A stretch of DNA of 46,955 bases from Teichococcus aerophilus (GTDB taxonomy: Bacteria; Pseudomonadota; Alphaproteobacteria; Acetobacterales; Acetobacteraceae). The stretch covers positions 1 through 46,955 of the forward strand of contig NZ_JACTVA010000045.1 in assembly GCF_014490485.1 (NCBI RefSeq), given 5' to 3'. Below are positions 1-46,955 of the stretch, in pieces (the first letter of the stretch is position 1; every line of letters starts with the position of its first letter). Below the pieces are notes generated by a model. It did not search any database. It had not been told where the DNA came from and worked only from the letters and a program-made list of their open reading frames with translations. The position numbers and the translations under genes were made by a program.

Positions 1-388
1 CACCGACGCCGCGACGCAGCAGCGCCCGCCCCGCCGGGACGGCCGCCCCAACCGCGGCCCCCGAGACGGCAACCGGGACGGCAACCGCGCCCCCCGCCCG
101 CAAGAGGGCCAGCCCGCCGAGGCACGCGACGCGACCCCCCGCCCGCCCCGCGAAGGCCGCCCCGAGTTCCGCCAGGGCGACCGCCCGCGTGGTCCGCGGG
201 ATGGCAACCGGGACGACCGCAATCGCGGCACGCGCGATGACCGCCCGCGTGGCGGCAACCGCGACCGCGACCAGCGCGGCGGCGGCAACGAGGGCCGGAC
301 CTACAGCTTCGATGCGCCGAAGCCTGCCAAGGCCGACCCGGACAGCCCCTTCGCGGTGCTGGCCAAGCTGAAGCTCGGCAAGGGCTGA
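1..388 (+). CDS. C-terminal tail of an ATP-dependent helicase (5' end outside window)
   Basis: An open frame enters from the left edge (codons begin at base 2) and stops at 386-388. It encodes about 128 residues. The first ~100 are a low-complexity tail rich in Arg, Gly, Asp, Asn and Pro (repeats such as RDGNRD and RGGNRD). It ends in a compact hydrophobic motif, SPFAVLAKLKLGKG. Alphaproteobacterial Suv3-like helicases carry this kind of disordered basic tail with a conserved SPFAxLAxLK end, and an S4 protein gene commonly follows them, as here. No helicase motif is inside the window, so the assignment rests on tail composition, the end motif and the neighbour. RG-rich tails generally bind RNA; that role is inferred here. 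Confidence 0.65.
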   Translation, partial: TDAATQQRPPRRDGRPNRGPRDGNRDGNRAPRPQEGQPAEARDATPRPPREGRPEFRQGDRPRGPRDGNRDDRNRGTRDDRPRGGNRDRDQRGGGNEGRTYSFDAPKPAKADPDSPFAVLAKLKLGKG

Positions 389-400
389 GGCTTCTCCGGC

Positions 401-688
401 GTGGCGGAAACCGAGGACCGTGACTGGCAGCGGTTGGACAAGTGGCTGTGGTGCGCCCGGGTGGCCAAGACCCGGGCGGAGTGCAGCCGCTTCGTCGAAC
501 GCGGCAGCATCCGCCTCAACCGCCAACCGGTGGATAAGCCGCACGCCAAGCTGCGCCCGGGCGATATCCTGACCCTGGCCTTCGGCCGCGCGGAAACCGG
601 GGTGGTGCGCGTCTGGCGGGTGGTCGCCCTGGCCGAGCGGCGCGGGCCGGCCCCCGAGGCGCGGACACTGTATGAGGAAGTGAGCTAG
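401..688 (+). CDS. hslR: S4-domain RNA-binding protein (HslR/Hsp15-like)
   Basis: A 95-residue protein starting at GTG 401, 12 bases after the helicase stop, so probably co-transcribed. The S4 fold covers about residues 10-60: RLDKWLWCARVAKTR, then a ridge with FVERGSIRLN and KPHAKLRPGDIL. This matches the Hsp15 family, which in Escherichia coli binds free 50S subunits carrying nascent chains and helps recycle them. The protein is shorter than E. coli Hsp15 (about 133 residues) and has only a short tail. The pairing with an RG-rich helicase suggests a shared role in RNA or ribosome maintenance; that part is inference. Confidence 0.85.
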   Translation: MAETEDRDWQRLDKWLWCARVAKTRAECSRFVERGSIRLNRQPVDKPHAKLRPGDILTLAFGRAETGVVRVWRVVALAERRGPAPEARTLYEEVS

Positions 689-695
689 AGCATAC

Positions 696-723
696 CCGGG
701 TCAGGCGGAATGGCCTGGCCCGG
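696..723 (+). terminator. Hairpin after the S4 gene
   Basis: CCGGGTCAGGC (696-706) pairs with GCCTGGCCCGG (713-723) through an 11-bp stem with one G-U wobble and a 6-base loop, eight bases after the hslR-like stop. There is no T tract, so it may be a weak terminator or 3' stabiliser rather than a classical intrinsic terminator. Confidence 0.45.
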
Positions 724-864
724 TGAAGACGCTCGCAAGACCAGGCAGCCAGGGCTGGCAGGCGAGCCCATGCCAACCCTACGGACTCTCCCCCCATCGC
801 GGCCGGGGCTATCGTGTTGTCGCGGATGGCCCGTGCTCGCCTCGTCCTTGCCGCGCGCCAGCAG

Positions 865-881
865 ATACCCTACCTGGGTAT
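865..881 (+). promoter_or_regulatory. Inverted-repeat operator candidate for DmeR
   Basis: ATACCC (865-870) and GGGTAT (876-881) form a perfect 6-bp inverted repeat with a 5-base spacer, ending three bases before the dmeR ATG at 885. FrmR/RcnR/DmeR-type regulators bind sites with a G/C tract flanked by AT/TA ends, and this one has ATA and TAT flanks. Its position would let the repressor block transcription start or ribosome entry for the whole dmeRF operon. No good Shine-Dalgarno sequence separates the repeat from the ATG, so the message may be leaderless. Confidence 0.6.
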
Positions 882-884
882 GGT

Positions 885-1166
885 ATGTCCCATCTCAGCT
901 CCTCCCAACAGAAGCAGGATCTGCTCAACCGCGTGCGGCGCATCGCCGGGCAGATCGAGGCCGTCGAACGCGCGCTGGCGGATGACGCCCCCTGCGCCGT
1001 CACTCTGCAACGCGTGGCAGCCGTGCGCGGGGCCATCAACGGCCTGATGGATGAGATCGTGGAGGAACACCTGCACGACCACGTCGCCCGCCCTGGCCTG
1101 ACCGACGCGGAACGTGCCGCCGGGGCCGAGGAACTCGCTGTCGTCATTCGCCGCTATTCCAAATAG
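885..1166 (+). CDS. dmeR: DmeR: metal-responsive FrmR/RcnR-family repressor
   Basis: A 93-residue all-helical regulator of the CsoR/RcnR/FrmR family (DUF156). Characteristic segments are LLNRVRRIAGQIEAVERAL, a central Cys (PCAVTLQRVAAVRGAINGLM), and EEHLHDHV near the end of the second helix. The Cys and the downstream His residues are those expected to bind Co(II) or Ni(II). The start MSHLSSSQQKQ was chosen because family members begin this way and it lies just after the operator; a longer in-frame extension back to 723 looks non-coding. dmeF follows after 7 bases, so the two form one operon. In rhizobia and Agrobacterium DmeR represses dmeRF until cobalt or nickel releases it. Confidence 0.88.
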   Translation: MSHLSSSQQKQDLLNRVRRIAGQIEAVERALADDAPCAVTLQRVAAVRGAINGLMDEIVEEHLHDHVARPGLTDAERAAGAEELAVVIRRYSK

Positions 1167-1173
1167 GTCCACC

Positions 1174-2091
1174 ATGACCCAGCAAGCCGCCCATGCGCAC
1201 GACCACGTCTTCCTCGGCCACGCCCATGACGAGAATGCGCGGCGTACCCGCTGGGTCGTCGCGCTGACGGCCGTGACCATGGTGGCGGAGATCGTCGCCG
1301 GCTCGGTCTTTGGCTCGATGGCGCTGCTGGCGGATGGCTTCCACATGGCCACCCATGCCGGTGCCCTGGCGGTGGCCGCCGGCGCCTATGCCTTCGCCCG
1401 CCGCCATGCGCATGACCGCCGCTTCAGCTTCGGCACAGGCAAGGTGGGAGATCTGGCGGGCTTCGCCTCGGCCATGGTGCTTGGCCTGGTGGCGCTAGGA
1501 ATTGCCTTGGAATCCGGCATGCGGCTGCTGGAGCCACGCGAGGTCGCCTTCGGCCAGGCGACGCTGGTGGCCGTGCTGGGGCTGGCGGTGAACCTGGTCA
1601 GCGCCCTGATGCTATCCGGTGGCCACCACCACCATCATGGCCCGGGCGAAGATCACCACCATGCCCATGCCCATGGCACGGACAACAACCTGCGGTCCGC
1701 CTACCTCCATGTGCTGGCGGATGCGCTGACCTCGGTCCTGGCCATCGTGGCGCTGCTGGCCGGCCGCTATCTGGGCTGGGTGTGGCTGGACCCGCTGATG
1801 GGCGTGGTTGGCGCGGTGGTCATCGCCCGCTGGTCCTGGTCCCTCATGCGGCAGACCGCCGCCGTGCTGCTGGACACGTCCAACCCCGCCCTGGAAGCCG
1901 AGATGCGCGAGCATGTGGAAGGTCCGGGCGATGCCCTGATCATCGACCTGCATGTCTGGCGGGTCGGGCCGGAAGCCCATGCCGCCATTGTCAGCGTCAC
2001 GGGCACGCCGGATGCCGGCACCATCCGCGCCCGTCTGGCGCCCGTTCACGAACTGGCGCATCTGACAGTGGAATGCCAACCGGCTTCATGA
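1174..2091 (+). CDS. dmeF: DmeF: Co(II)/Ni(II) efflux transporter, CDF family
   Basis: A 305-residue cation diffusion facilitator that exports divalent metal across the inner membrane in exchange for protons. It starts at ATG 1174, 7 bases after dmeR. The N-terminus is His-rich (HAHDHVFLGHAHD). Membrane helices follow, with the metal-site segments ADGFHMATHAG (about residue 50) and YLHVLADALTSV (about residue 180). FGTGKVGDLAGFASA is typical of the DmeF branch. Between helices IV and V is a long histidine cluster (GGHHHHHGPGEDHHHAHAHG). The C-terminal domain (about 225-305) is the usual cytoplasmic dimerisation domain. The pairing with dmeR and the His-rich loop favour cobalt/nickel over zinc as the main substrate. 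Confidence 0.9.
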   Translation: MTQQAAHAHDHVFLGHAHDENARRTRWVVALTAVTMVAEIVAGSVFGSMALLADGFHMATHAGALAVAAGAYAFARRHAHDRRFSFGTGKVGDLAGFASAMVLGLVALGIALESGMRLLEPREVAFGQATLVAVLGLAVNLVSALMLSGGHHHHHGPGEDHHHAHAHGTDNNLRSAYLHVLADALTSVLAIVALLAGRYLGWVWLDPLMGVVGAVVIARWSWSLMRQTAAVLLDTSNPALEAEMREHVEGPGDALIIDLHVWRVGPEAHAAIVSVTGTPDAGTIRARLAPVHELAHLTVECQPAS

Positions 2092-2161
2092 ATGGTCTGA
2101 GGTTGTACTCTGAAGGCTGGGAAGTGATCACCCGCGCCTCTTCCCCGCGCGTTTCGCGTCA

Positions 2162-2464
2162 GGGCGGATCGACATGCAGCCGCGGGCAGAAAGGCTGGGG
2201 AAAGAATTCCCCAGGCCCCTTCTTTTTTTCTCCGAGTCTTTTGGGTGTGAATACCGGGGGGGCGTCGGCCATTCCGGGCCAGGCCGGAGTACGCCGAAGG
2301 TGCGTGACCGCCGGAGGCCGATCATTCAGCCCGGATGGCTCACGTCCTTGCTCATGGCCGCACCCGCCAGTCTGAAGCCCCACGCCAACTGACAGAAAAA
2401 GATGGGGTTCCAGGGGAACTCTTTCCCCTGACCTTTTCTCCCCCGCCGAATGTCGATCGGCCCC
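2162..2464. repeat. Intergenic repeat A (about 300 bp, inverted ends)
   Basis: Non-coding element filling most of the 402-base gap between the convergent dmeF and methyltransferase genes. The outer ends are inverted copies: GGATCGACATGCAGCC on the left, and the reverse complement of the right end reads CGATCGACATTCGGC. Similarity continues inwards for about 60 bases through a GGGGAAAGAATTCCCC hairpin and a pyrimidine run, CCCCTTCTTTTTTTC. The reverse complement of the whole element aligns with copy D (23859-24178), and the arms match copies B, C and E. There is no credible ORF. Each arm looks like an intrinsic terminator, one per direction, so the element may end transcription from both neighbours. 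Family identity and mobility are inferred. Confidence 0.75.
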
Positions 2465-2493
2465 AGGGTTATGGGCTTCAGGCCGCAAAACCC

Positions 2494-3303
2494 CTACCTC
2501 TCCTCCCGCTCCTCGCCCGGTGAGAAGCGCATCGCCGCCGGCATCAGCACGCGCCGGCCTTTGGCGGGCAGGGCGTTCACCGGCATGGCGCCGAACATTT
2601 CCTTGCGGGCTTCCACGATGGCCACGCCGGCGAAGCGCGGGGCCAGGGCGCGCCCGGCGCGTTCCCAGATGCCGGCGCCGCGCAGCAGCAGCCGGGTGCG
2701 GAAGGGCGGCACGAAGAGCGCCACCCGACGGCGCTCCACCGTGAACATGGTGCGCTCCAGCAGGCGGGAGAGCTGGCCGGGGGAATAGGGGCGGCCCTGG
2801 CCGAAGGGGGTGGTATCCAGGTGGGCCCAGACGCCGCGCCTGTTGGGCACCACCACCAGCAGGCGGCCATCCTCCTTCAGCACGCGCCACACCTCGCGCA
2901 GCAGGCGGCGGCCGTTCTCAGCGGTCTCCAGCCCATGCACCAGCAGCACGTTGTCGAAGGAGAAGTCCGGGAAGGGCAGTTCCGTCTCCTCCACCAGCGT
3001 GGCCAGGTTGGGCTCGCCGCGCGGCCAGGGCAGCACGCCGGCCTCGGCGGTGCCGGCGGCCAGGGTGCGTTCGGCATGGTCCCGCCACAGGCGCAGGTAG
3101 GGGTTGGCATGGCCCAGACCCAGCACCTGCCGCCCGGTCAGGTCCGGCCACATTTCCTGCAGCCGCGCGCGCAACAGCCGCGCCGCCACCCGGCCGGTGG
3201 GCGATGCGTAAAAATCCCGGTGGGGGAATTCCCGTTGGGAATGTTCCCGGTGCTGGACCTCCCGCCGATGGGACTCGGGGGGGGCGTGGACCTCCGCGCG
3301 CAT
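2494..3303 (-). CDS. Class I SAM-dependent methyltransferase
   Basis: A 269-residue protein if started at ATG 3303; the conserved part begins around DFYASPTGRVAARLLRARL (about residue 30), so a later start is possible. The SAM-binding motif is degenerate, VLGLGHANPYLRLW. Then come FDNVLLVHGLE and a Methyltransf_11-like strand, EVWRVLKEDGRLLVVVPNRRG. The C-terminal half is rich in Arg and ends REER. The substrate cannot be told from sequence. The gene is divergent from gloB with 72 bases between the starts, where both promoters must lie. A neighbour of glyoxalase II in many alphaproteobacteria is a methyltransferase of this kind, which suggests a conserved pairing (recollection, not checked). 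Confidence 0.8.
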   Translation of the reverse strand: MRAEVHAPPESHRREVQHREHSQREFPHRDFYASPTGRVAARLLRARLQEMWPDLTGRQVLGLGHANPYLRLWRDHAERTLAAGTAEAGVLPWPRGEPNLATLVEETELPFPDFSFDNVLLVHGLETAENGRRLLREVWRVLKEDGRLLVVVPNRRGVWAHLDTTPFGQGRPYSPGQLSRLLERTMFTVERRRVALFVPPFRTRLLLRGAGIWERAGRALAPRFAGVAIVEARKEMFGAMPVNALPAKGRRVLMPAAMRFSPGEEREER

Positions 3304-3375
3304 GCACCCGATATAGGGAGGGAAGCGTGACCTGACACGTCCTTCCTGCGGGACGATGAAGAAGAGGACGATGCG

Positions 3376-4107
3376 ATGACCGTGACGGTCCAGGCAGTGC
3401 CCTGCCTTTCCGACAACTACGCCTGGCTTCTGCGGGATACCGCCACCGGCACCGTGGCCATCTGCGACCCGGGCGAGGCCACGCCGATCATCGCCGCACT
3501 GGACGCCGCCGGTGGCCGCTGCGACCTGATCATCCTCACCCACCACCATGGGGACCATGTGAACGGCGTGGATGAGGTGCGGGCCAAGTACGGCGCCAAG
3601 GTCATCGGCGCGCAGGCGGATGTGCACCGGCTGCCGGCGCTGGACCAATCCGTCATCCCCGGCGACACCATCAAGGTGGGGGAGACGGAGGCGCAGGTCA
3701 TCGACAGCCCCGGCCATACGCTGGGCCACGTGGCCTACCACTTCGCCGATGGCGACGTGCTGCTGTGCGGCGATACCCTGTTCTCGCTGGGCTGCGGCCG
3801 GTTGCTGGAGGGCACGGCGGCCGACATGTTCAAGGCGCTTTCCCTGCTGAAGCCGCTGCCGCCAGAGACCCTGGTCTGCGCCGGGCATGAATACACCGAG
3901 AGCAATGCCCGCTTCGCCGTGACGGTGGAGCCGGAGAACGAGGCTTTGCGCCGCAAGGCCGAGGCCGTCGCCGCCGCCCGTGCCGCCGGCCAGCCTACCC
4001 TGCCGGTGACGCTGGGCGAGGAGATGCAGACCAACCCGTTCCTGCGCGCGGCGACGGTGGAGCGCCTGGCCGAGATCCGCAGCGCCAAGGACAATTTCCG
4101 TGGCTGA
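3376..4107 (+). CDS. gloB: Hydroxyacylglutathione hydrolase (glyoxalase II)
   Basis: A 243-residue metallo-beta-lactamase-fold enzyme that hydrolyses S-D-lactoylglutathione to D-lactate and glutathione, the second step of methylglyoxal detoxification. It begins MTVTVQAVPCLSDNYAW, typical of GloB, and has the metal motif THHHGDHVNG (residues 55-64), the second-site segment DSPGHTLGHVAYH, LLCGDTLFSLGCGR, and CAGHEYTESNARFA. The C-terminal glutathione-binding region is complete. Purine-rich AGAAGAGGA precedes the ATG. It is the first gene of a four-gene operon; its last 8 bases overlap the GTG start of the glutathione S-transferase gene. Confidence 0.95.
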   Translation: MTVTVQAVPCLSDNYAWLLRDTATGTVAICDPGEATPIIAALDAAGGRCDLIILTHHHGDHVNGVDEVRAKYGAKVIGAQADVHRLPALDQSVIPGDTIKVGETEAQVIDSPGHTLGHVAYHFADGDVLLCGDTLFSLGCGRLLEGTAADMFKALSLLKPLPPETLVCAGHEYTESNARFAVTVEPENEALRRKAEAVAAARAAGQPTLPVTLGEEMQTNPFLRAATVERLAEIRSAKDNFRG

Positions 4108-4720
4108 GCCCCTCAGCCAGCCGACGCTGCGGCTGTTCTATTCCTCCGGCAGCCCCTTCGTGCGGAAGGTCATGATCTGCGCCATCCTGCGCGGGCTGGA
4201 CAAGCGGCTGGAGCTGCTCACCACCAACCCGCATGTCAGCCCGCCGGAGCTGCTGGCGCAGAACCCGCTCTCCAAGGTGCCGTGCCTGGTGCCATCGGAC
4301 GATCTGCCGATCTTCGACAGCCGGGTGATCTGCGAGTACCTGGACAATCTCGGCACCGCCTCCCCCCTCTTCCCGGATCCGGGGCCGGAGCGGACAGGCT
4401 CCCTGGTGCTGCAGGCGTTGGGGGACGGCATCATGGATGCGGCCGTGGCCCGCCGCATCCAACAGCCCTGGCCGCGGGACGAGGGCCGCCAGGCCTTCGA
4501 CGCCCGGCAGAAAGCCGCCATCGACCGCTCGCTGGACTGGCTGGAGCAGTACCCGCCGGGGCCGTTGCGCGACATCGGCAGCATCGCCGTCGCCTGCGCG
4601 CTGGGATACCTGGATTTCCGCTTCGGCGCGGAGCCCTGGCGCGACAGCCGGCCCAGCTTGGCGGCATGGTTCACCAAGGCCGCCAGCCATCCCGCCATGG
4701 CGGAGACGGTGCCGGCGTGA
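4100..4720 (+). CDS. Glutathione S-transferase family protein
   Basis: A 206-residue GST. The N-terminal thioredoxin-like domain runs over about residues 9-85: LRLFYSSGSPFVRKVMI carries the Ser that replaces a catalytic Cys or Tyr, NPLSKVPCLV holds the cis-Pro, and the glutathione-binding FDSRVICEYLD follows. The helical C-terminal domain has the capping segment GSIAVACALGYLDFRF. The GTG start at 4100 overlaps the end of gloB, and the stop overlaps the GTG of the next gene (GTGA), implying translational coupling. It probably conjugates or transfers glutathione on the same electrophiles that GloB handles; the substrate is unknown. Confidence 0.9.
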   Translation: MAEPLSQPTLRLFYSSGSPFVRKVMICAILRGLDKRLELLTTNPHVSPPELLAQNPLSKVPCLVPSDDLPIFDSRVICEYLDNLGTASPLFPDPGPERTGSLVLQALGDGIMDAAVARRIQQPWPRDEGRQAFDARQKAAIDRSLDWLEQYPPGPLRDIGSIAVACALGYLDFRFGAEPWRDSRPSLAAWFTKAASHPAMAETVPA

Positions 4721-5166
4721 TTCCGCCGGACCTGCGGGACCCTGCCTTGCCGGCGGCGGCGGTGATCGCGGCGCTGGGCCTCGCCCCGCACCCGGAGGGC
4801 GGCCACTACCGCGAGATCTGGCGGGACACACCCGCTGGCGGCGGCCGTGGCAGCGGCACCGCCATCTACTTCCTACTGGCAGCCGGTGAGAGCAGCCACT
4901 GGCACCGGGTGGACGCTACGGAATGCTGGCACTGGTATGCCGGCGGCCCGCTGGCGCTCTCCATCTCGGATGGCCAGGGCGTCGAGGAGAAACTTGTGGG
5001 GCCGGATCTGTCCGCCGGCCAGCAGCCCTTCGGCCTTGTGCCACAGGGTTGGTGGCAGGCGGCGCGGCCGCTGGCGGGCTGGACGCTGGTGGGCTGCACC
5101 GTCAGCCCGGCCTTCGACTTCGCCGGGTTCGAGCTGGCGCCGCCCAGTTGGCAACCCGCGCCATGA
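4717..5166 (+). CDS. Cupin-domain protein (DUF985/Cupin_5 family)
   Basis: A 149-residue single-domain cupin. It begins at GTG 4717, overlapping the GST stop by four bases. Family hallmarks are LGLAPHPEGGHYREIWRD near the N-terminus, TAIYFLLAAGESSHWHRVD, and ECWHWYAGGPLALSIS; the last third is the usual barrel ending in GFELAPPSW. DUF985 proteins are predicted sugar- or small-molecule-binding cupins without an established reaction. The operon position (gloB, gst, cupin, methyltransferase) suggests a role in disposal of reactive carbonyl compounds or their products; this is inference. Confidence 0.85.
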   Translation: MIPPDLRDPALPAAAVIAALGLAPHPEGGHYREIWRDTPAGGGRGSGTAIYFLLAAGESSHWHRVDATECWHWYAGGPLALSISDGQGVEEKLVGPDLSAGQQPFGLVPQGWWQAARPLAGWTLVGCTVSPAFDFAGFELAPPSWQPAP

Positions 5167-5771
5167 GCGACAGCCAGGCCTGGGATGCCCGCTACGACGC
5201 CCAGCCCTGGATGTTCGGGCAGGCGCCCAACCGCTACCTGGAAAGCCTTGCGGCCCGCCTGCCGGCGCGGGGCGAAGCCCTGGCGCTGGGCGATGGGGAG
5301 GGCCGCAACGGACTATTCCTGGCGCGCCATGGCCTGGCGGTGACGGCGGTGGACTGGTCCGCCACCGGCATGGCGCGCGCTTCCGCCTGGGCGGCGGCGG
5401 AGGGGGTGGCGCTGCGCACCGAGACTGCCGACCTGACGCAATGGTCCTGGCCGGAAGCGCGGTTCGACGTCATCGCCTGGATCTTCCTGCACCTGCCGCC
5501 GGAGGACCGTGAAGCGGTGGTGGCAGGCGCGCTGCGCGCCCTGGCGCCCGGCGGCCTGCTGGTGCTGGAGTGTTTCTCGCCCGCCCAGCAGGGCCGCCGC
5601 AGCGGCGGGCCGCGCGATCCCGCGCTGCTGTGGACGCGCGAGCTGGCGGACAGCGCCTTCGCGACGCTGGATGTCCTGGAATGTCTGGAGGGCTGCGTGC
5701 ATCTCGATGAAGGCCCCAAGCACCAGGGACCCGCCGAGGTCGTACGCGGGGCATGGCGCAAGCCCGGCTGA
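5163..5771 (+). CDS. SAM-dependent methyltransferase (TehB-like)
   Basis: A 202-residue class I methyltransferase starting at ATG 5163, overlapping the cupin stop by four bases (ATGA). Features are WDARYDAQPWMFGQAPNRYL at the N-terminus, the SAM motif ALALGDGEGRNGLFLAR, the acidic motif VTAVDWSATGMARA, and FDVIAWIFLHLPPEDR followed by ALAPGGLLVLECFSP. The N-terminus and motif I variant resemble the TehB/thiopurine-methyltransferase-like group, which can methylate tellurite or thiols. The true substrate is unknown. It is the last gene of the gloB operon; the terminator at 5794 follows. Confidence 0.85.
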   Translation: MSDSQAWDARYDAQPWMFGQAPNRYLESLAARLPARGEALALGDGEGRNGLFLARHGLAVTAVDWSATGMARASAWAAAEGVALRTETADLTQWSWPEARFDVIAWIFLHLPPEDREAVVAGALRALAPGGLLVLECFSPAQQGRRSGGPRDPALLWTRELADSAFATLDVLECLEGCVHLDEGPKHQGPAEVVRGAWRKPG

Positions 5772-5793
5772 CGCCACCACCCGCACGCAGAAA

Positions 5794-5819
5794 AGGCCGG
5801 GAAATTCATTCCCCGGCCT
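5794..5819. terminator. Bidirectional hairpin terminator, solo arm of the repeat family
   Basis: AGGCCGGG (5794-5801) pairs with CCCGGCCT (5812-5819) around a 10-base loop, between convergent genes ending at 5771 and 5853. The left flank GCAGAAAAGG and the loop AAATTCATT resemble the arms of repeats A-E, so this may be a single remaining arm. Confidence 0.65.
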
Positions 5820-5852
5820 CGCTGCTTCCCCGGGCTTCATGCTTCCCTGGCC

Positions 5853-6374
5853 TTAGCGCCCGGTGAACCCCACCTTGGCATTCTCACCCGAATGGGCCGG
5901 CTTGCCGGTGGCCAGCGCCTTGGCGTAGCCGAAGGCAAAGGTCAGGTTGGACGAGATGGCGTCCCAGTACTCCGCCTGCTCGATCTGCACCGCGATCAGC
6001 GCGATGCCATCGCCTTCCGGGCCTTCCGGCAGCCAGGTGCGCAGGTCCTCGGTCCAGAGTTCCTTGTTCTTCGCCTTGTCCCGCACCACCCGCGCAGTGC
6101 CGGAGACGGAAACGAAGTCCTGCCCCTTGGGGTCGGAGTAGCCCAGCAGCACGTGCCGGTCGCTTTCCAGCTCGGCAATCTTCGGGCTGTCGTCGCGGGT
6201 GAAGAACCAGAGCGTCTTGCCGTCCGCATCGGGCTTCTGCGCCCGCATCGGCCGGCCATGCAGGTGGCCATTGGAATCCGTCGTCACCATCATGGCGACC
6301 TGGATGTCCTGGATCATCTCGCGCACCTTGATGCGCATCTCATCCTCGTTGCGCGGCGGCTCGGCATTGGCCAT
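5853..6374 (-). CDS. Pyridoxamine 5'-phosphate oxidase-fold protein (general stress protein 26 family)
   Basis: A 173-residue split-barrel flavin-binding-type protein. After a charged start (MANAEPPRNEDEMRIKV) come MMVTTDSNGHLHGRPMRAQK, TLWFFTRDDSPKIAELESD and LLGYSDPKGQDFVSVSGTARVV, the pattern of the YzzA/GSP26 group within the PNPOx-like clan. It ends with the expected C-terminal part, AEYWDAISSNLTFAFGYAKA. These proteins bind FMN or FAD and are often stress-induced; the reaction is not known. It has its own upstream region of about 280 bases and converges on the gloB operon. Confidence 0.88.
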   Translation of the reverse strand: MANAEPPRNEDEMRIKVREMIQDIQVAMMVTTDSNGHLHGRPMRAQKPDADGKTLWFFTRDDSPKIAELESDRHVLLGYSDPKGQDFVSVSGTARVVRDKAKNKELWTEDLRTWLPEGPEGDGIALIAVQIEQAEYWDAISSNLTFAFGYAKALATGKPAHSGENAKVGFTGR

Positions 6375-6498
6375 GGCGATGTCTCCCTGCTGTGTCAGGG
6401 AAGGAACGGCCCGCCCGTCATCCGGTTGCGCCTGCGCTCCCTGGCCGCCCGGCAGCGTGAACCATGCCCCTGAAAGCCACGGGAGGTATTTCAGACCT

Positions 6499-6562
6499 AT
6501 GCTCGAGCCGATGTCGTCCGCGCTCGGCCGATCCGGTCCGCAACGATCAAACCCTGGAGCAT
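6499..6562. repeat. Possible short dispersed repeat with ATGCTC/GAGCAT ends
   Basis: The 281-base gap 6375-6655 has no gene. Within it ATGCTC (6499-6504) and GAGCAT (6557-6562) are inverted, and the right side reads GATCAAACCCTGGAGCATG. That end resembles GAGCATGAT-type dispersed repeats of alphaproteobacteria as I remember them. Only one copy is in the window, so this is tentative. Confidence 0.25.
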
Positions 6563-6655
6563 GATGCGGTCACTATCGTGCACGCAGCCTGCTCTCAGCC
6601 TCTATCTGATCGCGTCATTCAGGCCTTTCGGTGCCTCCACCTCAGGCCATCACGC

Positions 6656-7090
6656 CTAGGTGGCCGGGCTGCCCTCGACCGTCTCGCTGCCCTTGCGCCA
6701 GCGGTGGGTGGAGCTGCCGAAGGCCACCATCTCGCCCGCCGCGTTGAACACCTCGGTACGGACGAAATAGATATTGCGGCCGTGCGAGACCATCTTCGCC
6801 TCCGCCACCACCCGCCCCGCCGGCACCTGGCCGGTGAAGCGGCAATCCAGGTCGATCGTCACCGCCTTGCGGGTGTTGCCGGGCACGCTGCACCACAGGC
6901 CGCACATGCCCGCCGCCTGGTCGATGATCGACAGGATGGCGCCGCCATGGACGATGTTGCTGCGGTTCATGTGGTCCGGCCCCGCCAGCATCACCATGCG
7001 GGCAAAGCCTTCGCGCCACTCATCCACCTCCATGCCCAGCAGGCGGTGGTAGGGCGCGGAATGCTTCACGGGATTCGGGTCGCTGGACAT
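6656..7090 (-). CDS. PaaI-family acyl-CoA thioesterase (hot-dog fold)
   Basis: A 144-residue hot-dog-fold thioesterase. The start MSSDPNPVKHSAPYHRLLG (7090) was chosen because upstream sequence in the same frame is unrelated and overlaps the racemase gene. The catalytic helix signature is NIVHGGAILSIIDQAAG, followed by AVTIDLDCRFTGQVPAG and FVRTEVFNAAGEMVAFGSS. Enzymes of this family hydrolyse short or aromatic acyl-CoA thioesters. The gene lies 31 bases downstream of the racemase-like gene on the same strand and is probably co-transcribed with it. Confidence 0.88.
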   Translation of the reverse strand: MSSDPNPVKHSAPYHRLLGMEVDEWREGFARMVMLAGPDHMNRSNIVHGGAILSIIDQAAGMCGLWCSVPGNTRKAVTIDLDCRFTGQVPAGRVVAEAKMVSHGRNIYFVRTEVFNAAGEMVAFGSSTHRWRKGSETVEGSPAT

Positions 7091-7121
7091 GACATTTGGG
7101 TGCCCGGCGTGGAGGCTGCCG

Positions 7122-7871
7122 TCAAGAGCCCTCGGCCCGGCGGGGATGCTCCAGGCAATGCGCCAACGCCTCCGCCAGCCCCAGCGTCGGGGCCGGTCCC
7201 GGTGGCGGGGCAGGCTGTCGGCGCCCGGGCTGGGCCGCGACTTGCAGCAGGCATTCCAGGCTGTCCAGCACCGGCACGGCCACCAGCGGCTGCAACCGGG
7301 GCACCAGCCCGGCCAGCCCGGCGCCACCCAGCACCACCACCCCGGCACCCTGCGCCACCGCCTGGGCCGCGGCATCGGCCAGCAGGCCCAGGGCGCGCTC
7401 CGGCTCCCGCGCGATCATGTCACCGGTGGGGGTGACGGCGTGGACCCGTACGCGGTCCCGGCCCAGGCCGCGCAGCAGGCAGAACTCCTCCAGCATCGGC
7501 ACCCAGGCGGTGCCGCCGGTCAGCAGCGCCACGCGCGGCGCCATCTCCAGCGCCAGGTCCAGGCTGGCATCGGCCATGCCGGTGACGGGAACGGCCGAGA
7601 TCTCCCGCGCGGCCGCCAGGCCGGGGTCGCCGAAGCAGGCGATGGCCACGGCATCCACCTGTCCCTGGTGCTGCGCCACCGCCTCCAGCACCGCATGGCC
7701 GGCGATGGCCGCGGCGGCGCGACTGGCGATGTAGCGGGCGCCGAAGCGCGCCGTCGCCGCCACCAGGGTCACGGCCGGCAGGCCCAGGCGCGGCAGGGCC
7801 GTGTCTGCCAATGCGGCCATGCGGGCGGTCATGGCCGTATCGGTATTGCCGTTCAGCAGCAGGATTCGCAT
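7122..7871 (-). CDS. Asp/Glu/hydantoin racemase family protein, second Cys missing
   Basis: A 249-residue member of the Asp/Glu racemase superfamily, closest in feel to hydantoin racemases. It starts MRILLLNGNTD, with the phosphate/substrate loop at Asn8-Thr10, and has the first active-site Cys in AIACFGDPGL (Cys79) and VALLTGGTAWVPMLEEF in the middle. The second catalytic Cys, normally in a GxxVIVLGCxGM-type motif, is replaced by Gly183 in GVVVLGGAGLAGL. Two-base racemases need both cysteines, so racemisation is doubtful; a decarboxylase, isomerase or binding role is possible. The last ~30 residues are Pro/Ala-rich. Likely operon with the downstream thioesterase. Confidence 0.82.
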   Translation of the reverse strand: MRILLLNGNTDTAMTARMAALADTALPRLGLPAVTLVAATARFGARYIASRAAAAIAGHAVLEAVAQHQGQVDAVAIACFGDPGLAAAREISAVPVTGMADASLDLALEMAPRVALLTGGTAWVPMLEEFCLLRGLGRDRVRVHAVTPTGDMIAREPERALGLLADAAAQAVAQGAGVVVLGGAGLAGLVPRLQPLVAVPVLDSLECLLQVAAQPGRRQPAPPPGPAPTLGLAEALAHCLEHPRRAEGS

Positions 7872-8217
7872 CGGTCTTCCTCTGGCGCACGCAAGCTCTG
7901 GGGCAGGCAAGCTCTGCGGCACGCAGGCGGCAGAGTGTCACGGACCCGCCTGCCGGTCATGCCCAGGCTGGGCGGACGTGGCGGCCTGAATGCCTTACCG
8001 GCCGGGCGTACCGAATGCCCTCGGCAACATCGCCCGTTCCAGACACAATAGCGCGCGCTCCATAGCATCTCGGGTATCTGGTCTATAAGACTTGAGAAAA
8101 AGATGGCCAAAGCGAACCAAATCAACAGGCCAAATCTGTAACGCTGACCGGCTTTTACGCTCCGATACATCGCCATGTAAATCGAAGCGTACCGGCGCCC
8201 CTGGGAGAGATTGATCC
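7872..8217. other. Intergenic region before the FkbM gene
   Basis: 346 bases between divergent genes. No ORF or RNA gene was recognised. The segment around 8050-8190 is visibly less GC-rich than its surroundings (CTATAAGACTTGAGAAAAAG and similar), which suits a promoter region or an insertion boundary for the FkbM gene. Confidence 0.5.
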
Positions 8218-9000
8218 ATGAGCCTCAAGCGACAGGCCGCGAACTTGCTGGAGCGTATGTCCGGCAACCTGATCATCCCCGCCCACGAGCTGCACCTGCT
8301 GCCCGAGCGGCTGCACCTGCGGCGCCTGTTCGATTATCTCGACATCGATTGCGTCTTCGATGTCGGCGCCAATGCCGGACAGTACGCGACGATGCTGCGC
8401 GAACAGGTCGGCTATCGTGGCCCCATCATCTCCTTCGAACCCATCCCTGAGCTCGCCGCCTCTCTGCGCGAACGCGCCGCGCAGGACCCGGATTGGCACA
8501 TCGAGGCCATGGCACTGGACCGGGAAGCCGGCACGGCCACCTTCCACGTCATGCGCGAGAACGAGTTCAGCTCCCTCCGCCGCCCGGCCGGAAACCAACC
8601 GGGGACCTTCGCCGCCGCCAACGACATCGTGCGCGATATCCAGGTCGAACGCTCCACCGTCCAGGCGCAGATGCAGCGCTGGCAGACCCAGCTCGGCTTC
8701 AAGCGCCCCTTCCTGAAGATGGACACCCAGGGCAACGACCTTGCGGTGATGGAAGGCGCTGGGGACAGCCTGGCCGCGTTCGCCGGGCTGCAAACGGAGC
8801 TGGCCATCCTCCGCCTCTATGACGGCTCGGCCGATTTCGCCGCCACCCTCTCCGCCTGCCAGGACAAGGGCTTCGTCGTCAGTGCCTTCGTTCCCAACAA
8901 CGAAGGCAAGTTCCCGGTCCTTGTCGAAATCGACTGCATCCTGATCAACAAGGCACTCGCACCGGCGGATGTGCAGATCGGGACCGGCGCGGCGCATTGA
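8218..9000 (+). CDS. FkbM-family methyltransferase
   Basis: A 260-residue SAM-dependent methyltransferase of the FkbM type, usually O-methylating sugars in polysaccharides, glycolipids or glycosylated natural products. Key segments are CVFDVGANAGQYATMLRE (SAM motif I), ISFEPIPELAASLRERA (the family FEP motif), FLKMDTQGNDLAVMEGAG (K-D-Q-G-D motif) and the C-terminal VEIDCILINK. The start at ATG 8218 follows GGGAGAGATTG. It is a single gene, with no glycosyltransferase or polysaccharide export gene next to it, so its target is unknown. The AT-richer upstream region hints that it may have been acquired. Confidence 0.92.
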   Translation: MSLKRQAANLLERMSGNLIIPAHELHLLPERLHLRRLFDYLDIDCVFDVGANAGQYATMLREQVGYRGPIISFEPIPELAASLRERAAQDPDWHIEAMALDREAGTATFHVMRENEFSSLRRPAGNQPGTFAAANDIVRDIQVERSTVQAQMQRWQTQLGFKRPFLKMDTQGNDLAVMEGAGDSLAAFAGLQTELAILRLYDGSADFAATLSACQDKGFVVSAFVPNNEGKFPVLVEIDCILINKALAPADVQIGTGAAH

Positions 9001-9049
9001 GGGCGGTGCTGTGGCCGGCAGGAGACGGGACTATTTGTGGGTAGAAGAC

Positions 9050-9295
9050 AAGGCCGGGGAAGGAATTCCTCGGTCCCGTTCTTTTTTCTGCGAGTTAAGC
9101 GTCACGGCTCGGGACTGAGAGCGGACGCTTCTTGATGCATTTAATATAGGCCGCGCGGGCTGAACCGTCAGTCGCCGGAGGTCCTGGACCTCCGCGCACC
9201 CAGCCGTGTCTCAGGACCGAACCTGCCAACAGCCACGCCAACAAAACTCGAACAAAGAAAAGATGGGGTCCGGGGAATTCCTTCCCCGGCCTTCT
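9050..9295. repeat. Intergenic repeat B (about 246 bp)
   Basis: Element between convergent fkbM and the DUF4893-like gene; the 329-base gap holds nothing else. The left arm is AAGGCCGGGGAAGGAATTCC with a following T-rich run; the right arm is its inverted copy, with AAAGAAAAGATGGGG before the hairpin and CCCCGGCC after it. The internal ~110 bases, including GGCTGAACCGTCAGTCGCCG, are nearly the same as in copy C (12165-12411). No ORF. Probably works as a two-way terminator, like the other copies. Confidence 0.75.
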
Positions 9296-9329
9296 CCCCG
9301 TGCGACAAAAAAGCGGTACCCCGCCCCCT

Positions 9330-9923
9330 TCAGCGCCGCAGATCGAGAATGGAGAAGGAGCGTCCGCCCCGGTCCAGCAGTTCCAGCCGCAGATGGCGGG
9401 AGGAGACCGGGACCAGATAGCCCACCTGGTTCCGCTCCGGGTCCTGGCCGTAGCGGTAGGGTTGCTCGTTGTCCCCCCAGGCTTCGGCACCCGCGTATCC
9501 CAGCCGGGTCTCGCCAATGTCGTAGAAGGTGCCGGAGGTGCGCTGGGAGCCTGTCAGCTTCTCCAGCCGCAACCCGGCGGCATCGTCGGTGATGCGGCAG
9601 CGGAACTCGGCATAGACGACGACGGCGAGGTACTTGCTGAACTGGATGGAGCGGCAGCGCCAGTCGCCCGCCATGGCGGCGGGGGCCAGCGCGGTGGCCT
9701 CGCCTTGAAGGGCGCGTTCCAACTGGTCCACGTCGGCGGGATCGCCCTCGGCACGGGCGGTGTCGATGGCCCGGAAGCGGGTGTGGGCGAACGCCTCCAG
9801 CCCCTGCCGGTCGGTGTCGGAGAGCGTGTTGGGAAAGCTGCCCTCGGCCAGGGCGGCGCCGGCCGTGAGGGTCACGGCCAGGCTTGCCATCAGGGCGGCG
9901 CGGCGAAAGGACGATCCGTTCAT
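9330..9923 (-). CDS. Secreted protein, DUF4893-like
   Basis: A 197-residue exported protein. The start MNGSSFRRAALMAS (9923) gives a clear Sec signal peptide (basic n-region, LAVTLTAGAALAE, cleavage near residue 27). The mature part has DWRCRSIQFSKYLAVVVYAEFRCRI with paired cysteines, then TGSQRTSGTFYDIGETRLGYAGA and a C-terminal LRLELLDRGGRSFSILDLRR. The Cys-containing DWRCR block and overall length fit the DUF4893 family of small alphaproteobacterial periplasmic proteins. Function is unknown. The family name is from memory and moderately certain; the signal peptide is clear. Confidence 0.75.
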   Translation of the reverse strand: MNGSSFRRAALMASLAVTLTAGAALAEGSFPNTLSDTDRQGLEAFAHTRFRAIDTARAEGDPADVDQLERALQGEATALAPAAMAGDWRCRSIQFSKYLAVVVYAEFRCRITDDAAGLRLEKLTGSQRTSGTFYDIGETRLGYAGAEAWGDNEQPYRYGQDPERNQVGYLVPVSSRHLRLELLDRGGRSFSILDLRR

Positions 9924-9982
9924 GCCGTCTGGTTTACCGACCTGCCGGCAGGCTGCCCAGCGGTGCCAGGCAGCCCCCGCGT

Positions 9983-10894
9983 TCAAGCTGCCGAGAGGGC
10001 CCAGTGGCCTGGGTCCACTTCCCGCAGCACCGCGCCCGGCGGCGGCGGCACCAGGTCGTAGGGAATGCGGCGGCGCAGTGCCTCCCGGTCCGGGTCCGGG
10101 ATCGGCGCGGCGGAGATCAGCGCCTGGGTGTAGGGGTGCTGCGGATTCGCGAAAACCTGCTCCGTGCTGCCCATTTCCACGATCCGCCCGCGCAGCATCA
10201 CCGCCACCCGGTGGCACAGGTGGCGCACCATGCCGAGGTCGTGGGCGATGAACAGATAGGCCATCCCCAGCTCCTCCTGCAGGTCCAGGAACAGGTTGAC
10301 GATCTGCGCCTGGATGGAGACGTCCAGCGCGGTGATCGGCTCATCCGCCACGATCAGCTTCGGCCCCAGCGCGATGGCCCGCGCGATGCCGATGCGCTGC
10401 CGCTGCCCGCCGGAGAACTGGTGCGGGAAGCGGTCCATGAATTTCGGGTCCAGCCCGACCTGCCTGAACAGCGCCGCCACCTTGTCCCGCTTGTCCGACC
10501 CGCCGCTGACCAGCCCGTGCGTCTGCAACGGCTCGCCGACGCTATCGCCCACGCGCAGGCGCGGGTTGAGCGAGGAGAACGGGTCCTGGAACACCACCTG
10601 CAGCTTCTTGCGGATGGGCGAGAGCTGGCTGCTGGAAAGCTTGCCGATCTCCTGCCCCTCGAAATGCACCTGCCCCGCCGTCGGCTCCTCCAACCGCAGG
10701 ATCAGCCGGCCAGTGGTGGATTTGCCGGAGCCGGATTCGCCCACCAGCCCCAGCGTCTCGCCATAGCCGATCTCGAACGAGACGCCGTCCACCGCCTTCA
10801 CGGTATGCGTCGGCTTGCCGAACAGGTTCTTGCTGGTGTGGAAGTGCTTGGTCAGCCCATCCACGCGCAGCAGCGGTGCGGCCTTGGCGTTCAT
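9983..10894 (-). CDS. dppF: Peptide-type ABC transporter ATP-binding protein (DppF/OppF-like)
   Basis: A 303-residue ABC ATPase. Walker A is GESGSGKST (52-60), the Q-loop is VVFQDPFSSLNPR, the signature is FSGGQRQRIGIARA, Walker B and D-loop are LIVADEPITALDVS, and the switch His is in FIAHDLGMV. The C-terminal oligopeptide-family extension (NPQHPYTQALISAAPIPDP) places it with DppF/OppF, the second ATPase of nickel/peptide importers. It overlaps the upstream dppD-like gene by four bases. No permease or binding-protein gene is adjacent, so the membrane partners are encoded elsewhere. Substrate unknown. Confidence 0.9.
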   Translation of the reverse strand: MNAKAAPLLRVDGLTKHFHTSKNLFGKPTHTVKAVDGVSFEIGYGETLGLVGESGSGKSTTGRLILRLEEPTAGQVHFEGQEIGKLSSSQLSPIRKKLQVVFQDPFSSLNPRLRVGDSVGEPLQTHGLVSGGSDKRDKVAALFRQVGLDPKFMDRFPHQFSGGQRQRIGIARAIALGPKLIVADEPITALDVSIQAQIVNLFLDLQEELGMAYLFIAHDLGMVRHLCHRVAVMLRGRIVEMGSTEQVFANPQHPYTQALISAAPIPDPDREALRRRIPYDLVPPPPGAVLREVDPGHWALSAA

Positions 10895-11967
10895 GCGGCT
10901 TCTCCTGCGGCAGCGGGCACCGCGCCCGTGGGGTTGGTCAGCAGTGCCTGCGGCAGGTCGTACCAGGCGGCGACGAGGTGCCCCGGCGCGGCATCCCGCG
11001 CCTGCACCAGCGGCGGCACCTCCCGGTGGCAGCGCTCGGTGGCGAAGGGGTTGCGCGGGGCGAAGGGATCGCCCGGCGGCGGGTTGGTCATGTCCGGCGG
11101 CGCGCCGGCAATCTGCTGCAGGCGCGGGCGCTTCTTGGCCTGGCCGGGGGTGTGCGTCTCGTACACCCGCCCCTCGCTATGGTCGGGCAGGGAGCGCAGC
11201 AGGCCCCAGGTATAGGCGCTGCGCGTATCGTTGAAGACAGCGCGGGAGGGCCCGCGCTCCATGATGCGGCCGCCATACATGACCTGCACGTTGTCCGCGA
11301 GGCCGGCCACCACGCCCATGTCATGCGTGATCCAGATCATCGCCATGCCCAGCTTCTTCTTCAGATCCTTCATGAGGTCGAGGATCTGCGCCTGCACCGT
11401 CACGTCGAGCGCCGTGGTCGCCTCGTCCGCGATCAGCAGCTTTGGCTCGCAGGCGACGCCGATGGCGATCATGGCGCGCTGGCGCATGCCGCCGGAGAAC
11501 TGGTGCGGATACTGCGTCACCCGCTTCTGCGGCTCCGGAATCCCCACCAGATCCAGCAGCTCCACCGCCCGCGCCTTGGCGGCCTTGCGGGACATCAGGC
11601 CGTGGCTGGTAATGGCCTCGGCAATCTGCGTCTCCACCGTCAGCACGGGGTTCAGCGAAGTCATCGGGTCCTGGAAGATCACACCGATCTTCTTGCCGCG
11701 GATGTCCCGCAACTCGCCTTCCGGCATGGTCAGCAGGTCGCGCCCCTCGAAGATCACCTGGCCGCCGGCGATCCGCCCGGGCGGCTTCGGGATCAACCCC
11801 AGCATGGACAGCACATGCACGCTCTTGCCGGAGCCGCTCTCCCCCACCACGCCCAGCGTCTCGCCCGGTTCCAGGGCATAGGTCACCCCGCTCACCGCAT
11901 GGACGGTGCCGCCCCCCGTATCGAAGCGAACCGTGAGGTCCTTCACCTCCAGCAATGGCATGGGCAA
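10891..11967 (-). CDS. dppD: Peptide-type ABC transporter ATP-binding protein (DppD/OppD-like)
   Basis: A 358-residue ABC ATPase. Walker A is GESGSGKSV (42-50), the Q-loop is VIFQDPMTSLNPVL, the signature is FSGGMRQRAMIAIGVA, Walker B is LLIADEATTALDVT (Ala where family members usually have Pro), and the switch His is in WITHDMGVV. The long C-terminal part contains the Cys-bearing segment NPFATERCHREVPPL, typical of OppD/DppD, which in related ATPases can hold an Fe-S cluster. The start MPMPLLEVKDL follows CCGGAGAG. A strong Fur-box match lies 21-39 bases upstream, so the dppD-dppF pair may be iron-regulated. Confidence 0.9.
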   Translation of the reverse strand: MPMPLLEVKDLTVRFDTGGGTVHAVSGVTYALEPGETLGVVGESGSGKSVHVLSMLGLIPKPPGRIAGGQVIFEGRDLLTMPEGELRDIRGKKIGVIFQDPMTSLNPVLTVETQIAEAITSHGLMSRKAAKARAVELLDLVGIPEPQKRVTQYPHQFSGGMRQRAMIAIGVACEPKLLIADEATTALDVTVQAQILDLMKDLKKKLGMAMIWITHDMGVVAGLADNVQVMYGGRIMERGPSRAVFNDTRSAYTWGLLRSLPDHSEGRVYETHTPGQAKKRPRLQQIAGAPPDMTNPPPGDPFAPRNPFATERCHREVPPLVQARDAAPGHLVAAWYDLPQALLTNPTGAVPAAAGEAA

Positions 11968-11987
11968 CTCTCCGGCAAGATTTATAT

Positions 11988-12006
11988 GAGAGTGATTCTT
12001 ATTATC
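11988..12006 (-). promoter_or_regulatory. Fur box candidate upstream of dppD
   Basis: On the minus strand the site reads GATAATAAGAATCACTCTC, matching 15 of 19 positions of the classical Fur consensus GATAATGATAATCATTATC. A TATAAA -10-like hexamer follows at 11986-11981. The location just upstream of dppD would let ferric Fur repress the two ATPase genes. It stands out as an AT-rich island in GC-rich DNA. Confidence 0.65.
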
Positions 12007-12164
12007 GTTCGCATGTGGATGGCAAGGCTATCTTGCGGGATGGTGGGAAGTCGGCCTGGAAGTGGCTTCGGTACCCCGCGCCTTAAGCCTCGCCTGAGTG
12101 TGCCGGGGAATTTGGACGTGGAGACGCGGACTACAGGCTGCGCGAGCGTGGGTGGCCGGTGTGG

Positions 12165-12411
12165 AAAGGCCGGGGAAGGAATTCCCCGGACCCCATCTTC
12201 TGTTTTCGAGCTTGGCATTGGCGCTGCAGGACTGAGAGCGGACGCTGCTTGATGATTTTAAATATGGGCAACAAGGGCTGAACCGTCAGTCGCCGGAGGT
12301 CCTGGGACTCTGGCGCACCCAGCCGTCTCTCAAGCTCAACCCTTCAACAGCGACAGCCCAAAAACTCGAAAAAGAAAAGAAGGGGTCCGGGGAATTCCTT
12401 CCCCGGCCTTC
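12165..12411. repeat. Intergenic repeat C (about 247 bp)
   Basis: Element between dppD and the bestrophin gene (both minus strand), the only copy not at a convergent junction. The left arm is AAGGCCGGGGAAGGAATTCC then CCCATCTTCTGTTTTCGAG; the right arm is CTCGAAAAAGAAAAGAAGGG then the inverted hairpin ending CCGGCCTT. The central block GGACTGAGAGCGGACGCT ... GGCTGAACCGTCAGTCGCCG ... CGCACCCAGCCGT is shared with copy B. It may terminate bestrophin transcription before the Fur-controlled promoter. Confidence 0.75.
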
Positions 12412-12445
12412 ACTCCATCCATCAAAGCCATACGCGAAGCAACCG

Positions 12446-13348
12446 CTAACCCAGATAATACCGTACCGGCACCAGCGGGGCCGGCAGGTCTGTCTCGCCA
12501 CTGGCGGCGCGCAGCTCGATCTCGACCATGCGGGTCATGGCGTCCAGCGGCAGGTCGTTGGGTTCCTCGCCGAAGGGTTCTTCCAACTGGTCGCCCAGGG
12601 CATCGAGTCCGAAGAAGGCGTAGGCCAACAGGGCCGCCACCAGGGGCGTGCCCAGCCCCATGGCGCTAACCATGCCGAACGGTACGAGCAGGCAGAACAG
12701 GAAGGCCGTTCGGTGCAGTAGCAGGGTGTAGGCGAAGGGCAATGGCGTGGTGACGATGCGCTCGCACGCCGCCTGCACTTCGGAGAGGCCGGTGAGCCGG
12801 GCTTCCAGGCCGCGATAGAGGATGTCGGTCAGCGCTCCGTCGCGCCAGGCGGCCACCAGCTCGGCATTCATGGCGCGCAGGATGGCGTCGGGCGGGTTGG
12901 GGCTGGTTGGCAGCGTGGCGGCGATGGCGGGCGGCAGCCAGGGCGTGGCGGCGGCCACCACGTCCCGCTTGCGCAGCCGGGCGCACAGGGCGTGGGTGTA
13001 GCCGATGCCCAGCCGCAGCAGCACCGGGCGCGGTCCCAGCAATGCGCCTGCCTCCCGCGCCAGGCCGCGCATCTCGATGATCAGGCGGCCCCATTGCTTC
13101 CGCCCTTCCCACCAGCGGTCGTAGCAGGCGTTGTTGCGGAAGCCGAGGAAGACGGAGAGCGCCAGGCCGAACAGCGCGAAGCCGCCCAGCGGGAATTCCG
13201 GCATCACATGCGGCCAGCGCCGGTCGATCAGCACCACCACGGCGCCCAGCAGCGCCACGGCGATGACGCGCGGCGCCACGATGGGCACGATGGAGCCGCG
13301 GAGGATGAACAACAGGGCCCAGGAATGCGGCAGGGAACGCAGGATCAT
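12446..13348 (-). CDS. Bestrophin-family membrane protein (YneE/UPF0187)
   Basis: A 300-residue membrane protein of the bestrophin family, predicted anion or cation channels. Hydrophobic helices lie near residues 20-40 and 55-70, with the family signature FLGFRNNACYDRWWEGRKQWG (written here as one motif at about residues 68-88), and again at about 205-245 (LLLHRTAFLFCLLVPFGMVSA, GLGTPLVAALLAYAFFGLDAL). The conserved acidic region DQLEEPFGEEPNDLPLDAM follows, which in bestrophins forms the gate and ion-binding region. The start is ATG 13348. A 194-base gap separates it from the DUF1345 gene upstream, so it may have its own promoter. Confidence 0.9.
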   Translation of the reverse strand: MILRSLPHSWALLFILRGSIVPIVAPRVIAVALLGAVVVLIDRRWPHVMPEFPLGGFALFGLALSVFLGFRNNACYDRWWEGRKQWGRLIIEMRGLAREAGALLGPRPVLLRLGIGYTHALCARLRKRDVVAAATPWLPPAIAATLPTSPNPPDAILRAMNAELVAAWRDGALTDILYRGLEARLTGLSEVQAACERIVTTPLPFAYTLLLHRTAFLFCLLVPFGMVSAMGLGTPLVAALLAYAFFGLDALGDQLEEPFGEEPNDLPLDAMTRMVEIELRAASGETDLPAPLVPVRYYLG

Positions 13349-13542
13349 GCAAGGCTCTTCAGGGCGTGACCGTTGCAGGCTGGATCAGCGGGAAACAGGA
13401 GGCACGCGGTCAAACAAAGTTGGAACAAGTCCGCTGCGACGATCCACGGCGGACGTGCCATGGCTGAACCGACCGGTGGCGGCGCCGCAACAAGGCAGCG
13501 GGCGACACCATGGCCGCCGCATCCGCCAACAACGGACATGTA

Positions 13543-14169
13543 CTACCGCCCCCCGTTCAGCAACCCGGTGACGATGCCGACCGTACCCGCCACGATCACT
13601 GCGTTGAAGGCGAAGGCGATCAGCGAATGCAGGGTCGCCACGCGCCTGATGGCGGGGGAATGGGTGATCATGTCGGTCACGCCATTGGTCGTGCCCACGC
13701 TGAACGCCAGATAGAGGAAATCTGAGAAAGGCGGCGAGTCGTGGCTGCCCGGGAACTGGATGCCACCGCCGGAAAGCCAGTACTCGCGCGCGTAATCCTG
13801 CGCGAACAGCAGATGGACGTAGAGCCAGGAGAGCACCACCGTTACCACGCCCAGCAGCGTGTAGCCCGGTGTCGAGTCCGCGAGGTCCAGCCCCACCGCC
13901 ACCAGCGATGCGGCGGCCGCGACCAGAGAGAGGAGCAGCACCGCCATCCGCCCCTGGTCCAGCGCCTCCGCATGGCGGCGCATGCTGGCGGAATCCGCCG
14001 GCCACATGTGGAACAGCAGCAACACGGCATGCACCAGCACGAAGGCGCACCAACCGAACATGGCGGCATGCAGCCAGGCATCGCCCACGCCCCGCGCCAC
14101 CGCCCCCACCGCCAGGCCGGCCATCAGGGCCAGCAGCGTCAGCGGGCGGTAGCGCAGCGGGATGATCAC
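13543..14169 (-). CDS. DUF1345 membrane protein
   Basis: A 208-residue protein with about five membrane helices, starting at GTG 14169 (VIIPLRYRPLTLLALMAGLA). It overlaps the dehydratase stop by four bases, so translation is probably coupled. Family marks are LLSWLYVHLLFAQDYAREYW-like residues near the middle, followed by GGGIQFPGSHDSPPFSDFLY and AFSVGTTNGVTDM, which resembles a channel pore loop, then SLIAFAFNAVIVAGTVGIV. DUF1345 proteins are uncharacterised inner-membrane proteins with distant similarity to the pore region of two-helix K+ channels. Confidence 0.88.
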   Translation of the reverse strand: MIIPLRYRPLTLLALMAGLAVGAVARGVGDAWLHAAMFGWCAFVLVHAVLLLFHMWPADSASMRRHAEALDQGRMAVLLLSLVAAAASLVAVGLDLADSTPGYTLLGVVTVVLSWLYVHLLFAQDYAREYWLSGGGIQFPGSHDSPPFSDFLYLAFSVGTTNGVTDMITHSPAIRRVATLHSLIAFAFNAVIVAGTVGIVTGLLNGGR

Positions 14170-15143
14170 GCGGACAGCGCCCGCGCGAACACCGCCGGGT
14201 CCACATTGCCGCCGCTGAGCACCACGCCCACCGTGCGCCCCTTGGCCGGCACCTTGCCCGCCAGCACCGCCGCCAGCGCCACGGCGCCACCGGGCTCGAC
14301 GACGATCTTCAGCGCCTCGAACGCCAGGCGCATGGCGCGGAACACCTCCGCCTCCGTCACCACGGCGGCGCCCTTCAGGCGGGGCTGGTTGATGGCGAAG
14401 GTCATCTCGCCCGGAGCCATGGAGAGCAGCGCATCGCAAAGCTGCGCACCCTGGCCGTCATTGGCGACGCGGCTGCCGCCGGAGAGGGAGCGCGCGGTGT
14501 CGTCCCACCCCTCCGGCTCCACCGCCCAGACCTCGGTGCCGGGGGAAGCGCCATCCACCGCCAGGTTGCAGCCCGCCACCAGCCCGCCGCCACCGGTGCA
14601 CACGGCGAGCGCATCGAGCGTCAGGCCAGCTTCGCGCGCATCCTCGATCAGTTCCAGCGCCAGGGTGCCCTGGCCGGCGATGACGTCCGGGTGGTCGAAG
14701 GGCGGCAGCACGACGGCGCCCCGCTCCGCCGCCAGCTGCTTCGCCAGCACTTCGCGGTCGGTGGTGGCGCGGTCGAAGAAAGTGATCTCGGCGCCCCAGC
14801 GGCGCGTGCTCTCCACCTTGATGGCGGGTGCGTTGCTGGGCATGGCGATCAGCGCCTTCACGCCTTCCGCCGCCGCCGCGCAGGCGATGGCCTGGCCGTG
14901 ATTGCCGGAGGAATGCGTGACCACCCCCGCCGACCGCTGCGCCGCGTCCAGGCCCAGGACGGCGTTGGTGGCGCCGCGCAGCTTGAAGCTGCCGGTGCGC
15001 TGCAAGGGCTCCGCCTTGATCAGCAGCGTGCCGCCGGCCAGCTCGTCCAGCAGGGGGTGGCGCAGCATCGGGGTACGGACGATGCGGCCGCGCAGGCGTT
15101 CCGCGGCGGCCAGGACATCTTCATGGGTGGGAAGCGTGCTCAT
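14166..15143 (-). CDS. Threonine/serine dehydratase (PLP-dependent)
   Basis: A 325-residue fold-type II PLP enzyme. The Schiff-base lysine is Lys54 in TGSFKLRGATNA, the substrate loop is SSGNHGQAIA, the phosphate-binding glycine loop is CTGGGGLVAG, and the cofactor-ring residue region is VLSGGNVD near the end. It lacks the C-terminal regulatory ACT-like domain of biosynthetic IlvA, so it is more like catabolic threonine dehydratase, serine racemase or hydroxyaspartate dehydratase. These convert threonine or serine to a 2-oxo acid and ammonia. The start MSTLPTHEDVL (15143) fits the family; the longer upstream frame is unlikely. Confidence 0.88.
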   Translation of the reverse strand: MSTLPTHEDVLAAAERLRGRIVRTPMLRHPLLDELAGGTLLIKAEPLQRTGSFKLRGATNAVLGLDAAQRSAGVVTHSSGNHGQAIACAAAAEGVKALIAMPSNAPAIKVESTRRWGAEITFFDRATTDREVLAKQLAAERGAVVLPPFDHPDVIAGQGTLALELIEDAREAGLTLDALAVCTGGGGLVAGCNLAVDGASPGTEVWAVEPEGWDDTARSLSGGSRVANDGQGAQLCDALLSMAPGEMTFAINQPRLKGAAVVTEAEVFRAMRLAFEALKIVVEPGGAVALAAVLAGKVPAKGRTVGVVLSGGNVDPAVFARALSA

Positions 15144-15325
15144 GCGCCGCATCCTGTGCTCCGGCCGGGGCGGCGACAAGCGGCGGCCGGCGAGTCCCAG
15201 CACCGCGCAGAGGTCATACAACCATTGCAAGCCGCCACCCCGGCTGCGTAACCTTCCCGCCAGCGACGACGGGCCATCAAGGCCCCAGGCGGCACGACCG
15301 CCCGCGCGGGAGAGGAGTAACGGAC

Positions 15326-16681
15326 ATGGAAGGCAACGGGTTCACCCGTCGCACGGCGCTGCGCGCCGGTGCGGCAGGCCTGGCGGCCAGTGCGCTGCCG
15401 CTCGTCAACGTGCATGGCCAGACCGGCGGCGGCCGCCTGGCCCTTGGCCTGTGGGACCATTGGGTCCCGGTCGGCAACGACGCGATGCGGAAGCTGGTCA
15501 CCGAATGGGGCCAGAAGAACCGCGTCGACATCCAGCTCGATTTCATCACCAGCGTCGGCAACAAGAACCTGCTGACCATCGCTGCCGAGTCGCAGGCCAA
15601 GCAGGGCCATGACGTCCTCTCCTTCCCCACGTGGGAGATTCACGCCCAGTCCGAGCTCCTGGAGCCGATGGACGACGTGATGACCCGGCTGTCGCAGAAA
15701 TACGGCGCCATCAACCCGATCGTCGAATATCTGGGCAAGATCGATGGCAAGTGGCGCGCCATCCCCGCCGTGTCGGGCAGCCAGAACAAGCCCTCCCTCG
15801 GGCGGATCGACCTGCTGAAGCAGCATGGCGGCATCGACGTGCAGGCGATGTACCCGGCCAGCGACAGCGCGGCCAATACCGCCGAGCAATGGAACTGGGA
15901 AACGTTCCTGAAGGCGGCGGAAGGCTGCCAGAAGGCCGGCTTCGCCTTCGGCCTGCCGCTGGGCAATTTCCCGGACGCCAATGACTGGGTCGGCAGCCTG
16001 TTCCGCAGCTTCGGCGCGGAGCTGGTGAACGCCAAGGGCGAGATCACCGCCAATTCCGACAATGTCCGCGCCGTGCTGGCCTACGCGCAGCGTCTCTGCC
16101 AGTTCCTGCCGAACGACGTGTTCTCCTGGGACGATGCCTCCAACAACCGCGCGCTGATCTCCGGCAAGTCGGCGCTGATCTTCAATCCGCCCAGCGCCTG
16201 GGCGGTGGCCAAGCGGGATGCGCCGCAGGTGGCGGAGCAGTGCTGGACCTTCCCCGCCCCCGCCGGCGCCGCCGGGCGATTCACGCCCTACCTGCCGTAT
16301 TTCTGGGGCGTCTGGGGCTTCAGCCGCAACAAGGGCGCCGCCAAGGCGCTGATGGAGCATCTGAGCGAACGGGACCAAGCACAGGCCATGGTCGCGGCCA
16401 GCGGCGGCTACGACATCCCGCCCTTCACCAGCATGACGGATTTCGACACCTGGGCGAAGGAAGGCCCGCCGACCGGCGTGGTCTACAACTACCCGGTGCG
16501 GCCGCACCACAAGTCGCAGCAGTTCATCGCGGCATACCCGGCGCCGCCGGCCATCGCGGTGCAGATGTACAACCAGGGCATCCAGGCCAAGATGATCGCC
16601 CGCGTCGTGCAGAACAAGGAGCCGGTGGACCGCACCATCGCCTGGGTGACGCGGGAGCTGGAAGGCTTCCAGCGCGGCTGA
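15326..16681 (+). CDS. Sugar ABC transporter substrate-binding protein (family 1, Tat-exported)
   Basis: A 451-residue periplasmic binding protein of the carbohydrate uptake (CUT1, COG1653) type. The N-terminus EGNGFTRRTALRAGAAG has a twin-arginine motif (Arg8-Arg9) and a hydrophobic stretch ending near VNVHGQ, so Tat export of a folded protein is likely. Then come the alternating lobes, with DVLSFPTWEIHAQSELLEP and AIPAVSGSQNKPSLGR early and YFWGVWGFSRNKGAAKALMEH later. The start ATG 15326 follows GGGAGAGGAG. It is the first gene of a six-gene cluster for uptake and oxidation; the sugar is not identifiable. Confidence 0.92.
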   Translation: MEGNGFTRRTALRAGAAGLAASALPLVNVHGQTGGGRLALGLWDHWVPVGNDAMRKLVTEWGQKNRVDIQLDFITSVGNKNLLTIAAESQAKQGHDVLSFPTWEIHAQSELLEPMDDVMTRLSQKYGAINPIVEYLGKIDGKWRAIPAVSGSQNKPSLGRIDLLKQHGGIDVQAMYPASDSAANTAEQWNWETFLKAAEGCQKAGFAFGLPLGNFPDANDWVGSLFRSFGAELVNAKGEITANSDNVRAVLAYAQRLCQFLPNDVFSWDDASNNRALISGKSALIFNPPSAWAVAKRDAPQVAEQCWTFPAPAGAAGRFTPYLPYFWGVWGFSRNKGAAKALMEHLSERDQAQAMVAASGGYDIPPFTSMTDFDTWAKEGPPTGVVYNYPVRPHHKSQQFIAAYPAPPAIAVQMYNQGIQAKMIARVVQNKEPVDRTIAWVTRELEGFQRG

Positions 16682-16745
16682 CGCACCCGCCCGGCGGCAT
16701 GCTCCGCCGCCGGGCCTTTCCGAAGCCTGACAGGGGAGAGCTGGC

Positions 16746-17678
16746 ATGTCCCAGGCCGTCATATCCTCCAACGTCGCACCGCCATCGGCGCGCAACAGCG
16801 CCATGCGGCGGCTGGCGCGGCGCAACTCCACCACCGCCTTCCTGCTGACCTTGCCGCTGATCCTGTTGATCCTCTGCCTCGTGGTCTATCCGTTCCTCTA
16901 CGCCGTCTACCTCTCCATGCTGAACAAGCGGCAGACCCGCTTCGTCTGGCTGGACAACTTCACCTTCCTGCTGGGGCGGGAGACGTTCTGGGACGTGGTG
17001 TTCCAGTCCGTGCTCTTCGCCGTGACGGCGGTGCTGCTGAAGGCGATGATCGGCTTCATCCTGGCGCATGTGCTGCACGCCCTGCCCGCCAAGGGCCAGC
17101 GCAAGTGGCGCGGCATGCTGCTGGTGCCCTGGGTCATCCCGCCCGCTATCTCCACCCTCGCCTGGTGGTGGTTGTTCGACCCGTCCTACTCCGCCTTCAA
17201 CTGGGCGCTCGCCGGCATCGGCGTGGACCCGGTGCCCTGGCTGGGCGCGACGGGCTGGGCCCGCTTCTCCGTCATCCTGGTCAATGTCTGGTACGGCTCA
17301 CCCTTCTTCATGATCATGTACCTGGCGGCGCTGAAATCGGTGCCGGACCAACTCTACGAGGCCTCGGCCATCGATGGCGCCTCCGGCTGGCAGAAGCTGC
17401 GCTACGTGACCTTCCCGATGATGCGCAACATCATCAGCATCACCGTGCTGTTCAGCCTGATCGTCACCTTCGCCAATTTCGACATCGTCCGCATCCTGAC
17501 CAATGGCGGCCCGCAAGACAGCACGCATGTCTTCGCCACCTACGCCTTCCAGGTCGGCATCCAGTCGGGCGACATTCCGCTCGGCGCCTCGGTCAGCCTG
17601 TTCATGTTCCCGCTGCTGGCGATCTTCGCGATCTTCACGCTCCGCGGTGTCAACAAGCGTACGAAGGAGATGTCGTGA
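16746..17678 (+). CDS. Sugar ABC transporter permease (MalF/UgpA type)
   Basis: A 310-residue inner-membrane permease with about six helices. The N-terminal helix is TAFLLTLPLILLILCLVVYP (about residues 35-54). The cytoplasmic EAA loop that docks onto the ATPase is EASAIDGASGWQKLRYVTFP. The start at ATG 16746 follows GGGGAGAG, and 64 bases separate it from the binding-protein stop. It forms the channel with the second permease encoded directly downstream. Conserved RILTNGGPQDSTHVFATYAF before the last helix is typical of CUT1 permeases. Confidence 0.93.
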   Translation: MSQAVISSNVAPPSARNSAMRRLARRNSTTAFLLTLPLILLILCLVVYPFLYAVYLSMLNKRQTRFVWLDNFTFLLGRETFWDVVFQSVLFAVTAVLLKAMIGFILAHVLHALPAKGQRKWRGMLLVPWVIPPAISTLAWWWLFDPSYSAFNWALAGIGVDPVPWLGATGWARFSVILVNVWYGSPFFMIMYLAALKSVPDQLYEASAIDGASGWQKLRYVTFPMMRNIISITVLFSLIVTFANFDIVRILTNGGPQDSTHVFATYAFQVGIQSGDIPLGASVSLFMFPLLAIFAIFTLRGVNKRTKEMS

Positions 17679-17679
17679 G

Positions 17680-18579
17680 ATGAGCTCCACCGCCGCCTCC
17701 CCCACTCCCTTCGTGCCGGCCGAGATCAAGCATGGCAGCCTAAAGAACGAACGCCGCTGGGCGATGATCGGCGCCTATATCGCGCTGGCGGTGTTCGTGC
17801 TGTTCTTCATGATCCCGCCCTTCCACATGCTGATGACCAGCCTGAAAAGCAGTGCCGAGATCGCCGACCTCTCCGGCAATCCCTGGATCGTCCGCAGCCC
17901 CACCCTGTCCAACTATTGGGAGCTGCTGACCCAGGGCAATTACATGATCCACTTCCGCAACTCGGTGATCGTCACGGTCTGCACGGTGCTGATCAGCATG
18001 ATCATCTCCACCATGGCGGCCTTCGCCCTGGCGCGGATGAAGTTCTGGGGCAGCGCCACGCTGGCCACCGGCGTCTTCCTCACCTACCTGGTGCCGGAGA
18101 CGCTGCTGTTCATCCCGATGTTCCAGATCGTCGGCAGCCTCGGCCTCTACAACAACCTCTGGGCCATGGTGCTGATCTTCCCGACGCTGACGGTGCCCTT
18201 CTGCACCTGGATCATGATCGGCTACTTCGCCTCCATCCCGAAGGAGCTGGACGAGGCGGCGCTGATCGACGGCGCGAGCCATATCCAGATGCTGCTGAAG
18301 ATCTTCATCCCCGTGGCCCTGCCCGGCATCCTGGCGGCGATGATCTTCGCCTTCACGGTCTCCTGGGCGGCGTTCATCTACCCCATCGCCTTCCTGGTCA
18401 GCTCGGACCAGATGGTGCTGACGGTGGGCATCGTGTCGGACCTCATCCGCGCCGACACCTTCCAGTGGGGCAAGATCATGGCCGGCGCGTTGATGGCGGC
18501 TTTGCCGCCGCTGCTCGTCTATGCTTTCCTCATGGACTATTATATCGCCGGCCTCACCGCCGGTGCGACGAAGGGCTAG
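17680..18579 (+). CDS. Sugar ABC transporter permease (MalG/UgpE type)
   Basis: A 299-residue permease beginning at ATG 17680, one base after the previous stop. Helix 1 is GAYIALAVFVLFFMIPPFHM, followed by the periplasmic loop with LSNYWELLTQGNY. The EAA loop is DEAALIDGASHIQMLLKIFIP, and the protein ends with LMDYYIAGLTAGATKG, the usual C-terminus for this class. It pairs with the upstream MalF-type permease. A stable hairpin (18586-18613) follows within a 153-base gap before the ATPase gene. Confidence 0.93.
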   Translation: MSSTAASPTPFVPAEIKHGSLKNERRWAMIGAYIALAVFVLFFMIPPFHMLMTSLKSSAEIADLSGNPWIVRSPTLSNYWELLTQGNYMIHFRNSVIVTVCTVLISMIISTMAAFALARMKFWGSATLATGVFLTYLVPETLLFIPMFQIVGSLGLYNNLWAMVLIFPTLTVPFCTWIMIGYFASIPKELDEAALIDGASHIQMLLKIFIPVALPGILAAMIFAFTVSWAAFIYPIAFLVSSDQMVLTVGIVSDLIRADTFQWGKIMAGALMAALPPLLVYAFLMDYYIAGLTAGATKG

Positions 18580-18585
18580 GCGCGA

Positions 18586-18613
18586 GCGCCCGGGGTGGCA
18601 TCACCCAGGGCGC
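18586..18613 (+). promoter_or_regulatory. Stem-loop between permease and ATPase genes
   Basis: GCGCCC (18586-18591) pairs with GGGCGC (18608-18613), and inside it GGGTG pairs with CACCC around a GCAT loop. There is no T run, so it is more likely an mRNA-processing or stability element than a full terminator. It lies seven bases after the permease stop. Confidence 0.5.
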
Positions 18614-18732
18614 GAGGCGCGATACGACACTGAGCCGGAGCCCGTGCCCGCCACCTGCTGGCGGCATGGGAGCCGGGGCCGCGACCCCCGCGAACGGGGG
18701 CCGGACGCTGACAAACGGTAGGGAAGACAAGA

Positions 18733-19829
<1,097 letters not shown>

Positions 19830-19833
<4 letters not shown>

Positions 19834-20573
19834 GCGGCTTCGCCTGGGTTACCGGTGCCGGCTCCGGCATCGGCCGTGCGGTGGCGATCGCACTGGCCAA
19901 GGCCGGCTGGCGCCTCGCCCTTACCGGACGGCGGGAGGAAGCGTTGCGGGAAACCGCCGCGATGCTCGGCGGGGCGGACGCCCTGATCCTGCCGGCCGAC
20001 CTGACCGACTCCGCGGCGGTGGAAGCCGTCGTCGCGCGGCTGCCGGAAGCGCCTTCGCTGCTGGTGAACAATGCCGGCGCCAACACGCCGAAGCGGCACT
20101 GGCACCACATCTCGCCCGCCAATGCGCGGGCGCTGGTGGATGCCAACCTGACGGCACCCTTCCTCACCAGCCTGGCGGTGCTGCCGGGCATGAAGCAGCG
20201 TGGCGGCGGGTTGATCGTGCAGATCGCCTCGGTGGCCGGTAAGGGTGCCTCGCCCGTCTCCGGCCCCGCCTATATCGCGGCCAAGACCGGCTTCGTCGCC
20301 CTCTCCGCCTCGCTGAACGCGGAGAACGGCATCCACGGCATCCGCAGCACCTGCATCTGCCCGGGCGAGGTGGCGACGCCGATCCTGGATCTGCGCCCGA
20401 CGCCGCCCTCGGCCGAGGACCGCGCCACCATGCTGCAGCCGGAGGACGTGGCGGCCGCCGTGCTGTTCGCCGCCAACATGCCGCCGCATGTCTGCCTGAA
20501 CGAGATCGTCATCACCCCCACCTACAACCGCGAGCACGCGGCAGGGGCGAAGGCCGTCTACAGTCTGCCCTGA
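19830..20573 (+). CDS. SDR-family oxidoreductase
   Basis: A 247-residue short-chain dehydrogenase/reductase. The cofactor motif is TGAGSGIG (8-15), NNAG lies at 80-83, and the catalytic residues are Ser134, Tyr148 and Lys152 (YIAAK). GEVATPI is the usual segment after the active site. The basic residues at LTGRREE (about 31-37) suggest NADP preference. The GTG start at 19830 overlaps the ABC ATPase stop (GTGA), so it is translationally tied to the importer and probably oxidises the imported sugar or polyol. Substrate unknown. Confidence 0.92.
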
Positions 20574-20618
20574 CCGTCATGCCGAGCGTGGCGCACCGGC
20601 CTGAAACGATGCTGGCTA

Positions 20619-20641
20619 GGGGATGGGCTTCGCCCGTCCCC
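20619..20641 (+). terminator. Hairpin between the SDR and Ldh2 genes
   Basis: GGGGATGGGC (20619-20628) pairs with GCCCGTCCCC (20632-20641) around a TTC loop; the 10-bp stem has one wobble. There is no T run, so termination would be partial. The rest of the 288-base gap 20574-20861 shows no gene. Confidence 0.45.
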
Positions 20642-20861
20642 CCGCCTCCCCGGCCATGCCGCATCGGTGGCAGGCGCCACGCGGCGGCGCACGGACACAC
20701 CCTCCCGGCTCGCCCCTACGCCTTTACGGGGGAATCCGCCTGTGCGCCCCGCTCACGGCGCCACCTGCCGACACATCGCGAAGTGCTCGCCTGTCCAGCA
20801 CCGCCGCCATGCTGCAGCATCTCCCGGCTCGCTTTTCCAGATACCAACCGAGGCCCTGTCC

Positions 20862-21953
20862 ATGACATCTGAACCCGCCATTTCCATCCAGCCCGCCGCG
20901 CTGGAGGAGATGATCCGCGGCATCTTCTCCGCCATCGGCTGCGATGCGGATGAAGCGCAGACCATTGCCAATCACCTGGTGGAATCCAACCTCGCCGGCC
21001 ATGACAGCCACGGCGTGGTGCGGGTGCCGCGCTATGTGGACTGGCACAAGGCCGGGTACCTGGTGGTCGGCCGTACGCCGGAGGTGGTGACGGATGGCGG
21101 CGCCTTCCTGTTGCTGGATGCCGGGCACGGCTTCGGCCAGTCCGTGACCAAGAAGGCCGTGGCGCTGGGGATCGAGCGCGCGCAGCAGCACGGCGCCGCC
21201 GTGGTGGCGCTGCGCAACACCGGCCATTGCGGCCGCATCGGCACCTATGCCGAGCAGGCCATCGCCGCCGGGCTGCTCTCCATCCATTTCGTCAACGTCG
21301 CCGGCTCGGTGCTGGTGGCACCGTTCGGCGGCGTGGACCGCCGCTTCTCCACCGCGCCCATCGCCATCGGCATGCCGCTGGAAGGCCGCCCGGTGGTGTT
21401 GGATTTCGCCACCTCCCTGGTGGCGGAAGGCAAGGTGCTGGTGGCCAGCAATGGCGGCAAGGACCTGCCGGCCGGCGCGCTGATCGAGCCCGATGGCAGC
21501 TACTCCAGCGACCCGCACACCCTGTATGGCGACTATGCCGCGGTGGGTCCGCGCATCCCCGGCAACGGTCCCGGCGCCATCCGCGCCTTCGGCGACCACA
21601 AGGGCTCCGGCCTTGCCCTGATGTGCGAGTTGCTGGCCGGTGCCTTCACCGCCGGCGGCTGCGCCGGCCCGACCAAGACGCGCGGCTGCATCACCAACGG
21701 CCTGCTCTCCATCTACCTCTCCCCGGCGCATTTCGGCACCGAGGCGGAGTTCCAGCGCATGGGCCGCGAATACGTGGACTGGGTGGCCGCCAGCCGGCCG
21801 ATCGACCCCGCCGCCGGCGTCCTGCTGCCGGGCGAGGTGGAGGCCCGCTACCGCGCCAGCCGCCTGCGCGATGGCCTGAACCTGCCCGCCAGCATCTGGG
21901 AAGACCTGCGCCGCACCGCGACGACCCTTGGGGTCGCCGTACCCGCGGTGTAA
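20862..21953 (+). CDS. Ldh2-family malate/L-lactate/ureidoglycolate dehydrogenase
   Basis: A 363-residue NAD(P)-dependent oxidoreductase of the Ldh2/YlbC/ComC family, which is unrelated to classical MDH/LDH. Signature segments are NLVESNLAGHDSHGVVRVPRY-like residues near 40-60, RNTGHCGRIGTYAEQA (catalytic His region), FSTAPIAIGMP, DFATSLVAEGKVLVA, and FGDHKGSGLALMCELLAGA. Family members oxidise 2-hydroxy acids such as malate, sulfolactate, ureidoglycolate or sugar acids. The start MTSEPAISIQP was chosen because the long in-frame upstream part is not conserved-looking. It lies 288 bases after the SDR on the same strand, so the link to the importer is likely but not certain. Confidence 0.9.
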   Translation: MTSEPAISIQPAALEEMIRGIFSAIGCDADEAQTIANHLVESNLAGHDSHGVVRVPRYVDWHKAGYLVVGRTPEVVTDGGAFLLLDAGHGFGQSVTKKAVALGIERAQQHGAAVVALRNTGHCGRIGTYAEQAIAAGLLSIHFVNVAGSVLVAPFGGVDRRFSTAPIAIGMPLEGRPVVLDFATSLVAEGKVLVASNGGKDLPAGALIEPDGSYSSDPHTLYGDYAAVGPRIPGNGPGAIRAFGDHKGSGLALMCELLAGAFTAGGCAGPTKTRGCITNGLLSIYLSPAHFGTEAEFQRMGREYVDWVAASRPIDPAAGVLLPGEVEARYRASRLRDGLNLPASIWEDLRRTATTLGVAVPAV

Positions 21954-22066
21954 GAACCCTGGGCCGGGGCGGGCGCATGGCGCCGCCCCGGCTTCATGGA
22001 TCTGCGTGACCGACGCTGCCCGGCGCTCCTGCCCCAGGCGAACACGCTCTGCAGGAGGCCGGCCGC

Positions 22067-23809
22067 ATGCGCGTCGCCACCCCACCGGCCGTGGCGCGGC
22101 GCCGGCTGGCTTTCACCCTGCTCTGCCTGGGCATCGGGCTGCTGCTGCTGGCGCTGCTGTGGCGGGCCCTGGCCCCGGGGGGCTGGACGGGATGGGAAAT
22201 CGCCATCCTGCTGGCCTATGCCGGCACCATTCCGTGGTCCGCCATCTCCGCCGCCAATGCACTGGTCGGGTTCGTGCTGCGCCTCTCCCGCCCGCTGCCG
22301 CCGCTGGAGCCCGCTCCTTCCCTGCACCGGGCACACGCCACGCCTTTGCCCGACCGCACGGCGCAAGACGCCTCCCCCTCGGGCCATCACACCGGCACGT
22401 CCCGCGCCGCCATCGCGCTTTGCATCCGCAATGAGACGATGGCCGATGTCCTGGCCCCGCTTCCCGCCCTGCTGGATGGGCTGGAAGCGGCCGGGCAAGG
22501 CCACCGCTTCGTGCTCTGGTTCCTCTCCGACACGCAGGACCCGGTGAAGGCGGCACGGGAGGAAACGGCCATCGCCGGCTTCCTCGCCCAGCGCGCCGGC
22601 CGGCCGATTCCGGTGCGCTACCGCCGCCGCATGCACAATACCGGCTTCAAGGCCGGCAATGTCATGGAGTTCATGGACCAGCACGCCGCCGGCCTCGATT
22701 TCATGCTGAGCCTCGATGCGGACTCCGCCATGTCCGCCGCCGCTGTGCTGCGGCTGGTGGCGGCGATGGATGCCGACCCGAAGCTGGCCATCCTGCAGCA
22801 GCTTATCGCCGGCCGGCCGGCCGAGGCCGCCTTCGCGCGCCTGTTCCAGTTCGGCATGCGCGCCGGCATGCGCAGCTGGGCGACGGGGCAGGATTGGTGG
22901 CAGGCGGATGAAGGCCCGTATTGGGGCCATAACGCCATCATCCGCATCCCCGCCTTCCGCGCCCATGCCCGGCTGGACGACCTGCCGAATGGCGACCAGC
23001 TGCTCAGCCACGACCAGATCGAGGCCGTGCGCCTGCATGCCGCCGGCTGGAAGGTGCGCTGCCTGCCGGACGACACCGGCAGCCTGGAAGCCAGCCCGCC
23101 CGCCATGCCGGAATTCCTGTTGCGGGACCGCCGCTGGGGCGCCGGCAACATGCAGTACTGGCCGCTGCTGGCGCTGCCCTGGCTGCGGCCGATGGGCCGC
23201 TGGCAACTGGCACAGGCCATCCTGCTGTTCGTTACCGCGCCGCTCTGGCTGGTGCTGCTGGCGGCGGCGGTGGGCAACGCCGTCTCCGGCGGCGGCGCCA
23301 CCACGCCGCCCGGCGCGCTTGCGGCGGTGCTGGTCGCCACCTGGCTCGCCTATTATGCGCCGAAGCTGACTGGCTACCTGGAAGCGCTGCTGCGCACACC
23401 ACTAGCGCGCAGCTTCGGCGGCCGCTGCATGCTGCTACGCGGCATCGTGGCCGAGATTGCCTTCACCACGATGTTCGAGCCAGTGAGCCTGACCAGCAAG
23501 GGCCTGCACCTGCTGGCGTTGCCCTTTGGCGGTGGCGCCGGCTGGGCACCGCAAAACCGCCAGGCCCGCGGCGTGGCCTGGGCGGACGCGGCGCGGCTGC
23601 TCTGGCCGCAGACCTTGCTGGGGGCCGCCGGCCTGGCGGCGCTGCTGTTGGCCGGCGGTACGGCGCCGCTCTGGGGCGCGCCGATTCTGCTGCCGCTGCT
23701 GCTGGCCATCCCGTTCTGCGTCGCCACTGCTTCTCCCACTCTGTCGTCCTGGCTGCGGCGCGGTCGCTTCTGCGCCACGCCAGAGGAACTGGCGGGGACG
23801 GCTGGCTGA
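22067..23809 (+). CDS. mdoH: Glucan glucosyltransferase MdoH/OpgH-like
   Basis: A 580-residue GT2-family membrane glycosyltransferase. Two helices near the N-terminus precede the catalytic domain: ALCIRNETMADVLA, NTGFKAGNVMEFMD, the DxD-type LSLDADSAMS, the acceptor/TED-like DEGPYWGHNAIIR and SHDQIEAVRL, and a QxxRW-like RDRRWGAGNMQYW. Several C-terminal helices follow. This matches OpgH, which makes osmoregulated periplasmic glucans from UDP-glucose at the inner membrane. It is much shorter than E. coli OpgH (847 residues), lacking the long N-terminal cytoplasmic region. The usual partner opgG is not beside it. The start at ATG 22067 follows GCAGGAGG. Confidence 0.88.
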   Translation: MRVATPPAVARRRLAFTLLCLGIGLLLLALLWRALAPGGWTGWEIAILLAYAGTIPWSAISAANALVGFVLRLSRPLPPLEPAPSLHRAHATPLPDRTAQDASPSGHHTGTSRAAIALCIRNETMADVLAPLPALLDGLEAAGQGHRFVLWFLSDTQDPVKAAREETAIAGFLAQRAGRPIPVRYRRRMHNTGFKAGNVMEFMDQHAAGLDFMLSLDADSAMSAAAVLRLVAAMDADPKLAILQQLIAGRPAEAAFARLFQFGMRAGMRSWATGQDWWQADEGPYWGHNAIIRIPAFRAHARLDDLPNGDQLLSHDQIEAVRLHAAGWKVRCLPDDTGSLEASPPAMPEFLLRDRRWGAGNMQYWPLLALPWLRPMGRWQLAQAILLFVTAPLWLVLLAAAVGNAVSGGGATTPPGALAAVLVATWLAYYAPKLTGYLEALLRTPLARSFGGRCMLLRGIVAEIAFTTMFEPVSLTSKGLHLLALPFGGGAGWAPQNRQARGVAWADAARLLWPQTLLGAAGLAALLLAGGTAPLWGAPILLPLLLAIPFCVATASPTLSSWLRRGRFCATPEELAGTAG

Positions 23810-23858
23810 GGAGCTGTGCCCCGGACAGCAACGCCTGATAAGGGTGATGCCGGGCTGG

Positions 23859-24178
23859 AACCGATCGACAATTCAACGTGGGGCGGGGAAGAAGGTCGGG
23901 GGACGAATTTCCCTGCGTAAACGTATACGTTTACGCCATCTTTTTCTGTCCGTTGGCGCGGGGCTTCAGGACTGGTGGGTGTAGCCGTGAGCAAGATCAT
24001 GGGCCGCTCGGGCGGAACCGCCTGCCTCCGGCGGCTCTGACCAACGACGTGATGTTGGTCTGGGCCCAGAATGGCCGACGCCCTCAGAGCTACTCCCGAA
24101 CGACTCGCAGAAAAAAAAGAAGGGGTCGGGGAATTCCTTCCCCGGCCTTCCTGCCAAGGCTGCATGTCGATCTGCCCC
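23859..24178. repeat. Intergenic repeat D (about 320 bp, inverted relative to A)
   Basis: Fills most of the 436-base gap between convergent mdoH and the PEP-CTERM gene. Its plus strand aligns with the reverse complement of copy A: CCATCTTTTTCTGTC, then GTTGGCG-GGGGCTTCA, GTGAGCAAG, TGGCCGACGCCC near the right, and the outer end GGCTGCATGTCGATCTGCCC. The right arm is GGGGAATTCCTTCCCC preceded by an A-rich run. The left arm is degenerate and contains a 22-base palindrome not found in the other copies. No ORF. Confidence 0.75.
23915..23936. repeat. Perfect 22-bp palindrome inside repeat D
   Basis: GCGTAAACGTA followed by its exact reverse complement, TACGTTTACGC. It sits in the left arm where copy A has a plain hairpin. 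It could be an operator-like binding site or the scar of an insertion. Confidence 0.6.
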
Positions 24179-24245
24179 GCGCTACTGCTGGCATCATGCG
24201 GCAGCAGGCCAGGCGGCTAAGCCATCGCTCCCAAAGGCCGGAGCG

Positions 24246-24947
24246 TCACGCCCGGCGCCGCCGCAGCGCTACTCCAAGCCCCAGCAGCGCCACCGCCAAG
24301 AGGCTGACCGAGCCCGGTTCCGGCACAGGGGTGTACCTCAGCACCATGGCCTCGTTCAGTTTGAACGAGGCAAAGTTGTCGGTATCCGCCGTGCGAAAGA
24401 TGGTGATGGTATCGGTCGGCGCGAACAGCTCACCCCAGAAGCCCTGGTAGCGGAACGGGCTGGGGCCGGAGAAATCCTCCAGCCGGAAGCCGAAGAACGG
24501 CACGTTGCCCCAGCCCGAGCCCTCGAACCGGTAATCCAGCATGCCATACAGGCCGACCACCTCGTAGGGCAGCTTGTAGGTGATGGCCTTGACGCCGAGG
24601 CAGCCGTTGAACAGCGGATGGCAATTGAATACGCCCGACAGCCGCCCTTCCGCCGGCGGCTGCGGCAGTGCGGCCAGGCTGCGGTCGCTGTAGCCGCTCG
24701 GGGCATAGGGGCTTGCCCCAGGGCCGACATAGACCGGATCGTTTGCCGTGGCGCGGGTCCAGCCGCCATAGGTGTCGCTGAACTGTTCCGCCACCAGCGG
24801 CAGGGGGCTCGCGGCAACGGCCGGCAGGGCACCCAACGCGGCATTCCAGTCATCGACCTTCAGATACGCCGCCTCGGCCCGGGGGGCGGCACCGGCCAGC
24901 GCCACGGCTGCCATCACGCCGAAGACCATCTTCCTCAACCGGCTCAT
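24246..24947 (-). CDS. PEP-CTERM sorting-domain exoprotein
   Basis: A 233-residue secreted protein. The signal peptide is MSRLRKMVFGVMAAVALAGA, with cleavage near residue 26 (AEA). The body has no recognised domain (YLKVDDWNAALGALP, FNCHPLFNGCLG with two Cys). The C-terminus is a canonical PEP-CTERM tripartite signal: VPEPG, a hydrophobic helix SVSLLAVALLGLGVAL, then RRRR. Exosortase recognises this and moves the protein to the envelope or extracellular polysaccharide. The start at 24947 follows AGGGGAGG; a longer frame to 25019 is unlikely. A sigma-54-like promoter lies just upstream. The exosortase gene is not in the window. Confidence 0.88.
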   Translation of the reverse strand: MSRLRKMVFGVMAAVALAGAAPRAEAAYLKVDDWNAALGALPAVAASPLPLVAEQFSDTYGGWTRATANDPVYVGPGASPYAPSGYSDRSLAALPQPPAEGRLSGVFNCHPLFNGCLGVKAITYKLPYEVVGLYGMLDYRFEGSGWGNVPFFGFRLEDFSGPSPFRYQGFWGELFAPTDTITIFRTADTDNFASFKLNEAMVLRYTPVPEPGSVSLLAVALLGLGVALRRRRA

Positions 24948-24979
24948 CCTTGCCTCCCCTGCATCAGCAAAAGGCAGGA

Positions 24980-24995
24980 AGCACAAACCATACCA
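24980..24995 (-). promoter_or_regulatory. Sigma-54-type promoter candidate of the PEP-CTERM gene
   Basis: On the minus strand TGGTATGGTTTGTGCT has the invariant GG and GC dinucleotides separated by 10 bases and matches 9 of 12 informative positions of TGGCACG-N4-TTGCW. Transcription would start about 12 bases further on, leaving a ~20-base leader with the ribosome site at 24950-24957. Many PEP-CTERM systems are controlled by the RpoN-dependent PrsK/PrsR pair. Confidence 0.5.
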
Positions 24996-25249
24996 GCTGA
25001 TAGAATAGCGATTTATCAATTATGTAGACGATCAGCGAAGCTTACGAATTGCGACCTGTCATAAATCCCGACACGGCCGGGCCGACGGTAGGGCATGGCC
25101 TTACAGTGCGCGTCCTTCCGGTTACGCAGATCAACGCCGCCTGTGAGGCAGCTTCCACTGCCATAGCCCGGCCCTCACCAGTCCCGCAGGCCCATCACCA
25201 TTCGCCACGGCGAGGCACTTGCTCGCGCCTCAGCCCGGGGCGGCTCCGC
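24996..25249. other. Intergenic region upstream of the PEP-CTERM gene
   Basis: The gap between the PEP-CTERM start and the lipocalin stop is 302 bases. Besides the promoter candidate, 25000-25070 is AT-rich for this genome (CGATTTATCAATTATG) and could hold activator sites. I saw no ORF, RNA gene or terminator in the rest. Confidence 0.4.
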
Positions 25250-25804
25250 TCAGTGTTGCGTCTCGCGCAGCAGGGACAGGTCGTAGCCCAGCTCCCGCGC
25301 CCGGTTCAGCATCGTCTGGCGAATCTCTGGCGTGGGCTGCGCGGTCCGGCTCAGAAGCCACAGATAGCGACCGGACGGCTCCCCGACGATGGACCAGGAA
25401 TAATCGTCCGCCCGGTCCAGTACCCAGTAATCGCCGACGAAGAACGGGCCGAAGAACGATACTTTCAGCTTCGCCCCCTCGCTGCCCTCGACGATCCTGG
25501 CCCGGCCTTCGGAGACCTTCTCCTCGCCGTCCACGCCACCCTGCCGGCAGGCGTTGCGGACCCCGACCAGCCCGTCATCGCGCAGGCTATACACGGCCGT
25601 CACGCCCTCGCAGCCCCGCTCGAAGCTGTTCTCGTAGCGGGCGATCTCGTACCACAGGCCGGTATAGCGGCTGAGCTCCACCGGCTTGGCCGGCTCCGGC
25701 ACCGAAGTGTTGCCGACCGGGCCGCGGGAGAAGGTGCCGCAGGCCGCCAGCGTCACCGCGGCGCCGGTGATGAGAAGCAGGGGAAGCGCACGTTTCAGAT
25801 TCAT
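25250..25804 (-). CDS. blc: Lipocalin-family lipoprotein (Blc-like)
   Basis: A 184-residue lipoprotein. The lipobox LAAC has its acylated Cys at 22 (MNLKRALPLLLITGAAVTLA precedes it). The lipocalin signature GLWYEIARYENSFERGC lies near residue 55, with VTAVYSLRDDGLVGVRNAC next, FFVGDYWVLDRADDYSWSIVGEPSGRYLWLLSR in the second half, and a C-terminal helix. This is the bacterial lipocalin family anchored to the outer membrane, which binds lysophospholipids or fatty acids and is often stress-related. The start MNLKRA (25804) gives a proper signal peptide; an upstream in-frame Met at 25831 does not. Confidence 0.92.
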   Translation of the reverse strand: MNLKRALPLLLITGAAVTLAACGTFSRGPVGNTSVPEPAKPVELSRYTGLWYEIARYENSFERGCEGVTAVYSLRDDGLVGVRNACRQGGVDGEEKVSEGRARIVEGSEGAKLKVSFFGPFFVGDYWVLDRADDYSWSIVGEPSGRYLWLLSRTAQPTPEIRQTMLNRARELGYDLSLLRETQH

Positions 25805-25871
25805 CGGGCTTGAACTCGGCGGCGGGGCCAAGGTTCCAGCCGCTGCCGGCGGCCCCGCCGGGCCGTCCGGT

Positions 25872-28439
25872 TCAGAACGTCTTCAACAGCCGCTCGATGT
25901 AATCCAGCTCGGAGGGCGGGCGCTCGCGCTCGGCGCCCCGGCGCCGCAGTTCTTCCTGCAATTGCCGGGTGCGCAGTGCCTCGGCCTCCCCCGGCACCAC
26001 GGTGTCGCTGCCCTGGTCGTTGGCATTGGGCTCGTTGCGCGTTGGCCGGCCCAGCGGGTCGCGGCCTTCGCGCTGGCCACGCGCCTGGTCCCGCCCCGGG
26101 CCGTTCGGGTCGCGCCCTTGGCCCTGGCGAGCCTCGCCCTGGCCCTCGCCTTCCTCCTGGCCTTGCTGGCCCTGGCCGAACTGGCGCTGCATGGTCTGCG
26201 CCATCTGCTGGGCGCCCTCCTGCAACTCGCGGATGGCCTGCTGCTGGTGCGGCGTGGCGTCGCCACCCTGGCCCAGCGCTTCCTGGGCCTGGCGCATCGC
26301 CTGGTCCGCCCGGCCCAGCGCCTCCGGCACCTCGCCGGTCAGGTCGCCGAATTGCTGCATCAACTCGCCCAGCGCCCGGCGCAGCGCCCGTTGCTGGCGG
26401 GCATCGCCCTGGGCTTCCTGCGCCCGCTGCTCGGCGCTCTGCCCTTCCTGCGGCGGCTGGCGGCGGGGGGCACGGCGGGATTGCTGCTGCTGCTCGGCCG
26501 TCTCGGCCTGGTCCCGCTGGTGGCTGCGGTCCAGCATCTCGCCCTCACGCCGCACCATGTCCTGGATAGCGCCCATCTGCTGCTGGCCGCGTTGCTGGCG
26601 CTGCTGCTGCTGCCGGTTCTGGCCGCCTTCCTGGCGGGCCATCTGGCCGTTCTGCAAATCCTCCAGCATCTGCTCCAGCTCGGCCAGCTGCTGCTGCATG
26701 TCCTGGGTACGGCCCTCGCGCGCCGCGTCGCGCATCTCCTGCGTGCGGCGGTCCAACTCCTGCGGGTCGATCATCCGCGCCTCGGCGTCCGGTGTCGGCG
26801 TCTCGCCATTCTCGCGCTGCAGCTGCTCGGCCAGGGCCTGCAGGTGGCGGGCGATGGCCTCGCGCAGCTCCTGCACGCGCCGCTCCAGCTCCGCCCGCCG
26901 CTCGGCGTCCTGCGGGTTGCGCTCGGCTTCGGCCATGGCTTCCCGCAGCGCCTGCCGGGCCTCGGCCAGCGCGCGCGCGGTGCGGTCGGTACGGCCCTCC
27001 TCCAGCGCGATGGCAATCTGCCACATCAGCTCCTGCGCCGACGGCACCGCTTCCGGCTGCTGGTCATGCGTCAGGCGGTAGCGGGCGCTGCGCAGCGCCA
27101 GGAAGGTGGTGATGTCATTGTCGAAGGCGTCGGGAGAGAGCGACAGCTCATCCAGCCCACGCTGCACCCCGCCCCGCGCCAGCGGGTCCAGCGAGAGCGA
27201 CTTGCGCAGCGCCGCCAGCTGGCGTGCCACGGGGTGGGTGAAATTGCGCTCCGGCAGTTCCAGCTCCACCTCCTCCGAGCGTCCCTCCTGCCCGGCGGCG
27301 TCGCGCGCCAGCAGGCGGATGCGCACCGGCAGGCCGGCCCAGGGATGCGCCGAAAGGTCGGGCTGGGCCACGCCGCGCGGCTGCCGCGCCTGGCCAGAGA
27401 TCGGCAGGTCCAGCACCAGCGGCGGCGCGTCCGGCCGGACGGAGAGATGGATCTCGGCCTGAGCGGCGGTCACGCCCCAATCGTCCTCGGCCCGCCAGGG
27501 CAACCGAATGGCCAGCCCACGCGAGGCCGCGGCCGGCGGCTCGGCGAAGGCAATGGTGGGGGGCGCGTCGGCCTGGGTGGAAAGCGTCCACTGCGCCAGC
27601 TCCCGCCCATCCCGCCGCACGACGATGCGCGCCGCCGTTTCCAGCGGCGCTTCCACGGTGAAGCTGGTGGCATCCAGGGCGCGGAAGGGCGTCGTCGCCT
27701 CGCCCAGTTGCAGTTCGGGCACGCCGCCCTGGCCGCCGGAGAGCGAGACCTGCAGGCGGCTGCCCGCCGGCACGTTCAACGCCCCACCGCTCAACGGCAG
27801 GAACAACGGCGCCGCGCCAGTATAAGCGGGTGGGGAAATCCAGGCTTCCAGCCGCAGCCCTGGAATCGGTGTGCCGACACCGCCCAGGGCCGGCTGCAAC
27901 GCGCGCCGCAGCCGCTCCGGCGCCTCACCCCCGGCGATGCCCAGGGCGGCGACCAGCGCCACCACAAGGCCCATCCGCAACGCGCGGCGGTCCCGTGCCG
28001 CCAGGCCGGGGCGCGGCGTGCCAACGCGCAGCCGCTCCAGCGCCGCTGCCGCCCGCGCCTGGTGCACCTGCCACAGGGCGACGGCCATCGGGTCGTCCTG
28101 CGTCGCCGGGCGGTCGGTCAGGGTGGAGAGGGGGCGGTGGGAAAGGCCGGATTCGCGTTCCAGCCGGCGGTCGGCCTCGGCATTCCGCGGCAGCGCGAAA
28201 CCGCGCGCGGCGCGCCAGATGGCGGCGCCCAGGGCCAGGGCGAAGCCCAGCAACAGCAGTGCATGCAGCCAGCCGGGCAGATGCAGGAACAGGCCGGAGA
28301 GAGCCAGGGCCACGAACAACCCGGCCACGCCCAGGACGGGCCAGAGGCGCGGCCACAGCGCCTCCCACCCCAGGGCCAGACGCGCGAGCCTTCGCCCGCG
28401 CGCCAGGCGACGGGAGAAGGGTTCGCGCGCCGCGCTCAT
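25872..28439 (-). CDS. TIGR02302/DUF4175 family membrane protein
   Basis: An 855-residue protein of the alphaproteobacterial TIGR02302 (DUF4175) family. Two helices lie near the N-terminus (LWPVLGVAGLFVALALSGLF and LHALLLLGFALALGAAIW) and a third near residue 155 (ALRMGLVVALVAALGIAG). A large beta-rich domain follows (about 185-415), with QADAPPTIAFAEPP and EDDWGVTAAQAEI. The last ~350 residues are helical and very rich in Gln, Glu, Arg and Gly (QQQQRQQRGQQQM), probably coiled-coil and disordered, ending PPSELDYIERLLKTF. The start ATG 28439 overlaps the lysA stop by four bases. Function is unknown; the conserved link with lysA and argH suggests an envelope role. Confidence 0.88.
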   Translation of the reverse strand: MSAAREPFSRRLARGRRLARLALGWEALWPRLWPVLGVAGLFVALALSGLFLHLPGWLHALLLLGFALALGAAIWRAARGFALPRNAEADRRLERESGLSHRPLSTLTDRPATQDDPMAVALWQVHQARAAAALERLRVGTPRPGLAARDRRALRMGLVVALVAALGIAGGEAPERLRRALQPALGGVGTPIPGLRLEAWISPPAYTGAAPLFLPLSGGALNVPAGSRLQVSLSGGQGGVPELQLGEATTPFRALDATSFTVEAPLETAARIVVRRDGRELAQWTLSTQADAPPTIAFAEPPAAASRGLAIRLPWRAEDDWGVTAAQAEIHLSVRPDAPPLVLDLPISGQARQPRGVAQPDLSAHPWAGLPVRIRLLARDAAGQEGRSEEVELELPERNFTHPVARQLAALRKSLSLDPLARGGVQRGLDELSLSPDAFDNDITTFLALRSARYRLTHDQQPEAVPSAQELMWQIAIALEEGRTDRTARALAEARQALREAMAEAERNPQDAERRAELERRVQELREAIARHLQALAEQLQRENGETPTPDAEARMIDPQELDRRTQEMRDAAREGRTQDMQQQLAELEQMLEDLQNGQMARQEGGQNRQQQQRQQRGQQQMGAIQDMVRREGEMLDRSHQRDQAETAEQQQQSRRAPRRQPPQEGQSAEQRAQEAQGDARQQRALRRALGELMQQFGDLTGEVPEALGRADQAMRQAQEALGQGGDATPHQQQAIRELQEGAQQMAQTMQRQFGQGQQGQEEGEGQGEARQGQGRDPNGPGRDQARGQREGRDPLGRPTRNEPNANDQGSDTVVPGEAEALRTRQLQEELRRRGAERERPPSELDYIERLLKTF

Positions 28440-29794
28440 CCCGCCAGCCACTCCGGCAGGCGCTGGTGGGCCAGCAGGTCCTCATGGGTCTGCCGCACGC
28501 GTACCAGGGCGGCGCGGGCGCCATCCACCAGCACTTCGGCGGCCAGCGGCCGGGCGTTGTAGGTGCTGCTCATCACCGCACCATACGCACCCGCATCCAG
28601 GAATGCGACCAAATCTCCCGGCGCCATGGACGGCATCAGCCGGCCCTTGGCGAAGGTGTCGCCGCTCTCGCAGACCGGGCCGACGATGTCGGCGGGGGAG
28701 AGCCGTGCCGCGCGCGCCAGTGGCGAGACCGGCAGGATGCCATGCCAGGCCTCGTACATAGCGGGGCGGATCAGGTCGTTCATCGCGGCATCCAGCACCA
28801 GGAAGCGGCGGCCGCCACTGCCATGCAGGCTGCCCTGTTTCTGCAACACCACGGAGGCCAGCAGCACGCCGGCGGGGCCGACCAGCCAGCGCCCCGGCTC
28901 CAGCATCACCGGGATGCCCAGGCCGCCCAGCGTGGCCTTGATGGCACCGGCCAGGGCTTCCGGCGTCGGCGCCACCTCGTCCCGGTAGGGAATGCCGAGG
29001 CCGCCGCCGCAATCCACCCGCTCCACCGGCAGGCCACGGCTGCGCAGGGCCTGGATCATCTCCGCCAGCCGGGCATAGGCGGCGCGGTAGGCGGACATGC
29101 CATCGGTGATCTGGCTGCCGATATGGGTGGCGATGCCGATCGGCCGGATGCCGGGCAGCGCGGCCATGCGGGCGTAGAGCGGCATCGCGTCGTCGAAGGC
29201 GATACCGAACTTGTTCTCGGCCTTGCCGGTGGTGATCTTGGCGTGGGTGCGGGCGTCCACGTCCGGGTTTACCCGCAGCGAGACCGGGGCGAGCACGCCC
29301 ATCTCCGCCGCGATGGCGGAGATCATGTCGATCTCCTCCACGCTCTCGGCATTCAGCTGGTAGATGCCGTGGCCCAGCGCGAAGCGGATTTCCTCCGGCG
29401 TCTTGCCGACGCCCGAGAACACGGTGGCGCCCGCCGGGATGCCGGCGGCCATGGTGGCGCGCAGCTCGCCGGCGGAGACGATATCCGCCCCGGCGCCCTC
29501 GGCCCGCAGCACGCGCAGCACGGCCTGGTTGTCGTTCGCCTTGGTGGCGTAGTGGATGCCGGCATTTAGCCCCGCACCCTCCAGCGCCGCTTTCAGCGCG
29601 CGGTAGCGCCGGCGCAGCGTGCCGGCGGAATAGACCCAGGTGGGGGTGCCGAACTCGGCGGCGATGCGCGCCAGCGGCACGTCCTCCACCAGCAGCCCGT
29701 CATGGGCGTGCCAGGAAAGCGCCGGGCGGGCAGCCAGCAATTCGTCGAAGGTCGGATCGGCGCTGTCGGGCGCGATGGGGAGGGGGGCGGCCAT
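28436..29794 (-). CDS. lysA: Diaminopimelate decarboxylase
   Basis: A 452-residue PLP enzyme that decarboxylates meso-diaminopimelate to L-lysine, the last step of lysine synthesis. The Schiff-base lysine is Lys85 in YATKAND. Other motifs are HIGSQITD, VDCGGGLGIPY (phosphate loop), LEPGRWLVG, and CESGDTFAKGR (active-site Cys of the partner subunit) near residue 370. The C-terminal DAGAYGAVMSSTYNARP is typical. It is followed by the coupled TIGR02302 gene. Upstream the block argH-lptM is interrupted by an opposite-strand gene. Confidence 0.96.
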   Translation of the reverse strand: MAAPLPIAPDSADPTFDELLAARPALSWHAHDGLLVEDVPLARIAAEFGTPTWVYSAGTLRRRYRALKAALEGAGLNAGIHYATKANDNQAVLRVLRAEGAGADIVSAGELRATMAAGIPAGATVFSGVGKTPEEIRFALGHGIYQLNAESVEEIDMISAIAAEMGVLAPVSLRVNPDVDARTHAKITTGKAENKFGIAFDDAMPLYARMAALPGIRPIGIATHIGSQITDGMSAYRAAYARLAEMIQALRSRGLPVERVDCGGGLGIPYRDEVAPTPEALAGAIKATLGGLGIPVMLEPGRWLVGPAGVLLASVVLQKQGSLHGSGGRRFLVLDAAMNDLIRPAMYEAWHGILPVSPLARAARLSPADIVGPVCESGDTFAKGRLMPSMAPGDLVAFLDAGAYGAVMSSTYNARPLAAEVLVDGARAALVRVRQTHEDLLAHQRLPEWLAG

Positions 29795-30055
29795 GATCCC
29801 CCTATTCTGGGGCCGCCGGGGGCCGGATGGAAGAGCAGTGCGGTTGCACCGTGCCGGCAGCCCCTCTTCCGGCGCCGCGCCGGCGACCAGGCCTTCGCCG
29901 CATCAGGCCACAAGCGCCACGTGCGCCATCCGCGCAACGGCGGTGATCCCCGCCAGGATGGGCCTGTCCCAAAGCCGGCGGGTTCCGCATGAGGACCACG
30001 GCTGTCAAAGACCGCGCAGCCGCTTCATGCTGCGGTCCATCTCTCCCCGAACCGG

Positions 30056-30604
30056 ATGCCGCACCCTTTGCAGACGTCTCAGCCCGCCCTCATCCTCTGC
30101 CTGCAACTGGACCCGGCCTCCTTCGCCAGGCTGGACGCGCTGCGCCAGGCGCATTTCCCGCCGGAGCGGAACCACCTCTCTGCCCACCTGACGTTGTTCC
30201 ACGCCCTGCCCGGCGCGATGCTGGAGGAGATTTCGGCCAACCTGGCCACGCTCGCGGCAGGTACGCCGCCCATGGCACTGCGCTTCGCCGGGCTGCGGGG
30301 GCTGGGCGGCGGCGTCGCCTTCACGGTGGAGAGCCCGGCGCTGGTGGCGCTGCGCGGCCTGTTGGCTTCTGCCTGGCACGCGGTGCTGGGGGCGCAGGAC
30401 AAGCAGGGCTTCCGCCCGCATGTGACCGTGCAGAACAAGGTGACTACGCCGCAGGCCCAGGCCCTGATGGCCGAGTTGCAGGACGGCTTCATGCCATGGG
30501 AGGGCCAGGGCGAGGGCCTCGCCCTCTGGCACTATCGCGGCGGGCCGTGGGAGCCCGCCGCGAGCTTCCGCTTCAGCGGTTCGGGTAAGTCCGCGGATAG
30601 GTGA
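30056..30604 (+). CDS. 2H phosphoesterase (2'-5' RNA ligase-like)
   Basis: A 182-residue protein with the two HxT motifs of the 2H phosphoesterase superfamily: AHLTLFHAL (about residues 42-50) and PHVTVQNK (about 121-128). The early strand ALILCLQLDPASFARLDALR is also typical. Such enzymes act on 2',5' or cyclic phosphate RNA ends or small cyclic nucleotides; the substrate is unknown. It is the only plus-strand gene between lptM and lysA, and its 3' end overlaps the lptM coding region by 32 bases. The 261 bases upstream (29795-30055) show no other gene. Confidence 0.85.
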   Translation: MPHPLQTSQPALILCLQLDPASFARLDALRQAHFPPERNHLSAHLTLFHALPGAMLEEISANLATLAAGTPPMALRFAGLRGLGGGVAFTVESPALVALRGLLASAWHAVLGAQDKQGFRPHVTVQNKVTTPQAQALMAELQDGFMPWEGQGEGLALWHYRGGPWEPAASFRFSGSGKSADR

Positions 30605-30701
30605 TCTGGTCCGGCGGCCCGGGCGGGCGGATCGGCCCCGGGCGGCCGCAGGCGGCCACCAGGAAGCTGAGTGCCAGCAGGGCCAGGATACCGCGCGTCA
30701 T
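30573..30701 (-). CDS. lptM: Small lipoprotein, LptM/YifL-like
   Basis: A 42-residue lipoprotein too short for ordinary ORF lists. [18 protein letters not shown] ends in a lipobox with Cys18, followed by [13 protein letters not shown], the CG-x-GP-x-PP pattern of LptM. In E. coli LptM helps maturation of the LptD/LptE lipopolysaccharide translocon. The ATG at 30701 overlaps the argH stop (ATGA), so it is coupled to argH, and in many alphaproteobacteria it sits between argH and lysA as here. Its 3' end runs into the convergent 2H phosphoesterase gene. Confidence 0.82.
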
Positions 30702-32098
30702 GCCAGTCGCTCCCGCCACTCGGCGGCCATGCGGCGGACATTCACCGGCGCCGTGCCACCATAAGAGGTGCGCGAGGCCACCGAGGCCTCGACGCTCAGC
30801 ACCTGGAAGATGCCGTTATGAATGCGCGGCTCCTCCGCCTGCATCTCGTCCAGCGACAGGCCGGCGAGGTCGACATTCTTCGCCTCCGCCTTGGCCACCA
30901 GGCGGCCCGTGACGTGGTGAGCATCGCGGAACGGCATCCGCAGCTCCCGCACCAGCCAGTCGGCCAGGTCCGTCGCGGTGGAGAAGCTGGCACCCGCCGC
31001 TTCGCGCAGCCGGGCGGCGTCGGGCTTCATGTCCCGCACCATGCCGGCGGTCGCGGCCAGGGAGAGGGCCATGGTCTCGGCGGCGTCGAAGATGCCTTCC
31101 TTGTCCTCCTGCATGTCCTTGCCATAGGTCATGGGCAGGCCCTTCATCACCGTCAGCAGCCCGACCAGCGCGCCGGAGACGCGGCCGACCTTGGCGCGCA
31201 CCAGCTCGGCGGCGTCAGGGTTGCGCTTCTGCGGCATGATGGAGCTGCCGGTGGTGTAAGCGTCGGAGAGCTTGACGAAGCCGAAATACGGGTTCGTCCA
31301 CAGCACCACCTCCTCCGCAAAGCGGGAGAGATGCGTGCCGCAGATCGCCAGCGTGGAGAGGAACTCCAGCGCGAAGTCGCGGGAGGCCACGGCATCCAGG
31401 CTGTTGCGCGTCGGGCCATCGAAGCCCAGCGCATGCGCCGTCATGTGCCGGTCGATGGGGAAGCCGGTGCCGCAGAGCGCGGCGGCACCCAGCGGGCTCT
31501 CATTCATCCGCGCCCGGCAATCGCCGAGGCGCGAGCGGTCCCGCCCCAGCATTTCCACATAGGCCAACAGGTGGTGGCCCAGCGTCGTCGGCTGGGCGGG
31601 CTGCAGGTGGGTGAAGCCGGGCATCACCGTGGCGGCGTGCTCGTCGGCCCGTTCCACCAGCGCCTGCATCACGTCGGCAATCTGGCCATCCAACCCGTCA
31701 ATGGCATCGCGCACCCACAGGCGCACATCCAGCGCCACCTGGTCGTTGCGGCTGCGGGCGGTGTGCAGGCGCTTGCCGGCCTCGCCCACGCGCTCCGTCA
31801 GCCGTGCCTCGATATTCATGTGGATATCCTCCAGCGCCTCGCTGAAGGGGAATTCGCCAGCCTCGATCTCGGCGCCGATGGCGTTCAGGCCTTCCTTGAT
31901 GGCGGCCTCGTCATCGGCGGAAATGATCCCTACATGCCGCAGCATGGCCGCGTGGGCCAGGCTGCCACGGATATCCTGCCGCCACATCTTGCGGTCGAAG
32001 CCGATGGAGGCATTGATGGCCTCCATGATGGCCGAGGGGCCGCCGCTATACCGGCCTCCCCACTGCTGGTTGCCCTGGCTGCGCTGCTGAGTGGACAA
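30698..32098 (-). CDS. argH: Argininosuccinate lyase
   Basis: A 466-residue fumarase/aspartase-superfamily enzyme splitting argininosuccinate into arginine and fumarate. Typical parts are [21 protein letters not shown] at the start, [33 protein letters not shown], and the signature [12 protein letters not shown] (about residues 277-288). The start is TTG at 32098, chosen because the conserved N-terminus begins almost at once after it and GAGGCG lies about 8 bases upstream; the next Met is residue 25. It is coupled to lptM at its 3' end. The divergent tlpA-like gene starts only 15 bases away. Confidence 0.95.
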
Positions 32099-32113
32099 GG
32101 AAGGATTCGCCTC

Positions 32114-32656
32114 GTGTTGCCGATCGGACGCCGCCCGCTTCTCTCGTCGCTGGCCGCAGGGGCGACCCTAACCACGCTGCTTCCGGCACGGCAAGGGATG
32201 GCGGCGATGCGGACGCTCAACATCGCGCCGCCAAAGCCTGTGCCGCCCCTCACCTTCACCGATGCGGACGGCAAGCCCTACGACCTCGGCGCCTTTCGCG
32301 GAAAGATGCTGCTGGTCAATCTCTGGGCCACCTGGTGCGCCCCCTGCGTGGCTGAGATGCCGGCGCTGGACCGCGCGCAGAAAGCCCTGGAAGCCGAGGG
32401 CTGGACCGTCCTGCCCCTCTCCTCCGACCGTGGCGGCAAGGCCCAGGTGGCGCCGTTCTACGAGCGGACCGGCCTGAAAAACCTCGGCATCTGGCTGGAC
32501 CCCCGCAGCGCCGCCACCCGCGCCCTGGGCGCGCGCGGCCTGCCCACCAGCGTCATCATCGACCGGGAAGGCCAGGAACTAGCCCGGCTGGAGGGCGAGG
32601 CCGAGTGGGATTCGCCCGCCATGCTGGCCAGCCTGCGGGAACTGGCCGGCGGCTGA
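32114..32656 (+). CDS. tlpA: TlpA-family thiol:disulfide reductase
   Basis: A 180-residue thioredoxin-fold protein with an N-terminal export signal ([20 protein letters not shown], possibly twin-arginine) and the redox motif WATWCAPC (Cys75, Cys78). The cis-Pro is in [12 protein letters not shown]. It probably reduces disulfides in the periplasm, for example for cytochrome c maturation. The GTG start at 32114 is the best fit, since a signal peptide follows; it leaves only 15 bases to the argH start. A TlpA-like gene divergent from argH is common in alphaproteobacteria. Confidence 0.88.
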
Positions 32657-32672
32657 AGCCGGCGGGGAGAGC

Positions 32673-32944
32673 AAGGCTGGGGAAGGAATTCCCCAGACCC
32701 CTTCTTCTTTTCTGGAAGTTTTCGGGCGTGGCTTCGGAAAGCGAAGGCCTGTGAGCCAGAGGCGTTGCTCTTGAGAACAGGGCTAAGCCCGTGCACCCTT
32801 ATGTTCGTGATCCAAAGAGAGCCCACGGCTGCGCCGCACCAGAGCCCTTCCCTGGCTGCCGAAGCGAGCACTGGCTGCAAGACTATGTCATTGAAAAAGA
32901 AAAGGACCAGGGGTCGGGGGGGGAGAATTCATTCTCCCCCGGTT
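32673..32944. repeat. Intergenic repeat E (about 270 bp)
   Basis: Occupies the 320-base gap between convergent tlpA and the basic unknown gene. The left arm is AAGGCTGGGGAAGGAATTCC then CCCTTCTTCTTTTCTGG; the right arm has TTGAAAAAGAAAAGG and GGGGAGAATTCATTCTCCCC, again inverted. The interior is more diverged than in the other copies, with few recognisable shared blocks. No ORF. Confidence 0.7.
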
Positions 32945-32976
32945 CCAAACCTGAACCTCTCCAGGCCCCCCTCCGG

Positions 32977-33495
32977 TCAGCCGTCCCGGCGCGCCTGGGC
33001 GTTCCTGTTGGCCTGCGAGACGCTGCCGACCTTGCGGGGATCAACCTGCATACGGCGCCGCCCGCTCGGTACGGCGCGCATGCCCTGGTCCGGCGTGCGG
33101 CCTGGCGCCGGGTAGTGGCGCAGCAGAGAAGCGCGATGCAGCGCCAGGGCTTCCTGGCTGATCTCACCCTGGCTTCGCGGCCGGGCCAGTTCCGCCTGCC
33201 GGGTCATCTCCCGGTTCACCCGCTTCAGGGCGGAGACGAACACTTCCTTCTTGCGGCCCAGCCCGCTTTCGTCCCGGGCCACGTTTGCGCCCCGCGGCTC
33301 GGCCTTGCCGCGCAGTTCACGCCGGCGTTGGCGGGAGACATCGCGCGCCTTGTCGCGGAACTCGCGCACGACACGGGCCAGTTCCACCAGCCCGGGGCGG
33401 TCCAGCTGGCTGACGGCCGGGTAGTGGGAGCGGGAGACGGCTTCGAACTCGCTGTCGGTCAGGATGCGGCGCTCGGTAGCGATGGGTGCGCTCAT
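32977..33495 (-). CDS. Basic protein of unknown function
   Basis: A 172-residue protein, very rich in Arg, beginning MSAPIATERRILTDSEFEAV after a strong ribosome site (GGAGAGG). The first half has two or three helices with VELARVVREFRDKARDVSRQ and RRRELRGKAE; the middle is ESGLGRKKEVFVSALKRVNREMTR, and the last third is Pro/Arg-rich (YPAPGRTPDQGMRAVP) and probably disordered. I recall similar alphaproteobacterial proteins of unknown function but cannot name a family with confidence. The charge pattern suggests nucleic-acid binding; this is inference. Confidence 0.65.
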   Translation of the reverse strand: MSAPIATERRILTDSEFEAVSRSHYPAVSQLDRPGLVELARVVREFRDKARDVSRQRRRELRGKAEPRGANVARDESGLGRKKEVFVSALKRVNREMTRQAELARPRSQGEISQEALALHRASLLRHYPAPGRTPDQGMRAVPSGRRRMQVDPRKVGSVSQANRNAQARRDG

Positions 33496-33629
33496 GGTGG
33501 TTCCTCTCCTTATTCGTGTTCGGCAAACATGACAAAACATTCATGTTCGATCCGTTGCACAGCTTCTGCCCCTTTGACGGATCGTTCCAGCGGACTCACA
33601 CTGACGCCCGAGCTTACGGAGGCCTTCGC

Positions 33630-35027
33630 ATGACCGAACTCTGGCGCCTGACCGCCACGGAAACCGCCGCCCGCGTCGCATCCCGCGCGGTCTCGGCCCG
33701 GGAGGTGACCCAGGCGGCGCTGGAACGGCTGGCAGCGGTGAACCCGCGCATCAACGCCGTCGTGCAGGAAATGCCGGAGCAGGCCCTCGCCGCCGCCGAT
33801 GCGGTGGATGCCGCCATCGCGCGTGGCGAGAACCCCGGCCCGCTGGCCGGCGTGCCGGTGACCATCAAGGTCAATGTGGACCAGCAGGGCTTCGCCACCA
33901 CCAACGGCCTGCGCATCCAGCAGGACCTGGTGGCGACGGAGGACAACCCGGTCGTCGCCAACATGAAGAAGGCCGGTGCGATCATCATCGGCCGCACCAA
34001 CACGCCAGCCTTCTCGCTCCGCTGGTTCACCCGCAACAGCCTGCACGGCCATACGCTGAACCCGCGTGACCCTTCCCTCACCCCCGGCGGCTCCTCGGGG
34101 GGCGCGGCCGCGGCCACGGCGGCGGGCATCGGCGCCATCGGGCATGGCACGGATATCGGCGGGTCCATCCGCTACCCGGCCTATGCCTGCGGCATCCACG
34201 GCCTGCGGCCGACCCTGGGCCGCGTGCCGGCCTGGAACCCCTCTGGCCCTGAACGCGCGGTGGGCGCGCAGCTGATGGCTGTATCCGGCCCGATGGCGCG
34301 CAGCATCGCCGATATCCGCCTCTCCCTGGCGGCGATGGCGGCCGAGGATCTGCGCGACCCCTGGTGGGTGCCGGCGCCGCTGGAAGGCCCGGCCTACCCC
34401 AAGCGTGCCGCGCTCTGCGTGCGGCCGGAAGGCCTGAACACCAGCCCGGAGGTGGAGCACGCCCTGCGCGATGCTGCCCTGCGCCTGCAGGCCGCCGGCT
34501 GGAGCATCGTCGAGACCGCCTGCCCGCCGCTGCGCGAGCCCGCCGCCCTGCAGGCCATGCTGTGGCTGGCCGAGAGCCGCCGCGGCCTGAATGCGGCGCT
34601 GGAGCGGGAGGGCGACCCGGATGCCAGCTTCGTCTTCGCGCAGATGGAAGCGCTCTGCGCCCAGCCGGATCTCAACGCCTTCCAGGATGCCTTGCAGGCC
34701 CGCGCCGGCTTCACCCGCCAGTGGCAGGCCTTCCTGAAGAACTACCCGGTGCTGCTGGTGCCGGTCTGCGCCGAGCTACCCTTCCCCGACCTGCTGGACG
34801 TCGAATCGCCGGAGGGTTTCCGGCGCGCGATGGAAGCGCAGCTGACGCAGGTGGGCCTGCCGCTGATGGGCCTGCCGGGCCTGACGGTCGCCACCGGCCA
34901 GGCCAGGAGCGGCGCCCCGGTCGGTGTGCAGCTGATTGCCGGGCGCTACCGCGAGGACGTGCTGCTGGATGTCGGCGCGGTGATTGAGGCCGGCGGCCCC
35001 GCTGTCAGCATCGCAGAGCCGGCCTGA
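33630..35027 (+). CDS. Amidase (amidase-signature family)
   Basis: A 465-residue amidase-signature hydrolase. The catalytic Lys80 is in GVPVTIKVN, the cis-Ser region is PGGSSGGAAA (Ser155/156) and the nucleophile is Ser179 in GTDIGGSIRYPA. All three triad positions are present. The start ATG 33630 follows TTACGGAGGCC; a longer frame to 33486 lacks family similarity. Such enzymes cleave amides, indole-acetamide or carbamoyl compounds; the substrate cannot be inferred. Its 3' end overlaps the convergent DctP-type gene by 82 bases. Confidence 0.93.
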   Translation: MTELWRLTATETAARVASRAVSAREVTQAALERLAAVNPRINAVVQEMPEQALAAADAVDAAIARGENPGPLAGVPVTIKVNVDQQGFATTNGLRIQQDLVATEDNPVVANMKKAGAIIIGRTNTPAFSLRWFTRNSLHGHTLNPRDPSLTPGGSSGGAAAATAAGIGAIGHGTDIGGSIRYPAYACGIHGLRPTLGRVPAWNPSGPERAVGAQLMAVSGPMARSIADIRLSLAAMAAEDLRDPWWVPAPLEGPAYPKRAALCVRPEGLNTSPEVEHALRDAALRLQAAGWSIVETACPPLREPAALQAMLWLAESRRGLNAALEREGDPDASFVFAQMEALCAQPDLNAFQDALQARAGFTRQWQAFLKNYPVLLVPVCAELPFPDLLDVESPEGFRRAMEAQLTQVGLPLMGLPGLTVATGQARSGAPVGVQLIAGRYREDVLLDVGAVIEAGGPAVSIAEPA

Positions 35028-36169
35028 CTGGCCGGCTTGCCGGCTTCCGACAGGAAGATGCGCGTCATCGGCGCCAGGTAGGTGTTCCAGGCGGTGCGGC
35101 AATCCTCGCCGCAGCGCTCCACCCAGGCGGGCAGCACCGTCTCGGCCAGCAGGCGGCGGCGCATCGTCTCGTCCTCGGGCGAGATGACGGGCTGCCAGCG
35201 CAACTGGCCGACGGACCCGGCGCGGCATTCCGGCCGGCCGGCATTGCAGAGGAAACCGTCCTCGGTGTCCTGCCCGGCGGCGGACCACACATCCGATTCC
35301 AGCCGCGCGAGGCCGCGCCGCAGCGTCTGCTGTACGTTGGGCGGCAGGGCGGCCCAGGCTTGCTCATTGGCGCCGAAGACCGAGAGGCCCCAGGCGATCG
35401 CCATCGGGTGGATCTGCGCCGTCACCCGATGCAGGCCGAGCTGGTTGCCGCTGAGCGAGCCGGTGATGGCGCAATCCATCCGCCCTGCGCTGATCTCCTC
35501 CATCATCGCCGCGAAGGGCGTGACCATCGGGATGGCGCCCAGCGCCGTCATCGCATCGCCCTGGCTGGCGTTGGAGACACGGACGCGCTTGCCGCGCAAT
35601 TCCTCCAGCCGGGAGAAGGGCTGGCGGCAGAACAACACCTGCGCGGGGTAGGCGTAGACCGCCAGCATCTCCACCCCGTATTGCTGCTTCAGCAGCGTCG
35701 CCAGATGCGGCCGGTAGGCCTGCACCACACGCCGCAGCGTACCGAGATCCGGCGCCAGCATCGCCAGGTTGGGCGCCGCCAGTTCCGGCTCGTCATTGGC
35801 GGCCAGGCTCAACAGCGCGGTGCCGAAGGGCACGACGCCCAGCCGCATCAAGTGCAGCATGTCCTGCCCACGGATGCCGCTGCTGTCGAAGGCGACGATG
35901 TCGGCCTGGACCCGCCCACCCGTCAGCTGCGGCAGCGTCTCTCGCCAGAAGACCCGCTCGTAATCCTCGTAGAGCCGGACGCCGGCGAGGCCGCCGACCA
36001 CCGCCAGCCGGTTGACGCTGGGTACGCTGGCGGCGGTGAGCCGGGCGACGGGCTGCGGTGCCTGCGCCGCGCCGGGCAGCGGCGCCAGCCCGACGCTGGC
36101 GGCACAGATCGCCCCGATACCCCACCGCCTGAGCGATTGGAGCGGAAGCCGGCCACGCATCCGTGACAT
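34946..36169 (-). CDS. TRAP-type (DctP-like) periplasmic solute-binding protein
   Basis: A 407-residue exported protein if started at ATG 36169 (MSRMRGRLPLQSLRRWG); GTG 36193 and ATG 36160 are alternatives, none with a clear ribosome site. The signal peptide ends near PGAAQA. DctP-family features are ELRGKRVRVSNASQGDAMTALGA (central lobe), PMVTPFAAMMEEISAGRMDCAITGSLSG, and a C-terminal helix region. Two cysteine pairs in the last third (FLCNAGRPECRAG, ERCGEDCRTAW) suggest disulfides. No DctQ/DctM membrane genes are nearby, so it is an orphan. The last ~35 residues (SSSTSSR end) overlap the amidase and may be poorly conserved. Confidence 0.8.
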   Translation of the reverse strand: MSRMRGRLPLQSLRRWGIGAICAASVGLAPLPGAAQAPQPVARLTAASVPSVNRLAVVGGLAGVRLYEDYERVFWRETLPQLTGGRVQADIVAFDSSGIRGQDMLHLMRLGVVPFGTALLSLAANDEPELAAPNLAMLAPDLGTLRRVVQAYRPHLATLLKQQYGVEMLAVYAYPAQVLFCRQPFSRLEELRGKRVRVSNASQGDAMTALGAIPMVTPFAAMMEEISAGRMDCAITGSLSGNQLGLHRVTAQIHPMAIAWGLSVFGANEQAWAALPPNVQQTLRRGLARLESDVWSAAGQDTEDGFLCNAGRPECRAGSVGQLRWQPVISPEDETMRRRLLAETVLPAWVERCGEDCRTAWNTYLAPMTRIFLSEAGKPASQAGSAMLTAGPPASITAPTSSSTSSR

Positions 36170-36253
36170 CAAAAGGTCGCGACAATCTGGCACGGGCCCA
36201 GGATAGGCCGCGCGGGGGGTTAATCAATCACTATCGAGTGTAAGGACACCCCA

Positions 36254-36274
36254 AGGTTCGAAATATCCGAACCT
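36254..36274. promoter_or_regulatory. Perfect 7-bp inverted repeat
   Basis: AGGTTCG (36254-36260) and CGAACCT (36268-36274) flank AAATATC. It lies upstream of the DctP-type gene and downstream of the HTH gene, so it could be an operator for the former or a terminator stem for the latter. There is no T tract. An AT-richer stretch (GGTTAATCAATCACTATCG) lies on its left. Confidence 0.4.
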
Positions 36275-36366
36275 CTCAAGCTGCGGACAGACGCGCAGGC
36301 CAGATCGGTCTTCCTGGCGCTTCATCAACCAGCAAGGGCCGGCTGCTCTGCCGCGGCGGGCGCGCC

Positions 36367-36798
36367 TTAATCGACCGGGCGGCCTTGGGATTGTGCGGCC
36401 AGGGCACGGGCCATCTGGCTCAGCGCCTCCTGGTGCTTCTCGTTATCGATCAGCGCGAAATTACGGGCCAGTTCCAGGCACATGCGCTGGCGCGTGCCCA
36501 GGGGCTGCGCCGCGCCGTCCTCGCCCAGCCCCTCGAAGAACCACGAGACAGGGACGTCCAGCACGATGCCGATCTCGAACAGGCGCCCAGCGGAAATGCG
36601 GTTCAGGCCACGTTCGTATTTATGCGCCTGCTGGTAGGTCACGCCGATCATGGCAGCCAGCTGCTGCTGGGAAAGGCCCAGCATCAGGCGCCGCTCGCGG
36701 ATGCGGGCACCGACATGGCGGTCTGCCTGCTTCGCCCGGGCGGTGGGACGGTCATCTTGCTCAGCGGCCGTGGAAGATCCGGCCATCGTGTCAGCCAT
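36367..36798 (-). CDS. XRE-family helix-turn-helix transcriptional regulator
   Basis: A 143-residue regulator. The HTH lies at about residues 28-85: VGARIRERRLMLGLSQQQLA, then MIGVTYQQAHKYERGLNRIS and AGRLFEIGIVLDVPVSWFFEGL. This pattern is common in alphaproteobacteria, often several paralogues per genome. The start MADTMAGSS (36798) was preferred because GGATAGCAGG precedes it; MTHRIAGM at 36819 has no ribosome site. The C-terminal part (ELARNFALIDNEKHQEALSQ) is helical. Target genes are unknown; neither neighbour is clearly linked. Confidence 0.88.
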   Translation of the reverse strand: MADTMAGSSTAAEQDDRPTARAKQADRHVGARIRERRLMLGLSQQQLAAMIGVTYQQAHKYERGLNRISAGRLFEIGIVLDVPVSWFFEGLGEDGAAQPLGTRQRMCLELARNFALIDNEKHQEALSQMARALAAQSQGRPVD

Positions 36799-36998
36799 GC
36801 CTGCTATCCGATGTGTCATTCAACCATAGATAGGATGCCGTGGCGCACCCCGATGCCTGGAAGGCTAAATCGGCGCGTGAACAATACGTGAGGCCGCCGC
36901 CACGCCCTGCCGCCACAGCGCGGTCATACAGGCCAAGACAGCCGTCTTCGCTGGCGGGCGTGGCCACCGCGCCGTGGCGGTGACCGCGCCCTGGCGGA

Positions 36999-37610
36999 TC
37001 AGCTATCCCGGTTGCCGGCCTCGCGCCGCAGCTTCGCCAGTTGCTGGCGGGCGGCCAGCAGCTCGGCCTTCAGAACCTCCAGCTCCTCTGCCTCGCGCGA
37101 CGGTGCCGGGGCGCCGGGCAAGTCCTTGCGCGGGAAGGGGCTGAACAGGCTCATGGCGCGCTCCATCATCGCCATGTTCTGCTTGCTGACCTCTTCCAAC
37201 CCGCCGAACGGGTTGAAGCCGCCCATCGCCTGCTCGACCGACTGGCGCATCTGCTCCTGCTGGCGGGAGAAGCTGCCCATCGCCACTTCCAGGTAGCGCG
37301 GCACCAGGGATTGCAGGCTGTCGCCATACAGGCCGATCAACTGCCGCAGGAACGGGATCGGCAGCAGGTGGCGGCCCTTGGACTCTTCCTCGACGATGAT
37401 CTGGGTGAGCACGCCGCGGGTGATGTCGTCGCCGGACTTGGCGTCGTAGACAACGAAGTCCCGCCCTTCCCGCACCATGCCGGCCAGGTCCTCCAGGGTG
37501 ACGTAGGAGGAGGCCTCGGTGTTATAGAGGCGCCGATTGGCGTATTTCTTGATGACGACGGGCGGCAGGGTTTGATCGCCGCTCTCGCGTTGTTTCGCCG
37601 TTTCGCCCAT
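36999..37610 (-). CDS. phaR: PhaR: polyhydroxyalkanoate synthesis repressor
   Basis: A 203-residue PHA regulator. The N-terminal DNA-binding domain is PVVIKKYANRRLYNTEASSY (about residues 17-36), followed by VTLEDLAGMVREGRDF and the second accumulation domain, GVLTQIIVEEESKGRHLLPI and FLRQLIGLYGDSLQSLVPRY. The C-terminal part ends in a Leu-rich coiled coil (EELEVLKAELLAARQQLAKL). PhaR binds both PHA granules and phasin/pha promoters, releasing repression when polymer forms. It is divergent from the PhaE-like and phaC genes with 159 bases between starts. The start MGETAKQRESG was chosen because the frame upstream is not PhaR-like. Confidence 0.95.
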   Translation of the reverse strand: MGETAKQRESGDQTLPPVVIKKYANRRLYNTEASSYVTLEDLAGMVREGRDFVVYDAKSGDDITRGVLTQIIVEEESKGRHLLPIPFLRQLIGLYGDSLQSLVPRYLEVAMGSFSRQQEQMRQSVEQAMGGFNPFGGLEEVSKQNMAMMERAMSLFSPFPRKDLPGAPAPSREAEELEVLKAELLAARQQLAKLRREAGNRDS

Positions 37611-37671
37611 GGGGGTTCCGCCCTTCTTTCCCGCGCGCAACTTTTCGCGCGCAGAAAGCCTAGCACGCGTT

Positions 37672-37690
37672 TTGGTGCAGTGCGAACCAA
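37672..37690. promoter_or_regulatory. Candidate PhaR operator in the pha divergent promoter
   Basis: TTGGT (37672-37676) and ACCAA (37686-37690) form an inverted repeat around GCAGTGCGA, a TGC-rich core as in known PhaR sites. A near-perfect second repeat, GTGTCAG-TT-CTGGCAC, follows at about 37693-37708. Both lie between phaR and the phaC operon. Confidence 0.4.
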
Positions 37691-37769
37691 CTGTGTCAGT
37701 TCTGGCACGTTCCGTTCCTGTGCCGGACCACGGCTGGACAACCGGCGCCGGCGGACCGAAAGGAAGCGG

Positions 37770-38333
37770 ATGCAGACGGACGGGCCGGGCGATACCCCGG
37801 AGGAACTGGAAAGGCTCGCGGACGATTGGATCGCACTTTGGCAGAGCGAAATCTCCGCCCTGGCGGCCGACCGGGAGTTGGCGGAAAGCTGGGCCAACTG
37901 GGCCGCGCACGGCATGGCGCTGGCATCCGGCTGGATGCGCGCGGGAATGACGCCGCAGGGCGCTGGCGGACCGCCGCCGATGGGCTTTCCGCAACAAGGC
38001 TTCCAGGGCCCAAGCGGTTGGCCGGGCAGTTGGCCCCAGGCCTGGCCCGGCTTAGCCATGCAGCCCAACATGGGCATGCCCCCCTTCACGGCAACAGCCT
38101 GGCCTTTCCCGCCTGCGGGAGCCCCGCCGCATGACACCGCCGCTCCGCCGCGGCCCACGCCCGCTGCCCCTGCATCTGAGCCTCGCCCTGAACCGGGGGA
38201 TGGCGGCGGTGGCGACAGCGCCCTACGCCAGCACATCGAACGGCTTGAACGCCGGCTGGCCGCTCTCGAAGCCGGGACAGGTGGAGAGCCAGCGGATCGG
38301 CGCCGCCCTCGCCGGCGGCCGCCACAGTCCTGA
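37770..38333 (+). CDS. PhaE-like small PHA-synthase-associated protein
   Basis: A 187-residue protein starting at ATG 37770 after AGGAAG. The N-terminal ~60 residues are Trp- and Leu-rich helices (ERLADDWIALWQSEISALAA, ESWANWAAHGMALASGWMRA). The middle (about 65-145) is Pro/Gly/Met/Trp-rich (GPSGWPGSWPQAWPGLAMQP), and the end has a short coiled coil, RQHIERLERRLAALEAG. This resembles the layout of PhaE or PhaM, partners that activate PHA synthases, but I see no clear family motif. It overlaps phaC by 203 bases in another frame. Whether the whole C-terminus is used is uncertain, since GC3 in the overlap favours phaC. Confidence 0.65.
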   Translation: MQTDGPGDTPEELERLADDWIALWQSEISALAADRELAESWANWAAHGMALASGWMRAGMTPQGAGGPPPMGFPQQGFQGPSGWPGSWPQAWPGLAMQPNMGMPPFTATAWPFPPAGAPPHDTAAPPRPTPAAPASEPRPEPGDGGGGDSALRQHIERLERRLAALEAGTGGEPADRRRPRRRPPQS

Positions 38334-39366
38334 GGCCTTCCGCGCCGCCGTGCTGCGCCGGCTGGCGCGGCAGGACCGCGGGCTGATCAGCGGCATCGCG
38401 GCCTATCGCCGCCACCCCTGGCAGCGGCAGGCGGCGGAGGCTCCGGTGCTCTGGCAGGAAGGCGGCAGCCGCCTGCTGGATTATGGCGGGGATGGCGTGC
38501 CGCTGCTGGTGGTGCCGTCGCTGGTCAATCGCGCCCATGTGCTGGACCTGCTGCCGGACCATTCCATGCTGCGCCACCTGGCGGCGCAGGGCACCCGCGT
38601 TCTGCTGCTGGACTGGGGCTGGCCTGGAGAGGCCGAGCGCCGCTTCACGCTGACCGACTACATCGCCGGGCGGCTGGAACGCGCCCTCACCGCCCCCGCC
38701 GTGGCGGCGCTGGGGCCGGCGGTGCTGGTGGGCTACTGCATGGGCGGCCTGCTGGTGCTGGCCGAGGCCCTGCGGCGGCCGGACAGGGTGCGCGCGCTGG
38801 CGCTGCTGGCTACGCCGTGGGATTTCGCCGCCGGCGGTGCCGACGTAGCCGCCCGCGCGCAGGGCGCCGCCCGCATGTTGCCGATGCTGGAACCGCTGTT
38901 GCAGGCGCAGGGCGCGCTGCCGGTGGATGTGCTGCAAGCGCTGTTCGCCGGGCTGGACCCCTGGGCCATCGCCCGCAAGTTCCGCGCCTTCGGCCGGCTG
39001 GACCCCGCCGACCGGCGCGCCACCCTGTTCGTGGCATTGGAGGACTGGCTGAACGACGGCGTCCCGCTGGCCGCCCCGGTCGCCCGCGAATGCCTGGGCG
39101 GCTGGTATGGTCGCAACGAGCCAGGTTCCGGCCGCTGGCAGGTGGCGGGCGCGGCGGTGCGGCCGGAGGCGCTCACCCTGCCCTGCTTCCTGGCCATTCC
39201 GCAGGCGGACCGCATCGTGCCGCCGGCCTCCGCCCTGGCCCTGGCGGGCCAGATCCCGCACGCCCACATCCACATGACGCCGGCCGGGCATATCGGCATG
39301 GCCGCCGGCAGCCGGGCGGAACAAGCCCTGTGGGCGCCCCTGCTGCAGTGGCTGTCGCGCCTTTAG
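38131..39366 (+). CDS. phaC: Short PHA synthase-like alpha/beta hydrolase
   Basis: A 411-residue polymerase-type alpha/beta hydrolase. The lipase-box-like GYCMGG places the catalytic Cys at 203; Asp360 (IPQADRIVPP) and His387 (TPAGHIGM) complete the triad. LLVVPSLVNRAHVLDLLPD and VLLLDWGWPGEAERRFTLTDYI are typical of PhaC. It is shorter than class I synthases (about 600 residues), nearer class III PhaC (about 355), which needs PhaE. The start ATG 38131 lies inside the PhaE-like gene; a later start near 38200 (MAAVATAPY) is possible. It polymerises hydroxyacyl-CoA in the cytoplasm. phaA follows after 123 bases. Confidence 0.85.
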   Translation: MTPPLRRGPRPLPLHLSLALNRGMAAVATAPYASTSNGLNAGWPLSKPGQVESQRIGAALAGGRHSPEAFRAAVLRRLARQDRGLISGIAAYRRHPWQRQAAEAPVLWQEGGSRLLDYGGDGVPLLVVPSLVNRAHVLDLLPDHSMLRHLAAQGTRVLLLDWGWPGEAERRFTLTDYIAGRLERALTAPAVAALGPAVLVGYCMGGLLVLAEALRRPDRVRALALLATPWDFAAGGADVAARAQGAARMLPMLEPLLQAQGALPVDVLQALFAGLDPWAIARKFRAFGRLDPADRRATLFVALEDWLNDGVPLAAPVARECLGGWYGRNEPGSGRWQVAGAAVRPEALTLPCFLAIPQADRIVPPASALALAGQIPHAHIHMTPAGHIGMAAGSRAEQALWAPLLQWLSRL

Positions 39367-39489
39367 GCACCGGCCGTCCGCGCGCCCAGGCGCTGGGGCC
39401 TGCCGGCCCGCCCTCGCACAGGCTTGTGGCGCCCCGGGCCGCAGCGCAGAGTGAAACCTGTCGCACGGCCCAGATCAGGGAGACTTCCA

Positions 39490-40662
39490 ATGACAGACAT
39501 CGTCATCGCCTCGGCGGCCCGCACGCCTGTGGGCGCCTTCAACGGCGCCTTCGCCAGCGTGCCGGCCCATCTACTGGGCGCCACCGCCATCAAGGCCGCG
39601 CTGGCCCGCGCCAAGGTCGAGCCCGGAGAGGTGGATGAGGTCATCCTGGGCCAGGTGCTGACCGGCGCCGCCGGGCAGAACCCGGCCCGCCAGGCCTCGG
39701 TCGCCGCCGGTATCCCGGTGGAGCACACCGCCTTCGGCATCAACCAGCTCTGCGGCTCCGGCCTGCGGGCCGTGGCGCTGGCGGCGCAGCAGATCGCCAC
39801 TGGCGATGCCACCATCATGGTGGCCGGCGGGCAGGAGAGCATGACCCTGGCGCCGCACGCCGCCTATCTACGCGCGGGGCAGAAGATGGGCGACCTCGCC
39901 TTCATCGACACCATGATCCGCGACGGGCTGTGGGACGCCTTCAACGGCTACCACATGGGCAACACGGCCGAGAACGTGGCGCAGAAATTCCAGCTGACGC
40001 GCGATGAGCAGGACGAGTTCGCCTACAACTCCCAGCGCAAGGCGGGCGAGGCGATGGCCGCCGGCCGCTTTGCCGACGAGATTGCCGCCGTGACCGTGAA
40101 GGGCCGCAAGGGCGACACGGTGATCAGCGCCGACGAATACCCGAAGCCGGAGACGACGCGGGAAATCCTGGCCAAGCTGCGGCCGGCCTTCAGCAAGGAA
40201 GGCACCGTCACCGCCGGCAATGCCAGCGGCATCAACGATGGCGCCGCCGCCACCGTGGTGATGAGCGCGGCCGAGGCGGCGAAGCGCGGCATCACCCCGA
40301 TGGCGCGCATCGTCAGCTGGGCGACGGCGGGCGTCGATCCCGCCATCATGGGCACCGGCCCGATCCCCGCCAGCCGCCTGGCGCTGAAGAAGGCCGGCTG
40401 GAGCATCGACGACCTCGACCTGATCGAGGCCAACGAGGCCTTCGCCGCCCAGGCCTGCGCGGTGAACAAGGACATGGGCTGGGATACGTCCAAGGTGAAT
40501 GTCAATGGCGGCGCCATCGCCCTGGGCCACCCGATCGGGGCCTCCGGCGCCCGGGTGCTGACGACCCTGCTGTACGAGATGCAGCGCCGCGGCGCCAAGA
40601 AGGGCCTGGCGACACTGTGCATCGGCGGCGGCATGGGCGTGGCGCTCTGCCTGGAGCGCTAA
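39490..40662 (+). CDS. phaA: Acetyl-CoA C-acetyltransferase
   Basis: A 390-residue thiolase condensing two acetyl-CoA to acetoacetyl-CoA, the entry to PHB synthesis. The acylated Cys is in [11 protein letters not shown] (about residue 88). The second-site segments are [17 protein letters not shown] (His about 348) and [13 protein letters not shown] (Cys about 378). [10 protein letters not shown] is also present. The start [15 protein letters not shown] (39490) follows GGGAGACTT. It is the last gene of the pha group here; acetoacetyl-CoA reductase (phaB) is not in the window. A strong terminator lies at 40713. Confidence 0.95.
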
Positions 40663-40712
40663 GGGAACCGCGCAGCCGCCACGCCTGAACGGCATGCGGC
40701 ATGTTGGCCAGG

Positions 40713-40742
40713 AAGGGCGTCGGAGAGATCCGGCGCCCTTTT
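40713..40742 (+). terminator. Intrinsic terminator after phaA
   Basis: GGGCGTCGGA (40715-40724) pairs with TCCGGCGCCC (40729-40738), one wobble, loop GAGA, followed by TTTT. It lies 52 bases after the phaA stop. Confidence 0.85.
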
Positions 40743-41060
40743 GCTTGGCGGCGATTCGGTGAGAGAGCGCAGATCCCTTTACCAAAATCGTCTCATTTTT
40801 CGTAAATCTCTGTTTTGTGTTCCTGCTGAGCTCTGTGCGACAGGCTATACAACTTTAAGGCGAAAATTTTTCGCGCTTCTTCGAACAGAGGCTGTCCCGC
40901 CTAAAGCGTTATTTATCAGCTCCTAAACCCGCAGACCTACCTTTTTAGTATCTTTTTTTACGCTTAACATATTTCTTGATACGTCTCAAAGATGAAAAAC
41001 ATCTTCGCAACTCGCCTCTGGGTGGTATCAATACACGCATAGATTGAGAGGCACCCAAAA
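40743..41060 (+). promoter_or_regulatory. AT-rich upstream region and leader of ctrA
   Basis: About 318 bases, strikingly AT-rich compared with the rest of the window. It contains T-runs around 40931-40960, a single TTAAC half-site (40964-40968), and a hairpin AAGATG-AAAAA-CATCTT (40989-41005). GCCTCT (41014-41019) can pair with AGAGGC (41047-41052), which would hide the ctrA ribosome site GAGAGG (41046-41051). One GANTC methylation site, GATTC, lies near 40751. No ORF of weight was found. The promoter itself was not located with confidence. Confidence 0.55.
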
Positions 41061-41807
41061 ATGCGTACACTCCTGGTTGAAGACGATCTGACCACCGCTC
41101 GTGGCGTGTCCATGATGCTCAAGGCCGCTTCCATGATGGTGGACATCGCCACCACTGGTGAGGAGGCGCTCGAACTCGCCGCCCTCTACGACTACGACAT
41201 CGTTATCCTCGACCTGATGCTGCCGGATATGGAGGGCTACGAGGTGGTCCGCCGCCTGCGCGGCAACCGGGTCGAAACCCCCGTCCTCATCCTTTCCGGG
41301 CTCTCCCGCCCGCAGGCGAAGGTGAAGGGCTTCGGCATGGGCGCCGACGACTTCATTACCAAGCCGTTCGACCAGCAGGAATTGCTGGCCCGCATCCAGG
41401 CCATCGTCCGCCGCGCCAAGGGCTTCAGCCAGCCGACCCTCTCGGTCGGGCCGCTGACGCTGAACCTCGGCTCCCGCGAAGTGCGCGTCGATGGCCGGGA
41501 CGTGCACCTGACCGGCAAGGAATACGCCATCCTGGAGCTGCTCACCCTGCGCAAGGGCCTGGTGCTGACCAAGGAAGTGTTCCTCAACCACCTGTATGGC
41601 GGCATCGACGAGCCGGAAGCCAAGATCATCGACGTCTTCATCTGCAAGCTGCGCAAGAAGCTAGCCCAGGCCGGCGCCGGTGAGTTGATCGGCACAGTCT
41701 GGGGCCGCGGCTACGTGCTGCGGGACCCGAACACCCTGGCCAACCGCTTCGGCGGCATCCCCGAAGTGCCGGCCCCCGCGCCGCTGAGTGCCCACGCCGC
41801 CGCCTGA
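41061..41807 (+). CDS. ctrA: CtrA: master response regulator
   Basis: A 248-residue OmpR/PhoB-type response regulator. The receiver has the acidic pocket VEDD (6-9), phospho-acceptor Asp51 in VILDLMLPD, Thr/Ser in LILSGLS, and Lys in FITKPF. The winged-helix domain (about 125-228) contains [23 protein letters not shown]-like residues (split by motif here: [32 protein letters not shown]), which are nearly diagnostic of CtrA. It ends with a short Pro/Ala-rich tail. In alphaproteobacteria CtrA controls cell-cycle, flagellar and chemotaxis genes. Here it lies next to the che operon, tail to tail with cheR. Confidence 0.93.
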
Positions 41808-41831
41808 CCCTTCCAGCCTTAGGCGCCTGAC

Positions 41832-41867
41832 GGTGCGCGCCGGCCCCTTGCGGGGCTGGTGCGCACC
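41832..41867. terminator. Long hairpin after ctrA
   Basis: GGTGCGC (41832-41838) pairs with GCGCACC (41861-41867), and inside CCGGCCCC pairs with GGGGCTGG around TTGC. The stem is nearly continuous for about 16 bp. It lies 24 bases after the ctrA stop; the T run is missing. It may serve both ctrA and the oncoming cheR. Confidence 0.65.
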
Positions 41868-41870
41868 TTG

Positions 41871-41911
41871 CCGCGATTCATGCACAGCCTCTCTCTCAGC
41901 GTGAATCGCGG
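41871..41911. other. Perfect 10-bp stem with CU-rich loop
   Basis: CCGCGATTCA (41871-41880) and TGAATCGCGG (41902-41911) are exact inverted copies flanking a 21-base loop with GCCTCTCTCTC. The rest of the gap to cheR (41912-42015) holds no gene. Could be a terminator for cheR or part of a small RNA or 3' UTR element. Confidence 0.5.
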
Positions 41912-42015
41912 CCGGCGCAGGCCCTGCGCATATCCGCCACTGGCGGATGCGGCAGCCCGCACCAGCCACCGCGTATCCCACCTTGTCAGTCGGCCCGACC
42001 TGCGGCGATGACGCC

Positions 42016-42837
42016 CTAGCCAGCCATGCGCGCCTGGCCCGCTGCCGCCAGCGCATAGGCACCGCGCTCTCCGCTGACAGGGGCCAGCCTGTCTGTCAGC
42101 CCCAGCACCGTTTCCGCACCGCCCAGATACATCACGCCATCCGGCGCCATCTGCGCCGCCAGGGCATTCAGCACGCGCCCTTTGGTCTGCGGGTCGAAGT
42201 AGATCAGGACGTTGCGGCAGAACACCACGTCGAACTTGCCCAGCGCCCGGTGGTCGCCCAGCAGGTTGCGTTCCTCGAAGCGCACCATCTCCCGCAAACT
42301 GGGGCCGACGCGCCATTTGCCACGCTCCTGCCGGAAATGCTTCACCAGCATCTGTACCGGCAGGCCACGCTGCACCTCGAACTGGGTGAACACGCCGTCC
42401 CGCGCCCGCTCCACCACCTCGCGGGACAGGTCGGTGCCAAGGATCTCGGCATTCTTGATGCCCAGCTCCTGCAGGATCATCGCCACCGAATAGGCTTCCT
42501 GCCCGGTGGAGCAGGCGGCGGACCAGATACGCAGCCGGTGCCCCGGCGGACGCTTGGCCATCAGCGGCGGTAGCAGCCGCTTCAGATGGTCGAATGGCTT
42601 GCCGTCGCGGAAGAAGCTGCTCTCATTCGTCGTCAGCGCCTCGGTCACGTCCCTTGCCAGCGCGTCGGCGCGCGGGTCGCGCAACTTCAAGGCCAGGGCA
42701 TCAAGGTTGGGAATGCCGGCCTGCTTCATCAGCGGCGCCAGCCGCGTGTCGAGCATGTATTCCTTGTCCGGCGTCAATACGATTCCCGACCGCGCCTTCA
42801 CCAGCGCCGCGATCGAAGCAAACCCTTCGGCGTTCAT
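42016..42837 (-). CDS. cheR: CheR: chemoreceptor glutamate methyltransferase
   Basis: A 273-residue enzyme methylating glutamates of chemoreceptors with SAM. The small N-terminal helical domain (about 1-75) includes GIVLTPDKEYMLDTRLAPLM. It is followed by TTNESSFFRDGKPFDHL, SAM motif LRIWSAACSTGQEAYSVAM, and FDVVFCRNVLIYFDPQTKGR. The last part, GAETVLGLTDRLAPV, is typical. The start ATG 42837 overlaps the cheB stop by four bases. It is the last gene of the che operon. Confidence 0.95.
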   Translation of the reverse strand: MNAEGFASIAALVKARSGIVLTPDKEYMLDTRLAPLMKQAGIPNLDALALKLRDPRADALARDVTEALTTNESSFFRDGKPFDHLKRLLPPLMAKRPPGHRLRIWSAACSTGQEAYSVAMILQELGIKNAEILGTDLSREVVERARDGVFTQFEVQRGLPVQMLVKHFRQERGKWRVGPSLREMVRFEERNLLGDHRALGKFDVVFCRNVLIYFDPQTKGRVLNALAAQMAPDGVMYLGGAETVLGLTDRLAPVSGERGAYALAAAGQARMAG

Positions 42838-43937
42838 GCCGTTCCTCCCACCGCGTTGAATTGCGCCATCACCCGTTCCGCCAGTTGGTCCGGCGGCAAC
42901 AGCGCCTGTGCCAGCCCCGCCCGCGCCACGGCGCCCGGCATCCCCCAGACGACGCTGGAGGCCTCATCTTGCGCCAGCACCATCCCGCCCGCCGCCGCCA
43001 CCGCCTTGCAGCCCAGCATCCCGTCCGAACCCATGCCGGTCAGGATCACGACCGTCATCCGCCCCTCGCAGGCGGCCACCAGGCTGCGCAGCGTCGGGTC
43101 GACAGCGGGGCGGCAGAAATTCTCCGGCGGGCCGGTATCCAGCCGCGCCACCAGGCTGCCGCCATGATTTTCCACCAGCAGGTGCTTGTCCCCCGGCGCC
43201 AGGTAGATGCGGCCGGCCTTCAGCGTCTCGCCATCCAGCGCCTCGGCGGCGGCGGGGCCGCCCAGCCGGCCGAGATGGTCGGCCAGCATGGCGGTGAAGC
43301 CTGCCGGCATGTGCTGCACCATCACGATCGGCACCGGCACCGGCATCCGCAGGGCACGCACGAAACTGGCCAAAGCCTGCGGCCCCCCGGTGGAGGAGCC
43401 CACCGCCAGCACCTTCGGCCGCGCCACCATCCCGCCCAGTCGTGGGACAGGCCGCGCCACCGTCGGCACGGAAGGGCGCTGTACCGGCCGGGCCTGCATG
43501 CGCGCCCAGCCCTTCACCTTTGCCAGCAACTCCGCCTGGAAGGCAGGGTCGCGCAGCCCGCCACCCTCGGCGGTAGGCTTCGGCAGGTAATCGGCGGCAC
43601 CGGCCCGCATCGCCGCCATGGCCGCCTGCGCGCCACGCTGCGTCAGCGCACTGGCGACGATCACCGCCAGCTTCGGCTGCGCCTTCAGCAGCAGCGGCAG
43701 CGCCGTCATGCCATCCATCACCGGCATCTCCAGGTCCAGCAGCACCACGTCGGGGCGGTTGGCCGGCGGCATGGCTTCCAGCATCTCCAGCGCCTGCCTG
43801 CCATCTCCGGCACGGGCCACTACCCTCACCTGTGGGTCGGTCTCCAGCACCCGGCCCATCGCGGTGCGCGCGGTGGGGCTGTCATCGCACAGCATCACGC
43901 GCACGGCGGGCGATGCCTGCGGCGAGGCGGGTGTCAT
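42834..43937 (-). CDS. cheB: CheB: chemoreceptor methylesterase/deamidase
   Basis: A 367-residue CheB with an N-terminal receiver (Asp68 in VLLDLEM; Lys in LPKP) and a C-terminal methylesterase (about 175-360). The catalytic triad is Ser182 (GSSTGGPQAL), His209 (VQHMP) and Asp305 (GMGSDGM). The linker is Pro/Arg-rich (RPVQRPSVPTVARPVP). It removes methyl groups from receptors when phosphorylated by CheA, opposing CheR. Four-base overlaps with cheY upstream and cheR downstream imply translational coupling. Confidence 0.95.
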   Translation of the reverse strand: MTPASPQASPAVRVMLCDDSPTARTAMGRVLETDPQVRVVARAGDGRQALEMLEAMPPANRPDVVLLDLEMPVMDGMTALPLLLKAQPKLAVIVASALTQRGAQAAMAAMRAGAADYLPKPTAEGGGLRDPAFQAELLAKVKGWARMQARPVQRPSVPTVARPVPRLGGMVARPKVLAVGSSTGGPQALASFVRALRMPVPVPIVMVQHMPAGFTAMLADHLGRLGGPAAAEALDGETLKAGRIYLAPGDKHLLVENHGGSLVARLDTGPPENFCRPAVDPTLRSLVAACEGRMTVVILTGMGSDGMLGCKAVAAAGGMVLAQDEASSVVWGMPGAVARAGLAQALLPPDQLAERVMAQFNAVGGTA

Positions 43938-44326
43938 GCGTCCGCGTCTTCGCTCACCAGCCCCAGCTGCGCCAGCTTGCCGGTCAGGATGGCGTCGTCG
44001 AACGGCTTCATGATGTATTCCTGCGCCCCGGCCTCCAGCGCCATCACGATGCGCTCGAACTCGCTTTCCGTCGTGCACAGCATGATCAGCGGTTCCTCGG
44101 CGCCGAACTCGGCCCGCGCCGCCTGCAGGAACTCGAAGCCGTCCATCACCGGCATGTTCCAGTCCAGCAGCACCAGCCTGGGCAGCGCTTCCCGGCAGGC
44201 TTCCAACGCCTGGGCGCCATCGGCCGCCTCCCGCACCAGGAAGCCGTGCCGTTCCAGGATCCGGCGCGCGGCCTTGCGCACCACCCGGCTGTCATCCACC
44301 ACGAGGCAGTTCACCGCAGTGTTCAT
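43934..44326 (-). CDS. cheY: CheY-like single-domain response regulator
   Basis: A 130-residue receiver domain with no output domain. The acidic pair is VVDDSR (11-12), phospho-acceptor Asp55 in VLLDWNMPVMDG, Thr/Ser in LCTTES, and Lys in IMKPF. The Asn-Met-Pro after Asp55 is typical of CheY in chemotaxis operons. It probably carries the CheA phosphate to the flagellar motor or another output. It overlaps cheB by four bases and is 16 bases after cheW. Confidence 0.93.
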   Translation of the reverse strand: MNTAVNCLVVDDSRVVRKAARRILERHGFLVREAADGAQALEACREALPRLVLLDWNMPVMDGFEFLQAARAEFGAEEPLIMLCTTESEFERIVMALEAGAQEYIMKPFDDAILTGKLAQLGLVSEDADA

Positions 44327-44342
44327 TTTGCTCGTTCCTCTC

Positions 44343-44837
44343 TCAGCCGATCGCCAGGATGCGGTCGACGTCCAGCACGATCAGCAGCCTGTCGCCCTGC
44401 CGGTGCACGCCACGTGAAACTTCCCGCCACACCGGGTCCAGCGTCGGCGGATTGCCGGCGAAGCCCTCGGCGGAGAGCGGCACCACTTCCCCGACAGAGT
44501 CGGAAAGCAGGCTGTAGAGTTCGCCCCCTTGCTCGACCACCACGCTCATCGGCGAAGGGCTGCCGGCGGGGCGCTTCGGCAGCCCCAGGCGCCGGCGCAG
44601 GTCGATCGCCGTGACGATGCGGCCTCGCAGGTTCAGGCTACCCGCCACCTCGGCCGGCGCCAGCGGCACGCGGGTGATGGCCTGGGAGGACAGGATGTCC
44701 CGCACTGCCAGCACCGGCACGCCGCACAACTGCCCCGCCACCGTCAGGGTCAGGAACATCTCGGCGGCGGCGTCCGCCACCGGGGGCACGCCGGGCAATG
44801 CGCCCGGCAGGCCGGACACACGCGCTTCGGTCTGCAT
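44343..44837 (-). CDS. cheW: CheW: chemotaxis coupling protein
   Basis: A 164-residue SH3-like adaptor linking receptors to CheA. After a short tail (about 1-25) come FLTLTVAGQLCGVPVLAVRD, ITRVPLAPAEVAGSLNLRGR (canonical CheW core), IVTAIDLRRRLGLP, and VVEQGGELYSLLSDSVGEVV. The C-terminus LLIVLDVDRILAIG is complete. It lies 12 bases downstream of cheA. Confidence 0.93.
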   Translation of the reverse strand: MQTEARVSGLPGALPGVPPVADAAAEMFLTLTVAGQLCGVPVLAVRDILSSQAITRVPLAPAEVAGSLNLRGRIVTAIDLRRRLGLPKRPAGSPSPMSVVVEQGGELYSLLSDSVGEVVPLSAEGFAGNPPTLDPVWREVSRGVHRQGDRLLIVLDVDRILAIG

Positions 44838-44849
44838 CGGTCTTGCTCC

Positions 44850-46955
44850 TCAGAAGGTTGCCGGGGTGGCCAGGTTCTCGCGCAGCGCGGAGAGCAGCGA
44901 TTCGCGGTCCGATTTTCCAACATTGTTGGTAAAGCCGGCGTTACGGCAGCGCTGCGCATGGCCCGGTTCCGCCCGCGCGCTCATCGCGATCATCGGCAGG
45001 TGCTGCCACGGGCCGCCTTCCCGCACCGCGCGGGCCAGGCCCAGCCCGTCCAGCTCCGGCATCTCGATGTCGGAGACGATGATGTCGAACATCGCCCCCT
45101 GCTCGCGCAACCGCAGCGCCTGCAGGCCGGTATCCACGGCGGTGACGTCGTAGCCGGCGGCGGTCAGACCCGGCACCAGCAGGTGGCGGAAGAAGGCGCT
45201 ATCTTCCACCAGCAGCAGCCGCTTGCCGGAATTCTCCCGCGTCGGCTGCGGCTTGAACCAGTCGTCGCCGGCCTGGCGCAGCCACCAGGCGCAATCCATC
45301 ACGTCGGTCACCTTGCCGCCGATGACGGTGCCGCCCAGGAAGCCCGGCCGGTCGTGGTTGCCCTCGATCTCCAGGTGCTCCTCCACCACGTCCAGGATGG
45401 CATCGACCATCAGGCCCATGGCGCGATGCTGGTCGCTGAATACCAGCACTGCCTGGCGGGTGCCCGGCGCCGGCGCCATCCAGTGGCCGGACATCGGCAC
45501 CAACGGCATCAGCTTGCCGCGATACTGCACCAACGGCTGGCCACCGGACATTTCGATGCTCTCCGCCGGCAGATCCTCCAGGCGGGAGACGAGGCCGAGC
45601 GGCACCGCCTTCGGCGTCTCGTCCCCGGCGCGGAACAGCAGCAGCGCCGTCCGCTCGGTGGAGCGGGAGCCGGTCATGCCATCGGTGCGGCCGGCATCTT
45701 CGGCCGGGCCATCGGCGCCGACGCCCGTGGCGCGGGCGATGCCGTTCGGGTCCAGGATCATGATGACGCTGCCATCGCCAAGGATGGTGTTGCCGCTGAA
45801 CATCGTGACGTGGCGCAGGATCGGCGCCACCGGCTTGACCACGATCTCCTCGGTGTCGAACACCTTGTCGACGATGATGCCGAAGACGTTCGGCCCCACC
45901 TGCGTCACCACGACGAAGCCGGCATCCTCCTCCCGCACCATCTCCGCATCATCCAGCTTCAGCAGCTTGGAGAGGGAGACGAGCGGCAGCAGCCGGTCCC
46001 GCAACCGCATCACCGGCGTCTGGTCGATGCGCTCGATGGTGCTGCCGCCGCTGCCGGCGCGCACCAGCTCCACCACACCGATCTGCGGGATGGCGAAGCG
46101 CTCCTTCCCCGCCTCGACGATCAGGGCGGAGACGATGGCCAGCGTCAGCGGGATCTTGATGAAGAAGGTCGTGCCCTTCCCTTCCACCGAGCGTAGCTCG
46201 ATGGTGCCGCCGATCTTCTCGACATTCGTCTTCACCACGTCCATGCCCACGCCGCGGCCGGAGACGGAGGTGATGGCGGCGGCGGTGGAGAAGCCGGCGC
46301 GGAAGATGAAGTGCTGGATCTCCCGCTCGCTCATCCCGGCCAGCTCGGCTTCCGTGGCCAGGCCCTGGTTCAGCACCTTCTGCTTGATCTTCTCGGCCGG
46401 CAGGCCGCGCCCGTCGTCGCCGATCTCGATGATGATGTGGCCACCTTCATGATAGGCGTTCAGCATCACCCGGCCGGTTTCCGGCTTGCCGGCGGCGCGG
46501 CGCTGGTCCGGCGTCTCCAGCCCATGGTCGCCGCTGTTGCGCACCATGTGCGTCAGCGGGTCCTTGATCAGCTCCAGCACCTGACGGTCCAGCTCCGTCT
46601 CGGCGCCCTTCATCACCAGCTCGATCTTCTTGCCCAGCTCGTTGGCCAGGTCGCGCACGATGCGCGGCAGCTTCTGCCACGCATTGCCGATCGGCTGCAT
46701 ACGCGTCTTCATCACCCCTTCCTGCAATTCGGAGGTGATGTGGGAGAGGCGCTGCAACGGCACGGTCAGCGCCGCGTCGCTGCGGGCGCGCACCAGCTGC
46801 AGCAGCTGGTTGCGCGTCAGCACCAGCTCGCTGACCAGCGTCATCAGGTCTTCCAGCACATCCACGGAGACGCGGATGGTCTGGGGCGGCACCACGCCCT
46901 GGCCGGCGGCCGGGGCTGCGGCCGCGGTGGCCGGCGCCGCGGCTGGCTCGGGGGC
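44850..46955 (-). CDS. cheA: CheA hybrid histidine kinase (N-terminus outside window)
   Basis: The visible part (about 701 residues) enters through an Ala/Pro linker (APEPAAAPATAAAAPAAGQG). It has the dimerisation helices (VSVDVLEDLMTLVSELVLTR), the ATPase with N box MVRNSGDHGLE, G1 GDDGRGLP and G2 GRGVGMDVVKTNVEKIGG, and a CheW-like domain (VSALIVEAGKERFAIP to MILDPNGIAR). A second CheW-like segment (TALLLFRAGDETPKAVPLGL to MDCAWWLRQAG) follows, and then a C-terminal receiver (LLLVEDSAFFR, IIVSDIEMPELDG). The HPt domain with the phosphorylated His must lie left of the linker, beyond the edge. A fused receiver usually acts as phosphate sink. Confidence 0.95.
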   Translation of the reverse strand, partial: APEPAAAPATAAAAPAAGQGVVPPQTIRVSVDVLEDLMTLVSELVLTRNQLLQLVRARSDAALTVPLQRLSHITSELQEGVMKTRMQPIGNAWQKLPRIVRDLANELGKKIELVMKGAETELDRQVLELIKDPLTHMVRNSGDHGLETPDQRRAAGKPETGRVMLNAYHEGGHIIIEIGDDGRGLPAEKIKQKVLNQGLATEAELAGMSEREIQHFIFRAGFSTAAAITSVSGRGVGMDVVKTNVEKIGGTIELRSVEGKGTTFFIKIPLTLAIVSALIVEAGKERFAIPQIGVVELVRAGSGGSTIERIDQTPVMRLRDRLLPLVSLSKLLKLDDAEMVREEDAGFVVVTQVGPNVFGIIVDKVFDTEEIVVKPVAPILRHVTMFSGNTILGDGSVIMILDPNGIARATGVGADGPAEDAGRTDGMTGSRSTERTALLLFRAGDETPKAVPLGLVSRLEDLPAESIEMSGGQPLVQYRGKLMPLVPMSGHWMAPAPGTRQAVLVFSDQHRAMGLMVDAILDVVEEHLEIEGNHDRPGFLGGTVIGGKVTDVMDCAWWLRQAGDDWFKPQPTRENSGKRLLLVEDSAFFRHLLVPGLTAAGYDVTAVDTGLQALRLREQGAMFDIIVSDIEMPELDGLGLARAVREGGPWQHLPMIAMSARAEPGHAQRCRNAGFTNNVGKSDRESLLSALRENLATPATF

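What the first reader, a model, noticed from the sequence alone, without database searches (positions are those of the whole stretch)
2162..32944. Five-copy family of about 250-320 bp inverted-end repeats, mostly between convergent genes
Seen: copies at 2162-2464, 9050-9295, 12165-12411, 23859-24178 and 32673-32944. All are bounded by inverted arms of the form AAGGCCGGGGAAGGAATTCC followed by a CCCC-TTCTTTTT run, giving two hairpins with a T-rich run or its complement on the inner side. Four of five lie between convergent genes, and the fifth separates a gene's 3' end from a Fur-box promoter. Inference: MITE-like elements kept as bidirectional terminators or gene-boundary insulators. I do not recognise this family from the literature.
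Basis: partly seen in the sequence, partly recalled or inferred. Interest (0 to 1): 0.75.

Follow-up and report, generated by a model that had tools for sequence, protein, structure and literature searches.

The report
Paired-hairpin repeats capping convergent genes
This bacterium carries hundreds of copies of a folded, non-coding repeat, placed mostly where two genes run head-on into each other, that looks like a spreading element which may also work as a two-way stop signal for transcription.

Summary
The five copies are real; a sixth, single-arm site lies at 5793-5819. The genome (5.66 Mb) holds about 600 copies by extrapolation: the arm pattern hits 346+346 times at <=2 mismatches, reversed-pattern control 0.

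Each full copy is two inverted "hairpin + CCCC + T-tract" arms around a core. In an 847-kb sample, elements occupy 67 of 104 convergent junctions, 48 of 498 co-directional and 6 of 104 divergent, a median 28 bp from the stop codon. At one variable stem pair the two arms differ in 47 of 100 elements, yet each arm keeps its own pair (84 of 94 cells); at the other stem pairs differing arms often lose it (43 of 78 kept).

Relatives (Pseudoroseomonas and kin) show the same plan with other arms or cores. A 190-bp copy lies between two genes that overlap by 4 bp in four close relatives.

No target duplication at the ends, no Y1 transposase and no autonomous partner were found. Best reading: a lineage-expanded, non-autonomous repeat retained as a bidirectional intrinsic terminator. 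Function is inferred; there are no RNA data.

The parts
2162..2464 (.). element copy 1 (AAGG..CCTT unit 2191-2434, core in minus orientation; outer inverted repeat GATCGACAT 2167-2175 / ATGTCGATC 2450-2458); between cation-efflux gene 1174-2091(+) and methyltransferase gene 2494-3189(-)
5793..5819 (-). degenerate single arm: hairpin followed on the minus strand by TTTTCT; convergent gap 5771(+)/5853(-)
9050..9293 (+). element copy 2, common core; between FkbM-methyltransferase gene 8218-9000(+) and DUF4893 gene 9330-9890(-)
9050..9092 (+). left arm of copy 2: hairpin then T-tract
9251..9293 (-). right arm of copy 2, inverted (not called by the simple terminator scan)
9149..9205 (+). two-hairpin central motif (GGCTGAACCGTCAGTC + CGCCGGAGGTC..GACCTCCGGCG type); modelled as R1
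12166..12410 (+). element copy 3, common core; co-directional junction, 35 bp from the 3' end of bestrophin-like gene 12446-13348(-)
12267..12324 (+). two-hairpin central motif of copy 3
23859..24178 (+). element copy 4 (unit 23892-24149), with an extra palindrome GCGTAAACGTATACGTTTACGC (23915-23936) inside the left arm; between glycosyltransferase gene 22067-23809(+) and PEP-CTERM gene 24246-24929(-)
32673..32943 (.). element copy 5: same kind of arms, unique core; between redoxin gene 32240-32656(+) and ORF 32977-33495(-)

Best explanation
A lineage-expanded, non-coding, structured repeat. Each full copy is two inverted terminator-like modules (stem CCGGGGAA/TTCCCCGG with a GGAA-type loop, then ACCCCTTCTTTTTT) flanking a folded core. 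SHOWN: the repeat family, its copy number, its position at gene 3' ends, well-kept arm hairpins with one stem pair that changes on both sides, T-tracts after the hairpin in both directions, gain at sites empty in relatives, the same plan with other arms and cores in related species. INFERRED: an RNA polymerase leaving either convergent gene meets a hairpin and U-tract first and stops, so one copy ends two transcripts; copies spread by a trans-acting machinery not yet identified (not Y1/RAYT) and are kept where this helps or does not hurt; the arm hairpins are then maintained by selection. Likelihood: real spreading family about 0.9; retained as bidirectional intrinsic terminators about 0.6.
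For: Copy number: arm pattern at <=2 mismatches 346+346, reversed control 0; exact 16-mer core 728 in G000, 162 of them in the sample that holds 134 profile hits, giving about 600 copies. Position: convergent 67 of 104 junctions, co-directional 48 of 498, divergent 6 of 104, none wholly inside a predicted gene; convergent vs rest OR 18, p 9e-34. Distance to stop codon: median 28 bp; of 52 co-directional copies 44 lie nearer the upstream 3' end than the downstream start. Same excess in G014 (12 of 32 convergent vs 7 of 157 other) and G010 (11 of 62 vs 10 of 306; some G010 stretches were picked for carrying copies). Hairpins: the eight inner stem pairs are Watson-Crick in 176-193 of 200 arms; pair 6 is CG 117, TA 30, GC 20, AT 19, and where the two arms differ there (47 of 100 elements) local pairing is kept in 84 of 94 cells. 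One orthologous copy in G000 and G006 differs at one stem pair in each arm, both compensated. Tail: 184 of 204 arms have >=6 T in 8 nt, random genome 8 of 2000; the 5' flank pairs with the tail in 193 of 204 folds, which brings the stem up to the T-tract. Perfect stems of >=8 bp outside the element remain in 6 of 67 element-bearing convergent junctions against 14 of 37 element-free ones (p 6e-4; leftovers are shorter, so partly a length effect). Gain: genes overlap in G010, G013, G008, G016; a 190-bp element lies between them in G000 and G006.
Against: No RNA data. At stem pairs 2-5 and 7, where arms of one element differ, the local pair is kept in only 43 of 78 cells, so the two-sided change rests mainly on pair 6, and shared ancestry of a few arm variants could explain part of it. 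On A2 the number of pairs with a two-sided change (18) does not exceed the slid controls (17-22), though the number of such cells does (63 vs 22.9 shuffled); RNAalifold preferred arm-to-arm pairing with no covariation support (term 0.08). The simple terminator scan of copy 2 called one site, the left arm, with 0.7 expected in shuffles, and missed the right arm. A copy sits between overlapping, presumably co-transcribed genes (DUF6352/DUF3305) and is kept in two species. 52 of 133 classified copies are co-directional and 6 divergent. In G006 the convergent bias is weak (6 of 25 vs 19 of 143, p 0.22) and G008 is too sparse (1 of 25 vs 0 of 149). Fold z-scores of consensus arms are modest, -1.5 to -2.1, and most of the flank's contribution is composition (permuted flanks -24.5, real -25.4 kcal/mol). 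Excess at 3' ends is also what harmless insertion plus purging would give. The sampled contigs were among those with the best hits.
Confidence: 0.58

Rival explanations
1. Plain non-autonomous transposon (MITE-like) without host function: copies survive only where insertion is harmless, at 3' ends and convergent gaps; the hairpins are recognition structures for the mobilising enzyme.
For: Large copy-number differences within the genus (long arm pattern at <=1 mismatch: 605 in G000 vs 0-49; part of this is arm sequence divergence, since the short core gives 728 in G000 and 286 in G014); presence/absence at orthologous junctions; 25 of 102 two-armed copies have unique cores; stem pairs other than pair 6 often break when arms differ.
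Against: No target duplication at the AAGG/CCTT ends in 102 copies and no offset that stands out; no autonomous partner seen in what was read; no near-identical young copies within the sample (nearest neighbours 64-92% among 72 copies); compensated arms within one orthologous copy; T-tracts in both directions are not needed by a transposase.
Confidence: 0.24
2. REP/BIME-type element: hairpins that bind gyrase or protect mRNA 3' ends, not terminators.
For: Known REPs lie near 3' ends and between convergent genes (PMC3733652, passages); convergent sites are where supercoils collect (general knowledge).
Against: No systematic GTAG/CGTC tag near the arms (GTAG 1, CTAC 0, CGTC 2, GACG 3 of 102); no Y1 transposase in the genome; T-tract after the hairpin on both sides.
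Confidence: 0.08
3. DNA-uptake-signal pairs used as terminators, as in Neisseria and Pasteurellaceae.
For: Paired inverted repeats at convergent ends are known for uptake signals (PMC1852404, passages).
Against: Only 4 of 261 arm hits in the sample lie inside genes, whereas uptake signals are also common in genes (general knowledge); the unit is a 245-bp element, not a 10-mer.
Confidence: 0.02
4. A structured regulatory RNA or sRNA gene family whose core is the functional part; the arms are its own terminators.
For: The two-hairpin core covaries across species (43 doubly changed cells, shuffles 15.1, 0 of 500 reach it) and is found with other flanking hairpins in another genus. One sigma-70-like match lies in the core of copy 2 (9 of 12 positions, minus strand 9171-9143), none in 50 shuffles.
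Against: 25 of 102 copies have unrelated cores; genus-mates with many arms lack the core (G001, G004: 0; G014: 4). Promoter matches were not looked for in other copies.
Confidence: 0.08

Closest known systems
SPRITE of Streptococcus pneumoniae (PMC3049150, passages seen)
   Same: small interspersed repeat, terminator-like stem and U-rich tract, close to gene 3' ends, over-represented between convergent genes (15 of 30), proposed co-option as terminator, no clear target duplication
   Different: 30 copies against about 600; one stem with one U-rich tract against two facing hairpin/T-tract modules around a core; unrelated host; sequence relation not tested
REP/BIME/REPIN with RAYT (PMC3733652, passages seen)
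   Same: palindromes, inverted pairs, 3'-end and convergent location, high copy number
   Different: no GTAG tag, no Y1 transposase in this genome, longer unit with T-tracts
CGTC-tagged REPs of Alphaproteobacteria (PMC3733652, passages seen)
   Same: alpha-proteobacterial palindromes without a known transposase, next to 3' ends
   Different: no CGTC tag; the paper says CGTC repeats are missing in Acetobacteraceae
MITEs such as ERIC, Correia, Chunjie (PMC10969869, passages seen)
   Same: short, inverted ends, intergenic, up to hundreds of copies (ERIC 711 in Photorhabdus)
   Different: no target duplication at the ends, no partner transposase found, arm hairpins vary separately
Paired uptake signals as terminators (PMC1852404, passages seen)
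   Same: repeat sequence doing terminator duty at tail-to-tail genes
   Different: long structured element; rarely inside genes

Membership tests
MITE (non-autonomous DNA transposon) | inverted terminal repeats, short, multicopy | tested here: met
   102 two-armed copies of 157-510 bp in 847 kb
MITE (non-autonomous DNA transposon) | target-site duplication | tested here: inconclusive
   none at the AAGG/CCTT ends for k=2-11 in 102 copies, no offset up to 33 stands out; the one clean empty site is compatible with a 4-bp RTGA duplication, but selection for stop and start would give the same
MITE (non-autonomous DNA transposon) | autonomous partner with the same ends | tested here: inconclusive
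   two wide arm spans among the 100 places listed of 692 were opened: one is an IS1595-type IS inserted into a copy, one two neighbouring copies; about 1 of 5.66 Mb was read, and it was not scanned systematically for this
MITE (non-autonomous DNA transposon) | mobility | tested here: met
   presence/absence at orthologous junctions
REP/REPIN (RAYT-mobilised) | GTAG tag | tested here: not met
   GTAG near an arm in 1, CTAC in 0 of 102
REP/REPIN (RAYT-mobilised) | Y1 tyrosine transposase in the genome | tested here: not met
   PF01797: 0 hits at E<=0.001 in G000; 5 of 14 control genomes positive
CGTC-tagged REP | CGTC tag | tested here: not met
   CGTC in 2, GACG in 3 of 102
Intrinsic (Rho-independent) terminator | GC-rich hairpin followed by U-tract | tested here: met
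   arm hairpins 96.5% and 98.2% paired in 57 copies; 184 of 204 tails T-rich. The T-tract is some 8-9 nt from the inner stem and adjoins it only if the outer GAAGG/CCTTC pairs form; the simple scan called one of two arms of copy 2
Intrinsic (Rho-independent) terminator | transcripts end there | not testable with these tools
   no RNA data
SPRITE | sequence homology to pneumococcal SPRITE | not tested
   compared by description only
DNA uptake signal | also frequent inside genes | tested here: not met
   4 of 261 arm hits inside genes; uptake itself not testable
Any Rfam family | covariance-model match | tested here: not met
   0 at gathering on the window, 0 at E<=1 on 8990-9340

The most novel reading that the evidence does not exclude
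A selfish, structured element has taken over transcript ending in one bacterial lineage: a mobile bidirectional terminator with interchangeable hairpin arms and cores, spread by an unrecognised, non-Y1 mechanism that leaves no duplication at the element ends, now serves about two thirds of convergent gene junctions and is displacing ordinary short terminators of the kind still seen in a relative. It is the most expanded member seen here of a family-wide class of paired-hairpin elements (GGGGTCC-hairpin arms in 63 of 150 Acetobacteraceae genomes).
Probability: 0.32. Interest if true: 0.8.

Novelty: new variant of a known kind. Interest (0 to 1): 0.56.

Why it matters
If true, a spreading repeat has become the standard end-of-gene signal of a genome, which makes terminator birth and turnover visible site by site: the same junction can be compared empty, with an ordinary terminator, or with one of several arm types across sister species. 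It also poses a mobility question (no known transposase found, no clear duplication), and related arms appear widespread in Acetobacteraceae while the window gives no Rfam match.

Tried and rejected
REPIN/RAYT: no PF01797 protein in G000 and no systematic GTAG tag, rejected. CGTC REP: rejected (PMC3733652 also says absent from this family). Uptake signals: rejected on location. Autonomous IS with the same ends: the two widest arm spans noticed among the 100 listed places were opened; C56 is an IS1595-type IS inside a copy, C7 a full copy next to one that lacks its left hairpin. Phage or plasmid carriage: phages 0, IMG/VR pattern 0; plasmids 1 record, a 36-base arm match in P. cervicalis pL11-B, 2 places. 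A scan of viral contigs with the glycosyltransferase next to copy 4 found no relative and bears on nothing here. Rfam: nothing. RNAalifold on A2 preferred arm-to-arm pairing; the local-hairpin reading rests instead. A single-arm orientation count used a pattern that found 118 arms where about 200 were expected, so it is not used. The promoter-like match in the core of copy 2 (none in shuffles) was not followed in other copies. Intrastrand triplex (PMC4666352, passages): in 129 of 204 arms that could be parsed, GGGGAA..TTCCCC is followed by CCCC+3 nt, CCCCTTC in 77, so a triplex is possible but untested.
Full report
WHAT WAS CHECKED. The arm core GGGGAANGAATTCCCC occurs 11 times in the window at <=2 mismatches against 0.12 expected; the extra one is a degenerate single arm at 5793-5819 in another convergent gap.

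COPY NUMBER. In the genome the 20-base arm pattern has 346 forward and 346 reverse hits at <=2 mismatches, the reversed control 0. BLAST with copy 3 scored 40 of 544 first-look candidates; the 40 full-length matches (copy 3 itself included) had E <= 4.3e-67. I sampled 800 kb of seven contigs plus the window (846,609 bases); the contigs were among those with the best hits, so density is biased upward. A profile found 134 elements or fragments. Scaling by exact arm cores (162 in the sample, 728 in the genome) gives about 600 elements, about 460 of them two-armed.

ANATOMY. Arm: AAGG, stem CCGGGGAA, loop GGAA or similar, stem TTCCCCGG, then ACCCCTTCTTTTTT. The two arms are inverted, so the T-tracts face inward. 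Outside AAGG/CCTT there are 8-12 bases of purine (left) or pyrimidine (right) excess. Seven of 102 copies carry an extra palindrome GCGTAAACGTATACGTTTACGC and three another, ATCAAACCTATAGGTTTGAT. Twenty of 102 have an outer inverted repeat GATCGACATTCGG on at least one side.

LOCATION. With my own ORF/hexamer gene caller (714 genes), elements occupy 67 of 104 convergent, 48 of 498 co-directional and 6 of 104 divergent junctions, and none lies wholly inside a predicted gene (overlaps of up to 22 bp with a gene end occur); by element 75 convergent, 52 co-directional, 6 divergent, 1 at a sample edge. Median distance to a stop codon is 28 bp at convergent sites; co-directional copies are a median 28 bp from the upstream stop and 168 bp from the downstream start, 44 of 52 nearer the former. 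Of 60 convergent junctions with a single element, 31 leave <=40 bp on both sides, so there the element leaves little room for another terminator. The looser arm pattern (<=2 mismatches) does hit inside genes, 4 times of 261. In relatives the convergent excess is clear in G014 and G010, weak in G006, and G008 has too few.

STRUCTURE. In 100 of the 102 elements both arms could be parsed. The eight inner stem pairs are Watson-Crick in 176-193 of 200 arms. Pair 6 is CG 117, TA 30, GC 20, AT 19 (186 of 200); in 47 elements the two arms differ there, and the local pair is kept in 84 of 94 cells. At pairs 2-5 and 7 together arms differ 39 times and the local pair is kept in 43 of 78 cells, that is, often lost in one arm. 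So the two-sided change is concentrated at one pair; shared ancestry of a few arm variants may explain part of it. On an alignment of 57 of the 77 core-sharing copies the arm hairpins are 96.5% and 98.2% paired, the central hairpins 95.0% and 92.1%, the other core helices 83-91%; doubly changed cells are 63 against 22.9 in shuffles, but pairs with such a change (18) do not exceed the slid controls (17-22). RNAalifold chose arm-to-arm pairing with a covariation term of 0.08. The strongest single case is an orthologous copy in G000 and G006 that differs at one stem pair in each arm, both compensated; replacement by another copy cannot be excluded.

CORE MOTIF. The two central hairpins recur in relatives with changed stems. 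In 49 sequences (15 of 51 available from G000; 34 of 45 relative hits, leaving out ten opposite-strand echoes and one weak hit in L121) there are 43 doubly changed cells against 15.1 in shuffles, 0 of 500 as high, and 6 such pairs against 2-5 in slid controls. Model R1 matches 11 of 17 genus members at E<=0.001 (G000 150, the scoring cap; G010 85; G007 61) and 5 of 120 family genomes, in 2 of 102 genera, with stricter filters. In nine loci of the second genus the core sits between other hairpins, in G019 with a right arm that resembles the present type.

GAIN AND LOSS. Among 58 gene neighbourhoods shared by the G000 and G010 samples, 6 carry an element in G000 (4 co-directional, 1 convergent, 1 divergent); none of the 6 has this arm type in G010. 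The reverse, an arm hit in the relative and none in G000, occurs in 1 of 58 with G010, 1 of 9 with G006, 1 of 38 with G014 and 0 of 29 with G008. One of the 6 (C54:51767) has a core with the other arm type in G010; one (C54:58084) was not looked at by eye. At C54:14842 G010 has an ordinary short hairpin GCGCCGCCCGG..CCGGGCGGCGC instead. Cleanest case, C49:9813/10004: stop and start overlap in G010, G013, G008 and G016; G001, G009, G002 and G003 have 7-9 bp, G014 and G004 about 80 bp of other sequence; G000 and G006 have 190 bp between TGA and ATGA (12 of 17 genomes gave a match). One site is shared collinearly with G010 (C97:140440). Within the sample the copies are old: nearest neighbours among 72 are 64-92% identical.

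MOBILITY. No target duplication at the element ends (102 copies), no Y1 transposase, no autonomous partner in the two wide arm spans opened. So how it spreads is open.

TERMINATION. 184 of 204 arms have >=6 T in 8 nt after the hairpin against 8 of 2000 random genomic windows; with 14 nt of 5' flank the fold averages -25.4 kcal/mol, -24.5 with permuted flanks and -21.2 with random genomic flanks, and the flank pairs with the tail in 193 of 204. The mechanism proposed, one polymerase stopped from each side, is inferred. Against it: the simple terminator scan of copy 2 called the left arm only, with 0.7 sites expected in shuffles; a copy between overlapping genes; co-directional and divergent copies; weak bias in G006; modest fold z-scores.

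LITERATURE. Passages were seen in PMC3733652, PMC3049150, PMC1852404, PMC10969869, PMC4666352 and PMC2267715. Of eight paper searches, those aimed at Roseomonas or Acetobacteraceae listed, judged by title and abstract start, no description of this family. The library is open-access PMC only, so absence from print is not established. The nearest idea seen is SPRITE.

Noticed in passing
L273:1553-2296 (G000:C56): An IS with a DDE_Tnp_IS1595 transposase sits inside one element core, flanked by what looks like a direct repeat AATTTTAAA.
   Followed up: partly
window 23915-23936; 7 of 102 sampled copies: A palindrome GCGTAAACGTATACGTTTACGC (in 3 other cases of 102 ATCAAACCTATAGGTTTGAT) is nested between the arm hairpin and the T-tract.
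   Followed up: partly
L226, L232, L237, L241, L245 and junctions in G006/G008: A second, T-poor design with two hairpins per side joined by ACCCC/GGGGT-type linkers around a similar core; an outer arm type of this design matches 63 of 150 family genomes.
   Followed up: partly
arms in general: GGGGAA-loop-TTCCCC-loop-CCCCTT has the mirror layout of an intrastrand pyrimidine triplex; CCCCTTC in 77 and CCCCATC in 34 of 129 parsed arms.
   Followed up: no
G000:C75 vs C97: Element density is very uneven: 14 profile hits in 180 kb of C75 against 42 in 160 kb of C97; replicon type or age may differ.
   Followed up: no
L062:9292-10963: A DUF6352-DUF3305 gene pair, overlapping in four relatives, is split by an element in G000 and G006.
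   Followed up: yes
window 9143-9171 (-): A sigma-70-like match (9 of 12) in the AT-rich part of the core of copy 2; none in 50 shuffles.
   Followed up: no
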